From NCBI RefSeq assembly GCF_032464895.1, contig NZ_JAWDIC010000001.1, forward strand, positions 682,001 through 746,000: a stretch of 64,000 nucleotides of DNA, written 5' to 3'. Shown here piece after piece: positions 1-64,000 of the stretch. Each line of letters starts with the position of its first letter. Positions within the stretch are counted from its first letter, which is position 1. This stretch comes from Phycicoccus sp. M110.8. GTDB taxonomy: Bacteria > Actinomycetota > Actinomycetes > Actinomycetales > Dermatophilaceae. Below the pieces are notes generated by a model, which saw only the letters and a list, made by a program, of their open reading frames with translations, was not told the origin of the DNA and ran no database searches. A program made the translations under genes and the position numbers.

Positions 1-279
1 CCGGTCGTGGGCGTGTCACCGCTCATCGGCGGTATGCCGGTGCGCGGCCACGCGGACGCGTGCCTGTCCGCCATCGGGGTCGAGTCCACCGCGGGTGCGG
101 TGGCCGGCCTGTACGAGGACTTCCTCGACGGGTGGCTCGTGGCACCCGACGACGTCGACGCGGTGAAGCTCCCCCGGGCCACGGTGGTCGGGCGGCCGCT
201 CCTGATGACCGACCGGGAGGCGGCGGCGGACATCGCCGGCGCCGCCCTCGACCTCGCGCTCGAGCTCCGGGCGCGCTGA
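1..279 (+). CDS. cofD: 2-phospho-L-lactate transferase CofD/FbiA, C-terminal part
   Basis: The reading frame is open from the first base, so this is the last 92 codons of a gene that starts outside the window. The visible residues begin PVVGVSPLIGG and continue with MPVRGHAD and a GVE..AGVA-like helix, which is the pattern of the C-terminal third of CofD (FbiA). That enzyme transfers the phospholactate or phosphoenolpyruvate moiety to the deazaflavin Fo in coenzyme F420 synthesis. The stop TGA is followed after 1 bp by the GTG start of cofE, so the two are surely co-transcribed. An F420-type oxidoreductase gene lies at 39.8-40.9 kb. The identification is a family inference from about 90 residues. 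Confidence 0.85.
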   Translation, partial: PVVGVSPLIGGMPVRGHADACLSAIGVESTAGAVAGLYEDFLDGWLVAPDDVDAVKLPRATVVGRPLLMTDREAAADIAGAALDLALELRAR

Positions 280-280
280 G

Positions 281-1312
281 GTGCGGCTCGAGGTCATCGG
301 GGTCGAGGGGGTCCCGGAGGTCCGTGCCGACGACGACCTGGCCGCCCTGCTCGTCGAGGCCTGCGCGGCCATGGCCGTCGACCTCGTGGACGGCGACGTG
401 GTCGTCGTCTCGAGCAAGGTCGTGTCGAAGTCGCTGGGCCTGTGGGCCGACACGAGCGACCGTTCCGCCGCCGTCGTCGGGCAGACCGTGCGCGTGGTGG
501 CCGAGCGGATGGCAGGCGACCGGGTGACCCGGATCGTCCAGGCCACGAGCGGCCCGGTCATGGCCGCGGCCGGGGTGGACGCCTCGAACACGGGCGGGGT
601 CGACGGGCTGCTGCTGCTGCCCGACGACCCGGACGCCGAGGCCGCGCGGCTGCGCGAGCGGCTGCTGGTGCTCACCGGGCTCACCCGGCTCGGGGTGGTC
701 GTGAGCGACACCGCCGGGCGGCCGTGGCGGGTGGGGCAGACCGACTTCGCGCTCGGCGCTGCCGGGGTGCAGGTCACCGACGACCTGCGCGGCAGCGTGG
801 ACGCCGACGGTGCGCCCCTCAGCGTCACCAGCCGGGCCGTCGCGGACGAGCTCGCGGCCGCCGCCGACCTGGTCAAGGGCAAGGTCTCGCACGTCCCGGC
901 CGCGGTGGTCCGCGGCTCGGGCTGGGCCGGCGAGGTCGTCGGCGCGGGCGCGCGCTCACTGGTCAGGACGGGGCGGGAGGACTGGTTCGGCCTCGGCCGG
1001 GTCGAGGCCGTCCGGTCCGCGCTCGGGGTCCCGCCGGGCTCCCCCGCCGCCCTCGAGGACGGCATCGCCTCCGTCGCCCCCGAGGCGGTGGCCGAGCGTG
1101 TGGCCCGAGCCGTGCGGGTGGCCTTGCGCGGCTGCCCGGACGCCGCCGTGGACGTCGGGCCCGGCCACCTGCGCGTCCAGGCGGACTCCGGCTACCAGCT
1201 CGGGGTGGCCGTCAGCCGGCTGCGGACGGCACTGTGGGGCGAGGGCGTCGAGGTCGCCGACCCGCCCGAGCCGAGTGGGCTCGAAGCCGTCCTGCACCTA
1301 CCGAACGCCTGA
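281..1312 (+). CDS. cofE: Coenzyme F420-0:L-glutamate ligase (CofE/FbiB)
   Basis: Encodes 343 aa. The enzyme adds gamma-linked glutamates to F420-0, using GTP. The CofE domain spans about residues 1-245, with VVVVSSKVVSKSLG near residue 45 and the conserved SDTAGRPWR.GQTDFALG.AG block near 143-165. Mycobacterial FbiB is about 448 aa because it carries a C-terminal FMN-binding nitroreductase-like domain that reduces dehydro-F420-0. Here the extension after the CofE domain is only about 95 residues and does not look like that domain to me, so reduction may need a separate enzyme. The start is GTG, 1 bp after the cofD stop. It faces the next gene tail to tail. Confidence 0.9.
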   Translation: MRLEVIGVEGVPEVRADDDLAALLVEACAAMAVDLVDGDVVVVSSKVVSKSLGLWADTSDRSAAVVGQTVRVVAERMAGDRVTRIVQATSGPVMAAAGVDASNTGGVDGLLLLPDDPDAEAARLRERLLVLTGLTRLGVVVSDTAGRPWRVGQTDFALGAAGVQVTDDLRGSVDADGAPLSVTSRAVADELAAAADLVKGKVSHVPAAVVRGSGWAGEVVGAGARSLVRTGREDWFGLGRVEAVRSALGVPPGSPAALEDGIASVAPEAVAERVARAVRVALRGCPDAAVDVGPGHLRVQADSGYQLGVAVSRLRTALWGEGVEVADPPEPSGLEAVLHLPNA

Positions 1313-1401
1313 CCCCGACCCCGGCCTCCCCGCCCGCGTCGCGCCACGACCCGTTCGCGCACCTGGCGCGCGTCCCGCGCCCCCGGCCGGGTCGGCGGGT
1401 G

Positions 1402-2409
1402 TCAGCGCTGGCGGTTGGGCAGGTGCGTCCGCGGCGCCATCCGCGGCCCGCGGCGCGGACGCATGGCACCGCTCAGCTCGAGCAGCCGCTGCACCCGGAA
1501 CCGGTGACCGCGGTACGGCTCGAGCACCTCGGCCATCTCCTCGTCGCCGAGCGCCTCGCCGGTCAGCGCCCAGGTGACGTTCTTGGCCACGTGGTAGTCG
1601 CCGAAGCTCACGGCGTCGGCGTCACCGAACGCGCGCTGCGCCGTCTCGGCCGCGGTCCAGACCCCGATGCCGGGTACCGCCCGCAGGCGCCGCCCTGCCT
1701 CCCGTGGCGGCAGGACCGCGGCCTGCTCCAGCCGCCCCGCGACCTTGGCGGCCCGCACGGCCGTGCCCGACCGGGCACCGTCGACCGAGGCCCGCAGCCA
1801 CTCCCAGGACGGGATGGCGGCCCAGCCCGCCGCGTCCGGGGCGACCCACAGCCGCCGGTCGGCCCCCGGCCCGGGCGCGCGCGAGCCGAACCGCCGCACG
1901 AGCGCGCGGTACCCCCCGAAGGCCTCCTGCCCGGTCACCTTCTGCTCGATAGCGGCGGGCACGAGGGCGTGCAGCACCAGGCCGGACCGCGGGACGTGCC
2001 ACGCGGCATACCTCCGGTGTGCCTGTGCCACCTGCGGGTGGTGCGCCACGAAGTCGCCGTCGTCGTCGTCGGCCCCGAGCAGGGACGGCACCTGCTCCAG
2101 CGCCCACTGCGCTCCCGGGCCCCAGGCCGTCGCGTGCACCTCGGCGAGGTCCGAGCGCTGGACCAGCCGCAGCGTCGCCGGCCCGGCAGGCGTGGGCAGG
2201 CCGAGCCACCACCCGTCACCCCGGTCGGACTGGAACGTGGGGTCGCCGGCCCCGCGGCGGAACGCCGCGACGACGAGCCCGACCGCCGTCGGGCGAGCGG
2301 GCCGCCACACACGGGTCGACTCGGCGGACGGGGACACCAGGCCATTCTCGCGCGTTGCCCCGACAGACCACCGGTCGCCCGGCAGCTCGCCGGACTCCGA
2401 CCGGGCCAC
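1402..2409 (-). CDS. AlkA-like DNA-3-methyladenine glycosylase (HhH-GPD family)
   Basis: Encodes 335 aa. The C-terminal half carries the helix-hairpin-helix/GPD signature: LRAVPGIGVWTA near residue 245 followed by the Asp of SFGDYHV, the expected catalytic aspartate that expels alkylated bases during base excision repair. QEAFGGYRALVRRFG upstream is also typical of the AlkA fold. There is no C-terminal Fe-S cysteine cluster, so it is not an EndoIII/MutY type. The start is GTG; other in-frame starts exist and the N-terminal 30 residues are uncertain. It is divergent from the DUF3105 gene, with 53 bp between them. Confidence 0.85.
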   Translation of the reverse strand: MARSESGELPGDRWSVGATRENGLVSPSAESTRVWRPARPTAVGLVVAAFRRGAGDPTFQSDRGDGWWLGLPTPAGPATLRLVQRSDLAEVHATAWGPGAQWALEQVPSLLGADDDDGDFVAHHPQVAQAHRRYAAWHVPRSGLVLHALVPAAIEQKVTGQEAFGGYRALVRRFGSRAPGPGADRRLWVAPDAAGWAAIPSWEWLRASVDGARSGTAVRAAKVAGRLEQAAVLPPREAGRRLRAVPGIGVWTAAETAQRAFGDADAVSFGDYHVAKNVTWALTGEALGDEEMAEVLEPYRGHRFRVQRLLELSGAMRPRRGPRMAPRTHLPNRQR

Positions 2410-2462
2410 CGGGCGAGGACCGTAGACTCTGCGCGAACCGCCCCCGACTCCCCGAGGAACCC

Positions 2463-3164
2463 GTGAGCAACAAGCGTGCGAGCCAGGACCGCAAGGCCCG
2501 ACTGGCCGAGATCCAACAGCAGCAGAAGGCCAAGGAGCGCAGGGTCGCCGGGATGATCATCGTCGGCTGCCTCGTCCTGCTGGCCGCCCTCGGTGGTGTC
2601 GTCCTGTTCGCGGTCAACGACGCGAAGGCCGGCCAGCTGCCGAACCTCGGTGCCTCCCTCGCGGCCGCGAAGTGCCAGCCGATCACGACCGACCCCAACA
2701 CCGGCAGCGGCGAGCACGTCGGCCCGGGCACGAACAAGCCGGACGAGACGTCGGTGAAGTACGACACCGTCCCGCCGAGCCACGGCCCCCACTTCGCCAC
2801 CCCGGACGTCAGCGGCCGCGACTTCTACACCGCCGCCGACCGGCCGCCGCTCGAGGTCCTCGTGCACAACCTCGAGCACGGCTACACGATCCTCTGGTAC
2901 GACGGCACCAAGGTGAAGGACACCAAGCTGCTCAAGGAGATCGCCGACAAGGCGGACAAGCAGCCCGAGGCCTCCGGCAAGTTCAAGGTCGTCGAGTGGG
3001 ACGCCAGCCGCGGAGCCTTCCCCGCCGGCACGCCGTACGCGCTGTCGCACTGGGCCTCCGACGCCGGTCACCGCCAGATGTGCGGTGACCTGTCCGGCAA
3101 GGTCGTGATGGACTTCATCACCAAGTACCCGAAGGACAACACCCAGGAGCCCGGCGCCGCCTGA
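2463..3164 (+). CDS. DUF3105 family membrane-anchored extracytoplasmic protein
   Basis: Encodes 233 aa. The N-terminus is strongly basic and Gln/Lys-rich (residues 1-30), followed by one transmembrane segment (about 32-54) and an extracellular domain. The domain has VPPSHGPH, LVHNLEHGYTILWY and LSHWASDAGH motifs, the conserved His-rich pattern of DUF3105. Cysteines near residues 71 and 204 could pair outside the cell. The function of the family is unknown; the clustered histidines suggest metal or small-molecule binding, which is inference. GTG at 2463 is chosen because GAGGAAC sits just upstream and because the hydrophobic anchor follows at the usual distance. A TAGACT box lies at 2425-2430. 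Confidence 0.85.
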   Translation: MSNKRASQDRKARLAEIQQQQKAKERRVAGMIIVGCLVLLAALGGVVLFAVNDAKAGQLPNLGASLAAAKCQPITTDPNTGSGEHVGPGTNKPDETSVKYDTVPPSHGPHFATPDVSGRDFYTAADRPPLEVLVHNLEHGYTILWYDGTKVKDTKLLKEIADKADKQPEASGKFKVVEWDASRGAFPAGTPYALSHWASDAGHRQMCGDLSGKVVMDFITKYPKDNTQEPGAA

Positions 3165-3199
3165 CGCCGCGACCGCCCTTCCTGGCTGCAGAGAGACGA

Positions 3200-3232
3200 C
3201 GAGGGCCGCCCGCACACCGCGGGCGGCCCTCG
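3200..3232. terminator. Perfect hairpin between convergent genes
   Basis: Fourteen-bp perfect stem with a 5-nt loop (ACACC), arms at 3200-3213 and 3219-3232. It lies between the DUF3105 stop and the stop of the minus-strand methyltransferase, so it can serve both directions. There is no U-tract, as is usual in high-GC actinobacteria. Confidence 0.8.
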
Positions 3233-3263
3233 TGCATGGTGCCGGGGAGAGGGGCTCGCCGCG

Positions 3264-4139
3264 TCAGCGGGCCTGGCGGCGGCGGAAGGTCAGCAGGATG
3301 AAGGTGTAGTCCAGGTCCACGCGGTCCCAGTGCACCGGACGCTCGGCGTGCGACAGGGCGTCCGAGGTCGAGAGGTCGCCGACCAGCTCGAGCCCCGCGG
3401 CGTCGGCCATCGAGACGAGGGCGCTGATGTCCGCCGGGCCGAAGATCTTCACCGGCGTGCCGTATGCCGTGCGGCCGGTGGTGTCGGGCGGGTCCTGGTC
3501 GTAGTCGGTCGAGACGCAGAGCACCCCTCCGGGACGCAGCACCCGTGCGCTCTCGCGCAGGAAGCCCTCCAGCGGCACGCCGTGCTCGATGACGGACATG
3601 CAGGTGATGGCGTCGAGCGAGCAGTCGGGCAGGCCCGTGGCGGTCACGTCACCGTGCCGGAACACGACGCCGTCCCGGCGCACCTCGTCGCCGAACTCGA
3701 GGTTGATGCCGAGCAGGGAGTCGGGGGCACCGCCCAGGCCGTAGAGCCGCAGCCAGGGCAGGACGGGCGAGTAGCGCGCGCTGCCGGCGTCCATGACCCG
3801 CGCCGTGCGCGAGCCGTCGTCGGCCAGCGTCAGGACGGCGCCCACCGCGCCGAGGGCGTCCCAGTTCTTCGGTTGGTCGCGGTGCAGCGGCAGGCGCAGG
3901 TGCTTCCCCTCGGCCACGGCCCGCTCCCAGTCGGCAGCGGTCCGCAGGACGGCGGTGGGGGGCACCGACCGCGGGACCGGCCGGTTCGCGGCATACCCGC
4001 GCCTGGCCTCGGCCCGGCGCTGCACGGCGACGCGCGCCCACAGCACGTGCTCGGCGGCACGCTTGGCGACGGCGAGCAGGGGTCCCCCGGGCGGCGCGGC
4101 GACCTGGCCCGAGGCAGCGGCCTCGTCTGGAGTCGTCAT
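3264..4139 (-). CDS. Class I SAM-dependent methyltransferase
   Basis: Encodes 291 aa. A degenerate SAM-binding motif I appears at VMDAGSARYSPVLPWL (about residue 115), an acidic motif II region at HGDVTATGLPDCSLDAI (about 165) and a post-motif at RVLRPGGVLCVSTD (about 202). This is the layout of small-molecule or glycan methyltransferases. The substrate is not visible; the glycosyltransferases directly upstream suggest a sugar of the surface polymer. Its last 90 residues resemble the C-terminal part of the GT4 fusion protein at 5132-7051 (GPADI.ALV..A...GLELVGDL against GPADVRGVL..A.DLGFVLVGDL), so the two are probably paralogous. It has its own leaderless promoter. Confidence 0.8.
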   Translation of the reverse strand: MTTPDEAAASGQVAAPPGGPLLAVAKRAAEHVLWARVAVQRRAEARRGYAANRPVPRSVPPTAVLRTAADWERAVAEGKHLRLPLHRDQPKNWDALGAVGAVLTLADDGSRTARVMDAGSARYSPVLPWLRLYGLGGAPDSLLGINLEFGDEVRRDGVVFRHGDVTATGLPDCSLDAITCMSVIEHGVPLEGFLRESARVLRPGGVLCVSTDYDQDPPDTTGRTAYGTPVKIFGPADISALVSMADAAGLELVGDLSTSDALSHAERPVHWDRVDLDYTFILLTFRRRQAR

Positions 4140-4145
4140 TGGCGC

Positions 4146-4151
4146 AACCTA
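4146..4151 (-). promoter_or_regulatory. -10 box for the methyltransferase gene
   Basis: TAGGTT on the minus strand, 6 nt before ATG 4139. This predicts a leaderless transcript and overlaps the stop of the upstream membrane-protein gene. Confidence 0.6.
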
Positions 4152-5132
4152 TCGTTCCCGGTCCTCGGGCACGACGACGTGCTCCGCCACCCGCTCCTCG
4201 CGCGAGGTCAGCAAGTGGTGGGAGCGCGCGTAGGCCCACCCGAGCAGCGCGAAGACGACGTCGGCCATGACCGTCAGGAACCGCGAGATCACGACCACGG
4301 CCGTCGCGGCCGAGGTCGAGGTCACGGGTCCGAGGATGAGGACGAGCAGGCCCTCGCGGACCCCCACCCCGGCGGGCAGCAGGACGCTGAACATCGCCAG
4401 CGAGGACGCCAGGGCGAAGCCGCTGAGGGTCCCCAGCACGAGCCGGCCCCCGTCGTACCCGCTGCTCGTGGCCCGCGCCAGGACCAGCACGTGGGAGCCG
4501 GAGGCGAGCCACGCCCCGATGAACAGGGCGCTGGAGGTGAGCACGGCACGGCCGGACAGGGTGTGCTCGAGCGGCTCGCGGCGCAGGACGCGCAGCACCA
4601 GCGCGATGCCCCAGTTGAGCAGGCGCGGGTAGAGGACCACGGCCAGCAGCGGCACGACGAGCAGCAGGAACCACCCGGTCGTCGCCGCTCCCCCACCGAG
4701 GCCGAGGAGCAGCGGCAGCGCGGGCAGCCCGACGATGAGCCCGCAGATGGCGGCCAGCGCGACGCTGACGAAGGCCACGACGGCCGACCGGCGCCGCGGG
4801 ATCTCCAACCGCGCGCCCATCTCCGCCTGGGCCACGATGCTCCAGACGGCGCCGGGCAGGTACTTGCCGAGCTGGCCGACGAAGAACACGCCGCCGGCCG
4901 GGGCCACGTGCAGCGGGGTGCCGAGGTCGGCGAGCAGCACCCGCCACCCCAGCATGGTCAGGATCGGGGGGATGCAGACGAGCAGGGCGGCCAGGGCGAA
5001 CGTGCCGCCGTCGATGCGGTCGATGTCCTCCGAGACCTCGGCCCAGTTGTGGGCGACCGCGAGCGCGACGGCCGTGACCACCAGCAGGGCGAGGGCGATC
5101 CGCAGGACGGTGAAGACCCGGGCGCGCGTCAT
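4149..5132 (-). CDS. Lysylphosphatidylglycerol synthase/UPF0104-type integral membrane protein
   Basis: Encodes 327 aa, nearly all hydrophobic, with about eight transmembrane helices. The N-terminal helix (RIALALLVVTAVALAVA) and the mid-protein blocks LGKYLPGAVWSI and LPAGVGVREGLLV are characteristic of the UPF0104 family, related to the membrane part of MprF. Members sit beside glycosyltransferases and are thought to flip or transport lipid-linked sugars. The role here is inferred from context. The ATG overlaps the stop of the GT4 fusion gene as TGATG, so translation is probably coupled. Confidence 0.82.
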   Translation of the reverse strand: MTRARVFTVLRIALALLVVTAVALAVAHNWAEVSEDIDRIDGGTFALAALLVCIPPILTMLGWRVLLADLGTPLHVAPAGGVFFVGQLGKYLPGAVWSIVAQAEMGARLEIPRRRSAVVAFVSVALAAICGLIVGLPALPLLLGLGGGAATTGWFLLLVVPLLAVVLYPRLLNWGIALVLRVLRREPLEHTLSGRAVLTSSALFIGAWLASGSHVLVLARATSSGYDGGRLVLGTLSGFALASSLAMFSVLLPAGVGVREGLLVLILGPVTSTSAATAVVVISRFLTVMADVVFALLGWAYARSHHLLTSREERVAEHVVVPEDRER

Positions 5133-7051
5133 CAGCGCCGCCTCAGGGTCAGGCGCAGCAGGCTGTATGCCGCGTCGGTGCGCCGGGAGGTGCCGCTGGC
5201 CCGGCGCATCCGCTCGGTGATGTCGCCGTCGAGGTCGCCCACCAGCACGAAGCCGAGGTCGTGCGCACGGGCCAGCACACCGCGGACGTCGGCCGGGCCG
5301 AGCGCCCCCTCGGCGCCGAGGTGGCCGATCGGCAGGGTGAGGCAGAGCAGGCCGCCGGAGCGCAGCGCCCACGACGCCTGGCTCATCGCCTCGTCGACGT
5401 CGTCGGCGTCGCAGCCGCCGGGGTGCAGCCGCACGATGACGTCGAGCGAGGCCGTGTCGACGTCGAGCACCTCGACGCTGGAGCGCGGTCCGGTGAGCTC
5501 GAGCTCCACGGGCGCGAACCCGATGGCGCGGGCCCAGCGGGACAGGGGCGAGCGGCTGCCGCTCTCGTCGACGATGACCGCGCTGCGCCGCCCGTCGTCG
5601 CGCACGCGGACGATCGCCGCGAGCGTGCCCAGGGCGGCCCAGGCGGCGATGCCGTCGGAGCACCGGGGCAGGCCGAGGGCGCGGGCGAAGGCCTTGGCGT
5701 CGTCGGCGTCCTGCGCGTCGGCGAGGACGTCGGACGGCCGGATCCAGTCGGGCAGGTCGGTCGGCCCGAGCTCGACGTCCGGCCGGGCGGCGGCCACGAG
5801 TCCCCGAACGCCGGTCGCGAGCCGCCGGCCGAGGCGGCCGGCGACCGCGGCCGCACCGGTCTCCTGCGGCTCGTCGTCCTCGGGGGCGTCCGGCTCCGCA
5901 GCCGGCTCGACGCTCGCGAGCGCCTCGATGGCACCGAGGTAGCGCGCCCAGGGCCCCGACAGGTCCGGCGGCCGCACGGCCGACCGGAGCTGCTCGGCAT
6001 ACCCGGGCTCGGCGAGGCGCCGCAGGGCACCGACGAGGGCCTCGCGGTCGTTCGGGGGCACGACGAGCCCGTCGACCCCGTCGCGGACCTGGCGGCCGAA
6101 GCCGGCGACGTCCGTGGCCAGGACCGGGAGGCCGTGGCGCTGGCCGAGCAGGGCGTTCTGCGAGGCGGTGGCGCTGCGATAGGTCAGGGTGAGCACGTCG
6201 TGGCCGGCGAGCAGTGGCGCGAGCCGCTCGGCGGGCACGTAGCCGCCGTGGACCTCGACCCGGCCCCGCAGCCGCGGGTCGGCGGCGAGCTGCTTGACCC
6301 GGTCACCGGCGGCCCCCCACATCTCCCCGGCGACGGTGAGCGTGGGACCGGGCACCTCGGCCAGGGCCTCGAGGAGCAGGTCGACGCCCTTGTACTCGCG
6401 GACCAGGCCGAGGGCCAGGAGCCGCGGAGGCCCGTCGTGCTCGGGCCGGTCGACCGGCGGCCCGCCGGGCAGGTGCGGCGGCAGCTCGGCGACCGCGACG
6501 TGCGGGGCGTGCAGCTCGCGGGCCAGGCGGGCCTGGTCCTCGCTGTGGACCAGGACCGCGTCGACCCGCTCGAGGAACTGCTGCATGAGCTCGCGGTCGC
6601 CGACGTGCGGCTCGTGCGGCAGGACGTTGTGCGCGATGACGACGGTGCGCGGGTGGCCCGGTCGCACGGAGCGTCCGGCAACCGTGCGCCGCCCGACGCC
6701 GGCGGCGCGCAGGAGCGCGAGGTGGGCCGGGACGACCGCCGGGATGACGTGCACGACGAGGACGACGTCGAAGGAGCGCAGCCGGCGGCCGGTGCGCACC
6801 CACGTGTCGGGGCGCGCCCAGCTCAGGGCGCGGACGGTGCGCGGGAACGGGTCCACGTCGGGGGCACCCCCGGGGACCGCCTGCTCACCCGGGTAGAGCT
6901 TGCTGGGGTACAGGTGCGACCACGAGACCAGGGTGACGTCGTGCCCGGCGTCGGCGAGCTCGTGCGCGAGGCTCGTCGTGTGGGCGGCGACCCCGCCCTT
7001 GTAGGGGTGGGTCGGACCGACGACCGCGACCTTGAGCGACGCCGTGCTCAC
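5132..7051 (-). CDS. GT4 glycosyltransferase fused to a methyltransferase-like domain
   Basis: Encodes 639 aa. Residues 1-365 form a GT-B, family 4 glycosyltransferase: PTHPYKGGVAAHTTSLAHEL at the start, LALGLVREYKGVDLLLEAL near 215 and a sugar-nucleotide region ending LVVPPNDREALVGAL. An acidic, Pro-rich linker (about 375-400) leads to a second domain (about 425-639) with ASLDVIVRLHPGG, WALRSGGLLCLTLP and DLGFVLVGDLDGD, which matches the tail of the methyltransferase at 3264-4139. The first half of that domain lacks a clear SAM-binding glycine motif, so it may be inactive. GTG 7051 overlaps the upstream stop as GTGA. Confidence 0.82.
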   Translation of the reverse strand: MSTASLKVAVVGPTHPYKGGVAAHTTSLAHELADAGHDVTLVSWSHLYPSKLYPGEQAVPGGAPDVDPFPRTVRALSWARPDTWVRTGRRLRSFDVVLVVHVIPAVVPAHLALLRAAGVGRRTVAGRSVRPGHPRTVVIAHNVLPHEPHVGDRELMQQFLERVDAVLVHSEDQARLARELHAPHVAVAELPPHLPGGPPVDRPEHDGPPRLLALGLVREYKGVDLLLEALAEVPGPTLTVAGEMWGAAGDRVKQLAADPRLRGRVEVHGGYVPAERLAPLLAGHDVLTLTYRSATASQNALLGQRHGLPVLATDVAGFGRQVRDGVDGLVVPPNDREALVGALRRLAEPGYAEQLRSAVRPPDLSGPWARYLGAIEALASVEPAAEPDAPEDDEPQETGAAAVAGRLGRRLATGVRGLVAAARPDVELGPTDLPDWIRPSDVLADAQDADDAKAFARALGLPRCSDGIAAWAALGTLAAIVRVRDDGRRSAVIVDESGSRSPLSRWARAIGFAPVELELTGPRSSVEVLDVDTASLDVIVRLHPGGCDADDVDEAMSQASWALRSGGLLCLTLPIGHLGAEGALGPADVRGVLARAHDLGFVLVGDLDGDITERMRRASGTSRRTDAAYSLLRLTLRRR

Positions 7052-8142
7052 ACACCCGCCCGCGAGCGCACGACCAGGTCGGACAGCAGCGCCAGCGACC
7101 CGATCATGATGCCGCTGACGATCAGCAGCACGGTGCTCGCCGGGAAGTAGAACGGGTGGCGGACCATGTCGACGACGGCCTTGACGACGCCGATGACGAT
7201 CATCCACAGGGCCGGCGGCATGAGGACCTTGAGCGGGTCGAAGTACATGACCATCCGCAGCACCTGCAGGATGTAGCGGTAGGCGTCGCGCACGAAGTGG
7301 AACTTGCTCTCCCCCGCACGCTTGGCGTAGCTCGTCGGCACGTACTTGATGTCGTGCTGGTTGGACAGGAACGCCAGCGTGATGGTCGTGACGCAGCTGA
7401 ACCCGGGGGGCAGGAGCCGCAGGTAGGGCAGCGACACCTCGCGCCGGAACGCGCGCAGGCCGGAGTTCAGGTCGGGGATCCTCTGGTTCGTGAGCTTCTC
7501 GGCGATCTTGCGGATGAGCCACTTCGCCGGGACGCGGGCCCACTTGTGCGTGCCCTCCTCGGTGGTGCGGGCGCCGACGACCTGGTCGTAGGTCGGGTCG
7601 TCGCGCAGGATCCGCACGAGCTCGGGGATGCGCTCGTTCTCGTAGGTCATGTCGGCGTCGGTCCAGACGACGATCTCGCCGTACGCCTGCTGGGTGCCGA
7701 TGCGGCGGGCCGTGCCGCTGCCACCGTTGCGGCGGAACGGCATCACGCGGATGTTGGGGTACTCCGCAGCCGCCCGGTGGAGCACCTCGAGGGTGTCATC
7801 GGTCGACGCGTCGTCGATGCAGAGCAGCTCGTACGTCAGCTCGCTGGCGTCCATCGCCGCGGTGATCCGCTCGATCTCGCGCATGACGTGCCGGCCCTCG
7901 TTGTAGCAGGGCAGGACGATGGTGACGTAGGGCTTCGACGGGTCCTCGCCGGGCGCGCGGGTGGCCACCTCGGTCGCCGGCAGGTATGCCGCGTCGGCGG
8001 GGTGCACCGGCACGTCACCGGGCGCCGGGGCGGGCGGGGTCGCGCCGGCCGGGGTCGTCGTCGACGGGGCGGGCAGGCCGGTGCTGATGACCTCGGTCGC
8101 CGGGCTCTCGGGCACCGGGAAGGTCTGGGTAGGTTCGCTCAT
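7048..8142 (-). CDS. GT2 glycosyltransferase, membrane-associated
   Basis: Encodes 364 aa. A Pro/Thr-rich N-terminal tail of about 68 residues precedes a GT-A domain: VTIVLPCYNEG, CIDDASTDDT and the DxD-type metal site WTDADMTYENE. FRRNGGSGTARRIG and DLNSGLRAFRR are typical of dolichyl-phosphate-mannose-synthase-like enzymes that load sugars onto polyprenyl phosphate. Two C-terminal transmembrane helices (about 295-360) anchor it. It is the first gene of a four-gene minus-strand set: this gene, the GT4 fusion, the UPF0104 protein and the methyltransferase. A TAGGCT box lies 10 nt upstream of the ATG. The donor sugar cannot be told. Confidence 0.85.
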   Translation of the reverse strand: MSEPTQTFPVPESPATEVISTGLPAPSTTTPAGATPPAPAPGDVPVHPADAAYLPATEVATRAPGEDPSKPYVTIVLPCYNEGRHVMREIERITAAMDASELTYELLCIDDASTDDTLEVLHRAAAEYPNIRVMPFRRNGGSGTARRIGTQQAYGEIVVWTDADMTYENERIPELVRILRDDPTYDQVVGARTTEEGTHKWARVPAKWLIRKIAEKLTNQRIPDLNSGLRAFRREVSLPYLRLLPPGFSCVTTITLAFLSNQHDIKYVPTSYAKRAGESKFHFVRDAYRYILQVLRMVMYFDPLKVLMPPALWMIVIGVVKAVVDMVRHPFYFPASTVLLIVSGIMIGSLALLSDLVVRSRAGV

Positions 8143-8152
8143 CTCGCCCGCG

Positions 8153-8158
8153 AGCCTA
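8153..8158 (-). promoter_or_regulatory. -10 box for the GT2 operon
   Basis: TAGGCT on the minus strand, 10 nt before ATG 8142. It is slightly further away than in the strictly leaderless cases, so a leader of 3-4 nt is expected. Confidence 0.45.
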
Positions 8159-8217
8159 CCGGCCAGGCACCCTCCCCGAGTTCGTGCGGCGCGGCGCGGT
8201 GTGGAACGGTGGGGTCC

Positions 8218-9009
8218 GTGGACACCGACGAGGTGCTGGACCTGCTCAAGACCGTGGCCGCCGAGGTCATCACCCCCCGCTTCCGGTCGCTGGCCGACGG
8301 CGAGGTGATGGAGAAGAACCCGGGCGACCTCGTCACCGTCGCCGACCAGGAGTCCGAGGCGATCCTCACCCGCGAGCTCTCCGCGGCATACCCGGACGCC
8401 TTCGTCCTCGGCGAGGAGCGGACGGCCACCGACCCCACCGCGATCAGCCAGTTCGTGGCCGCCGACCACGCCTTCACGGTCGACCCGGTCGACGGCACCA
8501 AGAACTTCGTCCACGGGTCCCCGGACCACGCCGTCATGGTCAGCGAGGTCAAGGGCGGGGAGACCGTCCGCGGCTGGATCTGGCAGCCCGAGCACGAGGT
8601 GGGCTGGGTCGCCGAGAAGGGCGCCGGTGTCTACCGCAACGGCCAGCGGGTCACCCGCGAGCCCGTCGCCGACGACGTCGCCCCCCACGGGGTCACCTCG
8701 ATCTGGCCCCTGCGCGGGCACAGCCTGGGCGACCTGCCCGCCCTCACCGGGTCGTGGGTCTGCTGCGGCGTGGATTACCCCCGCCTGATCGAGGGCGCCA
8801 CCGACTACATCCTCTACGCGCGCAACAGCCCGTGGGACCACTCCCCCGGCTCGCTCATGGTGCGCGAGGCCGGCGGCACCGTGGGTCATCCCGACGGCAC
8901 GCCCTACTCCCCCTCGGCGATGACCCCCGGCATCATCGTGGCCGCGGACCGGGGCACGTATGCCGCGGTGCGCCGGCTCGCCGCCGACGCCTTCGCGCGC
9001 CGCAGCTGA
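8218..9009 (+). CDS. Inositol monophosphatase family protein (histidinol-phosphatase-like)
   Basis: Encodes 263 aa, the usual length. The metal-binding and catalytic signatures are present: GEER near residue 65, DPVDGTKNFVHG near 85-96 and WDHSPGSLMVREAGG near 205-220. The family hydrolyses inositol-1-phosphate, histidinol phosphate or similar sugar phosphates with Mg2+. SPG replaces the more usual AAG, and the substrate cannot be decided from sequence; HisN-type or inositol phosphatase are both possible. GTG 8218 is chosen because the family usually begins a few residues before the first helix. It is divergent from the GT2 operon and faces the next gene tail to tail. Confidence 0.87.
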   Translation: MDTDEVLDLLKTVAAEVITPRFRSLADGEVMEKNPGDLVTVADQESEAILTRELSAAYPDAFVLGEERTATDPTAISQFVAADHAFTVDPVDGTKNFVHGSPDHAVMVSEVKGGETVRGWIWQPEHEVGWVAEKGAGVYRNGQRVTREPVADDVAPHGVTSIWPLRGHSLGDLPALTGSWVCCGVDYPRLIEGATDYILYARNSPWDHSPGSLMVREAGGTVGHPDGTPYSPSAMTPGIIVAADRGTYAAVRRLAADAFARRS

Positions 9010-9023
9010 CGGAAAGCCGCCAC

Positions 9024-11141
9024 TCAGCCGTCGAGCCGGCCCAGCCAGACCAGCAGCGGCAGGTCGACGAGGTCGTCGGGGCGGCGCTCGAGCAGGCGCG
9101 CGTCCTCGCGGACGGTGGTGTCGACGGCCTTGGTGCCGGTCCGCAGCCCCAGGTCGGTGAGGGTCTTCGGCCCGTCGGCGGCCACGAGGACCAGGCGTCC
9201 ACCGCGGGCCTGCACCGCCGACTCGACCTGCGCCAGGGTCGAGCGCAGCCGCGGCGGGTCCTGGCGCAGGGTGGTCGTCGTCGACAGCGCGGGCACCCCG
9301 CAGTAGCCGCGCAGCACCTGCGGCCACTCGTTGGCCGCACGAGAGTCGACCATGATGGCCACGTCGCCGGGCTGCATCGCCGAGCAGACCCGGTCGACCG
9401 CGGCCAGCTCGCCCTGCTCGACCCGCTCGTCGCGGTGCGGCCACGTGGCCATGCCCGCCGGGACGACGAGCGCGACCGCCACGAGCAGGCTCGTGGCGAC
9501 GTTCACGGCATACGGCAGGCGCCGGGTGGACCACCGCGACACCACGGCCGCGCAGGCGACGGTCAGCAGCACGACCGTCGGCAGGGCAATTACCAGCCGC
9601 CGGTCGGCCCACGGGTGGTCGGGGGTGATCCCCGGGCGGTAGAGGGTGAGCAGCGTCGACCCGATACCGACCACGGCCGGTCCGGTCCACGCCGGCAGCT
9701 CGCGCCCGTCCACCCAGGACGACGCGGCCCGGTGTGCGAGGACGGCCGTGGCGACCAGCGCCAGCACCAGCGCCACGGGGCCGAGCCACCACGACATCCA
9801 GACGAGCGACTGCTCGGCGTAGGTGCGGCCCCCGTCGACGGGCAGCCCTTGGCGGGCCTGCAGCCCGGCGACCACGCGTGACCCCGGGTCGGTCGCGGAC
9901 TGCCGCACCGTCTGCCACAGCGGCCGGGAGGCGAGGAAGGCCCCCACCAGGACGACGGCGCCGGCGAGCGCCCGGGGCAGCCATGCGGTCGCCAGCGTCC
10001 CGAGGGACCAGCCCCGTCGCGAGCCCACGACGAGCGCGAGGCCCGCGAGCCCCACGACCAGGCCCAGTGCGACCAGCGGGAGGAGCGACCCGGCGATGCT
10101 GCCCAGGTACTCGTAGGACGTCAGCCAGGTGAGGCCGAACGCGACGGCCGAGGCGGCGAGCGCGCTTGCGAGCAGCGCCCTCGCCCAGACCTGTCGCTGC
10201 GCGCCCGCGAGCGCGGCGACGACGACGAGCAGGACCACCTCGCGCAGGGCGTCGACCCGCACCACGATGCTGCCGCCGAGCAGCACTCCCGCGACGACGG
10301 CCGCCCGTCGCGACGCGGCGGCGTCGCCGGCCGTCCCCGACCGCGCCGCCATGGTGAGGGCCACGAGCGCGACGCCGAGGGCCGGCAGCGCGACCGGCTC
10401 GGAGTAGGTCGAGCGCCCGACGTGCAGCAGCGGGAAGAGCAGGGTGGTGGCGAGCGCGGCGAGCGGTCCCCACCGCGGGCCGACGAGCAGCGAGCCCAGG
10501 AGCCCGACCGCGAGGACGGTCACGCCGAACAGCGCCGCGGCGAGCCAGAACGCGGCGTCCGCCCCGCCGAGCCACCAGGCGACCGAGTACCAGGCGCTTG
10601 GGCCGATCGGAAACTGCGGCTGGATCGCCGGGGAGGCGGGCGACCCCACCGAGTAGAACGCGGGGCTGGCGAGCGTCACGCCGGGCAGCCGCAGGACGGC
10701 GGCGCCACCGACGGACCGGGCTGGCACGTCGATGGGGCGGGCGTGCCCGGCCGCGAGCTGGATCGCGGACTGCAGGTAGGAGCCGGAGTCCCGGCGGGGC
10801 AGCACCTGCTCCGAGTGGGTCGACCCCGCCCACACTGTCGCCCCGACGCACAGGAGCAGCAGCAGCGCCGTGGACCAGACGGGCAGGGGTCGGGCCGGCA
10901 CCATCGCGGCCACGCGGACGGCGACGGCCAGCAGGACGAGCAGGACCGGGCCGGCCACCCACGGCTGCCACCACCCCAGCAGGGCGAGGACGCCGGCGGC
11001 GACCGCGCCGAGGACGAGCCACGAGGCGACGCCGACCACGCTGCGCGAGACGAGCAGGCCGCCCCACGCCTCACCCCGCAGCAGGGGCAGGTCGCCGGGG
11101 TCGGGGGTGTACGGATAGCTGCGGGGCGCGCGGCTGCTCAC
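9024..11141 (-). CDS. Large polytopic membrane protein, GT39/RgtA-like
   Basis: Encodes 705 aa from GTG 11141. About a dozen hydrophobic segments span residues 35-540, and a soluble extracytoplasmic domain follows (about 550-705). The architecture (QAAIQLAAGHARPI-like first loop, aromatic periplasmic loops, C-terminal soluble domain) is that of polyprenyl-phosphate-sugar-dependent glycosyltransferases of the GT-C fold, but I see no diagnostic motif and call it only GT-C-like. The start is set by a TAGCGT box exactly 8 nt upstream. A TTG at 11150 would fall inside that box. The neighbouring tagD and GT2 genes suggest envelope glycan work. Confidence 0.65.
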   Translation of the reverse strand: MSSRAPRSYPYTPDPGDLPLLRGEAWGGLLVSRSVVGVASWLVLGAVAAGVLALLGWWQPWVAGPVLLVLLAVAVRVAAMVPARPLPVWSTALLLLLCVGATVWAGSTHSEQVLPRRDSGSYLQSAIQLAAGHARPIDVPARSVGGAAVLRLPGVTLASPAFYSVGSPASPAIQPQFPIGPSAWYSVAWWLGGADAAFWLAAALFGVTVLAVGLLGSLLVGPRWGPLAALATTLLFPLLHVGRSTYSEPVALPALGVALVALTMAARSGTAGDAAASRRAAVVAGVLLGGSIVVRVDALREVVLLVVVAALAGAQRQVWARALLASALAASAVAFGLTWLTSYEYLGSIAGSLLPLVALGLVVGLAGLALVVGSRRGWSLGTLATAWLPRALAGAVVLVGAFLASRPLWQTVRQSATDPGSRVVAGLQARQGLPVDGGRTYAEQSLVWMSWWLGPVALVLALVATAVLAHRAASSWVDGRELPAWTGPAVVGIGSTLLTLYRPGITPDHPWADRRLVIALPTVVLLTVACAAVVSRWSTRRLPYAVNVATSLLVAVALVVPAGMATWPHRDERVEQGELAAVDRVCSAMQPGDVAIMVDSRAANEWPQVLRGYCGVPALSTTTTLRQDPPRLRSTLAQVESAVQARGGRLVLVAADGPKTLTDLGLRTGTKAVDTTVREDARLLERRPDDLVDLPLLVWLGRLDG

Positions 11142-11149
11142 AACCCGCA

Positions 11150-11155
11150 ACGCTA
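11150..11155 (-). promoter_or_regulatory. -10 box for the GT-C-like gene
   Basis: TAGCGT on the minus strand, 8 nt before GTG 11141. It favours that start over the TTG that overlaps the box. Confidence 0.55.
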
Positions 11156-11232
11156 GCGCTCCGGCGGTGCCAGGAGTCCACGGCGTGCACTGGACCCGCG
11201 CGGAGCGTGCGGGTGCCCCCGGCGCGGCGCGG

Positions 11233-11238
11233 TAGCCT
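11233..11238 (+). promoter_or_regulatory. -10 box for tagD
   Basis: TAGCCT, 6 nt before ATG 11245. It implies a leaderless tagD-TIGR03089 transcript; no Shine-Dalgarno sequence is visible. Confidence 0.6.
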
Positions 11239-11244
11239 CACGCC

Positions 11245-11691
11245 ATGTCCCAGGAACCGCGGCCCGCTGACGACCCCGCCACCAGCACGAACGGCCGGCG
11301 CACCGTCATCACCTTCGGCACCTTCGACGTCCTCCACGTGGGTCACATCCGTATCCTCGAGCGAGCTGCGGCGCTCGGCGACCGCCTCGTGGTCGGGGTG
11401 TCCGCGGACGAGCTCAACATGCGCAAGAAGGGCCGTGCCCCCGTGTTCTCGCAGGCCGAGCGGGTCGAGATCGTGCAGAACCTGCGCATGGTCGACGAGG
11501 TCTTCGTCGAGGAGAGCCTCGAGCTCAAGCGCGACTACATCACCCGACACAGGGCCGACGTCCTTGCCATGGGCGATGACTGGAAGGGCCGGTTCGACTT
11601 CGTCTCCGACCTCTGCGAGGTCGTGTACTTTCCCCGGACCCCCTCGATCTCGACGACCGAGGTCATCGAACACATCGCCAACAACGCCTGA
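11245..11691 (+). CDS. tagD: Glycerol-3-phosphate cytidylyltransferase (TagD)
   Basis: Encodes 148 aa. It converts CTP and sn-glycerol-3-phosphate to CDP-glycerol, the donor for poly(glycerol-phosphate) wall polymers. The nucleotidyltransferase signature TFGTFDVLHVGHIRILERA (HxGH) begins near residue 20, and LAMGDDWKGRFDF plus PRTPSISTTEVI near the C-terminus match the Bacillus TagD pattern closely. A hydrophilic leader of about 18 residues precedes the fold. The ATG has a TANNNT box 6 nt upstream. Three CDP-glycerol-polymerase-family genes and a TagGH-type exporter lie 8-18 kb away, which supports the substrate. It overlaps the next gene as TGATG. Confidence 0.92.
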   Translation: MSQEPRPADDPATSTNGRRTVITFGTFDVLHVGHIRILERAAALGDRLVVGVSADELNMRKKGRAPVFSQAERVEIVQNLRMVDEVFVEESLELKRDYITRHRADVLAMGDDWKGRFDFVSDLCEVVYFPRTPSISTTEVIEHIANNA

Positions 11692-12428
11692 TGCCCCCCA
11701 CGCCCGCGGACGTGCTCGCCCGCATGGTGGCTGGTGACCCGGGGCGCCCCAGGGTGACGTTCTACGAGGACACGCCGGGTGGGACGCAGGGCGAGCGCAT
11801 CGAGCTGAGCGCCAAGGTGCTGGCCAACTGGGTGAGCAAGGCAGCCAACGCGCTCCAGGACGAGTGGGACCTCGGACCGGGCAGTGTCGTGCGGCTCGAC
11901 CTGCCGGCGCACTGGCGTGCCCTCTACTGGGCGCTCGCCGTCTGGTCCGTCGGCGCGACCGTCCTTCTCGACGAGGGCCCATGTGACCTGCTCGTCACCG
12001 CTGCGCCGGCCGCCACCCCCGCCGAAGCGGCACCGGCGCCGCGTGATGCGGTGCCGGTCGTCGTGGTCACCTTGCCCGCGCTCGCCCGGACGGCTGCCGC
12101 ACCCCTTCCCCCGGGGACGATGGACGAGGCACGTGAGCTGGCCACGTATGCCGACCAGTTCGCCGCCCTGTCTGACCCCGGGCCCACCGACCCGGCCGTC
12201 GTGGGGCACGGCTGGAGCGCGGCATACGACGAGGTGGTGCCGCACCGGGACTGGGACCGAGGCACGCGCGTGCACATCAGGGGTGACGACCTGCCCCGAC
12301 TGCTCGAGGCCTCGCTGGCGGCGTGGGCGGTCGACGGCTCCGTCGTCGTGTCGCGCGGTCCGGAGCCGCGCGGTGGCCGCGCGGAGCGCCTGGCCTCCGA
12401 GGGCGTCACCGTGGACCTTACGGCCTGA
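11691..12428 (+). CDS. TIGR03089 family protein (AMP-binding-enzyme-like)
   Basis: Encodes 245 aa. It has LSAKVLANWVSKAANALQDEW and LPAHWRALYWALAVWSVGATV blocks, which echo the N-terminal part of acyl-adenylating enzymes, but the ATP-binding loop and the C-terminal domain are missing. That is the pattern of the actinobacterial TIGR03089 family of unknown function, which in other actinobacteria is often found close to LytR-CpsA-Psr genes. Translation is coupled to tagD through a 1-bp overlap, so a role in the same envelope pathway is plausible. It should not be read as an active ligase. Confidence 0.82.
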   Translation: MPPTPADVLARMVAGDPGRPRVTFYEDTPGGTQGERIELSAKVLANWVSKAANALQDEWDLGPGSVVRLDLPAHWRALYWALAVWSVGATVLLDEGPCDLLVTAAPAATPAEAAPAPRDAVPVVVVTLPALARTAAAPLPPGTMDEARELATYADQFAALSDPGPTDPAVVGHGWSAAYDEVVPHRDWDRGTRVHIRGDDLPRLLEASLAAWAVDGSVVVSRGPEPRGGRAERLASEGVTVDLTA

Positions 12429-12447
12429 CGGGCTCACGCGCCGGGGG

Positions 12448-14184
12448 TCAGCGCCTGCGAAGCTCGGCCTCCAGCGCCTTCCACGTGAGAGTCGCCACGG
12501 TGCCGGTTCGCGCCAGCTTGGCGCGGCCCTGCAGGGCCTTGACAGCTGCGGTGGTCCTGGGCCCGTAGGCGCCGTCGGCGGTGACTCGCAGCGCCCTCTG
12601 CAGAGCCACCACGGCCGCACCGCGCGACCCGGTGCGCAGCACCGTGTCGTAGTACGCGTGAAGGGGGTAGTCGCGCAGCTCCAGCGCCCGCCACAGCCTG
12701 CCGTCGGCCACGCCGGTGACGGGCAGGCGGTGCGACTTCTGGAAGGACGTGACGGCAGCGGTGGTTCGAGGCCCGTAGGCGCCATCGACCGACACTCCGC
12801 CGAGCGCACGCTGGAGGGCCTTGACAGCAGAACCCTTCGACCCCGAGCGCAGGACGGTGGACATCAACGCGGTGTACGGCGTGGAGGTGCGCGTCGCGTC
12901 GCGCGACACCGTGCTGCCTCCGGATGCGCCGCCTGATCCCGAGGTGGTGCCGTGGCCCGCCCCCGGGGACGAGGCCACTGCCGCCCCCATGAGGGCCGAC
13001 CAGGTCGCCGGCCCGCAGACGCCGTTGGCCGGCAGGTTGCGTCGGGTCTGGAACGCCTTGACGGCGGCCTCGGTGATGGGCCCGTAGCCTCCGTCGACGG
13101 TGACCGACAGCGCCTTCTGCAGGGCTCGGACGGCTGCGCCGGTCGAGCCGCGCTTGAGCGTCGTCTTCGCATAGGGCGCAAGTGGGCTCGACGCAGCGCC
13201 CGCAGGCGTGCCCGGCACCGCGGGAGTGGGCGGCACCGCGGGAGTGGGCGGCACCGCGGGAGTGGGCTTGGCGGGGGTCGTCGGCGCTGTCGTCGAGGAG
13301 ACCGGCCGCGAGGGGACCAGCTTGAGCGCGATCAGGCGGGCCCACGTGGCGGAGTCGAGCTTGCCGGTCACCGGCAGCTTCTGCGCCTTCTGCCAGGCGA
13401 CGAGTGCCGCCAGGGTCTTGGGCCCGAAGACACCGTCCGCGGGGACCTTCAACACCTTCTGCACGAGGACGACGTCCGCTCCCGTGGCCCACTCGGTGAG
13501 CACGGTGTAGACGGCTGAGGGGGCTGTGGGGGGCGTTGTCGGCAACGGTGTGCCGGGTCGTCCGGCGACGGTCTCCAGCGCCTTGCCGGTCCACCAGGAC
13601 GTGCGGCCGTAGGCGCCGTCCCACGAGAACGAGAAGTGGATGTGGTCGGTGTGCGGGGCCGAGCCGGTGTAGGGCGCCCAGCCACGGCCCGGGTCGTACG
13701 CCCGCCACATCTTGCGGTTCCAGATGATGTACATGATCCCGAAGCGGCGGGCCATGGCGCCGGGACGGCCCTGGGCGTCGGGCGCGGACAGCCACTGGGT
13801 CACCGAGTCGGCGACCGCCTTCTGCGTGGGGTCGTTGACGCTCAGCATCCAGTCGAGCGCACGGCCCTCGGAGTGCTCGGTGACGCCGCTGTTGCAGTTG
13901 CGGCCGATGCCGTACGACGTGGTCGTCACCGAGGCGTAGTGGCTCTTGAGCAGGTCGCCGAACTTCACGACGTACGGCTTCGCGGTCGGGTCGCAGGTGC
14001 TCTGGCCGACGTAGGGCTCGGCGATGTCGAGGGCCGCCGGGAGCGCCTTGCTCGGGGGCGGCGGGATCTTCACCGTCGCCGCGGCCGGCAGCACCGAGGC
14101 GCTCACCGAGGCGGCGGCGAGCGGGAGGGTGACGGCGGGGATGGTGACGGCACCGATGGCGCGGACCGCGTAGGACGCTCGCAC
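12448..14184 (-). CDS. Secreted M15-like protein with four peptidoglycan-binding repeats
   Basis: Encodes 578 aa. A signal peptide covers about residues 1-36. Residues 55-200 look like an M15-type D,D-peptidase fold: EHSEGRALDWM (H104, D111) and HTDHIHFSF (H181, H183) provide plausible zinc ligands. Four peptidoglycan_binding_1 repeats follow at about 235-284, 345-398, 447-500 and 519-572, each with the ALQ/VQ..L and DG.YGP.T..AV..FQ pattern. Repeats 1 and 2 are separated by a Pro/Thr linker encoded by an 18-bp tandem repeat, and repeats 2 and 3 by a Gly/Ser linker. The GTG start has GGAG 10 nt upstream. It probably trims or senses cross-links in the wall. Confidence 0.85.
   Translation of the reverse strand: MRASYAVRAIGAVTIPAVTLPLAAASVSASVLPAAATVKIPPPPSKALPAALDIAEPYVGQSTCDPTAKPYVVKFGDLLKSHYASVTTTSYGIGRNCNSGVTEHSEGRALDWMLSVNDPTQKAVADSVTQWLSAPDAQGRPGAMARRFGIMYIIWNRKMWRAYDPGRGWAPYTGSAPHTDHIHFSFSWDGAYGRTSWWTGKALETVAGRPGTPLPTTPPTAPSAVYTVLTEWATGADVVLVQKVLKVPADGVFGPKTLAALVAWQKAQKLPVTGKLDSATWARLIALKLVPSRPVSSTTAPTTPAKPTPAVPPTPAVPPTPAVPGTPAGAASSPLAPYAKTTLKRGSTGAAVRALQKALSVTVDGGYGPITEAAVKAFQTRRNLPANGVCGPATWSALMGAAVASSPGAGHGTTSGSGGASGGSTVSRDATRTSTPYTALMSTVLRSGSKGSAVKALQRALGGVSVDGAYGPRTTAAVTSFQKSHRLPVTGVADGRLWRALELRDYPLHAYYDTVLRTGSRGAAVVALQRALRVTADGAYGPRTTAAVKALQGRAKLARTGTVATLTWKALEAELRRR
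13214..13267 (-). repeat. Three exact 18-bp tandem repeats inside a coding linker
   Basis: Units at 13214-13231, 13232-13249 and 13250-13267, each GGCACCGCGGGAGTGGGC on the plus strand, encode a repeated TPAVPP linker in the M15-like protein. Slippage would change linker length by six residues per unit without shifting the frame. Confidence 0.9.
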
Positions 14185-14380
14185 TGGCTGACGCTCCGGG
14201 AGTGTGTGCCGCAGGGACGGTGCGGCGGGTTCGACGGGGGCACCCGGTTGTGTCGTGCAACCGGGCCAGACATTTGTCCCAGCAGTTCACAGCCGTCACA
14301 AGCCCGTGGCGGGAACTACAGACGTGGAACTCCTCCTTTCATCAGCCGTTCGGACGATGCCACCCGCGTCCGGTGCCCCG

Positions 14381-14465
14381 GCCGGTGCCATCACCGATGC
14401 GTGACAGGTGCCGTCACCGATGCGTGACGGGTGCCTCACCGGTGCGTGACGGGTGCCGTCACCGG
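14381..14465. repeat. About four imperfect 22-23 bp tandem repeats
   Basis: Units begin near 14381, 14401, 14424 and 14446. The full unit is GTGACRGGTGCC(G)TCACCGRTGC, and each contains GGTG...CACC, so each unit is itself a small inverted repeat. The second to fourth copies start at 23- and 22-bp spacing, about two helical turns. It could be an operator array or a simple tandem duplication. Confidence 0.75.
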
Positions 14466-14574
14466 CCCCCAGCCGGCCGGCACCCCACGTCGGGCGGACC
14501 GGGGTGTGGTCGGGCCACGCGGTTCCGGCGGGACGGTGGGGAGGCACCACGCAGGACGCCCATCACCGGCCCAC

Positions 14575-14580
14575 TAGAGT
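14575..14580 (+). promoter_or_regulatory. -10 box for scoA
   Basis: TAGAGT, 7 nt before ATG 14588. It predicts a leaderless scoAB mRNA. Confidence 0.6.
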
Positions 14581-14587
14581 CCACGCC

Positions 14588-15367
14588 ATGGACAAAGTCG
14601 TCTCCACTGCTGCCGAGGCCATCGACGGGATCGTCGACGGCTCCTCCCTGTCGGTGGGCGGTTTCGGGCTCTGCGGCATCCCGAGCGTGCTCATCGCGGC
14701 GATCCACGACGCGGGGGTGAGCGAGCTCGAGGCGATCAGCAACAACTGCGGCGTCGACGACTGGGGGCTCGGGATCCTGCTCAAGGACAAGCGGATCCGC
14801 CGGATGGTCTCCTCCTACGTCGGGGAGAACAAGGAGTTCGAGCGCCAGTACCTCCACGGCGAGCTCGAGGTCGAGCTCACCCCGCAGGGCACCCTGGCCG
14901 AGCGGCTGCGGGCCGGCGGCTCCGGCATACCGGCCTTCTACACGGTGACCGGCGCCGGCACCCAGGTCGCCGAGGGCGGCCTCCCGTGGAAGTACGACGC
15001 CGACGGCAACGTCGTCAAGGAGTCACCGCGCAAGGAGACCAAGGTCTTCACGGTCGACGGCGAGGACAAGGAGTTCGTCCTCGAGCACGCCATCGTCGCG
15101 GACTTCGGCCTCGTGCGCGCCTGGAAGGGCGACCGGCACGGCAACCTCGTCTTCAACAAGTCCGCCCGCAACTTCAACCCCCTGGCCGCCATGGCGGGGC
15201 GCGTCACCATCGCGGAGGTCGAGGAGCTCGTCGAGCCCGGCGAGCTCGACCCCGACACGATTCACCTGCCCGGCATCTACGTGCACCGCGTGCTGCCACT
15301 GACCGCCGAGCAGGCCGCCGACAAGCGGATCGAGCGCCGGACCGTCCGACCGAAGCAGGAGGCCTGA
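14588..15367 (+). CDS. scoA: 3-oxoacid CoA-transferase, subunit A
   Basis: Encodes 259 aa. With subunit B it moves CoA between succinyl-CoA and a 3-oxoacid such as acetoacetate. The start [16 protein letters not shown] and the later [16 protein letters not shown] and [15 protein letters not shown] are standard family I CoA-transferase alpha-subunit blocks. The length is somewhat above the usual 230-240 aa because of an insertion with a charged [11 protein letters not shown] segment near residue 145. At 14924-14930 the codons GGC ATA CCG use the very rare ATA Ile codon and so preserve the GGCATAC heptamer found throughout the window. It is followed after 1 bp by scoB. Confidence 0.9.
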
Positions 15368-15368
15368 C

Positions 15369-16007
15369 ATGGCACTGACCCGTGAGCAGATGGCGGCCCG
15401 GGCCGCCCGCGAGCTGTCCGACGGCTCGTACGTCAACCTCGGCATCGGCCTGCCGACCCTCGTGCCGAACTACGTCCCCGACGACGTGGAGATCGTGCTG
15501 CAGTCCGAGAACGGCATCCTGGGCGTCGGCGCCTACCCCGTCGACGGGGAGGAGGACCCCGACCTCATCAACGCCGGCAAAGAGACCGTCACCCTGCGGC
15601 GCGGCTCCTCCTTCTTCGACTCGGCCACGTCCTTCGGGATGATCCGTGGCGGCAAGGTCGACGCGGCCATCCTCGGCGCGATGCAGGTCTCCGCGAAGGG
15701 TGACATCGCCAACTGGATGATCCCCGGCAAGATGGTCAAAGGCATGGGTGGCGCGATGGACCTCGTGCACGGCGCCAAGAAGGTCATCGTCCTCATGGAG
15801 CACAACGCCAAGGACGGCTCGTACAAGATCGTCGACGAGTGCTCGCTGCCCTACACCGGTCGCGGCGTCGTCCAGCGGATCATCACCGACCTGTGCGTCT
15901 TCGACGTCACCGACGACGGTCTCGTGCTGCGCGAGCTCGCCGAGGGCGTCACCGAGGACGAGGTGCGAGACCGGACCGAGCCCGACTTCACCGTCGACGT
16001 CGGCTGA
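15369..16007 (+). CDS. scoB: 3-oxoacid CoA-transferase, subunit B
   Basis: Encodes 212 aa, the normal size. It carries the catalytic glutamate in [10 protein letters not shown] (about residue 45) that forms the covalent enzyme-CoA thioester. [35 protein letters not shown] and [18 protein letters not shown] are classical family motifs. The 1-bp gap from scoA and the shared leaderless promoter mark a two-gene operon for ketone-body or branched-acid use. No thiolase or hydroxybutyrate dehydrogenase gene is adjacent, so the physiological substrate stays open. Confidence 0.92.
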
Positions 16008-16124
16008 GCCGGAGCTGCCCGGTCACCATCCGGTAACGATGGGATGGCGCGGCGGTCCGTCGACCGGCTCGCCCGGCAGCATCGAACTCGGCCAAAAGGT
16101 GTCAAACAGAGGGATCGGACCGAC

Positions 16125-17957
16125 ATGCCCTTCTCCCCGCGAACCCTGCTTGCCTCGACCGTCTCGCGCACGGGGGTGCTGAGCCTGGTCCTCGCGACCG
16201 GCTTCACCATCTCCCCCGTGGTGGGCGGCCACGGTCGAGCGGCCCCCCACCCGGTCGCGACCCACGTCACGCAGCTTGGGATGGACCGGCTCCCGGTGAG
16301 CCGCACGGCAGGCGCAGGGAGCCGGAAGCTCACCACCAGCGACGAGGTGGCGACCGGCATGGCGACGGGTTCGCTTGTCGGTGTCACGTGGCCGCACGAG
16401 CAGGCTCCGCCCGCGGGCACCACCCTCCGGGTCCGAGGGCTGCGGGACGACGGCACGTGGACGGCGTGGACCCAGACCGAGGTCAGCGCCGAGGACGACT
16501 CGGTGGCCACCAGGGCAGGGCGGAAGACCAGAGTGGGGACGGAGCCGGTGTGGACCGGGCCGGTCACCCGGGTCCAGATCCGCTACGACTTCGCCGAAGG
16601 GCGGATCATGCGCCGCGGCAGGGTCGAGGTCGTGGCGCCCGGCTCCTCGCCTGCCGACGTCCCGGCGACCACTCCGGCCGGTGCGGCGACCGCGGTCCCG
16701 GCGCAGCCGAGGATCATCTCCCGCAGGGGCTGGGGGGCGGACGAGTCGATGCGCACGTGCACCGACTACATGGCCTCGACGACCTCCGCGATGGTGGTCC
16801 ACCACACGGCCGGGACCAACAGCTACACCGCCGCGCAGTCTGCCTCCATCGTTCGCGGCATCTACGCCTACCACGTCAACGGACAGGGCTGGTGCGACAT
16901 CGGCTACAACGCCCTCGTCGACAAGTTCGGTCAGATCTTCGAGGGCCGCTACGGCGGCCTCGACCTCCCTGTGATCGGCGCACACACAGGCGGCTTCAAC
17001 ACGGACACCTTCGGGGTCTCGGTGCTGGGCACCTACGACAGCGTGGCGCCCAGCTCGTCCGCGCTCTCGGCCCTCACCACCCTGATGGCCTGGCGTGAGT
17101 CGATGTTCTACCGGAACGCGACCAGCAGCTCGGTCCTGACCAGCCGCAGCAGCACGTCCAAGTACCCCGAAGGCACCAGGGTCACGGTGCCGTTCATCGT
17201 CGGTCACCGCGACCTATGGCCGACGGGCTGCCCCGGGGCCGTCCTCTACGGACGTCTGGGCACCATCCGGAGCACCGTGCAGTCCAAGACCTCGTTCACG
17301 TCCAGCGCCATCTACAAGCGCTGGGCCGCAAGCGGTGGACTCCGCAGCGCCCTCGGCCCGGTGCTCAAGGGTGAGGGCCCGGTCTCCTTCGGCCGGCGGA
17401 CGGTGTTCCAGCGGGGCTTCGCCATGTATGCCGTGGGCTCCTCGACCCGGCTCGTCGGGCCGGGCAACGACCGCCTCTACTGGCACCTCGGCGGTCCGGC
17501 CGTATGGGGAGCCCCACTCGCGGACGAGGCGGCCGTCCCCGGCGGCAGCCAGGTCGCGTTCCAGGACGGCCACCTCGCCGTCTACTCGTCGGCGACCGGC
17601 GCCCAGCCGCTCTTCGGCGCGATCCGCGGCTACTGGCTCGCGCCGGGAGCCGGGCTCAGTCCCGTTGGCTATCCCAGGACCGCCGAGTCGGTCCTGCCCT
17701 CCGGTGGCGTCGTCCAGACCTTCACCCAGGGCAACGTGTACTACCGCTCCGGGCTCGGCGCTCACGGGGTGTCGGGTCGGATCCTTCTCACCTACCTCCA
17801 GCGCGGTGGCCCCGCCGGGGCCCTTGGCTACCCCACCGGCGAGCAGCGGACAGTCGGGACGACCCTCGTCCAGGCATTCCAGGGCGGCACGGTCACCGTG
17901 CCGATCTCCGGCCCGACGGCCCCGACCCCGCAGGGCACGGTGGTCCGCCGCCGGTGA
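16125..17957 (+). CDS. N-acetylmuramoyl-L-alanine amidase (PGRP) with LGFP-like repeats
   Basis: Encodes 610 aa. A signal peptide of about 35-40 residues is followed by a beta-rich region (about 75-175). The peptidoglycan-recognition/amidase_2 domain covers about 195-385: RIISRRGWGADE, VVHHTAG (H226/H227), GWCDIGYNALVD, HRDLWPTGCPGAVLY (H361, C369), so all zinc ligands of an active amidase are there. The C-terminal 220 residues contain LGFP-like repeats (LGPVLKGEG.V, WGAPLADEAAV, LGYPTGEQRTV) that bind the cell wall or arabinogalactan-type polymer. The ATG follows GAGGGA at about 10 nt. It faces the SpoIID gene tail to tail. Confidence 0.9.
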   Translation: MPFSPRTLLASTVSRTGVLSLVLATGFTISPVVGGHGRAAPHPVATHVTQLGMDRLPVSRTAGAGSRKLTTSDEVATGMATGSLVGVTWPHEQAPPAGTTLRVRGLRDDGTWTAWTQTEVSAEDDSVATRAGRKTRVGTEPVWTGPVTRVQIRYDFAEGRIMRRGRVEVVAPGSSPADVPATTPAGAATAVPAQPRIISRRGWGADESMRTCTDYMASTTSAMVVHHTAGTNSYTAAQSASIVRGIYAYHVNGQGWCDIGYNALVDKFGQIFEGRYGGLDLPVIGAHTGGFNTDTFGVSVLGTYDSVAPSSSALSALTTLMAWRESMFYRNATSSSVLTSRSSTSKYPEGTRVTVPFIVGHRDLWPTGCPGAVLYGRLGTIRSTVQSKTSFTSSAIYKRWAASGGLRSALGPVLKGEGPVSFGRRTVFQRGFAMYAVGSSTRLVGPGNDRLYWHLGGPAVWGAPLADEAAVPGGSQVAFQDGHLAVYSSATGAQPLFGAIRGYWLAPGAGLSPVGYPRTAESVLPSGGVVQTFTQGNVYYRSGLGAHGVSGRILLTYLQRGGPAGALGYPTGEQRTVGTTLVQAFQGGTVTVPISGPTAPTPQGTVVRRR

Positions 17958-18006
17958 CTCTGCGGCTCCCGGCTCACCGGCGCAGTCGGCGGCACCACCG
18001 GAACGG

Positions 18007-19647
18007 TCAGCGGACGACCTGGACGGCGCCCGCCGCCTGCGCTGCCTGCCACTCGGCCGGCGTCACGTGGTGCGGCGCCTCCGAGAGCAGCGGCGTCTCC
18101 GCGTACACGGCCTTCTCACCGCTGTTGCGCCACCACATGGTGCCCCACAGGTTGCCGACGACCGTCGGGGTGGGCGACCCGAGCGACTGCCACGTCGTTG
18201 CGCTCAGGGCGTTCACCTGCGGGCGGGCCTCGCCCGGCCACTGGTAGACGGCATACACGGTCGAGGACCACGCCAGGCGCTGGTAGTTGGGCTTGACGAC
18301 GGTGACCGGCGGCCTCCCCGACGCCGCGTAGTCGGTGGCGGTGACCCACCCCCGGTCGGTCCAGGAGCCGTTGGGGGCCGAGTAGAGCCGGTACACCTCG
18401 GGGGCGTGGGCCAGGCGGACGTAGCGGACGTTCGTGGCCTGCTGCACCGGCTGCACGGCCGGGTAGAACCATGTCGACTTCAGGCCGTACGCGGCGGCGA
18501 AGGCGTTTCCGCTGACTCGCACGGTCCTCGTGCTGCCCACCACGTCGAGCGCCGTGACGCGCCCGGAGCCACCGACCCCGGTGCTCGTGACCACTTTGAG
18601 CTGCCGGAAGGTGCCCACCCCGTAGCGGGTCGCGATCGCCGCCCCGGACAGACGCACGGTCCAGGCGTGGTTCGGCGAGTGCAGGTCACCGTCGTCCCGG
18701 ATCACCGGGAAGGCGCCCCCGGCCGTCCAGCCTCCCGTCGACGACGAGAACTCGGTCGACACCACGGCTCCGGTCGAGCTGACGCGGACCTCGCCGCGGG
18801 TCGCCGAGATCGCCTCGTCCGTGCGCGGGTCCGCGACGGAGACCCCTGCGGAACTGCGGCCGCCGTACACCTGGCAGCTCGTCGTGTCGCAGGTCTTGGC
18901 GTAGGCGTAGCGGTTCTGCGTCCACGCGTAGCTGCGGGCCGCGACTGCCTGCGCCTTGAGCGCCTCGATGCCCCAGCCCTCGCGCACGTCTGCCCAGCTG
19001 GCCGGCGACTCGCTGGGGACCACGCCGCGCAAATAGGACTCGACGGGGACGTCGTTGACGAGCCGTGTTGCGGAGCCGTCGCGCACCCAGCGCAGGCTGC
19101 CGAGGTAGCCGCGGTTGTTGGCACACACGAGGAGGGTGTCGGTGAGGCCGGTCCCTGGTGTCACGAGGGCGGCCGTCTGCGCCTTGGCGGTGGTCCCCCA
19201 GGCCGTGGCCCCCGTCGTGCAACCGTTGTACTTCGTCTCCAGTCGCCAGCCGTTCGTGGTCGTCGACCAGACGACCCTGGCCGCAGAGCCGCCTGCCACG
19301 CGGTAGCCACCAGCGGTGAAGTCCTTGTCACTGGTCACCCAGGTGTCGGTGGCGGGCTCCAGGGACAGCAGCCGGACCCCGATCACCGGGTTGCCGATGC
19401 TTCCGGGCTTGGTGCCCCCGTAGAAGTGGTTCAGGACCGTGGAGTACTTCCAGCCGTTGTCGACCACGTAGCCGTACGCCCCGTACTGCCCCATGCCGCG
19501 CCCGTGCCCCCAGCCGTGGCCGACCACCACCACGTCGTCCGCCGCGGCGACGGCGGGGAGCGCACTGCCCGCGAGCAGGGCGCCGCCGGCGAGGACGGCC
19601 GCGCCGGCGACCCGGCGACGACGGGGCAGTAGCAGGGCAGAGGTCAT
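18007..19647 (-). CDS. SpoIID/LytB domain secreted protein
   Basis: Encodes 546 aa from ATG 19647. The first 35 residues form a signal peptide (RRRR, long hydrophobic core, AVAA). GHGWGHGRGMGQYGAYGYV follows, a motif of SpoIID/LytB-family proteins. The core domain has VPVESYLRGVVPSES near residue 200 and GIEALKAQAVAARSYAW near 225. SpoIID cleaves glycan strands in sporulating bacteria, but the domain is common in non-sporulating actinobacteria where it modifies or enhances turnover of peptidoglycan. The last 150 residues form an aromatic-rich domain of unknown role. A TACCCT box at 19676-19681 would give a leader of roughly 20 nt. GTG 19671 is an alternative start. Confidence 0.85.
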   Translation of the reverse strand: MTSALLLPRRRRVAGAAVLAGGALLAGSALPAVAAADDVVVVGHGWGHGRGMGQYGAYGYVVDNGWKYSTVLNHFYGGTKPGSIGNPVIGVRLLSLEPATDTWVTSDKDFTAGGYRVAGGSAARVVWSTTTNGWRLETKYNGCTTGATAWGTTAKAQTAALVTPGTGLTDTLLVCANNRGYLGSLRWVRDGSATRLVNDVPVESYLRGVVPSESPASWADVREGWGIEALKAQAVAARSYAWTQNRYAYAKTCDTTSCQVYGGRSSAGVSVADPRTDEAISATRGEVRVSSTGAVVSTEFSSSTGGWTAGGAFPVIRDDGDLHSPNHAWTVRLSGAAIATRYGVGTFRQLKVVTSTGVGGSGRVTALDVVGSTRTVRVSGNAFAAAYGLKSTWFYPAVQPVQQATNVRYVRLAHAPEVYRLYSAPNGSWTDRGWVTATDYAASGRPPVTVVKPNYQRLAWSSTVYAVYQWPGEARPQVNALSATTWQSLGSPTPTVVGNLWGTMWWRNSGEKAVYAETPLLSEAPHHVTPAEWQAAQAAGAVQVVR

Positions 19648-19675
19648 GCGAGATCCAATCGTGGGTGACACGGAG

Positions 19676-19681
19676 AGGGTA
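19676..19681 (-). promoter_or_regulatory. Possible -10 box for the SpoIID/LytB gene
   Basis: TACCCT on the minus strand. It lies only 4 nt from GTG 19671, so transcription would begin inside that codon. This favours the downstream ATG 19647. Confidence 0.4.
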
Positions 19682-19764
19682 GTGCGCCTCCTGTGGCCGC
19701 AGACACCGTATGGGCATTTTGTTCACAACGTCGCGGACCCCGAACCGCCCGCACACGCCCTCGA

Positions 19765-19770
19765 TAGGGT
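19765..19770 (+). promoter_or_regulatory. Possible -10 box for the glycerophosphotransferase pair
   Basis: TAGGGT, directly followed by a small hairpin GGTGG-TGACC-CCACC at the likely transcript start. GGAGG occurs 11 nt before the ATG at 19808. Confidence 0.4.
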
Positions 19771-19807
19771 GGTGACCCCACCAGCACCGCCGGAGGTCAG
19801 CACTACG

Positions 19808-21043
19808 ATGATCCGCTTCGCACGCCTGCGCGGCAGCGCCCGTCGGGGGTTCGAGGCGGCCGGTGACCTCGCGGGACGGGCTCGCCTGCTCGCGACCGAC
19901 CGGGTGCTGGAGTCCCGGCACGACGGCTTGCGAGTCCGTGGGCGGGAGGAGTCCTTCGACGTCGTGCTGTTCTTCTCCGCGGAGCCGGCACAGCTGTACC
20001 AGGCGACGATGTGGCTGGGGCCGCTCGAGGAGCTGGCACGACACGTCCGCGTCGCCGTCCTCTGTCGCCAGGCCGGTCACGCCATCCGGCTCGCCTCGAT
20101 GACCGGGCTCCCGGTCCGGATGTCCCGTCGGGCCGAGGAGTGCAACGGTTGGCTGACACGGTCGGGGGTCGCCCTGGTCGTGTACGTCAACCAGAACACC
20201 CAGAACTTCCAGACCCTGCGGCTGCCCCGGCCAGCCCACGCGCACCTCAGTCACGGTGAGAGCGAGAAGGTCTCGATGGTGTCGAACCAGCTCAAGGCCT
20301 ACGACCTGGTCTTCACTGCCGGCCCCGCGGCACGCCACCGGATCCTCGAGAACCTCTTCGACTTCGACCCCGCAGCCTTCGTCGACGTCGGGCGGCCGCA
20401 GGTGGACGTGCACGACGCCGTCCGACACCTGCCTTCCAGCGACCGTGTCACCGTGCTGTACGCCCCCACCTGGGAGGGGGACTCCCCAGCCATGGCATAC
20501 GGGTCCGTGGCCTCGCAGGGCGAGGCCATCGCCGCGGCAGTGCTCCAGAGCTCGGGTCACCGGCTGGTCTACCGTCCACATCCGCAGACCGGGCGGGTGT
20601 CCGCCGCCGCTCGCCGGGCCGACCGGGCCATCCGCACCCGGATCGAGCGGGCCGCGGCCGCCGACCCCGCCGCGGGTCACCGGGTCGACACCTCGAGCGT
20701 CTGGGGTTGGCAGCTCGACGAGGCTGACCAGTGCATCTGCGACGTCTCGGCCGTCGCGTTCGACTGGTTGGCCACCGGCAAACCGATACTGCTCACGGCC
20801 GCCAAGGGCGACGCCCGGTCGGTGGGGCCCACCACGGCACGGTTGCCGCGGCTGTCCGTGGATGAGACGCCTCGCGTCCTGGAGCTGCTGAGCAGCGAGA
20901 CGGACCTCCAGCACCGACAGGCTCTGGCCGCCCTGGTGGAGCACCACTTCGGCGACACGACCCCTGGGTCGAGCATGCGTCGGTTCGTCCAGGCCTGCAC
21001 GGATGCCGTGACCCACCGGCGGTCGCAGTGGGGCGAGGGCTGA
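19808..21043 (+). CDS. CDP-glycerol glycerophosphotransferase-family protein, single domain, divergent
   Basis: Encodes 411 aa. The domain order is that of the Glyphos_transf family: HLSHGESEK near residue 150, YAPTWEGD near 218, RLVYRPHPQTGR near 255 and CDVSAVAFDWLATGKPILLT near 313. The usual signatures are WHGTPLK and TDYSS.FDF; here they are replaced by SHGESEK and CDVSAVAFDW, so this is a divergent member that could be a priming enzyme, recognise a different acceptor, or be inactive as a polymerase. It is followed after 1 bp by the tandem-domain homologue, so the two are one operon. ATG 19808 is preceded by GGAGG. Confidence 0.75.
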   Translation: MIRFARLRGSARRGFEAAGDLAGRARLLATDRVLESRHDGLRVRGREESFDVVLFFSAEPAQLYQATMWLGPLEELARHVRVAVLCRQAGHAIRLASMTGLPVRMSRRAEECNGWLTRSGVALVVYVNQNTQNFQTLRLPRPAHAHLSHGESEKVSMVSNQLKAYDLVFTAGPAARHRILENLFDFDPAAFVDVGRPQVDVHDAVRHLPSSDRVTVLYAPTWEGDSPAMAYGSVASQGEAIAAAVLQSSGHRLVYRPHPQTGRVSAAARRADRAIRTRIERAAAADPAAGHRVDTSSVWGWQLDEADQCICDVSAVAFDWLATGKPILLTAAKGDARSVGPTTARLPRLSVDETPRVLELLSSETDLQHRQALAALVEHHFGDTTPGSSMRRFVQACTDAVTHRRSQWGEG

Positions 21044-21044
21044 C

Positions 21045-23372
21045 GTGCCCGCTCGTGGCTCATTCACCTTCGCGGCCGGCAACACGCGCAAGGTGCTCGC
21101 CCTTCCCCTCTACGCGATCGGCCAGGTTGCCGCGCTGCTCGTCCCCCGCCGCAACGACCGGTGGGTGGTCGGCAGCGCCTTCGGCGTCCACGACGGAGCC
21201 TTGGCGCTGGTCCGGGAGGTGGCTCGCCGCAGTCCAGCGCCGTCGGTCACGTGGCTGACGGGGTCGCCGGGGGACGAACACCGTGCCGAGGACCTGGGGT
21301 TGCTGCACGCTCCGCGAGGGTCGCTCCGCGGGTGGTGGCTCACGCAGCGTGCGGGGGTCGTCGTGGTCACCCACGGCTTCGGCGACGTCAACCGGTACGC
21401 CGTCCACGGGGCCGTCGTCGTGCAGCTGTGGCACGGCGCACCGCTCAAGCGACTGCACCTGGACAGCCCGGCGGCGCTCGACTTCCCGATGATCGGCCGG
21501 GTGCCAGCGGTTCGCGCCGCGCTGCGTGGCATGTACCGGCGGGGCACGCGTCGCATCAGCGTCCTGCCGGTCTCGTCCGACATCATCGCCCCGAGACTCG
21601 CCAGCGCGTTCGGTCTCCCGGCGGAGCGTGTCCCCGTCCTGGGCGAGCCGCGGACGGACGTGCTGTTCGCTGGGACCCCGGCGGAGCGGGGGCAGCAGGC
21701 TCGACAGCGCCTGGTGTCCGCCGTGGGTGCCCTGCCCGGCGGCCCCGTCGTCCTCTATGCACCTACCTGGCGCGACGGGGGTCACGACCCGGACGTCCCC
21801 GACCGCGAGGAGTGGTCTCGGCTCGAGGCGTGGCTGGAGCGTCGCGATGGCACCCTGCTGGTCCGCCAGCACCCGCTCGGTGCCGGCCGGTACACGCCCC
21901 GGTCGCCACGGGTGCGTCTCGTGCCGGCCTCGGTGGAGCCCGAGGTGAACGCGGTTCTCTGGGCTGTGGACGCACTGGTGACGGACTACTCGTCCATCCT
22001 GTTCGACTTCGCCGTGACCGGCCGTCCCATCGTCTTCTTCGCCAGCGACGTCGAGCAGTACTCGCTCAGCCACGGCCTGTACGAGCCCTACGACTCCTTG
22101 ACGGGCGGCACCACGAGCGTCAGCTGGGAGCAGACCCTGTCCCACCTCGACGCCGTCCTCGACGAGGGAGCGCAGCGCGATGCCGCCCTGGCTCGCAGCA
22201 GGGCCATCGCCGACCGGTACCACTCCCACCGTGACGGTCGGAGCGCCGCCCGCATCGTCGACCACGTCCTGGCACTGACCCGGGTTACTCGGCCGTCCGC
22301 GCACGACCGGGCTGGCGACGCGGGGCGCGGGCCCGTGTTCTTCGAGAGCTACTACGGCCGTAACGCCTCCTGCAACCCCTTGGCGCTCGACCGGGAAATC
22401 GCCAGGCGGTGGCCGAGCGTCGAGCGCTTCTGGTCGGTCGAGTCCTCGGACGTCGCCGTCCCACCTGGTGCCACGGCCGTCGTGGTCGGCACTGCCGCGT
22501 GGGAGCAGGCACGCGAGAGCTCCCGGCTCGTCGTGGTCAACGACTGGATCCGGGACGACTGGCGCCCTCGTCGGGGGCAGACCGTCGTGCAGACTTGGCA
22601 CGGCACCCCGCTCAAGCGCATCGCGCTCGGCCGCTCCGACCTGGGCCTACGTGACCGCCTCGCGGTGGTGAAGCAGTCGAGCCGCTGGACGGTCACCCTC
22701 GCCCAGTCCCCGTCGGCGTCGCGGATCCTCCGTCGGTCGTATGCCGTGACCCGCCGGATGTGGGTCGAGGGATACCCACGCGACGACGTCATCGTCCGCG
22801 GAGAGCCCGACGGCCTGCGCGACGAGCTCGGCGTCCGGACCCCGAAGGTCGTCCTCTACGCACCCACCTGGCGGGATGGCGACCTCGGTGCCGCCCACCA
22901 GCTCGACGCCTCGGCGCTGGCTGACGCGCTCGGCGCCGACTGGACGGTCATGGTCCGGGGACACGCCCGCACCATGCACGAGCGCGGTGCCAGCGTGGGC
23001 GACCGCGTGCTGGACGTGACGCGCTTTCCGGATGCGTCGCCTCTCCTCGCGCTCGCCGACGTGCTGGTGACCGACTACTCCTCGGTCATGTTCGACTTCA
23101 GCGCGGGCGGTCGCCCCATGGTCTTCCACGTCCCCGACCTGGCGGACTACGCGGGCCGCGGTCGCGGGTTCTACTGGGACCTGGCCGCGCGCGCTCCCGG
23201 CCCGCTGGTCTCGACCACCGCCGAGTGCGCCCGGCGAGTGCTCGACGCAGAGGCAGACGCGCCGCAGTGGGCGGGACGCTATGCCGCGTGGCGGGCGCGC
23301 TTCAATCCGCTGGACGACGGCGCCTGCAGCCGACGGATCGTCGATCGGCTGGACCGGGAGCAGCTCATCTGA
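21045..23372 (+). CDS. Tandem CDP-glycerol:glycerophosphate glycerophosphotransferase (TagF-like)
   Basis: Encodes 775 aa containing two complete Glyphos_transf domains. Domain 1 has LWHGAPLKRLH near residue 129, YAPTWRDGG near 238 and VTDYSSILFDF near 312. Domain 2 has TWHGTPLKRIA near 517, YAPTWRDGD near 604 and VTDYSSVMFDF near 675. Both keep the His and Asp/Ser motifs needed for catalysis, so two sequential glycerol-phosphate transfers or polymerisation are possible. No transmembrane segment is obvious; the basic N-terminus (about 10-35) may associate with the membrane. The gene overlaps the convergent GT2 gene by 8 bp at the 3' end. Confidence 0.85.
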   Translation: MPARGSFTFAAGNTRKVLALPLYAIGQVAALLVPRRNDRWVVGSAFGVHDGALALVREVARRSPAPSVTWLTGSPGDEHRAEDLGLLHAPRGSLRGWWLTQRAGVVVVTHGFGDVNRYAVHGAVVVQLWHGAPLKRLHLDSPAALDFPMIGRVPAVRAALRGMYRRGTRRISVLPVSSDIIAPRLASAFGLPAERVPVLGEPRTDVLFAGTPAERGQQARQRLVSAVGALPGGPVVLYAPTWRDGGHDPDVPDREEWSRLEAWLERRDGTLLVRQHPLGAGRYTPRSPRVRLVPASVEPEVNAVLWAVDALVTDYSSILFDFAVTGRPIVFFASDVEQYSLSHGLYEPYDSLTGGTTSVSWEQTLSHLDAVLDEGAQRDAALARSRAIADRYHSHRDGRSAARIVDHVLALTRVTRPSAHDRAGDAGRGPVFFESYYGRNASCNPLALDREIARRWPSVERFWSVESSDVAVPPGATAVVVGTAAWEQARESSRLVVVNDWIRDDWRPRRGQTVVQTWHGTPLKRIALGRSDLGLRDRLAVVKQSSRWTVTLAQSPSASRILRRSYAVTRRMWVEGYPRDDVIVRGEPDGLRDELGVRTPKVVLYAPTWRDGDLGAAHQLDASALADALGADWTVMVRGHARTMHERGASVGDRVLDVTRFPDASPLLALADVLVTDYSSVMFDFSAGGRPMVFHVPDLADYAGRGRGFYWDLAARAPGPLVSTTAECARRVLDAEADAPQWAGRYAAWRARFNPLDDGACSRRIVDRLDREQLI

Positions 23373-24384
23373 GTCGTGACCGGTCCAGGGTGCCGACCGC
23401 GCCCCGCACGAACCCCTTCCAGAACCCCGCCCCCCACGAGACGTGCATCGTCGCGAGGGCCCCGGCGTTGTAGGCCCAGTCCCGAGGACTGTCGCCCCCC
23501 AGAGCGCGGACCGAGGCAATGCCCAGGAAGGCGGCATACGCAACGGGGGCCGTGTGCACGATCCTGACGGCCGACGGCGCCGCACCCAGCGCTCGGGAGC
23601 CCGCGACGGCCAGCGACGCGGCCAGTCCGGCCACCAGCGAGGGTGCGACAAGGTACCGGACCGGGGAGCGCTGCTGACGGCGGAAGATCTCGCCACGCCA
23701 CGCCCCAGTGGCCCACATCTGCCGTGCGAGGTCCGCCCACGAACTCCGCGGCCAGTACGTCACGGCGACGTCGGGCCGCAGCCACACGAGGTGGCCGGCA
23801 GCGATGATCCGCTGGTTGAGCTCGTAGTCCTCACCGCGCAGGATGGTCTCGTCGAAGCCGCCGACCTCGCAGAGGACCTGGCGCCGGAAGACGCCGAGGT
23901 ACGCCGAGTCCGCCGGCCCCTCGACCCCTCCGCCGTGGTAGACCCCGCCGCCGAGACCAACCGGGCTGTTGTAGGCGCGTGCGATCGCCGCCTGGACCGG
24001 TGATTCGCCTCGTGCGGTCATCACACCACCCACGTTGGCGGCGCCCGTGCGCACGAGGGTGTCGACCATGGTCGCGGTGTAGCCCTCCGGCAGCTCCGTG
24101 TGGGCATCGACCCTGACCACGACGTCACCCGTCGACCTGCTGATCGCGCGATTGAGCCCAGAGGGAATGTGGGCATCGGGGTTGTCGACCACGGTCACGC
24201 GCGAGTCCTGTCGCGCCAGCTCAGCTGCGACCTCCTCCGTGCCGTCGGTCGATGGCCCGACCGCGATGACCATGGTCTGCTGCCCCGGGTAGTCCTGAGC
24301 CAGCACGGACCTGACCGCGGTGCCCAGCCTGGCCGCCTCGTTGAGCACGGGCATGACGTACGTGACGGTGGGGGTGCCCGTCAT
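23365..24384 (-). CDS. GT2 glycosyltransferase, ExoA-like
   Basis: Encodes 339 aa. The GT-A domain begins VTYVMPVLNEAARLGTAVRSV and shows VVVRVDAHTELP as the DxD-type site near residue 95 and RGEDYELNQRI near 195, matching succinoglycan ExoA-type transferases. Residues 250-330 are hydrophobic, with two or three membrane segments that fix the enzyme to the inner leaflet. The start overlaps the stop of the upstream ABC ATPase gene as ATGA, so it is the last gene of the exporter operon. The 3' end overlaps the convergent tandem glycerophosphotransferase gene. Confidence 0.85.
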   Translation of the reverse strand: MTGTPTVTYVMPVLNEAARLGTAVRSVLAQDYPGQQTMVIAVGPSTDGTEEVAAELARQDSRVTVVDNPDAHIPSGLNRAISRSTGDVVVRVDAHTELPEGYTATMVDTLVRTGAANVGGVMTARGESPVQAAIARAYNSPVGLGGGVYHGGGVEGPADSAYLGVFRRQVLCEVGGFDETILRGEDYELNQRIIAAGHLVWLRPDVAVTYWPRSSWADLARQMWATGAWRGEIFRRQQRSPVRYLVAPSLVAGLAASLAVAGSRALGAAPSAVRIVHTAPVAYAAFLGIASVRALGGDSPRDWAYNAGALATMHVSWGAGFWKGFVRGAVGTLDRSRLR

Positions 24385-25121
24385 CCGTCCGCGTCCGCCT
24401 TGTAGGCATCGAGCGTCTCGGTGATGGAGCCGTCTAGGACGAGGTCTCCCTGGCGCATGTAGAGCCCGCGGGTGCAGAAGCGCTTGAGGTCCGACTCGTT
24501 GTGGCTCACGAGGAAGAGGGTTCGCCCCTCGGCGAGAAGGCTCTCCATCCTGGCTTGGCACTGCTCACGGAACTTGCGGTCGCCGACGGCGAGGACCTCG
24601 TCCACAAGGATGATCGGCTCGTCCAACGTGGTGATGACCGAGAAGCCCAGACGTACCTGCATACCCGAGCTGAAGTGGCGAAAGGGCATGTCGAGAGCCT
24701 TGCGAACCTGCGGGCCGGCGAACCCGACGATGTCGTCGAACCGCTCGTCGACCTGGCTCGCGGACAGGCCGTGCAGCCCAGCGGTGAGGTAGATGTTGTC
24801 CCGTGCGGTGAGCTCGCCCTTGAACCCACCCGTCAGCTCGATGAGCGGGGCCACACCGGCGTTGACCTCCACCGTTCCCTCGTCGGGCAGGAGCACGCCA
24901 GCGATCATCTTGAGCAGCGTGCTCTTCCCGGAGCCGTTGGCGCCCACGAGGCCGACCGCCTCCCCCTCGTGGATGTCGAAGGTGGCGTGCCGGACCGCCC
25001 AGAACTTGTCGCTGCGATGGGTTGTCCGTCGCTGCAGGAGCATCTCCCGAACCGACAGCTTGCGGCGGCGCGACTGGTAGAACTCGACGCCGACGTCGTC
25101 GGCACGGATGAGCACGCTCAC
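24381..25121 (-). CDS. ABC transporter ATP-binding protein, TagH/teichoic-acid type
   Basis: Encodes 246 aa. The nucleotide-binding domain is complete: Walker A GANGSGKST (about 60-68), signature FSSGMQVRLGFS (about 150-161), Walker B IILVDEVLAVGD (about 170-181) and the switch His in LVSHNE. VFEYQ..SVREMLLQR and GGFKGELTARDNIYL mark the subfamily that energises export of teichoic acid or O-antigen. It lacks the C-terminal carbohydrate-binding extension found in some O-antigen ATPases, so chain-length sensing by that route is unlikely. It follows the permease gene by 3 bp. Confidence 0.9.
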   Translation of the reverse strand: MSVLIRADDVGVEFYQSRRRKLSVREMLLQRRTTHRSDKFWAVRHATFDIHEGEAVGLVGANGSGKSTLLKMIAGVLLPDEGTVEVNAGVAPLIELTGGFKGELTARDNIYLTAGLHGLSASQVDERFDDIVGFAGPQVRKALDMPFRHFSSGMQVRLGFSVITTLDEPIILVDEVLAVGDRKFREQCQARMESLLAEGRTLFLVSHNESDLKRFCTRGLYMRQGDLVLDGSITETLDAYKADADG

Positions 25122-25124
25122 GAC

Positions 25125-25925
25125 TCAGATCTCCTTGAGGACGCTGCGTTCGAGCCTGGTGAATGCCCATGACCCCACCACCAGAAGCACCACGCCGCCG
25201 ACCAGTGACACCCAGACCGATCTCCACTGGAGCTCGTCGTGGAAGAAGCCGGCCCGCAGCAGCTCGAGCACGCCCGTCATGGGGTTCAGGTCGATGAGCA
25301 GGCGCCACGGCTCCGGCACACGCGACGGGGCGTACAGGACGGGCGTCAGGTAGAAGGCCATCCGCAGCAGGATGCGCACGACACGCTGCATGTCGTTCAC
25401 CAATGCCGTGACCGGCGCGAGCAACAACCCGACGCCCACCAGGAGCACGAACTGCAGGAGGATCCCGACCGGGAAGAGGAGCAGCCGGGAGTTGAAGTGG
25501 ACTTCGCCACGCACGGCATAGACGACCGTGAACAGCACCAGGACCGGGAGGGCGTAGAGGTACTCCACGGTCTTGGCCAGCACCACCCGGACCACCCAGA
25601 TCTCCCTGGGAAGGTTGGTGGAGCGCACCAGTCGCGCGTCCTGGATGAGAGACCGGGCGGTGTCGGTCACCGAGGAGCTGAAGAGCTGCCACGAGAGCAG
25701 CCCGATCACGAGGAACAGGAAGTAGGGACGGTGCCCGACGTCCCCGCGCTTGAAAATGCCCACGAAGACGACGAAGTAGATCAGGCTCATCGCCAGAGGG
25801 TCGAGGACGGTCCACACGTAGCCGAGCCACGACTGCGCGTAACGGACCCTGAGGTCCCGGACCACCAGGGTGCGCAGGACTTGGCGGCGCTGCCAGACGG
25901 CAGCGGCTCGACTGGCGGCACTCAC
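25125..25925 (-). CDS. ABC-2 type permease, TagG/teichoic-acid export type
   Basis: Encodes 266 aa with six predicted membrane helices. VLRTLVVRDLRVRYAQSWLGYVWTVLDPL is split here to its diagnostic part, RDLRVRYAQSWLGYVW near residues 24-39, the classic N-terminal signature of polysaccharide/teichoic-acid export permeases. LVRSTNLPREIWVVR near 100 and LNPMTGVLELLRAGFF near 210 are also family features. With the ATPase it would move an undecaprenyl-linked polymer across the membrane. It is upstream of the ATPase and downstream of the 1099-aa glycerophosphotransferase on the same strand. Confidence 0.9.
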   Translation of the reverse strand: MSAASRAAAVWQRRQVLRTLVVRDLRVRYAQSWLGYVWTVLDPLAMSLIYFVVFVGIFKRGDVGHRPYFLFLVIGLLSWQLFSSSVTDTARSLIQDARLVRSTNLPREIWVVRVVLAKTVEYLYALPVLVLFTVVYAVRGEVHFNSRLLLFPVGILLQFVLLVGVGLLLAPVTALVNDMQRVVRILLRMAFYLTPVLYAPSRVPEPWRLLIDLNPMTGVLELLRAGFFHDELQWRSVWVSLVGGVVLLVVGSWAFTRLERSVLKEI

Positions 25926-25968
25926 GGCGCGATCCTAACGGGCCCTGCCGTGGACCTCGTCCCGGGCA

Positions 25969-28900
25969 TCACAGCACACCCCGGCGCTGCAGTTCCTCCA
26001 CCACACGCTTGGCAGCGCGCCCGTCGTCGAGCGGGCAGAAGCGCTGGCGGAACGCCTCGAGCTCGGCACCACGGGAGTGAAGCGCCTCGCCGTTTCGCAG
26101 CAGCTCGATGACCTCTTGGGTGGTCCGGACGAGCGGTCCAGGCGCCTCACGCTCGAAGTCGAAGTAGAACCCGCGCAGGTTGTCGCGGTACTGCTCGAGG
26201 TCGGGGACGAAGAAGATCATCGGCCGCTGCAGCACGGCGTAGTCGAACATCACGGACGAGTAGTCGGTGATGAGGACGTCTGCGCAGGCGAGGAGGTCCT
26301 GCATCTGGAACCGCGTACCGCCGTTGTGGACTCCGCGCGGCAGCCGCACCCGACCCCGGATGATGGGGTGAAGGCGCACGATGAGCTCGTACTCCTCCCC
26401 CAGCTGGTCGAGCATGGCCTTGACGTCGAGCGGGAGCGCGAATGTGAAGCGCTTGCCCACGGCCTGGTCGTCCCGGAAGGTGGGCGCGTAGAGCACCACC
26501 TTCTTGCTCCGCGCCAGCCCAAGCTGCTTGCGGACCGCCGCCGCGCGCTCCCGGGTCCGCTCGTCGGCGAGGACGTCGTTGCGCGGGTAGCCCGCCTCGA
26601 TGACGTCACCCGAGTAGCGGAACGCTGAACGGAAGCGCTCCGTGGCCCATGGGCTCGGCGACAGGAGCATCGACCACTCGGAGATCATCTGGTCGACCCG
26701 GCACACGTACCCCGCATCCCGTCCCACGATCGTGTCGAGGTCGTGCAGCATCCTCTTCAATGGCGTGCCGTGCCACGTCTGGAGGTAAGCCACCGCGGAC
26801 GGCCTGCGCATCCAGGACGGCATGTTCTGGTTGCCGATCCACACGCTGGCCCTCCCCATCGCCCAGACATAGGGGAAGCTCAGGCGCCGCACCGCACGGG
26901 CCCCGGCGGGCGCGTGAACGTCCGGCTGCACCACCCACAGCGCTCGACGTGCAATCCCCTCGGCCCGCATGGCCTCGTAGATCGCGCCGGGGCTGTCTCC
27001 CGTGTCCGCGCCGAGGTTGCTCTCGAACACGATCGCTCCGCTGCGGGGAAGGACCCGCGCCAGCGAGTAGGCCCACCGGAGGGCGGGGGTCCGCACGCGC
27101 TCGCGCAGCGACTTGTACCTGGGGTTTCGGCGGAGCCTGGCGCTGACTCGCCTGGCGGTCCCGAAGGCGTCCCGCAGTCCCGGGCCCACGAGCCTGCGCC
27201 GCGGCGCACGGCGGACGGCGTCAACGATCCGCTCGCGGGCACCTGTGTCGCGGTGGGCGATGAGGTTGGACGCCTTGTCGCGCGCGGACCGGCTGATCGC
27301 GAAGTCGCGTCCGGCAACCTGCGTCAGGACCTCCATGACCTCGGGCAGGGTCATGGCGATCTCCCCGGGCAGCTCCTCGTCGAGGTCGAAGTGGGACGGT
27401 CGTTTTCCGATGAACCGGTTGCGGTCGAACTGGTAGTAGACGACCGGACGGTCGAGGAAGGCGAAGTCGATCGCCGCACTGGTGTAGTCGGTGATCATGA
27501 GCTTCGAGCGCAGGAGCAGGTCCTGGATGCCCGTCTCACCGTGCACGATGACGTTCACGTGCGACAGGTCGAACAGTCCGACGTACGGCTGCATGTTCGC
27601 GTGCAGGTAGAAGTCGGCCGTGAGGTCGTGCTGCTTCAGGAACCCGAGGAACTCAGGTGAGCTGAGGAGCGCGCTCCACCGGGCAAGGAAATCGCTCGAG
27701 GCGACGGCGTCGGGGTTCTTGAGCCAATCCCGCCACGTCGGCATGATGAGGACGCGTCGCTCCGGGGCGGGCCGGCGATCGAAGAGCCGATCGTACCGGG
27801 ACAGTCCCGTGACGAAGACCCGCCGAGCAGGCCACCCGAAGTCCTCGCAGATCATGCGGCGCTCGCGCTCCGAGCTCACGATGAAGGCCTCCGCCGTGAA
27901 CCCGGGGGCGTCATATCCGTAGTTCGTCACCATGTTCTTGGTTCCCATGACCCCGTGCTGGAGGAAGACCCGTCGGGCCTTCACGGCGCGTTGGAAGGCC
28001 GGGCCACGTGCCGCCAACAGGTAGTCGGCGTGGTGCGAACTGAGGATGCGCCGTGCCGCCAGGCTGGTCTCGACGTGTGCGCGGCTGCCGAGCTCGACCA
28101 CGCCCTGCTCGTCCCTGAGCCGGTGCCGGTCGGGAGAGTCGGCCGTGATGACGTAGCGGGCGTCGATCTCCGGGTGGCATTCCCGCAGGTACTCGTACAT
28201 GGCCAGTCCCGTGTCCTGCGCCGTCTCCGGACGTTCCCCCACCATCCAGACGGGTCGATGCCGGCTGCGCCATCGCAGGCGCTTGGCGTTGAGCCAGGCG
28301 GACCGCGCAGTGGTCACCGCGTCTGGGTCCATCGGTCGCAGCTCGAGGGCGAGGGCCCCCGCCTTGAAGGTGCGGTATGCCCTCAGCTCGGCCGCGTGCA
28401 GGCCGTCCGAGAAGATCGAGGCGTTGAGGAACAGCCGCGCTCTGGGGGCGATGCGGCGCACCATGACCTCGACCGGTTCGGGGAAGCCGGTGAGGTCCAG
28501 CACCAGACGCGCGTCGAGGTACTCGGGGCGATCGAACCTTCCCAGGAGCAGATCCTGTCGGATCTCGGCGACGACGAGTGATCTCCGGTGACCGGACGGC
28601 TCGTGCCCAGCATCCTGCGGGAGCAGCTGCGTCGGTAGTTCGATCCGCTGACCGCTGCGTCGGGCCACCAGGACCACGACTGCCCGGTCAACCCCGAAGC
28701 TCTGGGTGTCGACAGTGACACGCACCCGCCACATGCCATCGTGACGCGAGATCCGAGCCAGGCTGGCCGCGCTGCGCGGCAGGGGCTGGGTGGCCCCGAA
28801 GACAAAACTGATGCCGTGGTCGTCGTGGAGGAAGGCCGTGAGGTTGCCGTGCTCGCTGGGGATTGGCCGGGACGCCTGGACCTCGGTCCGCGCGAATCCC

Positions 28901-29268
28901 GCGGTGCGCTGGTCGGAACGGCCGAGCGGGATGGTCTCGGTGGCTCGGCTCGACTCGACCGTCATACCCAGGTCCGCGAGCAGCCTTGTTTGCGGCGCCT
29001 GCTCCGAGGCGGGAGCCACCTCCGTCGCCATCAGGTCACGCCAGGCGCCTTCGAATGCTTCAACCAACTCGGCCACCGGGATGCGGATCTCGGTCTGGCG
29101 GGCTGGCAGGACCTCCACCGACCAGAGGTCCGGTGTGAACGGCGTCCGCGGCCGGACGTAGACGCGAACGATGTTCAACGGGTCGGCAACGGCCAGTCGG
29201 ACCACAACGTGCTCATCGACGTAGGAGAGCCCGATACTGCGCAGGGGATTGCGGGGGAGCCGTGGCAC
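25969..29268 (-). CDS. Giant tandem CDP-glycerol glycerophosphotransferase with N-terminal extension
   Basis: Encodes 1099 aa. Residues 1-300 form a beta-rich region of unknown function with no membrane segment. The first Glyphos_transf domain has FLQHGVMGTKN near 440, IMPTWRDW near 511 and ITDYTSAAIDFAF near 593. The second has TWHGTPLKRML near 834, YAPTFRDD near 926 and ITDYSSVMFDYAV near 1006. Both keep the key His and Asp residues, with YTS in place of YSS in the first. The length is far above the roughly 750 aa of TagF. The GTG start has GAGGA 9 nt upstream and a TACAGT box at 29309-29314. It heads the polymerase-exporter-GT2 operon. Confidence 0.87.
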   Translation of the reverse strand: MPRLPRNPLRSIGLSYVDEHVVVRLAVADPLNIVRVYVRPRTPFTPDLWSVEVLPARQTEIRIPVAELVEAFEGAWRDLMATEVAPASEQAPQTRLLADLGMTVESSRATETIPLGRSDQRTAGFARTEVQASRPIPSEHGNLTAFLHDDHGISFVFGATQPLPRSAASLARISRHDGMWRVRVTVDTQSFGVDRAVVVLVARRSGQRIELPTQLLPQDAGHEPSGHRRSLVVAEIRQDLLLGRFDRPEYLDARLVLDLTGFPEPVEVMVRRIAPRARLFLNASIFSDGLHAAELRAYRTFKAGALALELRPMDPDAVTTARSAWLNAKRLRWRSRHRPVWMVGERPETAQDTGLAMYEYLRECHPEIDARYVITADSPDRHRLRDEQGVVELGSRAHVETSLAARRILSSHHADYLLAARGPAFQRAVKARRVFLQHGVMGTKNMVTNYGYDAPGFTAEAFIVSSERERRMICEDFGWPARRVFVTGLSRYDRLFDRRPAPERRVLIMPTWRDWLKNPDAVASSDFLARWSALLSSPEFLGFLKQHDLTADFYLHANMQPYVGLFDLSHVNVIVHGETGIQDLLLRSKLMITDYTSAAIDFAFLDRPVVYYQFDRNRFIGKRPSHFDLDEELPGEIAMTLPEVMEVLTQVAGRDFAISRSARDKASNLIAHRDTGARERIVDAVRRAPRRRLVGPGLRDAFGTARRVSARLRRNPRYKSLRERVRTPALRWAYSLARVLPRSGAIVFESNLGADTGDSPGAIYEAMRAEGIARRALWVVQPDVHAPAGARAVRRLSFPYVWAMGRASVWIGNQNMPSWMRRPSAVAYLQTWHGTPLKRMLHDLDTIVGRDAGYVCRVDQMISEWSMLLSPSPWATERFRSAFRYSGDVIEAGYPRNDVLADERTRERAAAVRKQLGLARSKKVVLYAPTFRDDQAVGKRFTFALPLDVKAMLDQLGEEYELIVRLHPIIRGRVRLPRGVHNGGTRFQMQDLLACADVLITDYSSVMFDYAVLQRPMIFFVPDLEQYRDNLRGFYFDFEREAPGPLVRTTQEVIELLRNGEALHSRGAELEAFRQRFCPLDDGRAAKRVVEELQRRGVL

Positions 29269-29308
29269 TGGTGGGGTTCCTCAAGGACGCGGTCAGAATC
29301 GTCGCGCC

Positions 29309-29314
29309 ACTGTA
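29309..29314 (-). promoter_or_regulatory. Possible -10 box for the 1099-aa transferase operon
   Basis: TACAGT on the minus strand, about 40 nt before GTG 29268. Unlike most genes here, this one would have a real leader with a Shine-Dalgarno sequence. Confidence 0.4.
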
Positions 29315-29379
29315 GTCCGTGTCGCCGAACCCGAGCCTGCACGGGTTCACCGACGACCGTCAGCAGCGTGCCACATTGC

Positions 29380-29385
29380 TACTGT
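29380..29385 (+). promoter_or_regulatory. -10 box for the polytopic membrane protein at 29.4 kb
   Basis: TACTGT, 7 nt before GTG 29393. It selects that codon over GTG 29384 and ATG 29429. Confidence 0.5.
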
Positions 29386-29392
29386 GACCGCC

Positions 29393-31384
29393 GTGCCAAG
29401 GACCCCCCGACCGACCCGCCATGACCCGATGCTCGACCGCGTCGGCGACCTCGTCTCCGACCTCGGGATCTGGGGCTTGGCCCTGTGGACCGTCGTCTAC
29501 CACGCAGGCCGTTCCGCCGGTGTCTCGACCGACCTCCTCGTCGTGGTCGTGGTCGTGGTCATGGTGCCTGTGGGGGTGCTGGCATGGCGCCACGGACAGG
29601 TCCCGCCGTCGGCCACCTGGAAGGACGCCACTCCCAGGCGCGCCTGGCCGCTGCTGCTGGTCACCGCTCTTCTCACACTCGCTGCAGTGGTGGTCCACTG
29701 GACGGACCGAGCCTCCACGTACCCCCTCGGCTGGGTGCTGGCAGTCGCGGCACTCCTCCCCTTGGTCTGGCTGGCGCTCACCCGCGACCGGGCCGACCGA
29801 GTCGAGCTCGCGGGACACGATGAGGAGGACGATGCGCTGGCCCGCGGGAGGTGGCCACAGCTGTCCAGTGCCGCGGTGTGGGGGGTCGCTCTGGTCCTCT
29901 CCTACCTGTCCCTGCTCACGGTCCGGTTCGACGCCGACGACGTCTTCTACGTCAACAAGGCGGTCTTCGTGGCCGAGACCGGGCGGATCCCTCTGCGGGA
30001 CACGATCTACAGCAACCAGGCCCTGCCGGCCCTTCGAGGCGCAGGAACCGCCCCAGTGCAGTCCATCGAGGTCCTGCAGGGGGCAGTGGCGCACCTCTTC
30101 GGCTTGTCCGGAGGCACGGTCGTATACCTGCTGACGCCGGCCGTCATGTCCTTCCTGGCCGTGTGGGCAGTGTGGCGCCTGGTTCGCAGCTGGTCTCCCC
30201 GGCGCGCAGTGGTCGCCTTCGCCGTCGCCATCGCCTACCTGCTCTGGGGCGTCAAGGACGGTTACGGACTGGGCGCGTTCTGGATCGGGCGCATCTGGCA
30301 GGGCAAGGTGATGTTCGTCTGCCTCGCGCTGCCCCTCCTGTACCTCGCGCTCACCCGGTGGGTGACCAGGGGGCGCGTCTACGACGCGGCACTTCTCTTC
30401 GCCACCGGCGTCATGGCCGTCGGGCTCACGTCGACGGCGACCCTCGTGGTGCCCCCGATCGGTCTCGCCGTGGCAGCGGCCCTGCTGGTGTGTCGGTACC
30501 AGAGGTGGTGGGGGGCCCTGCTCCCGGTGCTCTACCCCGTGGGCAGCGGCCTCATCGTCTCGGCCTCCTCGCCGAGCGGCCAGTTCGGCGACGTCGCGTT
30601 CACGTCCTACGCGGCGTACCACCACGTCGTGGGCGACCACCTCTGGGGCGCCCTCGGCCTGACGGCGATCCTGGTGGCCCCCTGGGTGGCGCGTGCCGGC
30701 GGCACCCGGGTGGTGGTGGCAGCGGGCTCGTTGGCCGCCCTCGTGATGATGGCGCCGGGCATGCCCGACCTCGTCAACCGCGTGACTGGGGCGGGACCCA
30801 TCCTCTACCGGCTCATGTGGGTGCCGGCGATCCCGGTCCTCGTGGGCCTGCTCGCCACCGTGTCGCTCCCCGTCCCTGTCGCGCGGCCGGCCCGGGTCCT
30901 CGCGATGGTCCTCGCGCCGGCAGCCGTCCTGGCCCTCATCCTCGCCGGCGGACGACTCCTGTGGCTGTCCCCCACCACGTACCTCGAGGGCGCCCCGGTG
31001 TGGAAATTCGACCGCAGGGCGCTAGCGCAGGCGCGCTCCATCGAGAACGACTACTCGGGCTCGGGGCCCGTCCTGGCCCCGTGGCGCGTGATGCGAGCCA
31101 TCGCCTTGACGACCGCAACCGTGCACGCGGTCGACCCCCGGAACTTCTACCTCAGTGCGATCGACGAGCCCAGCGACGTGCACCGGGCGCGCATCCGGCT
31201 GAGCGCTTCCATGAAGAACGGCAACCCCGCTCCGCCGGCCACGTTCGCCCAGGACGTGCAGCTGCTCCGCGTCGGCTACATCTGCCTCGACGCCCCCAAG
31301 AAGAGGACGACGGCTGCGGTGCTCGCGATGGGGTGGCGCCAGTCCGATCGCGGCCAGGGCCTCACCTGCTACCGGGCGCGCTGA
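29393..31384 (+). CDS. Polytopic membrane protein of unknown function, GT-C-like
   Basis: Encodes 663 aa with about twelve hydrophobic segments between residues 25 and 530, then a soluble C-terminal domain of about 120 residues ending LTCYRAR. FDADDVFYVNKAVFVAETG near residue 180 contains an acidic cluster in the first large loop, as in GT-C enzymes that use polyprenyl-phosphate sugars. No family signature is definite, so the function is not assigned. The same build (many helices, extracellular tail) is seen in the 705-aa protein at 9-11 kb. The start is chosen from the TANNNT box 7 nt upstream. It faces the DUF2304 gene tail to tail. Confidence 0.65.
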   Translation: MPRTPRPTRHDPMLDRVGDLVSDLGIWGLALWTVVYHAGRSAGVSTDLLVVVVVVVMVPVGVLAWRHGQVPPSATWKDATPRRAWPLLLVTALLTLAAVVVHWTDRASTYPLGWVLAVAALLPLVWLALTRDRADRVELAGHDEEDDALARGRWPQLSSAAVWGVALVLSYLSLLTVRFDADDVFYVNKAVFVAETGRIPLRDTIYSNQALPALRGAGTAPVQSIEVLQGAVAHLFGLSGGTVVYLLTPAVMSFLAVWAVWRLVRSWSPRRAVVAFAVAIAYLLWGVKDGYGLGAFWIGRIWQGKVMFVCLALPLLYLALTRWVTRGRVYDAALLFATGVMAVGLTSTATLVVPPIGLAVAAALLVCRYQRWWGALLPVLYPVGSGLIVSASSPSGQFGDVAFTSYAAYHHVVGDHLWGALGLTAILVAPWVARAGGTRVVVAAGSLAALVMMAPGMPDLVNRVTGAGPILYRLMWVPAIPVLVGLLATVSLPVPVARPARVLAMVLAPAAVLALILAGGRLLWLSPTTYLEGAPVWKFDRRALAQARSIENDYSGSGPVLAPWRVMRAIALTTATVHAVDPRNFYLSAIDEPSDVHRARIRLSASMKNGNPAPPATFAQDVQLLRVGYICLDAPKKRTTAAVLAMGWRQSDRGQGLTCYRAR

Positions 31385-31455
31385 CCCACCCTCTCACCGA
31401 GGGACGCCCCGCTCGGGATTGCAGGCACTGACAGTGACCGCTCACTCAGCGTGGG

Positions 31456-31881
31456 TCAGCTGGACGCGGGACCCCCGTCGTCGTCGCGCCGGGAGTCCAC
31501 GGGCTCCGGGAGGACAGTGGGGGGCAGGGCGGGGTGGTCGCTGTCGCCGTCCTCGCGCAACGCCCTCTCGATCGCCAGGGCCCGCGCGAGCTTGCGGACG
31601 CGGGCGTCGCTCTCCTTGATCCGGAAGTACAGGCCCAGGCTCGTCAGCGTGAAGACCACGACGAGCACGTAGAGCAGCAGGTCGGTCCCGCGGCCCACCC
31701 CGAGCGCCTCCGCAACCCGCTGCGGGATACCCGGATCGGCGATCGAGGCCACGGCGGCGGCGGCGAGGACGATCGCAACGACCCGCGAACCGGCCCTCAG
31801 CTCGACCCGGTCCCGGTTGCGGAAGAGCGCCACCAGGGCAAGGACGGCGAACAGAATGAGGGGAACCTTGACCCACTGCAT
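31456..31881 (-). CDS. DUF2304 family small membrane protein
   Basis: Encodes 141 aa with three membrane helices (about 5-20, 32-50, 65-85), then a cytoplasmic LYFRIKESDARVRKLARALAIERAL helix, named here only by its key part RIKESDARVRKLARALA. This is the DUF2304 pattern. Such proteins are usually encoded beside a dolichyl-phosphate-mannose-synthase-like GT2 and probably help it at the membrane. The ATG overlaps the stop of that GT2 gene as TGATG. The C-terminal 30 residues are acidic and disordered. Confidence 0.85.
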   Translation of the reverse strand: MQWVKVPLILFAVLALVALFRNRDRVELRAGSRVVAIVLAAAAVASIADPGIPQRVAEALGVGRGTDLLLYVLVVVFTLTSLGLYFRIKESDARVRKLARALAIERALREDGDSDHPALPPTVLPEPVDSRRDDDGGPASS

Positions 31882-32579
31882 CAGCGGTGACCTCGCAGGA
31901 TGCGGTTGACCAGCACGTCGACGCCGATGTTGATCGAGTTGACCGACCGCTGGCCCTTGGCCCGCGAGTAATCGGTGTACGCCACGGTCACGGGGTACTC
32001 CTCGTAGGTTGCCTTGACCTCGAACATCCGTTGCAGGAACTCGCTCGCCCACGCCATGTCGGCTGTCCTCATCTCCAGGACCGACGCGAAGGACCGGTCG
32101 AACACCCTCAGACCCTGGTGGGCGTCGGTGAGCTGGATGCCTGACGTCAGTCGCTCGAACACGGTGGCGGTCTTGAGCAGGGCACGCTTGCCGAACGACA
32201 TGCCGACCGCGTCCGCCCCGAGGAACCGGGAGCCGATGACGACCTCCACCCCGGACTCGCGGGCCCGCTCCACCATCTGCACGGCGTCCTCGACGCGGTG
32301 CTGCCCGTCGGCGTCGAACGTGACCACGTAACGCATCTTCGGGTCCAGTAGTGCGAAGTCGATGCCAGTCTGCATGGCGGCGCCGGCCCCCATGTTGATG
32401 GGGTGCTGCACGAGCCGGGCCCCCGCTCGGCGGATCTCCTCGGCGGACCGGTCGACAGAGCCGTCGTCCACCGCCACGACGTTCGGGAAGTGCTCGAGCA
32501 GCCCACCGATCACCTCACCGACGACGGGCTCCTCGTTGTACGTGGGGACCACGACCCAGACGTCGGTGTTGCTGTGCAT
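31881..32579 (-). CDS. GT2 glycosyltransferase, polyprenyl-phosphate sugar synthase type
   Basis: Encodes 232 aa with no membrane helix. VWVVVPTYNEEPVVGEVI, VAVDDGSVDRSAEEI, TFDADGQH (metal site, about residue 90) and VIGSRFLG are the motifs of the dolichyl-phosphate-mannose synthase/GtrB class. It would charge polyprenyl phosphate with a sugar for GT-C enzymes outside the membrane, possibly for the two polytopic proteins in this window; that link is inference. GAGAGG lies 5 nt before the ATG. It forms a coupled pair with the DUF2304 gene and is divergent from the next GT2 gene. Confidence 0.87.
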   Translation of the reverse strand: MHSNTDVWVVVPTYNEEPVVGEVIGGLLEHFPNVVAVDDGSVDRSAEEIRRAGARLVQHPINMGAGAAMQTGIDFALLDPKMRYVVTFDADGQHRVEDAVQMVERARESGVEVVIGSRFLGADAVGMSFGKRALLKTATVFERLTSGIQLTDAHQGLRVFDRSFASVLEMRTADMAWASEFLQRMFEVKATYEEYPVTVAYTDYSRAKGQRSVNSINIGVDVLVNRILRGHR

Positions 32580-32668
32580 GCACGCCTCTCGTGTGCGCGG
32601 GGTAACCTTGGCGAGCGCTGCCGGCTCCGGCTGTGCCCCGATAGTAGCCGCTCAGGAGAACCCAACCC

Positions 32669-33700
32669 GTGACCCGACCCGTGTCCGTCATCGTGCTCGG
32701 ATACGGCACGGAGGACCTGCTCGAGAGCTGTCTGGAGAGCATCGCCTCCCAGCTCCCGGTCGACGGGGAGCTGCTGCTCGTGGACAACGGCATTGCCCGC
32801 GCCTCGGAGCGACGGTCCCGGTGGCCCGGCATCGTCCGCGTCCTCGGCGACGGCTCGGAGAACACCGGCTTCGCGGGGGGCTGCCTCGTTGCCGCCGAGC
32901 AGGCGCAGGGTGAGGTGCTCGTCTTCCTCAACTCCGACGCCATCCTGCGCGAGGAGGCCCTGGACCGTCTCGTCACTGCTGCCGCGGCCCCCGGCGCGGG
33001 GATCGTCTGCGGCTGCCTGCGCCTGGCCCAGGAGCCCGACCTCGTGAACTCGGTCGGCAACCCACTGCAGTTCCTCGGCCTCACCTGGGCCGGCGAGTGC
33101 GGCTCCCCGGCGAGCGAGCACACCGACGCGCACGAGGTCCCCGTGGCGACTGGCGGCTTCTTCGCACTCAGCCGGGCCGTCTGGGACGCCGTCGGAGCCT
33201 TCGACCCGACCTACTTCGCCTACCACGAGGACACGGACCTGTCGGTTCGGGCGTGGCTGAGCGGGCGCACCGTACGCGTGCTTCCCGACGCGGTGGCCGA
33301 CCACCACTACGAGTTCTCCCGGAACCCGTTCAAGATGTACCTGCTGGAGCGAAACCGCTTCATCCTGGTCCTCACGACGTACCCGACCGCCCTCCTCCGG
33401 CGGGTCCTGCCGGTCCTGGTGCTGCTCGAGCCGGCCTTCTTCCTGCTCTCGGTCCTGCAGGGATGGCCCCGGCAAAAGCTGCAGGCCTGGTGGTGGCTGG
33501 CCAACAACACGGCATACCTCCGCCGGCGGCGTGCGGAGGTCCAGGCGCTGTCGACCGGTCCCGACGCCACGGCCCGCCTGGCGGCGCTGATGACGGCCGC
33601 CATCGACCCGCCCAACGTTCCCCAACCGCCGGGGATGGGTGTGCTCAACGCGTTCCTGCGGGGCTACTGGGTTCTCGCCCGCCCACGGCGACGCGGCTGA
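32669..33700 (+). CDS. GT2 glycosyltransferase, rhamnosyltransferase-like
   Basis: Encodes 343 aa. VSVIVLGYGTEDLLESCLESI opens the GT-A fold, and its core is VIVLGYGTEDLL. NTGFAGGCLVAAEQAQGEVLVFLNSDA contains the N.GFAGG and LNSDA motifs of WbbL/rhamnosyltransferase-like enzymes, and FDPTYFAYHEDTDLSVRAWL the catalytic ED region. Residues 235-280 hold one or two hydrophobic segments. The start is GTG with AGGAG 10 nt upstream. It overlaps the flippase gene as TGATG, so the pair may act on the same lipid-linked intermediate. The sugar cannot be read from sequence. Confidence 0.85.
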   Translation: MTRPVSVIVLGYGTEDLLESCLESIASQLPVDGELLLVDNGIARASERRSRWPGIVRVLGDGSENTGFAGGCLVAAEQAQGEVLVFLNSDAILREEALDRLVTAAAAPGAGIVCGCLRLAQEPDLVNSVGNPLQFLGLTWAGECGSPASEHTDAHEVPVATGGFFALSRAVWDAVGAFDPTYFAYHEDTDLSVRAWLSGRTVRVLPDAVADHHYEFSRNPFKMYLLERNRFILVLTTYPTALLRRVLPVLVLLEPAFFLLSVLQGWPRQKLQAWWWLANNTAYLRRRRAEVQALSTGPDATARLAALMTAAIDPPNVPQPPGMGVLNAFLRGYWVLARPRRRG

Positions 33701-34977
33701 TGAGCGAGTCCACGGCCGCCGCGACCGCTCCCACAGGGTCGCTGCGCAGCGGCTCCCTCAAGGTCCTCGCCGGCGTCAGCTTCTTCGGAGCCAGCACCTA
33801 CCTCTTCACCGTCGTCGCCTCGCGCGCTCTCGGGCCGCTGGGTTTCGCCGAGTTCAGTGTCTTCTGGGGCCTCACCTACGGGCTCGGCCTGGGCGTCAGC
33901 CTGCCCTTCGAGCAGGAGACGAGCCGGAGGGTGTCCGCCCTCATGGCGCACGGGGAACGGCCGGGACCGGTCCTGCGAGCTGCGCTCGGGGCGGCCACGG
34001 TGGTCTCCCTGCCGATCGTCCTCGTCCTGCTGCCCGTGTCCTTCGCCCTCGCTGATGGCGGACATGCGTGGGCCCTGTGGGCGGCGTGCTCCACCTCCGT
34101 CGGGCTGCTGGCCGTTGCCTACCTCACCCGGGGCGGTCTCTCCGGCACCCACCACTTCGGCTCGTACGCCTCCCAGTTCGGCATCGAAGGCGTCACCCGA
34201 CTCGTCGGCGCCGGCGCCCTGGCCGTCCTGGGCGTCCGTTCCCCCTGGGCGTTCGCCTTCGTCATCCCGGTGGCTCTGGCCCTGGCCGTCGTGGGCACCG
34301 TTCGGATGCTCCTGCGCGAGAATCGGGTGCCGCGCCCCCGTTCGTCGGACCCGGTCACGCTGCGCGTCTTCCTCACCACGCTGATCGGCATGATGATCGC
34401 TACCACGATCTCGATGTCGCTGGTGAACTTCGGGCCGGTCGCGGTCAAGGCCCTCACCCCCAGCGGGACCACCTCCAACGCGGGGTCCTACCTCGCCGCG
34501 GCCCTCATCGCGCGCACCCCCATCTTCCTGTTCGCCGCGGTGCAGTCGGTGCTCATCCCGCAGCTCGTCCGCGCGGTGGTCCGCCGCGACCACGCCGCCT
34601 TCCGCTCCACAGTCCGACGGGTCATCGTCCTGACCGCGGGGCTGGGGGTACTGGGCATCCTCGGCTGCCTGGCACTCGGGCCGGAGGTGCTCCGCCTCAT
34701 GTCCGGGCCGAGCTTCCACCTCGACCGGACCGACATCACCCTGCTGGCCGTGTCCACCGCCTTCATCCTCGGCACGCTCGTCCTGCAACCCGCGGCCTTC
34801 GCCCTGGAGAAGCACTGGCCGGCAGTCCTGGCCTGGGTCGTGGCGGGCGTGTCGTTCGGTGTCGTCTGCCTCGTGCCGGGCGACCCCGTGCGGGTCGTGG
34901 GGTCGGCGCTCGTCGTGTCGGCCGCGGTGGCGACCGCCGGCCTGGCCGTCGTGGTGAACCGCGGGATGCGCAGCTGA
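33700..34977 (+). CDS. Polysaccharide flippase (Wzx/MOP superfamily-like)
   Basis: Encodes 425 aa with about 12 membrane helices. The N-terminus SLKVLAGVSFFGASTYLF and the next block VASRALGPLGFAEFSVFWG are typical of the oligosaccharide-flippase branch of the MOP exporters. It would move a lipid-linked oligosaccharide across the membrane, which would be a second export route beside the ABC transporter at 24.4-25.9 kb. Its start overlaps the GT2 gene by 1 bp. The stop lies only 7 bp from the stop of the convergent LCP gene, with no room for a separate terminator. Confidence 0.8.
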   Translation: MSESTAAATAPTGSLRSGSLKVLAGVSFFGASTYLFTVVASRALGPLGFAEFSVFWGLTYGLGLGVSLPFEQETSRRVSALMAHGERPGPVLRAALGAATVVSLPIVLVLLPVSFALADGGHAWALWAACSTSVGLLAVAYLTRGGLSGTHHFGSYASQFGIEGVTRLVGAGALAVLGVRSPWAFAFVIPVALALAVVGTVRMLLRENRVPRPRSSDPVTLRVFLTTLIGMMIATTISMSLVNFGPVAVKALTPSGTTSNAGSYLAAALIARTPIFLFAAVQSVLIPQLVRAVVRRDHAAFRSTVRRVIVLTAGLGVLGILGCLALGPEVLRLMSGPSFHLDRTDITLLAVSTAFILGTLVLQPAAFALEKHWPAVLAWVVAGVSFGVVCLVPGDPVRVVGSALVVSAAVATAGLAVVVNRGMRS

Positions 34978-34984
34978 CGGAACG

Positions 34985-36484
34985 TCAGGCGCACTGGGCG
35001 GCGACGTCGTCCTGCTGTGCCGGACCGCCGGCGTCTTTGGGGTCCACCGTGGGCGGTACGACCGACGGGGTCGAGGTGGCGCCGGGCCGCGTCGACGGGC
35101 CCGATGTCCTCGTGGCCCGCCCCCTCTCGGAGGTGCTGATCGTGCGCGACACAGTGCCCGTGACGAACGTCGCGTCGTAGTCCCAGGGCTTCATCAGCGG
35201 CGGCACGAAGTTCACGCTCGTGATCTTCTGCTCGCGTGCCTTGAGCGCGAGCTCGGCGAAGAAAGGGAGCTCGGAGGCCGGCAGGTCGGACTCGAGCAGT
35301 CCCGAGCTGGCACGGGCGAGCTCGTCGAAGCGCAGGATGACCGTCTGCGGGTCGAGCTGCTGGACCATCGCTGTCATGACACAGCGCTGGCGGGCCATCC
35401 GCTCGTAGTTGGTCGAGCCCGTCCGGGACCGCGCGTACCAGAGGGCGGTCCGGCCGTCGAGGTGCTGGCGTCCGGGTTCGATCCACCCCAGGATCGGTGA
35501 GCTGCCCCCACCCATGGGCGTGCGGCGCTTGACCGTGATGTCCAGGCCCCCGACGGCATCCACCATCCGCTGGAAGCCTTTCAGGTCGATCATGACGTAG
35601 TACTGGATGTCCAGGCCGCTGAGCGCCTCGACGGCCTCCCGGGTCGCGAGGACTCCGGGGTCCCCACTGCCCGGCGGGAACAACGCCCGGTGGTCGTCCG
35701 CCCAGGTGTAGAGGGCGTTGAGCAGGCACTGGTCCCCGCAGTTCCATCCCTCCGGCATGAGGCGCTGCATGACCGAACCAGGGCGGAAGTTGATGTTCTC
35801 GGTGTCCCGGGAGAAGCCGAACGTCACAGTGCGCCCCGTCCGGGCGTCGACGCTGGCCACCTGGATGCTGTCGGGCCTCGTGCCCACACGGTTGCGCCCC
35901 GTGTCGGCCCCCAGCAGGAGGATGTTGTAGCGCCCATGCGAGGGCGGCATGCTCGTCCGGCCGACGAACACGTCGCCGAGCGCCGCACGTCCCGCTCCGA
36001 CCGCGGTGCCCGCGTACACGAGCCCGCCTGTGGTGGTCACCAGCATCCCCGCCGTGAGCACCGAGATCCACCGACGAGCGGTGAGGACGATCGACCGCGG
36101 CCGCCCCAGCCGCCAGGCGTCGACGATGAGGACCCCCCACAGCACCGCCGAGCCCCAGAGCAACGCCTGCAGGCCGGTGAGGAACCAGTCGCGGGTCAGC
36201 AGCCCCAGTGTGGAGGTGCGGTCGACGAGCAGCGCGGCCCCGAACAGCACGGCCCCGGCCCACCAGGCCAGCCAGGCCCTCAGTCCCAGTCGACCCAGAG
36301 CGCGCCGCCCGACCGCCAGCTGGGCGGACCCCGGGACCAGGACGGTCGCGAGCAGCAGCGTGAGCGCGCGCCGGCGGTCCCGGGCCGGCGACAACGCGTG
36401 CTCGCGTGCGGTCCCTGCCTGGCCCACGGACCTGCTGTATTGCGCCCGTCCGGGAAGCGAACCGGTGGGGGTGGCGCGATGCAT
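34985..36484 (-). CDS. LytR-CpsA-Psr (LCP) family glycopolymer ligase, multi-helix N-terminus
   Basis: Encodes 499 aa. LCP enzymes transfer undecaprenyl-linked polymers to peptidoglycan or arabinogalactan. The first 190 residues contain three or four hydrophobic helices rather than the single anchor usual in the family. The LCP domain (about 195-430) has YNILLLGADTGRNRVGTRPDS, of which the core is LLLGADTGR.RVGTRPDS, then FGFSRDTEN, VDAVGGLDITV and LDGRTALWYARSR, so the Asp and Arg residues for pyrophosphate and Mg2+ binding are kept. A C-terminal Pro/Thr tail ends QCA. ATG 36484 is preferred because upstream codons read through a hydrophilic, non-conserved stretch. Confidence 0.87.
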   Translation of the reverse strand: MHRATPTGSLPGRAQYSRSVGQAGTAREHALSPARDRRRALTLLLATVLVPGSAQLAVGRRALGRLGLRAWLAWWAGAVLFGAALLVDRTSTLGLLTRDWFLTGLQALLWGSAVLWGVLIVDAWRLGRPRSIVLTARRWISVLTAGMLVTTTGGLVYAGTAVGAGRAALGDVFVGRTSMPPSHGRYNILLLGADTGRNRVGTRPDSIQVASVDARTGRTVTFGFSRDTENINFRPGSVMQRLMPEGWNCGDQCLLNALYTWADDHRALFPPGSGDPGVLATREAVEALSGLDIQYYVMIDLKGFQRMVDAVGGLDITVKRRTPMGGGSSPILGWIEPGRQHLDGRTALWYARSRTGSTNYERMARQRCVMTAMVQQLDPQTVILRFDELARASSGLLESDLPASELPFFAELALKAREQKITSVNFVPPLMKPWDYDATFVTGTVSRTISTSERGRATRTSGPSTRPGATSTPSVVPPTVDPKDAGGPAQQDDVAAQCA

Positions 36485-36634
36485 GCCCAGCAGTATGCGG
36501 GACAACCAGTGGTGTTGATGTGACCTGTGTGACGACGCGAGTGTCGCGCCCCTGCCATCATGGCGGTTCCCCGAGTTGGGTGGCCTCGGCCAAGGCTGGC
36601 ACGATGCATGCCTGACCCCGACCGAAAGGCCAGC

Positions 36635-37261
36635 ATGTCCGAGCACCCCGTGCACCGCGGCGACGGATCAGAGACCGCAGGCTCCGACTACGCCCAGAGG
36701 CTGCAGCGGCTCGAGGGCGCCCGCTGGAAGAAGTTGCTCGACGTCCAGCGGCCGTACCGCTGGAACCTGCGCCGCTTGGGCCTCGGCCGGGTGCTCGATG
36801 TCGGCTGCGGTATCGGTCGGAACCTCGCCAACCTCGGTCCCGACAGCGTCGGCGTCGACCACAACGCCGACTCGGTGGCCGCGGCCCGCGCGCGGGGTCT
36901 CACGGCATACACCACCCAGGAGTTCTGGGACACGGAGGTGGCGCGACCTGGGTCATTCGACTCGCTTCTGCTCGCCCACGTCATGGAGCACGTCGACGCG
37001 GACGTCGCGGACGGCATCGTCCGGGAGTACCTCCCTTGCCTACGGCCGCGGGGCAAGGTCGTTCTCATCACGCCTCAGGAAGTCGGCTTCCGAAGTGACG
37101 CGACCCACGTCCGGTTCGTCGACTTGGCCGGACTCGACGACCACGCGCAGCGGCTCGGGCTCGCCGTGGACCGGGCCTACTCCTTCCCCTTCCCCCGCCC
37201 TGCGGGGAGGGTGTTCAAGTACAACGAGTTCGTTCTGGTCGCATCGGTCCCGGGAGCCTGA
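36635..37261 (+). CDS. Class I SAM-dependent methyltransferase
   Basis: Encodes 208 aa. Motif I is intact: VLDVGCGIGRNLANLG near residue 55, followed by GVDHNADSVAAARARG and LLLAHVMEHVD. This is a Methyltransf_11/12-type fold with a normal SAM pocket, unlike the degenerate domain of the GT4 fusion. The ATG has AAAGG six nt upstream. Context (LCP genes on both sides) points to methylation of a surface glycan or its lipid carrier, which is inference. The next LCP gene starts 2 bp after its stop. Confidence 0.87.
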   Translation: MSEHPVHRGDGSETAGSDYAQRLQRLEGARWKKLLDVQRPYRWNLRRLGLGRVLDVGCGIGRNLANLGPDSVGVDHNADSVAAARARGLTAYTTQEFWDTEVARPGSFDSLLLAHVMEHVDADVADGIVREYLPCLRPRGKVVLITPQEVGFRSDATHVRFVDLAGLDDHAQRLGLAVDRAYSFPFPRPAGRVFKYNEFVLVASVPGA

Positions 37262-37263
37262 CC

Positions 37264-38442
37264 GTGACCGGCGACAACGCGCGGGCCATCCCGCAAGGCG
37301 GCCGAGGCGTTCCGGAGGACGGGGGCGACGTCTACACGGTCGACGTGCGCAGTCGCAGACGACCCGGCGCGGCGGGGGCTCCGACACCGAGGGCCGACCC
37401 TGGTGCCCGCCGCCCGACGCTCCCCGCCGACCGGGACAGGGAGGACGACGCGCCGCGACGCCGACGTCGGATTCCGGTGGTTCGGCTGGTCCTGCTACTC
37501 GTCGCAGCCTGGCTGGCCTTCATGGTCTACACCCCGCTGCACGCGTGGAACGCGGTCACCAAGCAGGACACCACGCCGCCCGGGCAGCGGCCGCCTGTAG
37601 GCAAGGGCTTCAACTACCTGCTCGTGGGGTCGGACAGCCGTGAGGGTCTGACCAGGGCCCAGAAGAAGGAGTACTCGACCGGTAGCGACGCGGGCCGCCG
37701 CACCGACTCGATCATCCTGGTGCACACCTCCCAGAGCGGCGGCAAGCCGGTGCTCATCTCGATCCCGCGCGACTCCTACGTTCCGATCCCCGGGCACGGC
37801 AGCAACAAGATCAACGCCGCCTTCGCCTTCGGCGGGCCGAAACTGCTGGTCGAGACCGTGGAGAAGGTCACGGACCTGCACATCGACGGCTACGTCGAGA
37901 TCGGGTTCGCCGGGTTCGCCGGTGTGGTGGACAGCGTCGGCGGGGTGAACATCTGCGTGCCGTTCCACATGAACGACAAGAAGGCCGGCATCAACCTGCA
38001 GAAGGGATGCCAGGTCCTCGACGGGCGCAACGCCCTCGGGTACGTCCGCGCGCGCTACTCCGACCCCCGCGGCGACATCGGCCGCGCCGAGCGCCAGCGC
38101 CAGTTCCTCGGCGCGATCATGAAGAAGGCGGCCACGCCGTCCACCGTGCTGGTGCCGACCCGGTACTGGGACTTCACCCACGCCGCTGCCAGCGGCCTCA
38201 TCGTGGGGAACGACACCTCGATGCGGGACGCGAGCCGGGTGCTGCTGGCGATGCGGGCGGTGTCCCAGGACAAGGGCCTGAGCCTCGTCGTGCCGATCCA
38301 GAACCTGAACTACCAGACCAGCGCCGGGTCGTCGGTGAAGTGGAACACCGCCCGCGCCAAGGCGCTGTTCGCCGACCTGCGCGAGGACAAGCCGCTCGAG
38401 GCGCCCCCGGCCGGCACCGACGGGAAGCCCTCCGCCGGCTGA
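37264..38442 (+). CDS. LytR-CpsA-Psr (LCP) family glycopolymer ligase
   Basis: Encodes 392 aa. A disordered Arg/Pro-rich cytoplasmic tail of about 70 residues precedes one membrane helix (about 75-93) and an extracellular LCP domain (about 115-360): NYLLVGSDSREGL, GRRTDSIILVH, LISIPRDSYVPIPG, VDSVGGVNICVPF and LDGRNALGYVRARYSDPRGDIGR in sequence, with all the acidic and Arg residues of active LCP enzymes. Cysteines in NICVPF and KGCQVLDG are placed to form the disulphide seen in some actinobacterial LCP proteins. It is co-transcribed with the methyltransferase. A strong terminator follows. Confidence 0.92.
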   Translation: MTGDNARAIPQGGRGVPEDGGDVYTVDVRSRRRPGAAGAPTPRADPGARRPTLPADRDREDDAPRRRRRIPVVRLVLLLVAAWLAFMVYTPLHAWNAVTKQDTTPPGQRPPVGKGFNYLLVGSDSREGLTRAQKKEYSTGSDAGRRTDSIILVHTSQSGGKPVLISIPRDSYVPIPGHGSNKINAAFAFGGPKLLVETVEKVTDLHIDGYVEIGFAGFAGVVDSVGGVNICVPFHMNDKKAGINLQKGCQVLDGRNALGYVRARYSDPRGDIGRAERQRQFLGAIMKKAATPSTVLVPTRYWDFTHAAASGLIVGNDTSMRDASRVLLAMRAVSQDKGLSLVVPIQNLNYQTSAGSSVKWNTARAKALFADLREDKPLEAPPAGTDGKPSAG

Positions 38443-38460
38443 GTCCGCCTCGGGGCCCTG

Positions 38461-38502
38461 CCGACCACGGCCCGACCGCAGGAGCGGTCGGGCCGTGGTC
38501 GG
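38461..38502. terminator. Perfect 19-bp hairpin after the LCP gene
   Basis: Arms at 38461-38479 and 38484-38502 pair without mismatch around an AGGA loop. It lies between convergent LCP and acyl-CoA dehydrogenase genes and marks the right border of the surface-polymer locus. Confidence 0.88.
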
Positions 38503-38518
38503 AGCCTGACGAGGTGGA

Positions 38519-39682
38519 CTACCTCAGGATCTGGCGGGCCATCACGACGCGCTGGATCTGGTTGGTGCCCTCGTAGATCTGGGTGATCTTGGCGTCGCGC
38601 ATCATCCGCTCGACCGGGAAGTCGCGGACGTAACCGGCGCCGCCGAGCAGCTGGACGGCGTCCGTCGTGACCTCCATGGCGACGTCCGAGGCGTAGCACT
38701 TGGCGGCGGCGCCGAAGAAGGTCAGGTCCTTGTCGCTGCGCTCGGACTTGGCGGCCGCGGCATACACCATCTGGCGGGCGGCCTCGACCTTCATGGCCAT
38801 GTCCGCGAGCATGAATTGCAGGCCCTGGAACTCGGCGAGGTGCTTGCCGAACTGCTTGCGCTCCTTGACGTACGCGACGGCGTGGTCGAGCGCGCCCTGC
38901 GCGATGCCGACGGCCTGCGCGCCGATGGTGACGCGGGTGTGGTCGAGGGTCTCAAGGGCGATCTTGAGGCCGCTGCCGACCTCCCCGACGACGCGGTCGC
39001 CGGGGATGCGGACGTTGTCGAAGTGCAGCTCGCGGGTGGGGCTGCCCTTGATGCCGAGCTTGCGCTCCTTCTCGCCGAAGGTGAAGCCCTCGTCGGACTT
39101 CTCGACGACGAACGCGGTGACGTTGGCGCCGCGGCGGCCCTCGGGGTCGGTGACCGCGAGGACGGTGTAGTAGTCGGAGACGCCGGCGTTGGTGATCCAC
39201 GACTTCTGGCCGTTCAGGACCCAGCCGTCGCCGTCCTGGCGCGCACGGGTCCTCAGCGACGCGGTGTCGGAACCGGCCTCGCGCTCGGACAGACCGTAGG
39301 AGAACGTCGAGCGCCCCTCGGCCACCGGCGGGAGGTAGCGCTGCTTGACGTCGTCGCTCGCAGCGAGGATCAGCGGCATCGTCCCGAGCTTGTTGACCGC
39401 CGGGATCAGGGACGCCGACGCGTCGACGCGGGCGACCTCCTCGATGACGATGCAGGTCGCGAGCGCGTCCGCGCCGACGCCGCCGTACTCCTCGGCGATG
39501 TGCGGGGCGAAGAAGTCGCTGGCGACGAGGGCGTCGTGTGCCTCCTGCGGGTAGCGCGCCTCCTCGTCGACCGCCGCGGCATACGGCGCGATCTTGTCCT
39601 CGGCCACGGCGCGCACGGCCTCGCGCAGCGCCTCGTGGTCCTCGGAGATCCGGAAGAGGTCGAAGTTCGGGTCACCACTCAC
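38519..39682 (-). CDS. Acyl-CoA dehydrogenase
   Basis: Encodes 387 aa, the full family length. It oxidises acyl-CoA to enoyl-CoA using FAD and passes electrons to ETF. FSYGLSEREAGSDTASL near residue 130, NGQKSWITNAGVSDYYTV near 157 and RMMRDAKITQIYEGTNQIQR near the C-terminus (with the catalytic-base Glu in IYEGT) are all present, so it should be active. GTG 39682 has a TAACCT box 8 nt upstream. No other fatty-acid gene is adjacent; enoyl-CoA hydratase is 7 kb away. Chain-length specificity cannot be read. Confidence 0.93.
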   Translation of the reverse strand: MSGDPNFDLFRISEDHEALREAVRAVAEDKIAPYAAAVDEEARYPQEAHDALVASDFFAPHIAEEYGGVGADALATCIVIEEVARVDASASLIPAVNKLGTMPLILAASDDVKQRYLPPVAEGRSTFSYGLSEREAGSDTASLRTRARQDGDGWVLNGQKSWITNAGVSDYYTVLAVTDPEGRRGANVTAFVVEKSDEGFTFGEKERKLGIKGSPTRELHFDNVRIPGDRVVGEVGSGLKIALETLDHTRVTIGAQAVGIAQGALDHAVAYVKERKQFGKHLAEFQGLQFMLADMAMKVEAARQMVYAAAAKSERSDKDLTFFGAAAKCYASDVAMEVTTDAVQLLGGAGYVRDFPVERMMRDAKITQIYEGTNQIQRVVMARQILR

Positions 39683-39690
39683 AAGGGCTC

Positions 39691-39696
39691 AGGTTA
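39691..39696 (-). promoter_or_regulatory. -10 box for acyl-CoA dehydrogenase
   Basis: TAACCT on the minus strand, 8 nt before GTG 39682. Confidence 0.55.
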
Positions 39697-39797
39697 CCCG
39701 CTGGTATGCCGGGTCGACACCGCTCCCCGCTGTGGTGCCCACCACGGTCCCTCGCCGCCCGGGTGCCCGCCGCGGTGGGGGGCACCCGGGCGTGGGC

Positions 39798-40862
39798 TCA
39801 GATCTCCTGGCGGAGGTGCCAGAGGTGCCCGTGCTGCTCGCGGTCGAGCAGCTCGGGCATGACGTCTCGCTCGAACATCGCGATGCCGGTGGTGTCGTAC
39901 GCGGCCTCGTAGAAGTAGGAGATGAGGTAGCGCATGCCGAGGCCGTCGAGCTCGCGCAGCCGCTCGACCAGCTGCTCGGCGGTGCCGACGCCGGGCGAGC
40001 GGCGCAGCTCCTCCATCCGGCGCTCCCGCTGGGCGTCCGGGACGCCGGCGCCCTTCATGTGGTCGTCGAGCCAGGACAGGCGGTCCGCGATCTCCCGCTC
40101 GTCGGCGCCGATGACGATGTCGAGGTTGGTGGTGCGGGTGATCTCGGAGAAGTCGCGGCCGACCTCCTCGCACCGCTGGCGCAGCACCTCGGACTTGTGC
40201 TGGAAGTCCTCGGGCACGCCGGAGCCGAAGTTGGTGTAGTCGGCGTACTGGGCGGCGATCCGCAGCGTGACCTTCTCGCCCCCGCCCGCGACCCACATCG
40301 GGATGTTGTTGGCCTTCGAGCCCGGCTGGGCGGTGCCCTGCAGGGGCAGCGGGCGGCACAGCGCGCCGTCGGTGCTCCAGTGCCTGCCGGAGAAGGTGGA
40401 GGTCCCCTCGGTCCACATCTGGCGGAAGATCTGCACGCCCTCGTCGAGGCGGGCGAGCCGCTCCCCGGCGCCGGGGAAGCCGTAGCCGTACGCCTTCCAC
40501 TCGTGCTCGTACCAGCCGGCGCCGATGCCCATCTCGAGCCGGCCCTCGGAGACGACGTCGACGGTCGCCGCGACCTTCGCCAGGTAGGCCGGGTTCCGGT
40601 AGCTCATGCACGTGCACATCTGCCCGAGCCGCACCCGCCCGGTGACGCCGGCGAAGGCGGCCATGAGCGTCCACGCCTCGTGGGTGGCCTCCTCGCTGGG
40701 CACCGGCACGGTGTGGAAGTGGTCGTACACCCAGATGGACGCCCAGTCCTCGTTGGCGTCGGCCCGGCGCGCCAGCCCGGCCATGACGCCCCAGTGCTGG
40801 CTCGGATCGATCCCGACGAGGTCCATCTTCCAGCCCTGCGGGATGAACAGTCCGAACTTCAT
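39798..40862 (-). CDS. LLM-class, probably F420-dependent oxidoreductase
   Basis: Encodes 354 aa. The luciferase-like monooxygenase fold is clear: MKFGLFIPQGW at the start, WVYDHFHTVP near residue 45, LGQMCTCMSYRNPAYLAKVAATVD within about 80-102 (core CTCMSYRNPAYLAK), GIGAGWYEHEWKAYG near 115 and NIPMWVAGGGEKVTLRIAA near 195. The sequence is of the TIGR03560-like group thought to use F420 rather than FMN, which agrees with cofD-cofE at the left end of the window. The substrate is unknown. Unlike most neighbours it has a good Shine-Dalgarno sequence, GAGGAG, before the ATG. Confidence 0.87.
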   Translation of the reverse strand: MKFGLFIPQGWKMDLVGIDPSQHWGVMAGLARRADANEDWASIWVYDHFHTVPVPSEEATHEAWTLMAAFAGVTGRVRLGQMCTCMSYRNPAYLAKVAATVDVVSEGRLEMGIGAGWYEHEWKAYGYGFPGAGERLARLDEGVQIFRQMWTEGTSTFSGRHWSTDGALCRPLPLQGTAQPGSKANNIPMWVAGGGEKVTLRIAAQYADYTNFGSGVPEDFQHKSEVLRQRCEEVGRDFSEITRTTNLDIVIGADEREIADRLSWLDDHMKGAGVPDAQRERRMEELRRSPGVGTAEQLVERLRELDGLGMRYLISYFYEAAYDTTGIAMFERDVMPELLDREQHGHLWHLRQEI

Positions 40863-40958
40863 GGTGCTCCTCGGGTCGCGTGCCTGCGGCGTACGACCCT
40901 CACCCTAGGTGCGCCGTCCCGGCCTCGCCCCCGGTGGCAGCGCACCCGGCACGCCTCC

Positions 40959-41555
40959 TCACTGCCCCTCGAGCAGGCGCAGGGCCCCGTCCTTCTCGAG
41001 GTAGCTCTCACCGGTGCTCGGGCAGGTCCAGCGACCATCGCCGATCGGCTCCAGGGGCTGACCGGCCCGGCCCACCCAGCGGATCCGTCGGGCAGGCACG
41101 CCGGCCACGAGGGCGAAGTCGGGGACGTCCTTCGTGACCACCGATCCGGCAGCCACCAGGGCCCATCGGCCGATGGTCACGGGGGCGACGCATACCGACC
41201 GCGCGCCGATCGAGGCACCCTCGCGGCACACGACGCCCACGGCGTCCCAGTCGTCCCCGGTCTTCAGCGACCCGTCGGGGTTGACGGCCCGGGGGAAGTA
41301 GTCGTTGGTGAACACGACGGCCGGACCCACGAAGACGCCGTCCTCGAGGACCGCGGGCTCGTAGACGAGGGCGTGGTTCTGGAGCTTGCAACGGTCCCCG
41401 ATCCGCACGCCGGGGCCCACGTAGGCGCCCCGCCCGATGATGCAGTCGGCACCCACCTCGGCCCGTTCCCGGATCTGTGCCAGGTGCCAGACGAGCGTGC
41501 GCTCCCCGATGCGGGCCGTGTCGGCGACGTCGGCCGAGCTCTGGATGGTCGTCAC
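40959..41555 (-). CDS. Hexapeptide-repeat acyltransferase (WbpD/WlbB-like)
   Basis: Encodes 198 aa. The left-handed beta-helix repeats run from about residue 10 to 150 (TARIGERTLVWHLAQIRERAEVG..CIIGRGAYVGPGVRIGDRC in pieces such as IGERTLVWH and IGRGAYVGPGVRIG). VFVGPAVVFTNDYFPRA and GSVVTKDVPDFALVAGVPAR match N-acetyltransferases that act on UDP-3-amino-3-deoxy sugars in O-antigen pathways. A C-terminal segment with WTCPSTGESYLEKDG follows. It stands outside the surface-polymer locus but could serve it. GTG 41555 has a TACGAT box 6 nt upstream. Confidence 0.87.
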   Translation of the reverse strand: MTTIQSSADVADTARIGERTLVWHLAQIRERAEVGADCIIGRGAYVGPGVRIGDRCKLQNHALVYEPAVLEDGVFVGPAVVFTNDYFPRAVNPDGSLKTGDDWDAVGVVCREGASIGARSVCVAPVTIGRWALVAAGSVVTKDVPDFALVAGVPARRIRWVGRAGQPLEPIGDGRWTCPSTGESYLEKDGALRLLEGQ

Positions 41556-41561
41556 CCGACG

Positions 41562-41567
41562 ATCGTA
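41562..41567 (-). promoter_or_regulatory. -10 box for the acyltransferase
   Basis: TACGAT on the minus strand, 6 nt before GTG 41555. Confidence 0.55.
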
Positions 41568-41614
41568 GGCAGGGGGCTGCTTGCGAGGAGGGCGAACCGT
41601 GTGATGCTGGCAGG

Positions 41615-42070
41615 GTGACGTTGAAGCACCAGAACGACCCCGACCTCATCCGTGAGCTGCTGATCGATCCGGGCATCTGGGCCGTCGTGGGGCTCTCTGC
41701 GAACCGCGACCGCCCGGCCTATGACGTGGCCCGGTGGCTCAAGATGGAGCTCGGCAAGGGCCTCGTCGCCGTGCACCCCTCGGCGCAGGAGGTCCACGAC
41801 TCCCCCGCCTACGCGTCGTTGGCGGACATCCCGGACGGCACAGACCTGAAGGTTGTCGACTGCTTCGTCAACTCCCAGCACGTGGGCGCCGTCGTCGACG
41901 AGGCGATCGAGCACAGGGACCGCCTGCAGATCGACGCGGTGTGGATGCAGCTCGACGTGGTGGACGAGGCAGCGGCAACGCGCGCCCGTGACGCGGGTCT
42001 GGCTGTCGTGATGGACACGTGCCCGCGCATCGAGTGGCGGAACGTGCGGTCCGCCGGCATGGCTCGCTGA
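41615..42070 (+). CDS. CoA-binding domain protein (YccU-like)
   Basis: Encodes 151 aa, a single Rossmann-type CoA_binding_2 domain. IWAVVGLSANRDRPAYDVARWL near residue 22, read here as WAVVGLSANRDRPAYDVARW, and DLKVVDCFVNSQHVGAVVDEA near 75 are diagnostic, and AVVMDTCPRIEW closes the fold. Proteins of this kind bind CoA or related nucleotides; no reaction is known. GTG 41615 is preceded by a degenerate -10-like GATGCT with the same 6-nt spacing used by many genes here. Confidence 0.88.
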   Translation: MTLKHQNDPDLIRELLIDPGIWAVVGLSANRDRPAYDVARWLKMELGKGLVAVHPSAQEVHDSPAYASLADIPDGTDLKVVDCFVNSQHVGAVVDEAIEHRDRLQIDAVWMQLDVVDEAAATRARDAGLAVVMDTCPRIEWRNVRSAGMAR

Positions 42071-42139
42071 GCCCGGGCCACCAGCGGGACCGTCCGATCG
42101 ACGGGTGACGCCCCTGCCGGTCGATGCGGCCCGGCTCAG
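42067..42139. terminator. Imperfect inverted repeat spanning both stop codons
   Basis: CTGAGCCCGGGCC (42067-42079) pairs with GGCCCGGCTCAG (42128-42139) with one bulged base. The stop codons of the convergent CoA-binding and purE genes lie inside the arms, so it may act on both transcripts. Confidence 0.45.
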
Positions 42140-42663
42140 TGCGTCCGGCGCTCCCGCAGCGCGGCGCCCTTGGCGTACGCGGCGTCGCGCAGCGACGCCT
42201 GGAAGGCGGTCATCCGCTCGCGCAGCCCCTCGGCATACGCGCCCTCACCGGCGGCGAGCACCCGCACGGCGAGCAGGCCCGCGTTGCGCGCCCCGCCGAT
42301 CGACACCGTCGCGACGGGCACGCCCGCGGGCATCTGCACGATCGACAGCAGCGAGTCCATGCCGTCGAGGTGCTTGAGCGGCACCGGCACCCCGATGACG
42401 GGCAGCGGGGTGACGGCGGCGAGCATCCCGGGCAGGTGCGCGGCGCCTCCTGCCCCGGCGATGACCACGCGCAGGCCGCGGCCGGCCGCCTGCTGCCCGT
42501 AGGCGATCATCTCGTCGGGCATGCGGTGCGCGGAGACGACGTCCGCCTCGTACGGCACGCCGAACTCCTCGAGCGCCAGCGCCGCCTGCTCCATGACCGG
42601 CCAGTCGCTGTCGCTGCCCATGACCAGCCCGACGAGGGGCTGCGTCGCCGCGGTGTCGCTCAT
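42136..42663 (-). CDS. purE: N5-carboxyaminoimidazole ribonucleotide mutase (PurE)
   Basis: Encodes 175 aa. It converts N5-CAIR to CAIR in purine synthesis, after Pur[18 protein letters not shown] at the N-terminus, [12 protein letters not shown] (catalytic His) near residue 43, [17 protein letters not shown] near 70 and [19 protein letters not shown] near 110 are all family hallmarks of class I PurE. The ATG overlaps the purK stop as ATGA, so the two are translated in a coupled manner. Confidence 0.96.
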
Positions 42664-43871
42664 TCGGTGACCACTCCCGTGAGGTAGTCGGCGGCGTGCT
42701 GGGCGCGCTCGCGCAGGTCGGCGAGGTCGGTGCCGCTGACGTTGACGTGGCCGATCTTGCGGCCGGGCCGGACGGACTTGCCGTAGAGGTGCACCTTGAG
42801 CCCGGGGTCGCGGGCCATGACGTGCCGGTATGCCGGGTAGAGCTCGGGGTAGTCGCCGCCGAGCACGTTGGCCATCACGGTCCACGGCGCCCGCGGGGCG
42901 GGCGAGCCGAGCGGCAGGTCGAGCACCGCGCGCAGGTGCTGCTCGAACTGACCGGTGACCGCGCCGTCCATCGACCAGTGGCCGGAGTTGTGCGGGCGCA
43001 TGGCCAGCTCGTTGACGACGTACTCGGGCGCGCCGGTCTCGGGGTCGCGCACCTCGAACATCTCCACGGCGAAGACGCCGGTGACGCCGAGGTCCTCGGC
43101 GATGCGCAGCGCGGCCTCGGTCGCGACCGCCGCGAGGTGCGGGTCGAGGTCGGGCGCCGGGGCGAGCACCTCGGTGCAGATGCCGTCGGTCTGGACCGTC
43201 TCGACGACCGGCCACGCAGCGGCCTGGTCCGACGGGCTGCGGGCGACGAGGACGGCCAGCTCGCGCACGAAGTCGACCTTCTCCTCCAGCAGCAGCCCGT
43301 CGCGCAGCGGCCCGCTCCCCTGCGCCGCGTCGCTGTCGGCCCGCTCCAGCCAGTCGGCCAGCTCCTCGACGGAGCCGACGACCCGCACGCCCTTGCCGTC
43401 GTACCCGCCCCGAGGCGTCTTGGCGACGATGGGCCAGCCCACCTGCTCGGCGAACGTCTCGACGTCGGCGGCGGTCCGGGCCTGCGCCCACGCCGGGCAG
43501 GCGACGTCGATCTCGGTGAGGCGGTGGCGCATCGCCAGCTTGTCCTGGGCGAAGACCAGGGCGGCGGGGCTGGGGTGCAGGGGGACGCCGCGCTCCTCCA
43601 GCGCCGCGAGGACCTCCGGCGGCACGTGCTCGTGGTCGAAGGTGACGACGTCGCACTCGGCGGCGAACGCGAGCACCGCGTCGACATCGGTGTGCGACCC
43701 CACGGGGGCCGACGGGATCACCTGCGCGGCCGCCGCGTCGGGGGCCTCGGCGAGGACCGACAGGGAGACGGCGAGCTCGGCTGCCGGGCCGGCGCACATG
43801 CGGGCCAGCTGGCCGCCACCGATGACACCGACCACGGGGAAGCCGCCGGGGGCACGCTGCGGGGAGGTCAC
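42660..43871 (-). CDS. purK: N5-carboxyaminoimidazole ribonucleotide synthase (PurK)
   Basis: Encodes 403 aa, ATP-grasp family. It makes N5-CAIR from AIR, ATP and bicarbonate. [13 protein letters not shown] opens the first domain, [11 protein letters not shown] lies near residue 75, [14 protein letters not shown] near 145 and [25 protein letters not shown] is cut here to the core [13 protein letters not shown] near 275. GTG 43871 is fixed by a TATCCT box 6 nt upstream; longer readings upstream enter the divergent promoter region of the GtrA gene. It forms the purKE operon. Confidence 0.96.
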
Positions 43872-43877
43872 GCCGCG

Positions 43878-43883
43878 AGGATA
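43878..43883 (-). promoter_or_regulatory. -10 box for purKE
   Basis: TATCCT on the minus strand, 6 nt before GTG 43871. Confidence 0.6.
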
Positions 43884-43972
43884 GCGACGGGCGGGGTCCA
43901 CCGTTCGTCCGGCTCCCGCTGGCGTTCGTCCGGCACCCGGTCGCCGTGGCATCCGGGCACAGGCTGCCCCGG

Positions 43973-43978
43973 TACGCT
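43973..43978 (+). promoter_or_regulatory. -10 box for the GtrA-family gene
   Basis: TACGCT, 6 nt before GTG 43985. It is divergent from the purKE box 90 bp away. Confidence 0.6.
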
Positions 43979-43984
43979 CCCCCG

Positions 43985-44464
43985 GTGGCACCCACCTCCG
44001 TCCTCGACCGCGCCCGTGGCGCCGTCGGGGTGCTCTACCGCGAGATGATCAAGTTCGGCGTCGTCGGTGCGGTCTCGTTCGTCGTCGACGTCGGCCTCAT
44101 GAACGTGCTGCGGCACACGGTGATGGAGGACAAGCCCACGGGCGCCAAGGTCGTCTCGGCCTCGGTCGCCACCGCCATCGCCTGGATCGGCAACCGCGCC
44201 TGGACCTTCCGGCACCGGCGCAACCGCCCGGCGCACCACGAGGCGGGCCTGTTCTTCCTGACCAACGGCATCGCGCTGCTCATCGGCGCCGGCTGCATCG
44301 CCCTCTCGCACTACGGGCTCGGCCTGAAGTCGCTGGCCGCCGACAACGTCGCGAACGTCGTGGGCATCGCCCTCGGCACCCTCTTCCGGTTCTGGGCGTA
44401 CCGCCAGTTCGTCTTCCGCCGCGAGCCCCTGGTCGACACCTCCCCCATCTCCGACCGCCACTGA
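43985..44464 (+). CDS. GtrA family membrane protein
   Basis: Encodes 159 aa with four membrane helices. [21 protein letters not shown] near residue 20 (core [16 protein letters not shown]), [18 protein letters not shown] near 60 and [15 protein letters not shown] near the end are the GtrA signatures. The family is linked to flipping of polyprenyl-phosphate sugars or to cell-wall arabinogalactan synthesis. A polyprenyl-phosphate sugar synthase is present at 31.9 kb, which could supply a substrate. In many actinobacteria GtrA stands next to purK as it does here, so linkage need not mean function. Confidence 0.9.
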
Positions 44465-44535
44465 CCCTCGACGGCCGAATTCGTCCGGCCGACCGTCTGG
44501 CCCACCCGCCGGTCACTCCGCCAAACCTCCCCCCG

Positions 44536-44606
44536 GCACAACGGCGGTTGCTGACGCGAAACGGCAGTTCTGGGATGCCGTTTCATGCCAGCAACTGCCG
44601 TATTGC
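44536..44606. repeat. Nested inverted-repeat element, copy 1
   Basis: Outer arms 44536-44553 and 44589-44606 pair at 15 of 18 positions and carry the core ACGGCGGTTGCTG. An inner perfect 9-bp stem (GAAACGGCA/TGCCGTTTC, 44558-44566 and 44576-44584) sits inside. The same design and core recur at 63860-63932. It lies between convergent GtrA and histidine kinase genes. The rest of the 207-bp gap (44465-44671) holds two GTATGCC copies at 44628 and 44645 and nothing else I can identify. Confidence 0.75.
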
Positions 44607-44671
44607 GGGGACGACCGCCCAGGCGGGGTATGCCATGGGCGGGGGTATGCCGGGCTGCCGGCGGGCGCCGC

Positions 44672-45700
44672 TCAGGCGGCGTCGGACTCGCTGAGGAAGA
44701 GGGCGAAGATCGCGGGCTGGGCCTGGATCAGCTCGAGCCGGCCGCCGTTGGACTCCGCGAGGTCACGGGCCAGCGCGAGGCCGAGGCCGGTGCCCGTCGT
44801 GGTGACCGACCGCTCGAAGATGTGCGGCGCGATCGTCGAGGGCACGCCCTCGCCCTGGTCGCTGACCTCGACCACGACCGACGGACCGCTGCGCCGGGCG
44901 TGGACGTCCACCGTCCCGCGGCCGTGGGCCAGCGCGTTCTCGAGGAGCGTCGACAGGACCTGGGACAGGTCCACCGGCTTGGCCTGGACCACCAGGCCCC
45001 GCTCGCCGTGCACGTGCACGCTGCGGCGCGCCTGCTCGAAGGCCGGCTGCCACTCCCGCTGCAGGGCGGCGATGACCGAGTCGAGCGAGACGGTCGCCTT
45101 GGGCTCGTCGCCGCCGCGGCGGGTGCGCGCCATGAGGTCGTCCACGACGCGGGTCAGGCGCTCGACCTGCGCGATGGCGATCGTGGCCTCCTCCTGGACG
45201 ACGTCGAGGTCGTCGGTCACCGAGATCTCCTCGAGCCGCATGAGCAGCGCGGTGAGCGGCGTGCGCAGCTGGTGCGAGGCGTCCGCGGCGAAGTCGCGCT
45301 CGGACGCCAGCGACTTGGTCAGCCGCTGCGCGCTGCGGGACAGCACCTCGGAGACCTGGTCGAGCTCGGCGATCCCGGAGTGCAGCGGCTGGATGCGCGA
45401 CTCACCCGCGCCGAGCCGCTCGGCCCGGTCGGCGAGGGCCCGCATGGGCTGCGACATCTGGTGCGCCTGCCGGATGGCCACGAAGACACCGGCCGCCAGG
45501 GCCAGCACCGCCAGGGCGACCACGACCGCGACGAGCCGCATCGACGTCTGGCCCGGCGTGCCCTCGGCCAGCCAGCGCCCGACGACGCCGCGCCCGTCCC
45601 CGACGCTCGCGTTCCAGATCGCGAAGCCGACCGGGGCCATCGTGATGACGATGGCGAGGCCGACCGCGAGCACCGTCGAACGGATCAGCTGCTGACGCAT
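44672..45700 (-). CDS. Two-component sensor histidine kinase
   Basis: Encodes 342 aa. Two membrane helices (about 7-30 and 55-76) enclose a short extracellular loop of about 25 residues, so it probably senses a membrane signal rather than a large ligand. HAMP covers about 77-130. The H box DFAADASHQLRTPLTAL has His143. The N box LLENALAHGRG and G boxes DQGEGVP and TGTGLGLALARDLAES complete the kinase domain. The response-regulator gene ends 9 bp upstream on the same strand, so the pair is an operon. The regulated genes are unknown. Confidence 0.93.
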   Translation of the reverse strand: MRQQLIRSTVLAVGLAIVITMAPVGFAIWNASVGDGRGVVGRWLAEGTPGQTSMRLVAVVVALAVLALAAGVFVAIRQAHQMSQPMRALADRAERLGAGESRIQPLHSGIAELDQVSEVLSRSAQRLTKSLASERDFAADASHQLRTPLTALLMRLEEISVTDDLDVVQEEATIAIAQVERLTRVVDDLMARTRRGGDEPKATVSLDSVIAALQREWQPAFEQARRSVHVHGERGLVVQAKPVDLSQVLSTLLENALAHGRGTVDVHARRSGPSVVVEVSDQGEGVPSTIAPHIFERSVTTTGTGLGLALARDLAESNGGRLELIQAQPAIFALFLSESDAA

Positions 45701-45709
45701 GGCACGGGC

Positions 45710-46384
45710 TCAGACGTCGTCGCGCTCGAACCTGAAGCCGACACCGCGGACGGTGGCGATGTAGCGCGGCTGCGCGGCGTCGTCACCGAGCTTGCGGCGC
45801 AGGACGGAGATGTGCATGTCGAGGGTCTTGGTCGACCCGAACCACGCGGTCTCCCAGATCTCGCGCATGAGCTGCTCGCGGGAGACGACCTTGCCCTGCT
45901 CGCGCACGAGCACCCGCAGCAGGTCGAACTCCTTGGCCGTGAGCTGCAGCTCCTCGTCCTTGAACCAGGCGCGCCGGCCCTCGGGGTCGATCCGGACCAG
46001 CTCGTGTGCGGCCGGGGCGTCGGAGGGGTTGCGGCGCATCAGGGCCCGCACGCGCGCCAGCAGCTCGGCCAGCCGGAACGGCTTGGTCACGTAGTCGTCG
46101 GCGCCGGCGTCGAGGCCGACCACGGTGTCCACCTCGTCGGCCCGGGCCGTGAGGATGAGCACGGGGACGGTGCGGCCCTCGGCGCGGATCCGGCGGCAGA
46201 CCTCGAGGCCGTCGACGTACGGGAGGCCCAGGTCGAGCACGACCAGGTCGGGGTTCTCCGCGGAGGCCTCGAGCGCTGCCCGTCCGTCGGCGCGCACGTC
46301 GACGTCGTAGCCCTCCCGGCGCAGCGCGCGGGCCAGCGGCTCGGAGATGGCGGGGTCGTCCTCAGCGAGGAGCACTCGGGTCAT
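45710..46384 (-). CDS. OmpR/PhoB-type response regulator
   Basis: Encodes 224 aa. The receiver domain (1-120) has the acidic pair AEDD, the phospho-acceptor Asp51 in VVLDLGLP, the switch Thr in LTARAD and the Lys in DYVTKPFR. The C-terminal winged helix (about 128-222) has LTAKEFDLLRVLVREQGKVVSREQL, of which the core is TAKEFDLLRVL, and VRGVGFRFE. ATG 46384 is set by a TACGAT box 7 nt upstream and by the start of the first beta strand. It partners the adjacent histidine kinase. Confidence 0.95.
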   Translation of the reverse strand: MTRVLLAEDDPAISEPLARALRREGYDVDVRADGRAALEASAENPDLVVLDLGLPYVDGLEVCRRIRAEGRTVPVLILTARADEVDTVVGLDAGADDYVTKPFRLAELLARVRALMRRNPSDAPAAHELVRIDPEGRRAWFKDEELQLTAKEFDLLRVLVREQGKVVSREQLMREIWETAWFGSTKTLDMHISVLRRKLGDDAAQPRYIATVRGVGFRFERDDV

Positions 46385-46391
46385 GGGGGGA

Positions 46392-46397
46392 ATCGTA
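46392..46397 (-). promoter_or_regulatory. -10 box for the response-regulator operon
   Basis: TACGAT on the minus strand, 7 nt before ATG 46384. Confidence 0.6.
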
Positions 46398-46414
46398 GGC
46401 AAAGCGACGCGTCT

Positions 46415-47206
46415 TCAGCGACCGGGCCACTGTGGTCGGCGTTTCTCGTTGAACGCGGCCACTCCCTCGGCCCGGTCCGCGGAGAAGGCCGTGGCGGCCC
46501 ACATCTCGTCCTCGATCCGCAGCCCGGCATCCAGGTCGGTGTCGAATCCGCGCCGCATCGCGGACTTGGCGTTGCGGATGCCGACCGGGGAGTTGCCGGC
46601 GACGACGGTCGCCAGCTCCAGGGCACGCTCCCGCGCGGTCCCTGCCGGCACGACCTCGTCGACGGCCCCGAGCTCGTGGGCCTCCTGCGCCGTGAACCGC
46701 TGGGCGGTGAAGACCATCCGCGCCGCGCGGCTCCAGCCGACCCGCCGGGTGAGGAGCTGGGTGCCCCCGCCGCCGGGGATGACCCCGACCGACACCTCGG
46801 GCAGCCCGACGACCGCTCCCTCCCCGCACACCACCAGGTCGCAGGACAGCGCGATCTCGAAGCCGCCCCCGAGCGCGTACCCGTCCACCGCCGCCACCAC
46901 CGGGACGGGCAGGTCGAGGACGCCCCGGTATGCCGCCTGCGCCAGCGGGCGCTGGGCGCGCAGCTGCTCGTCGGTGAAGGAGTTGCGCTCCTTGAGGTCG
47001 GCGCCCACGCAGAACGCCTTGGGGTGCGTGGAGCTGACGACGACGGCCCGCACGGTCGCGTCGCCCGCGACCTCCCGGGTCGCGCGGCCCAGCGCGTGCG
47101 CCATCTCGGTGGAGACGGCGTTCATCGCCTCGGGCCGGTCGAGCACGAGCTCGGCGACGTGCCCGCCCTCCCCGTGCCGCTCGATCCGGACCAGGTCGGT
47201 CGTCAT
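46415..47206 (-). CDS. Enoyl-CoA hydratase/isomerase family protein
   Basis: Encodes 263 aa. The crotonase fold is complete: [14 protein letters not shown] near residue 25, the oxyanion-hole segment [13 protein letters not shown] near 62, [19 protein letters not shown] near 100 and [19 protein letters not shown] near 130, with the catalytic-type Glu positions kept (E in LPEVS). The substrate is not known; hydration of enoyl-CoA in beta-oxidation is the default guess. The ATG overlaps the stop of the upstream class III cyclase gene as ATGA, an unusual pairing. The response-regulator gene downstream has its own promoter. Confidence 0.92.
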
Positions 47207-48471
47207 GCGGTCGTTCCTCTCGTCGTCGGGTTCCACGTCGTCGCGGCCAGCCCCGCGCCGTCATCGGCTGCCGGGTCGTCGTCGGCCGCGGCGTCCGCCG
47301 GCGCCGCGCCCGTCCCCGCCGCGACCGGCCCAGCCGCGTCGTCGTGACCGGTCGGCAGCGGGGCGAGGCCCACCGGCGCCCCGACGAGGTCGAGGTCGGC
47401 GAGGACCGCCGACCGGCCCCCGGCCGAGCGGCGCAGGGCGCTCGGGGTGACCTGGCCGATGCCGCGCAGGGTGCGGCGCCGCTGCGGGGTGGTCTGGAAG
47501 CCGGACAGGCTGGCGAGCGCGGTCGCGAGGGCGTCGTCGACGAGGACGCCACCGCCGGGCGCGACGCTCGTGAGCCGGCTGGCCCGGTTGACCGTCGTGC
47601 CGAAGACGTCGCCGAGGCGGGAGAGCACGGGCCCGAACGCCATGCCGACGCGCACGTCGGGCAGCAGCTCGTCCTCACCCATGAGGTCGACGAGGTCGAG
47701 CGCGATGGCGGCCGCGGGCGAGGGCTCGATGTGCACGAACAGCACCTCGTCGCCCACCGTCTTGATGACGCGTCCGCCGTGCGCCGTCACGACGTCGGTG
47801 GCCAGGGCCTCGAACCGCTGCACCATGACGGCGAGCTGCCGCTCGGTCATCCGGCGGACCAGCGAGGTGAAGTTGACGAGGTCGGCGAAGCCCACGACCC
47901 GCACCACGCCCTCGGACGACGACTGCGGGTCGGCGTCGGCGAGCATGCGCGAGATCGCGGCCGTGAGGTGGCGTCGCCACGCGTAGACCAGCAGGGGCTC
48001 GAGCTCGTCGGCCATGTCGGCGAGCTTGAGGGCCGAGGCGCGGGCGGCCGACAGGTCGGGCACCGCGCGGGCATCCGCCTCGTCGAGGGCCGCCTCCGTG
48101 TCGGGGGCGGCCAGCGCCTCGGCCATCAGCTGGGTCTGCCAGACCGCCAGCCGGTCGGCGGTGCGGGCGAAGGCGCGCGTCATGGCCAGCGCGGTCGCCT
48201 CGTCGAGCTCCTGGTCCCGCACCAGGCGCGCGACGGCCTTGAGCGCCATGAGGTCCGCCTCGGTGAACATGGCGTCCTCGTCCTCGACGATCGGGAACCC
48301 GAGGGCGTGCCAGAACTTGCGGGCCGACAGCAGCGAGACCTCGGCGCCACGGCTGACGTCGCGGCGTCCCATCGTCGCCGGTCGGCCCAGCAGGCGGGCC
48401 TCGAGGTCGTCGGGGCTCAGCCCCGCCAGGTCCTCGGGCCGCACGATGCGGTGTCGACCGGCGTCCGTCAC
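47203..48471 (-). CDS. Class III adenylate/guanylate cyclase-domain protein
   Basis: Encodes 422 aa. The N-terminal 190 residues are soluble and helical ([30 protein letters not shown]) and have the MerR-like look of mycobacterial-type cytosolic cyclases. The cyclase domain (about 190-350) has [17 protein letters not shown] (metal Asp), [10 protein letters not shown] (second metal Asp) and [26 protein letters not shown], read in its core as [14 protein letters not shown] (transition-state Arg), so it should be active. The C-terminal 60 residues are Ala/Asp-rich and disordered. Its -10 box overlaps the birA stop codon. Confidence 0.9.
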
Positions 48472-48477
48472 GCCGCC

Positions 48478-48483
48478 ACCCTA
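48478..48483 (-). promoter_or_regulatory. -10 box for the cyclase gene, overlapping the birA stop
   Basis: TAGGGT on the minus strand, 6 nt before GTG 48471. The birA stop TAG (48481-48483) forms its first three bases. Confidence 0.55.
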
Positions 48484-49263
48484 GCCAGCGGCGGACCGCA
48501 CGTGGACCACGTCACCCGCCGCCACGGCATACTCCCCCGACGGGCCGCTCACCACGAGCCGTCCGTCGTCGTCCACACCGACCGCGCGCACGCGCCGGAC
48601 GTCGCCCCCGGTGACGTGCAGGTCCACCTCGCGCCCGATGGTGACGCACGCCTTCCGGTATGCCGCGTGGACCTGCGCGCGGCCCTGCGGCCCGGCGGAG
48701 AGCAGGCCGTGCCAGTGGGCCAGCCGCTCGAGCACGGCCACGACGAGGTCCTCGCGCCGCACGTCCCGGGCGCCGGCGAGGCGCAGGGAGGTCGCGGTGT
48801 CGACCGGCAGCTCCTCGCGCGACTGGTCGACGTTGATCCCGAGGCCCACCACGACACCGCCCGGCTGCAGCTCGCAGAGGATGCCGCAGACCTTGCGCTC
48901 GTCGTCCGCGGGGAGCAGGACGTCGTTGGGCCACTTCAGGTCCGCCTGCAGGCCGGTCACCTCGGCGACGGCGTCGCGGACGGCCAAGCCGGTGACCAGC
49001 GGCATCCAGCCGCGACCCGCGTCCGGGGCCGGCAGCAGGACGGACATGGTCACCGAGGTCGAGGCCGGTGTCTCCCAGGTGCGGCCGAGCCGCCCCCGGC
49101 CGGCCTGCTGGTGGTCGGTCACCACGACGTGGAACGGGCGGGCGAGCCGCGCCGCCTCCGCGTTGGTGGAGCCGAGGGTGGGATGCACGTCGACGCCGGT
49201 CCACGGCTTCCCGGACGTGACCAACGCCTCGTGCAATGCCTCACTGTCAAGGGGTCCGCGCAT
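48481..49263 (-). CDS. birA: Biotin--[acetyl-CoA-carboxylase] ligase (BirA)
   Basis: Encodes 260 aa. It attaches biotin to the carrier domain of acyl-CoA carboxylases. [12 protein letters not shown] near residue 30, [18 protein letters not shown] near 48, [21 protein letters not shown] (core KWPNDVLL) near 107 and GLGINVDQS near 143 are standard catalytic motifs. There is no N-terminal winged helix, so it is a group I enzyme that cannot act as the classical biotin repressor. The ATG lies 7 nt after a TAGCCT box that overlaps the divergent box for the carboxylase gene. Confidence 0.94.
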
Positions 49264-49270
49264 GGCTCCA

Positions 49271-49280
49271 AGGCTAGGCT
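49271..49280. promoter_or_regulatory. Overlapping divergent -10 boxes for birA and the carboxylase beta gene
   Basis: The 10 bp AGGCTAGGCT reads as TAGGCT on the plus strand (49275-49280) and TAGCCT on the minus strand (49271-49276). Each lies exactly 7 nt from its own ATG (49288 and 49263). The boxes share two base pairs, so RNA polymerase probably cannot occupy both directions at once. Confidence 0.7.
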
Positions 49281-49287
49281 CGCCGCC

Positions 49288-50931
49288 ATGGCCTCGACCA
49301 CCGATCCCCTCGACAGCTTCACCACGACGGGCGGCACGGACGTCCCGGACGACATCGACATCCACTCCACGGCGGGCAAGCTCAAGGACCTCAAGCGCAG
49401 GGTCGCCGAGGTCGCCCACGCCGGCTCGGAGCGGGCGGTCGAGAAGCAGCACGCGCGCGGCAAGAAGACGGCCCGCGAGCGCCTCGAGATGCTGCTCGAC
49501 GAGGGGTCGTTCGTCGAGATGGACAAGTACGCGCGGCACCGCTCGACGGCGTTCGGGCAGGACCAGAACCGCCCGTACGGCGACGGCGTCGTCACCGGCT
49601 ACGGCACGGTCGACGGGCGCACGGTCGCGGTCTTCGCGCAGGACTTCACGGTGTTCGGCGGCTCCCTCGGCGAGGTCTTCGGCGAGAAGATCTGCAAGGT
49701 CATGGACTTCGCCATGAAGGTCGGCTGCCCCGTCATCGGCCTCAACGACTCCGGCGGCGCCCGCATCCAGGAGGGCGTGGTCAGCCTCGGCCTCTACGGC
49801 GAGATCTTCCGGCGGAACGTGCACGCGTCCGGTGTGATCCCGCAGATCTCGCTCATCATGGGGCCGTGCGCGGGCGGCGCCGTCTACTCCCCCGCGGTCA
49901 CCGACTTCACCGTCATGGTCGACCAGACCTCGCACATGTTCATCACCGGGCCCGAGGTCATCAAGACCGTCACCGGCGAGGACGTGTCGTTCGAGGACCT
50001 CGGCGGAGCGAAGGCGCACAACACCAAGTCCGGTGTCGCGCACTACATGGGCAGCGACGAGCAGGACGCCATCGACTACGTCAAGGCGCTCATCTCCTAC
50101 CTGCCGAGCAACAACCTCGAGGACCCGCCCGCCTTCGAGGAGGAGGCGGATCTCGAGGTCACCGACCACGACCGCGAGCTCGACACCCTCATCCCCGACA
50201 GCGCGAACCAGCCGTACGACATGAAGACGGTCATCGACCACGTGCTCGACGACGGCGAGTTCCTCGAGGTGCACCCGCTGTTCGCGCCGAACATCGTCTG
50301 CGGCTTCGGCCGGGTCGAGGGCCGCTCGGTCGGGGTCGTCGCCAACCAGCCGATGCAGTTCGCCGGCACCCTCGACATCGACGCCTCGGAGAAGGCCGCC
50401 CGGTTCGTGCGGACCTGCGACGCGTTCAACATCCCGGTGCTCACCTTCGTCGACGTGCCGGGCTTCCTGCCGGGCACCGACCAGGAGTGGGACGGCATCA
50501 TCCGCCGCGGTGCCAAGCTCATCTACGCGTATGCCGAGGCCACCGTCCCGCTCGTCACCGTCATCACCCGCAAGGCGTACGGCGGCGCGTACGACGTCAT
50601 GGGGTCCAAGCACCTCGGTGCCGACATCAACCTCGCCTGGCCCACCGCCCAGATCGCCGTCATGGGCGCGCAGGGCGCGGTCAACATCCTCTACCGCCGC
50701 CAGCTCGCGGCGGCGCAGGAGGCCGGCGAGAACGTCGACGACGTCCGCCAGCGGTTCATCACCGAGTACGAGGACACCCTCGCCAACCCCTACGTCGCGG
50801 CCGAGCGCGGGTACGTCGACACGGTGATCACGCCGAGCAACACCCGGATGAACGTGACCAAGGCGCTGCGGGCGCTGCGCACCAAGCGCGAGACCCTGCC
50901 GCCCAAGAAGCACGGGAACATCCCCCTGTGA
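49288..50931 (+). CDS. pccB: Acyl-CoA carboxylase beta subunit (propionyl-CoA/acetyl-CoA type)
   Basis: Encodes 547 aa, the usual length of actinobacterial AccD5/PccB proteins. It moves carboxyl from biotin to acetyl-, propionyl- or longer acyl-CoA. The carboxyltransferase N-domain has [30 protein letters not shown] near 150 and [12 protein letters not shown] near 190; the C-domain has [19 protein letters not shown] (acyl-CoA oxyanion site) near 430 and the typical end KKHGNIPL. The alpha (biotin carboxylase-carrier) gene is not in the window. It is divergent from birA and followed by the epsilon gene. Confidence 0.93.
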
Positions 50932-50937
50932 GCCGAC

Positions 50938-50995
50938 AGCGAAGCGAGGACCCGAGCGAGGAACGAGCGAGGCCCGGAGCGAGCGCGGAGGCGAA
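50938..50995 (+). repeat. Purine-rich GAGCGAGG-type simple repeat
   Basis: Short degenerate repeats of GCGAGG/GAGCGAGG fill most of the 74-bp gap between the beta and epsilon carboxylase genes. The whole stretch is open in the epsilon reading frame, but its composition is unlike the protein. Confidence 0.6.
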
Positions 50996-51005
50996 CGAAC
51001 AGGCT

Positions 51006-51284
51006 ATGAGCGAGGACCAGAGGACCGGCGACGAGCCGGCGCAGGACGGGGCTGCGGACGTCGACGGGGTGGCTGCCGAGCGGCCCCCGCTGCGGCTGGT
51101 GCGCGGCGACGCCACCGCCGAGGAGGTCGCCGCGCTGCTCGCGGTGCTGTCCGCGGCGGCCGGTGGCGACGACCCCGCGCCGGCGCCGCCACCGGTGTCG
51201 CGGTGGGCCTCGCGGGAGCGCGCCGTCCGCCCGCCGCTGAGCCCCGGTCCGGGTGCCTGGCGCGCCTCGGGCTGGCCCCGGTAG
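51006..51284 (+). CDS. accE: Acyl-CoA carboxylase epsilon subunit
   Basis: Encodes 92 aa. It is recognised by PPLRLVRGDATAEEVAALLAVL (core LRLVRGDATAEEVAALLAVL) and the WASRERAVRPPL...GAWRASGWPR tail, which define the small actinobacterial epsilon subunit. That subunit binds the beta subunit and stimulates acyl-CoA carboxylase complexes. The N-terminal 25 residues are acidic and disordered. ATG 51006 is preceded only by a weak Shine-Dalgarno sequence, so translation may depend on the upstream gene 74 bp away. This gene is short and easily missed. Confidence 0.88.
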   Translation: MSEDQRTGDEPAQDGAADVDGVAAERPPLRLVRGDATAEEVAALLAVLSAAAGGDDPAPAPPPVSRWASRERAVRPPLSPGPGAWRASGWPR

Positions 51285-51388
51285 CCCACGCGGCACCACC
51301 CTGACGCACTAGTACCAACGACCCCGAGGCCGCATGGGCCGTTCGGCCGGTATCCGTCGCCCGGCTAGGTCCTCGCCGGGGCCCGACC

Positions 51389-51394
51389 TACCGT
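51389..51394 (+). promoter_or_regulatory. Possible -10 box for the riboswitch transcript
   Basis: TACCGT, about 40 nt before the folded riboswitch core. The surrounding stretch 51285-51430 has no gene. Confidence 0.35.
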
Positions 51395-51433
51395 GGAAGC
51401 CAGTCCCCGCCAGCCAGGGCGGGGCGGTCCGCC

Positions 51434-51622
51434 CGGTCGCCGAGCCCCGACACCCGTGCGGACGGCAAGCGAAGTCTTGCCGCGAGTGTCGGGGACGGAG
51501 AACCCAGCAGGACGGGAGCGGTACGAGCGCTTCCTCGGGGTGAAGCCGCTGGCGCACAGCCACGGCCGGGCAGTTCGGTAGCCCGAACCCGACAGGTCAC
51601 TCTTCGCAGGCGGTCCGAAGAT
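51434..51622 (+). promoter_or_regulatory. Cyclic di-AMP riboswitch (ydaO/yuaA type)
   Basis: The conserved core appears in order: GCCGAGCCCCG at 51439, a long hairpin (CCCCGACAC...GTGTCGGGG), GGAGAACCC at 51497, TCGGGGTGAAGCC at 51535, GTAGCCCGAACCCGACAGG at 51578 and the closing CGCAGGCGG at 51605. This spacing and the GAACCCGACAG element match the ydaO class, which binds c-di-AMP. In actinobacteria the class usually precedes secreted wall hydrolases, and here an NlpC/P60 gene starts 13 nt later. Ligand binding normally lowers expression. The exact edges are approximate. Confidence 0.87.
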
Positions 51623-51634
51623 TGGCCTCCCCGC

Positions 51635-52120
51635 ATGTCCCTCCCCACCTCCCTTCGCCGTGCCCTGCCCACGTCCTGGCCGGCATACCTGCTCGCCCTC
51701 CTGCTCGGCCTGGGGCTCGTCGTGAGCCCCGTCGCCACCCCCGAGGCCCACGCCGCGGTGTCCCTCGGGACCGTGTCGTCTGCCGCGCGCGTCGCCGGCG
51801 CCCAGGTCGGCGTGCCGTACCGGTACGGCGGCACGAGCCCCAGCACCGGCTTCGACTGCTCCGGCCTCACGCTGTACGCCTACGCCCGCGCGGGCAAGCG
51901 CCTGCCCCGGACGGCGCAGCAGCAGTACGCCGCGGCCACGCGCATCAGCCGCGCCAGCGCCCGGCCGGGAGACCTCGTGTTCTTCCACAGCGGCAGCACC
52001 GTCTACCACGTCGCGGTCTACGCCGGGTCCGGCTGGATCTGGCACGCCCCCAAGCCGGGGAAGCGCGTCGCCAAGGTGCGGCTCTGGACGAGCGCGGTCA
52101 CCTACGGCCGCGTCCGCTGA
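51635..52120 (+). CDS. NlpC/P60 family peptidoglycan endopeptidase
   Basis: Encodes 161 aa. A signal peptide (about 1-40, ending EAHA) precedes one NlpC/P60 domain. The catalytic triad is visible: Cys75 in FDCSGLTLYAYA, His125 in TVYHVAVYAGSG and His137 in WIWHAPKPG. It would cut within the peptide stems of peptidoglycan. There is no wall-binding domain, so it is probably freely secreted. Expression is under the c-di-AMP riboswitch directly upstream, linking hydrolysis to cell-wall or osmotic signalling. A long palindrome follows the stop. Confidence 0.93.
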   Translation: MSLPTSLRRALPTSWPAYLLALLLGLGLVVSPVATPEAHAAVSLGTVSSAARVAGAQVGVPYRYGGTSPSTGFDCSGLTLYAYARAGKRLPRTAQQQYAAATRISRASARPGDLVFFHSGSTVYHVAVYAGSGWIWHAPKPGKRVAKVRLWTSAVTYGRVR

Positions 52121-52126
52121 CGTCGG

Positions 52127-52187
52127 CTCCCGGCTTTGGGGGTGCAGGGGTGACGGATCCGTCACCCCTGCACCCCCAAAGCGGGAG
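52127..52187. terminator. 48-bp perfect palindrome with imperfect flanks
   Basis: Positions 52134-52181 are a perfect palindrome centred on GATC at 52156-52159; the flanks 52127-52133 and 52182-52187 extend the pairing with one extra base. It lies between convergent NlpC/P60 and MOSC genes and is much longer than the other hairpins here. A bidirectional terminator is the simplest reading. Confidence 0.75.
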
Positions 52188-52213
52188 GGCGCGATCGCTG
52201 GGGCGGCGAGGGC

Positions 52214-52900
52214 TCAGGCGTCGAGCTCGACCCCGGCGGGGGCGCGTCGCTCGACCATGGCGCGCAGCTCGGCGGCCTCGGTCTCGACGAGGCAGCCGGA
52301 GTCGAGCACCCGCTGCGCCGCGTCGAGGTCGCCCATGAACGCCCGGAACGTCACCGGCACCGTGATGCCGTGGTCGGGCCGCGAGCGGACCACCACCGGG
52401 TCACCGCTGCGGATCGTGCCGGGCGAGACGACCGACAGGTATGCCCCGGTGCGGCCCCGGGCGGCGAACCGCTTCGCCCAGCCACGCTCGCCCATGCGTG
52501 CGGTGAAGGTGGCGCACGGGATCCGCGGGCCACACACCTCGAGCACGACCTCGTCGCCGACCTCCCACACCTCGCCCACGACCGCGCTGTCGACGTCCAG
52601 CCCGAGGGTGGTGAGGTTCTCGCCGAACATGCCGTTCGGCAGCTCGCGGCCCAGCTCCTCACCCCACCGGTCGAGCTCCTCGCGCGCGAAGGCGTAGACC
52701 GCCTGGCTGTCCCCGCCGTGGTGCCGGGTGTCGCCGATGAAGTCGCCGGCAACCCCGCTGCCGAGGCCGCCGTGCTTGGGCCCGGGGGCACGGACCTCGA
52801 CCGACCCGACCGGCACCTTGCCGATGCCGGTGGTGCCGACCTTCTTCGCGCTGTTGGGCTGCGGCGCCCCGACGTTGAGGGACAGGACGGAGGCGCTCAT
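52214..52900 (-). CDS. MOSC domain protein (YiiM-like)
   Basis: Encodes 228 aa. GGLGSGVAGDFIGDTRHHGGDSQAVYAF contains the HHGG.D.AVYA core, GMFGENLTTLGLD follows near residue 90, and CGPRIPCATFTARMG near 120 has the conserved Cys expected to carry sulphur or bind the molybdenum cofactor. The family takes part in Moco-dependent reduction of N-hydroxylated compounds. No Moco gene is nearby. ATG 52900 has a TAGGGT box 6 nt upstream. Confidence 0.92.
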   Translation of the reverse strand: MSASVLSLNVGAPQPNSAKKVGTTGIGKVPVGSVEVRAPGPKHGGLGSGVAGDFIGDTRHHGGDSQAVYAFAREELDRWGEELGRELPNGMFGENLTTLGLDVDSAVVGEVWEVGDEVVLEVCGPRIPCATFTARMGERGWAKRFAARGRTGAYLSVVSPGTIRSGDPVVVRSRPDHGITVPVTFRAFMGDLDAAQRVLDSGCLVETEAAELRAMVERRAPAGVELDA

Positions 52901-52906
52901 GCCGCC

Positions 52907-52912
52907 ACCCTA
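52907..52912 (-). promoter_or_regulatory. -10 box for the MOSC gene
   Basis: TAGGGT on the minus strand, 6 nt before ATG 52900. Confidence 0.6.
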
Positions 52913-52972
52913 CGAGCCGAGCCCGCCGGAATCGCCCGGATATTGCCGATGCCTCCTCCCGGGACCCCGGGG

Positions 52973-52978
52973 TAGGTT
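52973..52978 (+). promoter_or_regulatory. -10 box for the DUF885 gene
   Basis: TAGGTT, 8 nt before GTG 52987; divergent from the MOSC box 60 bp away. Confidence 0.6.
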
Positions 52979-52986
52979 CGCCCCTT

Positions 52987-54690
52987 GTGACGACCGAGAC
53001 GACTCCCCGCCCAGCAACCGACATCGACCGGATCGCCGACGAGTACCTCTCGGCCCTGGTGGCCCTGAGCCCGATCACGGCGACGTACCTCGGCATCCCG
53101 GGCCACGAGGAGGAGCTCGACGACTTCTCCCCCGCGGGTCACGAGGCCCACGCCGAGCTGCGGCGCGAGACCCTGGCCCGGCTCGAGGCCGCCTCGCCCG
53201 TCGACGACATCGACCGGGTCACGCTGGCCGCCATGCGCGAGCGGCTCGGCCTCGCCGAGGAGACCCACGCGGCCGGGCTCGACGAGATGGCGCTCAACGT
53301 CATCGCCTCGCCCCTGCAGGAGGTCCGCGGCTGCTTTGACCTCATGGCGACGGCCACCGACGAGGACTGGGGCGTCATCAGCCGGCGCATGGAGAAGGTG
53401 CCCGCCGCCCTCGAGCAGTGGAAGCAGAGCCTGCTCGCCGCCGCGGACAAGGGGAACGTCGCGCCGCGGCGCCAGGTCGAGGCGTGCATCCAGCAGTGCG
53501 CCGACCTCACGGCAGCGGACGGCTACTTCGCGACCCTGGTGAAGGACGCGCGCCTGTCCGACGGCGAGGACGACGGCGACCTCTCGGAAGGCACCCGCGC
53601 CACCCTCGGCGAGGCGACGCAGGCGGCGTCCGCGGCATACGGGGAGCTGGGGACCTGGCTGCGTGAGAACCTGCTCGACCGCGCGCCCGAGACCGACGCG
53701 TGCGGGCGCGAGCGCTACCAGCTGCTGTCGCGCTCCTTCCTCGGCGCCACCGTGGACCTCGAGGAGACCTACCGCTGGGGCCAGGAGGAGGTCGCGCAGA
53801 TCACCGCCCGGATGGAGCAGGTCGCCGAGCGGATCAAGCCCGGCGCCACCGTCAAGGAGGCCATCGCCGCCCTCGACGCCGACCCGGCGTACCAGCTGCA
53901 CGGCACCGACGCGCTCAAGGCGTGGATGCAGGAGCGCGCCGACGAGGTCATCGCGAACCTCGCCGGCACCCACTTCGACATCCCCGACCCGGTGCGCACC
54001 ATCGAGTGCCTCATCGCCCCGACCCAGACCGGCGGCATCTACTACACCGGGCCCTCGGAGGACTTCTCCCGGCCCGGCCGCATGTGGTGGTCGGTGCCCA
54101 AGGGCGTCACCGAGTTCGGCACCTGGAAGGAGCTCACGACCGTCTACCACGAGGGCGTCCCGGGCCACCACCTCCAGGTCGCGCAGACGGTGTTCCGCTC
54201 CGAGCTGCTCAACTCCTGGCGCCGCATGGCCGCGTGGACCTCCGGCCACGGCGAGGGCTGGGCGCTGTATGCCGAGCGGCTCATGGACGAGCTCGGGTAC
54301 ATGGACGACCCCGGCAACCTCATGGGGCTGCTCGACAGCCAGTCGCTGCGCGCGGCCCGCGTCGTCATCGACATCGGCGTGCACTGCGGGTTCGAGGCGC
54401 CGCAGGAGGTCGGTGGCGGCGAGTGGACCTACGACAAGGCGTGGCAGTACCTCACCGCGCACGCCAACCAGGGCGAGGCGTGGCTGCGGTTCGAGCTCGA
54501 CCGCTACCTCGGCTGGCCGGGCCAGGCGCCGTCGTACAAGATCGGCGAGCGGCTCTGGATGCAGCTGCGCGACCAGGTCCGCGAGCGCGAGGGCGAGTCG
54601 TTCTCGCTCAAGGACTTCCACCGCCGGGCGCTCGACATCGGCGGCGTCGGCCTCGACACCCTCCGGGAGGCCGTGCTCGGCGAGCTGTGA
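52987..54690 (+). CDS. DUF885 family protein, putative zinc metallopeptidase
   Basis: Encodes 567 aa without a signal peptide or membrane helix. The metal site is YHEGVPGHHLQ near residue 388 (HExxxHH type), with further acidic residues in SGHGEGWALYAERLMDELG near 417. LSPITATYLGIPGHEEELDDFS at the start is the usual DUF885 N-terminus, of which the core is SPITATYLGIPGHEEELDD. The family is widespread and assumed to be peptidases; the substrate is unknown. GTG 52987 is set by a TAGGTT box 8 nt upstream. It faces the DHODH-like gene tail to tail. Confidence 0.9.
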   Translation: MTTETTPRPATDIDRIADEYLSALVALSPITATYLGIPGHEEELDDFSPAGHEAHAELRRETLARLEAASPVDDIDRVTLAAMRERLGLAEETHAAGLDEMALNVIASPLQEVRGCFDLMATATDEDWGVISRRMEKVPAALEQWKQSLLAAADKGNVAPRRQVEACIQQCADLTAADGYFATLVKDARLSDGEDDGDLSEGTRATLGEATQAASAAYGELGTWLRENLLDRAPETDACGRERYQLLSRSFLGATVDLEETYRWGQEEVAQITARMEQVAERIKPGATVKEAIAALDADPAYQLHGTDALKAWMQERADEVIANLAGTHFDIPDPVRTIECLIAPTQTGGIYYTGPSEDFSRPGRMWWSVPKGVTEFGTWKELTTVYHEGVPGHHLQVAQTVFRSELLNSWRRMAAWTSGHGEGWALYAERLMDELGYMDDPGNLMGLLDSQSLRAARVVIDIGVHCGFEAPQEVGGGEWTYDKAWQYLTAHANQGEAWLRFELDRYLGWPGQAPSYKIGERLWMQLRDQVREREGESFSLKDFHRRALDIGGVGLDTLREAVLGEL

Positions 54691-54759
54691 CCGCTCCGGC
54701 GCGGCCGACCCCGTGGAGTCGGTCGCGCGGAGCCGGTCACGCCGGCCGACCGGTGCGGC

Positions 54760-55797
54760 TCAGGCGTCGTCGCGCATCCGTAGGTCGCCGTAGGTGCGCC
54801 GTGCCCCGTCCAGGGCGCTCACGTACGCAGACCGTTCGTATGCCGTGGCGTCCGTCCCGAGCGGTACGGCCAGGAGACCACGCAGGTCGTCGACGGAGCC
54901 GAAACCCTTGCGCGCCATCCAGTCCTCGAGCCCGGCGAGGAGGCTCGCGGCATACGCCTCCCCGTGCCGCAGCAGGGCGGAGGCGGTCATGACGACGTCC
55001 GCGCCGGCGAGCAGGTACTTCACGACGTCCTCGCCGGTCTCCACCCCCGTCGTCGCCGCCAGCGAGCAGCGCACGCGGCTGCGGAGGATCGCGACCCAGG
55101 TGCGCGGCAGCCGCGCCTCCTCAGGCACCGACAGGGAGAGCTGGGGGTGCACGGAGACCGTCTCGAGGTCGATGTCGGGCGGCAGGAACCGGTTGAACAG
55201 CACCAGTCCGGCGGCCCCGGCCTCATCCAGCCGCAGCGCCATCTGGCCGACCGAGCTGAAGTGCGGGCTGAGCTTCACCGCCACCGGGACGGAGACGACC
55301 TCGCGGACGGTCCGCAGGATCTCGACGTGCCAGTCCTCGACGTCACGGCCCGAGAGGTGCGGGTCCCCGGGGACGAGGTAGACGTTGAGCTCGATCGCCG
55401 CCGCCCCGGCGTCCTGCAGCGACGCGGCGAAGCCGGCCCACCCACCCGGGCTCGAGCCGTTGAGGCTCGCGACGACCGGCACAACCAGGTCGCCGGCCAC
55501 GCCGACAGCGCGTTCGACGAGGTGCAGGTAGTGGGCACCACCGCCGGAGGACCCGGCCCGGCTGGGGAAGTACGACAGCGCCTCCCCGAACGACTCGTCG
55601 TACGGTTCGGTGACCTGCAGGTCGCGCAGCTGCTCCTGCCGCACCTGCTCCTCGAACAGCGACGGCAGCACCACGGCGCCGACCCCCGCGTCGGCGAGGG
55701 CCCGCACGCCCTCCACGGTCTGCGACAGCGGTGAGGCGGAGGCGACGAGCGGGTTGCGCAGGGCCAGCCCGAGGTAGCGGGTCGCGAGGTCGGTCAC
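54760..55797 (-). CDS. Dihydroorotate-dehydrogenase-like flavoprotein
   Basis: Encodes 345 aa. It has the FMN-binding TIM-barrel pattern of DHODH: YLGLALRNPLVASASPLS near the start, VVASLNGSSPGGW near 112, AIELNVYLVPGDP near 137, PVAVKLSPHFSS near 170 and VLFNRFLPPDI near 200, but the C-terminal Fe-S segment of PreA-type enzymes is missing. It is coupled to nifJ by a GTGA overlap, a pairing also known from cyanobacteria and some other bacteria. True pyrimidine synthesis is unlikely. It may take electrons from the NifJ-GltD-like pair, which is inference. Confidence 0.85.
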   Translation of the reverse strand: MTDLATRYLGLALRNPLVASASPLSQTVEGVRALADAGVGAVVLPSLFEEQVRQEQLRDLQVTEPYDESFGEALSYFPSRAGSSGGGAHYLHLVERAVGVAGDLVVPVVASLNGSSPGGWAGFAASLQDAGAAAIELNVYLVPGDPHLSGRDVEDWHVEILRTVREVVSVPVAVKLSPHFSSVGQMALRLDEAGAAGLVLFNRFLPPDIDLETVSVHPQLSLSVPEEARLPRTWVAILRSRVRCSLAATTGVETGEDVVKYLLAGADVVMTASALLRHGEAYAASLLAGLEDWMARKGFGSVDDLRGLLAVPLGTDATAYERSAYVSALDGARRTYGDLRMRDDA

Positions 55798-58700
55798 CTG
55801 CTCCTCCTGGCGTCGGCCGCGAACGCCGCCGGGCCACGGGTCGCCATCTCCTCGTAGGTGGCCCATCGCCGATCCACGGCCTCCTGGGCGAGGCCGAGCA
55901 GGCGCTCCGCCTCGGCCGGGTCGGAGCTGCGCAGGAGGCGGTAGCGCAGCTCGCGGTAGACATAGTCCGCCAACGGGATCCGCGGCCTCGGGGAGTCGAG
56001 CTGGAAGGGGTTGCGGCCGTGGTCGCGCGCGACCGGGTCGTAGCGCACCAGCGGCCAGTGACCGCTGGCGACGGCGCGGTACTGCTGGTCGAGGCCGTCC
56101 TTCATGTCGATGCCGTGGGCGATGCAGTGGCTGTAGGCGATGACCAGGGACGGTCCGTCGTAGGCCTCGGCCTCGCGGAACGCGGTCAGGGTCTGCTGCG
56201 GGTCGGCCCCCATCGCGACCCGTGCGACGTAGACGTTGCCGTACGCGATCGCCTGCAGCGCGAGGTCCTTCTTGGCTGCGGTCTTGCCCGCCGCCGCGAA
56301 CTTCGCCACGGCCCCGAGTGGCGTCGCCTTGGACGACTGCCCGCCGGTGTTGGAGTACACCTCGGTGTCGAGCACGAGGACGTTGACGTCCAGGCCGCTC
56401 GCGAGCACGTGGTCCAGCCCCCCGGAGCCGATGTCGTAGGCCCACCCGTCGCCACCGACGATCCACAGGCTGCGCCGCAGGAGGTGGTCCGCGACGCTGC
56501 GCAGGTCCGCGACGGCCGGCCCGTCGAGGCCGGTCAGGCGGCCCAGCAACTCGGTCACCCGGTCGCGCTGGGCGACGAGCTCGTGCTCGCGGACCTGCGG
56601 GGCGGTCAGGATCGCGTCGACGAGGTCAGCGCCGACCTCGTCACGGAGCTCGGCCAGCCGCTCGCGCGCCAGCCGCGCGTGCAGGTCGGCGGCGAGCCGC
56701 ATGCCCAGGCCGAACTCCGCGTTGTCCTCGAACAGCGAGTTCGACCAGGCGGGGCCGCGCCCGGCGGCGTTCTTCGTCCAGGGGGTCGTCGGCAGGTTCC
56801 CGCCGTAGATCGAGGAGCAGCCGGTCGCGTTGGCCACCATCGCCCGCTCGCCGAAGAGCTGGGTGAGGAGCTTGAGGTACGGGGTCTCGCCGCAGCCGGC
56901 GCATGCCCCCGAGAACTCGAACAGCGGCTGGAGGAACTGCGTCCCGCGCACCGTCCCGAAGTCGACGCGGGCCCGGTCGTTGACCTCCAACGTTTCGAAG
57001 AACGCGATGTTCTCGCGCTCGACGTCGAACCGCTCGACGGCCGGGGTGAGGTTGATCGCCTTGCGGTCCGGCCTTCCGATGGGGCTGACCGGGCACGCCT
57101 CGACGCACAGCGAGCACCCGGTGCAGTCCTCCGCGTAGACCTGCAGCGTGTACCGCGCCGACGGCAGCCCCACGGCGTCGAGGGGCGCCGACGCGAAGCC
57201 CTCCGGCGCACCGGCCAGGTCCTTCTCGTCGTAGTACTTCGCGCGGATGACGCTGTGCGGGCACACGAACGAACAGGTGCCGCACTGGATGCAGGTGTCG
57301 GGATCCCACTGCGCGACCAGGTCGGAGATGCGCCGCTTCTCGTAGGCCGTGGTGCCGCTGGGGAAGGTGCCGTCCACGGGGAGCGCGCTGACGGGGAGGT
57401 CCTCGCCACGGCCGGCCATCATCGCGCCCGTCACCTCCCGCACGAACGGTGGTGCGGACGCCGGGACGGCGGGTGGGGAGACCCGCCCGGAGGTCACCAC
57501 CCCCGGCACCGGTACCCGGTGCAGGGCGGCCAGGGCGGCATCCACGGCCTCCTCGTTCCGGCGGACCACGGCGGTGCCGCGCTTCCAGTAGGTCCGGTGG
57601 ATGGCTGCCTTCACCTGCTCGACGGCCTGCTCTCGCGGCAGCACCCCGGAGATCGCGAAGAAGCACGTCTGCAGCACCGTGTTCGTGCGCCCCGGCAGGC
57701 CGCACTCGCGTGCGACGCGGTCGGCGTCGATGGTGTAGAGCCGCAGGCCCTTGTCGAGAACCTGCTGCTGCACGGTCGCGGGCAGCGCGTCCCAGAGCTC
57801 GTCGGGTGGCTGCGGGGCGTTGAGCAGCAGGGTGGCCCCGTCCGCTGCCCGGCCGAGGACGTCGACCTTCTCGAGCAGCCCGAGGTGGTGGCAGCCGACG
57901 AAGCCGGCCCGGTCCACGAGGTAGGGCGCACGGATGGGGTGCGGCCCGAAGCGCAGGTGCGAGACGGTCTGCCCGCCGGACTTCTTGGAGTCGTAGACGA
58001 AGTAGCCCTGGGCGAAGAGGTGCGGGTCGGCGCCGAGGATCTTGATCGTGTTCTTGGCGGCCCCGACCGTGCCGTCGGAGCCCAGCCCGAAGAAGACCGC
58101 GCGCACGGTGGCCGGGTCCTCGATGTCGAGGTCCGGGTCCCACGGCAGGCTGGTGCCGGTGACGTCGTCGACGATGCCGACCGTGAACCTCGGCCGCGGC
58201 TCCGGCCGGGCGAGCTCCTCGAACACGCCCACGACCATGCCCGGCGTGAGCTCCTTGGACGACAGGCCGTAGCGGCCACCCACCACCCGGGGCAGGGTGC
58301 CGCGCCGACCGCTCCCGTGGGCGTCGGCCAGTGCCGCCACGACGTCGAGGTGTATCGGTTCCCCCGCCGAGCCCGGCTCCTTCGTGCGGTCCAGGACCCC
58401 CACCGTCCTGACGGAGGCAGGGAGCGCCGCCACGAGCTGCTCGGCGGGGAAGGGCCGGTACAGCCGCACCTGCAGCACGCCGACGCGCTCCCCCCTCGCG
58501 ACCAGGTGGTCCACCGTCTCCCGGACCGTCTGCGCTCCCGACCCCATGACGACGACCACCCGGTCGGCCTCGGGGTGCCCGGCATACTCCACCAGCCGGT
58601 AGGCCCGCCCGCAGCGCTCGGCGAGCTCGTCCATGACCGACTGCACGATGCCGGGCGTGCGCGCGTAGAACGGGTTCACCGTCTCGCGGGCCTGGAAGTA

Positions 58701-59378
58701 GACGTCGGGGTTCTGCGCGGTGCCGCGCACGAAGGGCCGCTCGGGGCTGAGCGCCCGCAGCCGGTGCTGGCGGACGAGCTCCTCCGGCACCAGGGCGCGC
58801 AGCACGTCGTCGGGCAGCAGCTCGACCGTCGCCAGCTCATGGGAGGTGCGGAAGCCGTCGAAGAAGTGGACGAAGGGCACCCGCGAGCGCAGCGTCGCCG
58901 CGTGCGCGACCAGGGCGAGGTCGTGCGCCTCCTGCACCGACGCCGACGCGAGCAGCGCGAAGCCGGTCTGGCGCACCGCCATGACGTCGGAGTGGTCGCC
59001 GAAGATCGACAGTCCCTGGGCCGCGAGGGCCCTGGCTGCCACGTGGAAGACGGTCGAGGTCAGCTCACCGGCGATCCTGTACATGTTGGGCACCATGAGC
59101 AGCAGGCCCTGAGACGCGGTGAAGGTGGTGCTCAGCGCCCCTCCCTGGAGCGCGCCGTGGAGGGCCCCGGCGGCGCCGCCCTCGCTCTGCATCTCCATGA
59201 CGGTGGGCACGCTGCCCCAGATGTTGGGCCGGTCGCGTGAGGCCCACTCGTCGGCGAGCTCGGCCATGGCCGACGACGGCGTGATCGGGTAGATGGCACA
59301 CAGCTCGCTCAGCCGGTACGCCACGCCCACCGCGGCCTCGTTGCCGTCGACGGTCGCCCGCACCTCAGATGCCCCCAC
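55794..59378 (-). CDS. nifJ: Pyruvate:ferredoxin (flavodoxin) oxidoreductase (NifJ)
   Basis: Encodes 1194 aa, the full single-chain length. It splits pyruvate to acetyl-CoA and CO2 and reduces ferredoxin or flavodoxin. The N-terminal domain has AYRLSELCAIYPITPSSAMA, the CoA-binding region follows, and two [4Fe-4S] sites lie at CIQCGTCSFVCPHSVI near 696 and CTGCSLCVEACPVSPIG near 754. The proximal-cluster Cys appears in CAGCGETPYLKLL near 828, and the TPP motif is GGDGWAYDIGSGGLD near 972. All cluster ligands are intact. It overlaps the upstream GltD-like gene by 14 bp and the DHODH-like gene by 4 bp. Confidence 0.94.
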   Translation of the reverse strand: MGASEVRATVDGNEAAVGVAYRLSELCAIYPITPSSAMAELADEWASRDRPNIWGSVPTVMEMQSEGGAAGALHGALQGGALSTTFTASQGLLLMVPNMYRIAGELTSTVFHVAARALAAQGLSIFGDHSDVMAVRQTGFALLASASVQEAHDLALVAHAATLRSRVPFVHFFDGFRTSHELATVELLPDDVLRALVPEELVRQHRLRALSPERPFVRGTAQNPDVYFQARETVNPFYARTPGIVQSVMDELAERCGRAYRLVEYAGHPEADRVVVVMGSGAQTVRETVDHLVARGERVGVLQVRLYRPFPAEQLVAALPASVRTVGVLDRTKEPGSAGEPIHLDVVAALADAHGSGRRGTLPRVVGGRYGLSSKELTPGMVVGVFEELARPEPRPRFTVGIVDDVTGTSLPWDPDLDIEDPATVRAVFFGLGSDGTVGAAKNTIKILGADPHLFAQGYFVYDSKKSGGQTVSHLRFGPHPIRAPYLVDRAGFVGCHHLGLLEKVDVLGRAADGATLLLNAPQPPDELWDALPATVQQQVLDKGLRLYTIDADRVARECGLPGRTNTVLQTCFFAISGVLPREQAVEQVKAAIHRTYWKRGTAVVRRNEEAVDAALAALHRVPVPGVVTSGRVSPPAVPASAPPFVREVTGAMMAGRGEDLPVSALPVDGTFPSGTTAYEKRRISDLVAQWDPDTCIQCGTCSFVCPHSVIRAKYYDEKDLAGAPEGFASAPLDAVGLPSARYTLQVYAEDCTGCSLCVEACPVSPIGRPDRKAINLTPAVERFDVERENIAFFETLEVNDRARVDFGTVRGTQFLQPLFEFSGACAGCGETPYLKLLTQLFGERAMVANATGCSSIYGGNLPTTPWTKNAAGRGPAWSNSLFEDNAEFGLGMRLAADLHARLARERLAELRDEVGADLVDAILTAPQVREHELVAQRDRVTELLGRLTGLDGPAVADLRSVADHLLRRSLWIVGGDGWAYDIGSGGLDHVLASGLDVNVLVLDTEVYSNTGGQSSKATPLGAVAKFAAAGKTAAKKDLALQAIAYGNVYVARVAMGADPQQTLTAFREAEAYDGPSLVIAYSHCIAHGIDMKDGLDQQYRAVASGHWPLVRYDPVARDHGRNPFQLDSPRPRIPLADYVYRELRYRLLRSSDPAEAERLLGLAQEAVDRRWATYEEMATRGPAAFAADARRSR

Positions 59379-61035
59379 CCAGGATGTCCTGCTCCGCTGC
59401 AGCCGGCTCGGCCACCATCTCGATGGCGTGCACCGGGCACTGCCGGGCGCAGGTGCCGCAGCCGGTGCAGGCGGTGTAGTCGAAGCGGTACCGGTGCCCC
59501 GCGCCGAGCTTGATGACCGCGTCCTCCGGGCACGCCCCGAGGCAGCCGTCGCACTCGAAGCAGTTGCCGCAGGACAGGCACCGCCCCGCCTCGTGCGCCA
59601 CCTCCTCCGGCGTCAGCCCGGCGGTCACCTCGACGAACCCGTGCACCCGCTCGGCCGGGTCGAGCTCGGCCTGCTCGCGGCGGCCGTGGTCCCCGAAGTA
59701 CCAGAGGTTGAGCTTCTCGAAGTCGGCCGGCGGGTGCTTGGGGCGCGGCGCCGGCTCGCGGCCGGAGAGCCAGGCATCGATGCTGCGGGCTGCCCTCTTG
59801 CCGTGGCCCACGCCGACGGTCACGGTCCTCTCGCTCGGCACGGCGTCACCGCCGGCGAACACGCCCGGGGCGCCGGTCATGAGGGTGAACGGGTCGACCT
59901 GGACCGTGTCGCCGTCCAGCCGCACCCCCGGGACGGAGCGCAGGAAGCCGGTGTCGCTCTCCTGGCCGACGGCGAGGATGACGGTGTCGGCGGCGAGCTT
60001 CTCGAACTGGCCCGTGCCGTGGGGCCGGCCGTCCTCGTCGAGTGCCTGGACCTCCACGGTGAGCTCGTGCTCGTTCATCGAGCTGATGGTGCGCAGCCAG
60101 GTGATGCGGATGCCCTCGCGCTCGGCGTCGGCCGCCTCCTGCTCGTGGGCGGGCATCTGCTCGCGGGTGCGCCGGTACACGATCACGGTGTCGTCGGCAC
60201 CGAGCCGGCGGGCCACCCGGGCGGCATCCATCGCGGTGTTGCCGCCGCCGTAGACGGCCACGTGACGGCTGGCCAACGAGCCCTGCTCGCCGGACTCGAC
60301 ACCCCGCAGGAACGAGACGGCGTCGATGACCCGGCTGGCGTCCTCGTTGGGGATGTCCACCCGCTTGGACAGGTGGGCACCCACCGCCGCGAACACCGCG
60401 TCGAACCCGCCGTCGTGCATCTCGGCGGTGAGGTCGGTGACCCGGTGGTCCTGCTCGAAGACCACGCCCAGGGCGGCGATCCGGGCGATCTCGGCATCGA
60501 GCACGTCCCGCGGCAGCCGGTAGGACGGGATGCCGTAGCGCATCATCCCGCCCGGTTCCGGTCCGTTGTCCCGCACCACCACCTCGTGGCCCAGGCGGGC
60601 GAGGTGGTATGCCGCGCTGAGGCCGCTGGGTCCGGAGCCCACGACGAGCACCCGCCGGGAGCTGCGCCGCGGCGGCGGGTCGAAGCGCCAGCCGGACTCG
60701 ATCGCCAGGTCGCCGAGGAACCGTTCGACCCCGTGGATGGACACGGCGGCGTCGAGCTCGACGCGGTTGCAGGCGCCTTCGCACGGGTGGTAGCAGACGC
60801 GACCGTGCACGGCGGGCAGCGGGTTGTCGGCCGTGAGCAGCCGCCACGCCTCCTCGTGCCGTCCGGCCCGCACCAGCGCCAGCCACCCCTGGATGTTCTC
60901 CCCCGCCGGGCACCCCGCGTTGCAGGGCGGCAGCAGGTCCACGTAGACCGGCCGCTGGGAACGCTGCGGGCCGGCTCGCAGCCGGCCCAGCCCCAAGGGG
61001 GCCGGGGGCGTCAGGTCCGGGTCGTCGAGTCCCAT
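59365..61035 (-). CDS. GltD-like NAD(P)-binding Fe-S flavoprotein with C-terminal ferredoxin domain
   Basis: Encodes 556 aa. N-terminal Fe-S ligands (CNAGCPAGENI, CYHPCEGACNR) are followed by an FAD site VVGSGPSGLSAAYHLARLGH near 133, an NAD(P) site AVYGGGNTAMDAARVARRLG near 260, and a C-terminal two-cluster ferredoxin domain with CFECDGCLGACPEDAVI and CTGCGTCARQCPVHAI. The build is that of glutamate-synthase small subunits and PreT, extended by ferredoxin clusters. It could pass electrons between NAD(P)H and the NifJ ferredoxin. ATG 61035 is chosen over GTG 61041 because GGAGG lies 5 nt upstream of it. Confidence 0.88.
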   Translation of the reverse strand: MGLDDPDLTPPAPLGLGRLRAGPQRSQRPVYVDLLPPCNAGCPAGENIQGWLALVRAGRHEEAWRLLTADNPLPAVHGRVCYHPCEGACNRVELDAAVSIHGVERFLGDLAIESGWRFDPPPRRSSRRVLVVGSGPSGLSAAYHLARLGHEVVVRDNGPEPGGMMRYGIPSYRLPRDVLDAEIARIAALGVVFEQDHRVTDLTAEMHDGGFDAVFAAVGAHLSKRVDIPNEDASRVIDAVSFLRGVESGEQGSLASRHVAVYGGGNTAMDAARVARRLGADDTVIVYRRTREQMPAHEQEAADAEREGIRITWLRTISSMNEHELTVEVQALDEDGRPHGTGQFEKLAADTVILAVGQESDTGFLRSVPGVRLDGDTVQVDPFTLMTGAPGVFAGGDAVPSERTVTVGVGHGKRAARSIDAWLSGREPAPRPKHPPADFEKLNLWYFGDHGRREQAELDPAERVHGFVEVTAGLTPEEVAHEAGRCLSCGNCFECDGCLGACPEDAVIKLGAGHRYRFDYTACTGCGTCARQCPVHAIEMVAEPAAAEQDILGGGI

Positions 61036-61250
61036 CTCCACCTCCGTCGCGTCCGATGCTCACGGCGGAAGGTCAGGCGGGACAGGGCCCTTGGTCACGG
61101 TCGCGGGCCACTGCGCCGCCCGGGTCGTCGCGGGTGGCGCCGGGGCAGGAGGGCCGGCGGAGAGGGGTCGGGCGCAAGAGGGCCGGCCGCCCGCGGCGCC
61201 GGTGAGACGGGAGTCGGCGGGGTGCCCCGGCGGGTGCGAGGATTCCCCCC
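61036..61250. other. 215-bp divergent intergenic region
   Basis: Lies between the Fe-S flavoprotein operon and the antiporter gene. It is very G-rich on the plus strand with repeated GAGGGCCGGC blocks. The only promoter-like element is a degenerate GAGGAT box at 61238-61243, 7 nt before the antiporter GTG. I see no RNA gene. Confidence 0.4.
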
Positions 61251-63122
61251 GTGGAAGCAGCAACGGCGATCGTCGCCATCATCGCCGTGGTCGTCGTCGT
61301 GGCCGGGCTCGCCCAGCGGTTCGGCTTCCTGGCACCCCTGGCCCTGCTCGTCGTGGGGGTGGGCATCAGCTTCGTGCCGGTCATCCCCGAACCGGCCCTG
61401 AGCTCCGAGCTCGTCCTGGTCGGCCTGCTGCCCCCGCTGTTGTATGCCGCCGCGATCCGCACGTCGCTGGTGGACTTCCGGGCCAACTGGAGCCCGATCC
61501 TGGCCCTGTCCGTGGGGCTCGTCCTCTTCACGGCCGCGGGCGTGGGCCTCGTGACGTGGTGGGCCCTGGGCGTGCCGTTCGTGGTGGCCTTCGCGCTCGG
61601 CGCCGTCGTGGCCCCGCCGGACGCGGTGGCGGCGACCGCGGTCGCGAGGCGCATCGGCCTCCCCCGCCGGATCGTGACCATCCTCGAGGGCGAGTCGCTG
61701 CTCAACGACGCGACGGCCCTGGTGTCGCTGCGGACCGCGTCCGCGGCGATCATCGCCGCCGGCAGCGTCACGTTCGCCTCCACCGCCGTGGACTTCGGTC
61801 GCGCAGTGGTGCTCGGCGTCGGTGTCGGGGCGGTCGTGGCGCTGGGTGTGGCGTTCGTGCGCCGCAAGGTCACCGACCCGGTGATCGACACCTCGATCTC
61901 GTTCATCGTCCCCTACGTCGCCTACCTTCCGGCCGAGCACTTCCACGGGTCCGGGGTGCTGGCCGTCGTCGTCGCGGGCATCGTGCTGGGCCACAAGTCA
62001 CCCGTGGTGCAGAACGCGTCCTCGCGCCTCAGCGAGCGGATCAACTGGCGGACCACCCAGTTCATCCTCGAGAACGTCGTCTTCCTCATGCTCGGCATGC
62101 AGATGCGCCGGCTGGTCAAGGACGCCCTCGACTCCGGTGTGGGTCTGGGGCGGCTCATCGGGGTCTGCACCCTCGTGGTCGTCACGGTCATCGTGCTGCG
62201 GCCGCTCTACGTCTTCCCCTTCAAGTGGGTCGAGTCGAAGATCAAGGGCGGCGGCCCGCAGTTCCGGCCCTCCAACAGCGCGGTCATCTCCTGGGCCGGC
62301 ATGCGCGGCGTGGTGACCCTCGCGGCCGCCTTCGCGCTCCCGGAGCAGACGCCGGAGCGGCCCGTCCTCGTGCTCGCCGCCATGTCGGTCACCGTGGGGA
62401 CGCTGCTGCTCCAGGGCCTGACGCTGCCGTGGCTCGCCCGGCGGCTCGGGGTGCGCGGTCCCGACCCCCGCGAGGACGCCCTGCAGGAGGCCACCATCCT
62501 GCAGGCCTCCGTCGCCGCGGGCCTCAAGGCCCTCGAGGAGCACGACGAGGCGGACGAGGAGACGATCGACCTGCTGCGCCGTCGCGCCGAGAACCGCACC
62601 AACATCGTCTGGGAGCGGCTCGGGCAGGGCCGGGAGGACGCGAGCGAGACCCCCAGCGCGGCATACCGGCGGCTGCGGATGCACATGCTCGGCGCGGAGC
62701 GCGAGGAGCTGCTCAAGATCCGCGACGCGGGCAACGTCGACCAGGAGATCCTGGTCCACGTCCTGGCCCAGCTCGACCTCGAGGAGTCGATGCTCGACCG
62801 CATCGAGGAGCGCTCCGACGAGCTGCGCGAGGACCCGCTGCTGCCGCCGGAGCGGGCGGTCGACGAGTGCGAGCACCTCGCCGCGCACCACGACCGGTTC
62901 GTGCCGCCGCTCACCCCGCACGGCTGCCAGGAGTGCCTCGAGCTCGGCGACACCTGGGTGCACCTGCGGCTGTGCCTCGACTGCGGGCACGTAGGCTGCT
63001 GCGACTCCTCGCCCAACAAGCACGCGAACAAGCACTTCGAGGAGACCGGTCACCCGGTCATGCGCAGCTTCGAGCCGGGCGAGGCGTGGCGCTGGTGCTT
63101 CGTCGACGAGCAGGTCGGCTGA
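61251..63122 (+). CDS. CPA1-type Na+/H+ antiporter fused to a UBP-type zinc finger
   Basis: Encodes 623 aa. The first 400 residues contain about twelve helices with the CPA1 motifs PPDAVAATAVARRIGLP near 124 and LEGESLLNDATALV near 145 (ion-binding ND), so an active exchanger is expected. A charged helical linker (about 410-535) leads to CEHLAAH, CQECLELG, CLDCGHVGCC and the NKHANKHFEETGHPV motif between 540 and 605. This is the zinc-binding pattern of the ubiquitin-specific-protease ZnF domain, known in some bacterial antiporters and single-domain proteins. It may sense a free C-terminus or a metal and gate transport. Confidence 0.9.
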   Translation: MEAATAIVAIIAVVVVVAGLAQRFGFLAPLALLVVGVGISFVPVIPEPALSSELVLVGLLPPLLYAAAIRTSLVDFRANWSPILALSVGLVLFTAAGVGLVTWWALGVPFVVAFALGAVVAPPDAVAATAVARRIGLPRRIVTILEGESLLNDATALVSLRTASAAIIAAGSVTFASTAVDFGRAVVLGVGVGAVVALGVAFVRRKVTDPVIDTSISFIVPYVAYLPAEHFHGSGVLAVVVAGIVLGHKSPVVQNASSRLSERINWRTTQFILENVVFLMLGMQMRRLVKDALDSGVGLGRLIGVCTLVVVTVIVLRPLYVFPFKWVESKIKGGGPQFRPSNSAVISWAGMRGVVTLAAAFALPEQTPERPVLVLAAMSVTVGTLLLQGLTLPWLARRLGVRGPDPREDALQEATILQASVAAGLKALEEHDEADEETIDLLRRRAENRTNIVWERLGQGREDASETPSAAYRRLRMHMLGAEREELLKIRDAGNVDQEILVHVLAQLDLEESMLDRIEERSDELREDPLLPPERAVDECEHLAAHHDRFVPPLTPHGCQECLELGDTWVHLRLCLDCGHVGCCDSSPNKHANKHFEETGHPVMRSFEPGEAWRWCFVDEQVG

Positions 63123-63139
63123 CCCGGCTGCGCAGCGGC

Positions 63140-63145
63140 TAGGTT
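63140..63145 (+). promoter_or_regulatory. -10 box for maf
   Basis: TAGGTT, 6 nt before GTG 63152; this chooses that codon over GTG 63146. Confidence 0.55.
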
Positions 63146-63151
63146 GTGCGC

Positions 63152-63823
63152 GTGACCCTGCACCTCGTCCTCGCCTCCGCCTCACCCGCCCGCAAGAAGC
63201 TCCTGGTCGCCGCGGGCGTCGAGGCGAGCATCGTCGTCAGCGAGGTCGACGAGGACGCAGCCGTCCGCGACGCCCGCCACGTCCACGGTGACGAGCTCGG
63301 CGCGGAGGACGTCGCCCTCCTGCTCGCGCGCGCCAAGGCCGAGGACGTCGCCGCCCAGGTCGACGGCGCGCTCGTCCTCGGCTGCGACTCGGTGCTGGAG
63401 CTCGACGGGGAGATCCACGGCAAGCCGGCGTCGGTGGCCGAGGCCGTCTCGCGCTGGTCGCGGATGAGCGGCCGGTCCGGCGTCCTGCACACGGGTCACT
63501 GGGTCGTCGACACCCGCGACGCCGACGAGGGCGGCACGGGGGCGACGCTCGGCGCGACCGCGGCGACCACCGTCCACTTCGCCCGGCTCGAGGCCGAGGA
63601 GGTCGAGGCGTACGTCGCCACCGGCGAGCCGCTGCGCGTGGCCGGCGCGTTCACCCTCGACGGGCTCGGCGCGCCGTACGTCGCCGGCATCGAGGGCGAC
63701 CCCAGCAACGTCGTCGGGCTGTCGCTGCCCCTGCTGCGCGAGCTGCTCGCCGAGGTCGGCGTGCCGTGGCGCGACCTGCGCGCCGCCGCCTTCCAGGGCG
63801 CCCAGGGCGAGCGCGGCGCCTGA
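63152..63823 (+). CDS. maf: Maf family nucleotide pyrophosphatase
   Basis: Encodes 223 aa. LHLVLASASPARKKLLVAAGV is the N-terminal Maf signature (core LASASPARKKLL), VLGCDSVLELDGEIHGKP near 78 carries the catalytic Asp, and GLGAPYVAGIEGDPSNVVGL near 170 closes the active site. Maf proteins hydrolyse non-canonical or methylated nucleoside triphosphates and affect cell division. In many actinobacteria maf follows the carboxylase beta and epsilon genes directly; here the set is split by about 12 kb of other genes, which suggests an insertion or rearrangement. Confidence 0.93.
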   Translation: MTLHLVLASASPARKKLLVAAGVEASIVVSEVDEDAAVRDARHVHGDELGAEDVALLLARAKAEDVAAQVDGALVLGCDSVLELDGEIHGKPASVAEAVSRWSRMSGRSGVLHTGHWVVDTRDADEGGTGATLGATAATTVHFARLEAEEVEAYVATGEPLRVAGAFTLDGLGAPYVAGIEGDPSNVVGLSLPLLRELLAEVGVPWRDLRAAAFQGAQGERGA

Positions 63824-63859
63824 CGCCGGGGCCGGAGCGGGGCCAGGGCGCCGACACCT

Positions 63860-63932
63860 CCGCAAAACGGCGGTTGCTCGGCAACCCGCGGGACAACAAC
63901 CCGCGGTATGCCGCGCAACCGCCGTTTTGCGG
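63860..63932. repeat. Nested inverted-repeat element, copy 2
   Basis: Outer arms 63860-63877 and 63915-63932 are an exact 18-bp inverted repeat with the core CAAAACGGCGGTTGC. Inside lie a short CGGCA/TGCCG stem, a direct repeat CAACCCGCGG, and one GTATGCC heptamer at 63906. It lies between convergent maf and the partial minus-strand gene. Its design matches copy 1 at 44536-44606. Confidence 0.8.
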
Positions 63933-63946
63933 GTAACCCAGGGCGG

Positions 63947-64000
63947 TCAGACCGGGGGGATGTCGCGGCGCTTGGTGGCGAAGTGGCGCTCGCGGTTCTT
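63947..64000 (-). CDS. C-terminal end of an unidentified minus-strand gene
   Basis: Seventeen codons and a TGA stop are visible, reading KNRERHFATKRRDIPPV. The GC pattern and charge are protein-like, and the stop lies 15 bp from the repeat element, as expected for a convergent gene. The rest is outside the window. I do not recognise the family with confidence. Confidence 0.45.
   Translation of the reverse strand, partial: KNRERHFATKRRDIPPV

Follow-up and report, generated by a model that had tools for sequence, protein, structure and literature searches.

Uptake sequences have been described for the Pasteurellaceae and the Neisseriaceae, where they are tied to type IV pili, and the pilus machine of these known systems binds double-stranded DNA (PMC7811141). 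For Neisseria, a spacing of the uptake sequence (DUS) near 1.5 kb, matching conversion fragments, has been described, as have paired inverted copies that serve as terminators and sites with a single mismatch (PMC2397512). The Pasteurellaceae uptake sequence (USS) is described as under-represented in newly acquired DNA (PMC7811141), and a bias towards gene ends has been reported for it (PMC2346458).

The word GTATGCCG from Phycicoccus sp. M110.8 resembles the DUS in being short and non-palindromic, in its thousands of copies, both within genes and as inverted pairs between them, its spacing near 1.5 kb and its spelling dialects among relatives (PMC3630211, PMC2397512). Unlike the DUS, it belongs to an actinobacterium whose genome contains no PilT match above the cut-off, and its copies exclude each other in an orientation-specific manner, for which we found no counterpart in descriptions of the DUS. 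No ComP-type receptor is known for GTATGCCG either, and the likeness is one of sequence patterns. With the USS it shares a density of about one per kb and hairpin pairs (PMC7811141), but it is spelled differently and lacks the gene-end bias.

In the window, the whole stretch of 64 kb that we analysed, the heptamer GTATGCC/GGCATAC is present 43 times, 22 times in forward and 21 times in reverse orientation. The original prediction had counted about 43 over-represented copies in balanced orientation, and every one of its 43 positions is right. One hundred dinucleotide-preserving shuffles of the window yielded a mean of 2.23 and a maximum of 8 heptamers, which rejects chance in a GC-rich genome as the source of the word count. 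The core of the signal is the octamer GTATGCCG, an eight-base word to which 39 of the 43 heptamers extend (19 forward, 20 reverse); those starting at 20494, 28375, 44628 and 52439 lack the eighth base. All sites are given below, with conservation as the number of intact copies among aligned congeners (up to 10 per site); "octamer" stands for an exact copy of GTATGCCG throughout.

32..39, plus strand, octamer, exact match
2004..2011, minus strand, octamer, exact match
3462..3469, plus strand, octamer, exact match
3989..3996, minus strand, octamer, exact match
5165..5172, plus strand, octamer, exact match
5995..6002, minus strand, octamer, exact match
7984..7991, plus strand, octamer, exact match
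8384..8391, minus strand, octamer, exact match
8958..8965, plus strand, octamer, exact match
9506..9513, minus strand, octamer, exact match
12146..12153, plus strand, octamer, exact match
12220..12227, minus strand, octamer, exact match
14923..14930, minus strand, octamer, exact match
17426..17433, plus strand, octamer, exact match
18249..18256, minus strand, octamer, exact match
20494..20500, minus strand, heptamer only, GTATGCCA
22739..22746, plus strand, octamer, exact match
23532..23539, minus strand, octamer, exact match
28375..28381, plus strand, heptamer only, GTATGCCC
33510..33517, minus strand, octamer, exact match
36903..36910, minus strand, octamer, exact match
38758..38765, minus strand, octamer, intact in 3/8
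39577..39584, minus strand, octamer, intact in 4/10
39704..39711, plus strand, octamer, noncoding, intact in 7/10
42231..42238, minus strand, octamer, intact in 6/10
42828..42835, plus strand, octamer, intact in 2/10
44628..44634, plus strand, heptamer only, GTATGCCA, noncoding
44645..44652, plus strand, octamer, noncoding, exact match
46928..46935, plus strand, octamer, intact in 7/10
48525..48532, minus strand, octamer, intact in 5/10
48658..48665, plus strand, octamer, intact in 6/10
50529..50536, plus strand, octamer, intact in 2/9
51681..51688, minus strand, octamer, exact match
52439..52445, plus strand, heptamer only, GTATGCCC
53633..53640, minus strand, octamer, intact in 0/10
54267..54274, plus strand, octamer, intact in 4/10
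54838..54845, plus strand, octamer, exact match
54948..54955, minus strand, octamer, exact match
58580..58587, minus strand, octamer, exact match
60607..60614, plus strand, octamer, exact match
61442..61449, plus strand, octamer, intact in 8/10
62659..62666, minus strand, octamer, intact in 1/10
63906..63913, plus strand, octamer, noncoding, exact match

The 4.1-Mb genome harbors 2,594 heptamers in equally balanced orientation (1305 forward, 1289 reverse), compared with 153/140 copies of the reversed control word, and 2,476 octamers, about one per 1.6 kb. Using gene calls from a simple caller of our own, we counted 433 octamers within called genes of 846 kb versus 14.7 after synonymous-codon shuffling, an enrichment of about 30-fold, and the density in noncoding DNA is higher still. 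The synonymous shuffles, together with the noncoding excess, reject a codon-usage effect and probably also a codon-pair effect. Taken as a group, the one-mismatch words of GTATGCCG are depleted in genes relative to the same shuffle, and no gene-end bias of GTATGCCG was seen against the gene calls.

Of the 245 coding octamers in 464 kb, 222 are read as TAT-GCC or GCA-TAC, the reading that the original prediction had called nearly universal; the remainder are read as GGC-ATA (17), ATG-CCG (5) and CGG-CAT (1). The accompanying claim that the word accounts for rare codons holds for TAT and ATA, of which 246/324 and 30/53 lie inside an octamer in 846 kb, but not for GCA (only 144 of 1,626). The four window copies thought to be noncoding are exactly the four outside gene calls.

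The motif is enriched in its own genus and in 13 of the 25 further genera sampled from a single family of actinobacteria, probably the Intrasporangiaceae/Dermatophilaceae; among the remaining genera, some carry spelling variants and some are free of the motif. Dialects in related genera include GTATGNCG and GTATGCG, among others. Between species, GTATGCCG positions are conserved above controls. Where a site has been lost, differences occur at all eight positions, T to C being the most frequent, and one-base variants are not enriched (41% versus 46% for random octamers). Kinship to Pedococcus cremeus was seen at the DNA level only, because most of the query frame is overlapped by a gene called on the other strand.

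The octamer GTATGCCG is a DNA-level signal: the codon-shuffle null fails, noncoding DNA is richer in the word and relatives share it. The original prediction had suggested such a role as possible and had staked it, among other conditions, on enrichment in intergenic DNA and in relatives, both of which we find.

The arrangement of the copies depends on their orientation. Both in the genome under study and in G001, the congener with the highest motif density, copies in the same orientation exclude each other over 1–2 kb and copies in opposite orientation do not; therefore, neighboring copies alternate, and adjacent pairs with a shared orientation number only 158 of 528 in the genome under study and 118 of 407 pairs from a congener. 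Control words show no same-orientation exclusion. The CV of the per-strand spacing is 0.71–0.72 (2.5% bound of the null, 0.88–0.90) in the own genome and 0.78–0.82 (0.87–0.88) in G001. If strands are disregarded, evenness is seen in the first 400 kb (CV 0.83) but is weak on 846 kb (0.93) and absent in G001 (1.07). A toy turnover model reproduces the orientation-specific exclusion only with strand-specific saturation. Among the dialects, alternation of neighbors was demonstrated for GTATGNCG only; in the small samples from the candidate dialects G026, G011, G033 and G020 and from the dense G017, none was seen. No replichore polarity appeared in 50-kb bins over 400 kb (origin not located), both orientations being equal in each bin.

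Inward-facing pairs of GTATGCCG at most 60 bases apart occur nine times in 846 kb, in all nine cases outside gene calls; in G001, this applies to nine of ten such pairs. Inverted pairs fold as strong predicted hairpins resembling terminators. Of the three longest octamer gaps that we examined, one corresponds to a tad pilus locus and another to a surface-polysaccharide cluster.

Among the roles considered, that of an uptake sequence, which the original prediction had not taken into account, fits best. From these sequence patterns, we propose that GTATGCCG is probably a DNA uptake sequence that is read strand by strand and has spread through biased transformation. Judging from the spacing, each strand likely carries its own lattice of GTATGCCG copies about 2–3 kb apart, on which a machine handling single strands would act once per strand per 1–2 kb; this machine may be a ComEC-type import system or a RecBCD-independent reader. 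The natural transformation machinery, probably a Tad/Flp pilus together with ComEA and ComEC, would prefer strands bearing GTATGCCG; a single strand would enter and replace the resident strand over about 1–2 kb. Within this distance, a further copy on the same strand would add nothing, and a copy on the opposite strand would serve that strand. Repeated biased import would then spread and repair the word, a form of molecular drive.

Such a role agrees with counts far above codon-preserving nulls, the noncoding excess, the balanced orientations, the strand-specific exclusion and its toy model, the hairpin pairs outside genes, the dialects, the conservation, the spacing known from Neisseria and the competence genes: the genome encodes ComEC, a ComEA-like protein, DprA and Tad-like ATPases. 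Against it stand the depletion of one-mismatch words and the lack of an excess of one-base variants among lost sites, both unlike Neisseria, the candidate dialects without alternation in small samples and the weak or absent strand-blind evenness. The strand rule is also not obviously expected, because the pilus machine in known systems binds double-stranded DNA. Moreover, in profile searches with PF03772, TIGR01420, PF04257 and TIGR03819, each over 58 genomes, no gene separated motif-bearing from motif-free family members, since ComEC and Tad-like ATPases occur in motif-free genomes as well; the Tad-like ATPases of the own genome, among the matches listed, all fall below the curated cut-off. 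Literature searches on the word, on uptake sequences in Actinobacteria and on the family and uptake returned nothing recognizable on this motif among the matches listed. We know of no uptake sequence in Gram-positive bacteria and of no earlier strand-reading genome tag in Actinobacteria.

The main rival to an uptake sequence is a Chi-like signal, read in one orientation during end resection by a helicase-nuclease other than RecBCD, for example AdnAB, which would then switch to recombination. An enzyme of this type reading orientation-wise would need a copy every 1–2 kb in each direction of travel, and a directional reader would yield just the observed spacing, i.e. same-orientation exclusion with independent orientations. 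We nevertheless consider this unlikely. RecC (PF04257, present in 18 of the 58 genomes) is missing from the own genome, which rejects RecBCD Chi proper, and from nine of ten congeners, although G001 has it. Furthermore, orientation bias is lacking along 400 kb, one family holds both dialects and motif-free genera, and the roughly 30-fold enrichment exceeds that known to us for Chi.

Still less probable is a chromosome-organizing or nucleoid-protein site under selection, as proposed for HIP1 of cyanobacteria. Thousands of conserved genic and intergenic copies would suit it, and HIP1 is likewise a single octamer whose over-representation is singular throughout a lineage; some genomes also contain words derived from it (PMC4390886). 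But HIP1 is a palindrome holding methylase sites and GTATGCCG is not palindromic, and neither a nucleoid site nor a modification target predicts by itself a repulsion restricted to same-orientation copies over 1–2 kb. Of the roles suggested in the original prediction, only a repair or recombination site could account for it.

We find it very hard to credit that the word is a mutational product, for example of methylated-cytosine deamination from GTACGCCG to GTATGCCG. GTACGCCG is indeed depleted in genes (89 versus 141.1 expected; 26 versus 74.0 in G001), and lost sites most often differ by a T to C change. Yet transversion neighbors are depleted too (GTATGCGG, 3 versus 14.6; GTAAGCCG, 0 versus 5.4), lost sites vary at all eight positions and mutation cannot produce exclusion over kilobases; deamination of GTACGCC as the sole cause is thus refuted. 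Least probable of all is that the word guides the DNA pump FtsK in a polar manner, a role which the eight bases and lack of palindromy shared with KOPS would allow but which is rejected by the missing orientation bias in 400 kb, the orientations being equal genome-wide and per 50-kb bin and neighbors alternating.

If GTATGCCG is an uptake sequence, it would be the first tag of such a kind known to us in Actinobacteria, and this dialect-forming equivalent would imply a second origin of genome self-tagging, built on different machinery. Given the orientation result, any genome, including those of Neisseria and Haemophilus, can now be examined for strand-specific uptake. For the family itself, an actinobacterial uptake tag would leave a record from which recombination could be read, and it would imply that a protein reading the sequence is yet to be found.

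The original prediction listed 43 copies of GTATGCC on the two strands, and every position proved exact in the window, where 2.23 copies are expected. Genome-wide (4,117,279 bases, 7 contigs), the heptamer occurs 1305 times in forward and 1289 times in reverse orientation, against only 153 and 140 copies of the reversed control word. K-mer counts over 464 kb revealed the octamer GTATGCCG as the core of the motif, with 295 copies observed versus 8.1 expected from a second-order Markov model, and totals of 1234 and 1242 in the two orientations of the genome. In its flanks, A is avoided immediately before the word, and positions +8 and +9 favour T and G, respectively (first base = 0). Binned at 50 kb, the first 400 kb show about equal numbers of the two orientations.

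Gene calls came from a simple script based on codon likelihood, not from curated annotation, and synonymous-codon shuffles preserving proteins and codon counts served as the null for coding DNA. Called genes of the 464 kb contain 245 octamers, compared to a mean of 8.4 and a maximum of 16 in 40 shuffles; those of the larger 846-kb stretch hold 433 versus 14.7, and those in 420 kb of the motif-densest congener, G001, 321 versus 12.2. Noncoding DNA is denser than coding DNA both in the own genome (0.90 versus 0.58 octamers per kb) and in G001 (1.50 versus 0.88). A codon effect is therefore ruled out as the cause of the excess, as anticipated by the suggestion that more than a codon-pair effect was involved. 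The proposed use of rare codons is borne out for TAT and ATA, of which 246 of 324 and 30 of 53, respectively, fall inside the octamer.

In alignments of the window region with ten congeners (mean identity 82%), the octamer is preserved in 690 (48%) of 1,434 directed comparisons, which share ancestry and are not independent. Random octamers reach 29% and three control words 29–32%; the remaining control word, GTATGCGG, survives in none of 92 cases. Of the lost ungapped sites, 41% carry a single change, compared to 46% for random octamers, and 59% carry at least two. These changes affect all eight positions and include transitions and transversions, the commonest being a T-to-C change at base four. 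Taken together, words with one mismatch are rarer than expected (484 versus 559 in the own genome, 236 versus 315 in G001), although a few individual ones are in excess. These findings rule out a single mutational bias and fit a process favouring the exact word.

Relatives share the enrichment. We surveyed 58 genomes: 11 of the own genus, 25 from other genera of the family (one each) and 22 from other families of the order. All 11 congeners carry 690 to 4,042 heptamers; 13 of the 25 other genera have 722 to 4,856 and the remaining 12 at most 350. In the 22 genomes of other families the count is at most 425, reached in G054, whose control stands at 463. Across 148 genomes of the class, only two exceed 386 octamers, namely the own genome and G120 of the same family (1,251), whereas the third family member in this set, G019, carries just 46. 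Among named contigs, the nearest match comes from Pedococcus cremeus and contains 20 octamers in 22 kb, which makes Intrasporangiaceae/Dermatophilaceae the probable family.

Some family members spell the word differently, as judged from observed versus expected counts in called genes of 60–80 kb samples per genome. The sixth base is free in G013 and G014 (GTATGNCG; 90 versus 7.8 and 58 versus 6.9), and variants appear in G030 (GTATGCG, 43 versus 5.8), G026 (GGATGCCG, 40 versus 8.1) and G033 (GTACGCCG, 53 versus 11.6). Weaker shifts of 2.1- to 2.6-fold occur in G011, G020 and G034. No strong related word was found in G012, G018, G019, G023 and G024, nor in 20 kb of G016, outside the called-gene test. 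Whole-genome counts of GGATGCCG are 3,816 in G026, 1,336 in G011 and at most 976 in the remaining family members; those of GTACGCCG are 2,216 in G033, 1,359 in G034 and at most 1,011 elsewhere in the family, being highest within the genus in the motif-poor congeners G009 (1,011) and G010 (865). Outside the family, G055 has 774+774 copies of GGATGCCG (control: 97/87), so a related word may exist beyond it. Separately, G034 samples (L045, L102–L104) are rich in runs of nine C or G, with 23 overlapping 9-mers in 80 kb versus 0.5 expected.

Spacing was analyzed in 846 contiguous kb (529 octamers) and again in G001 (408 octamers). In the 846 kb, same-orientation pairs are reduced to 0.13–0.30 of the expected number at distances under 600 bases, to 0.45 at 0.6–1 kb and to ∼0.75 at 1–2 kb, returning to ∼1 beyond 2 kb, whereas opposite-orientation pairs stay at 0.92 to 1.53 throughout. 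Of 528 adjacent octamer pairs, 158 have the same orientation (binomial p 1e-20; 146/488 with the window removed), as do 118 of 407 in G001 (p 1e-17); eight control octamers range from 24/63 (CGGATGCC) to 320/576. The window by itself gives 12/38 (p 0.03), or 12/34 for gaps of at least 150 bases (p 0.12). Nine more congeners give 56/156 when pooled, GTATGNCG in G013 and G014 67/179, G034 29/78 and G030 20/52 (p 0.13). No alternation was seen in G026 (25/49), G011 (15/34), G033 (28/55) or G017 (15/31), and G020 leans the opposite way (45/73); because alternation is absent or reversed there, the candidate dialects among these genomes may represent something milder or of another kind. In a toy model of turnover, orientation-specific exclusion arose only where nearby same-orientation copies cut a copy's benefit, with weaker alternation than the real one (0.39–0.40 same-orientation versus 0.30 observed).

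Nine inward-facing octamer pairs at most 60 bases apart occur in the 846 kb, all outside gene calls, and G001 has ten, nine of which also lie outside them; three selected pairs have predicted folding energies of –37 to –44 kcal/mol. Paired uptake sequences serve as terminators in Neisseria, according to part of PMC2397512. A longer hairpin (octamer, then CCGCTC, plus mirror) recurs at unlinked places, near 77606, 100917, 354726 and 665214 of G000:C1 in the own genome and near 161915 and 195366 in the G001 sample, resembling a small repeat element based on the octamer. Three of the longest octamer-free gaps were read. The longest in the 846 kb (12 kb, G000:C1:648647-660686) contains a tad/Flp pilus locus, and another is a mixed region. 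That at 23.5–33.5 kb of the window (nearly octamer-free region 23365-33700) is a surface-polysaccharide export cluster with glycosyltransferases, an ABC-2 exporter and a teichoic-acid-type glycerophosphotransferase.

The own genome encodes ComEC, adjoined by a 395-residue ComEA-like protein (SLBB and HhH), and DprA. Three of its four Tad-like ATPase matches are listed, all under the curated cut-off, and one shares its locus with a short Flp-like pilin. RecC was not found in the own genome, nor was PilT above cut-off, which within the family only G035 has. Across the 58 genomes, motif presence is tracked by none of ComEC, PilT, RecC and the Tad-like ATPase. Micrococcus luteus is transformable with two tad clusters and comEA/EC, as a section of PMC4322843 describes. 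In the motif-rich congener G004 (G004:C1:1517076-1517881), the ComEC domain matches as two adjacent, frameshift-like pieces, the result of either a sequencing error or disruption of the gene.

As an exact, orientation-balanced, dialect-forming word with paired hairpins, the octamer looks like an uptake sequence by analogy. The main rival is a Chi-like signal recognized by an enzyme other than RecBCD, and such a reader would follow the same strand rule. Duffin and Seifert in 2012 reportedly addressed, as their title has it, strand preference in gonococcal transformation. ComEC admits one DNA strand into the cell, as stated in part of PMC7811141. Relative to uptake sequences, the strand rule, an orientation-specific exclusion, is the new element.
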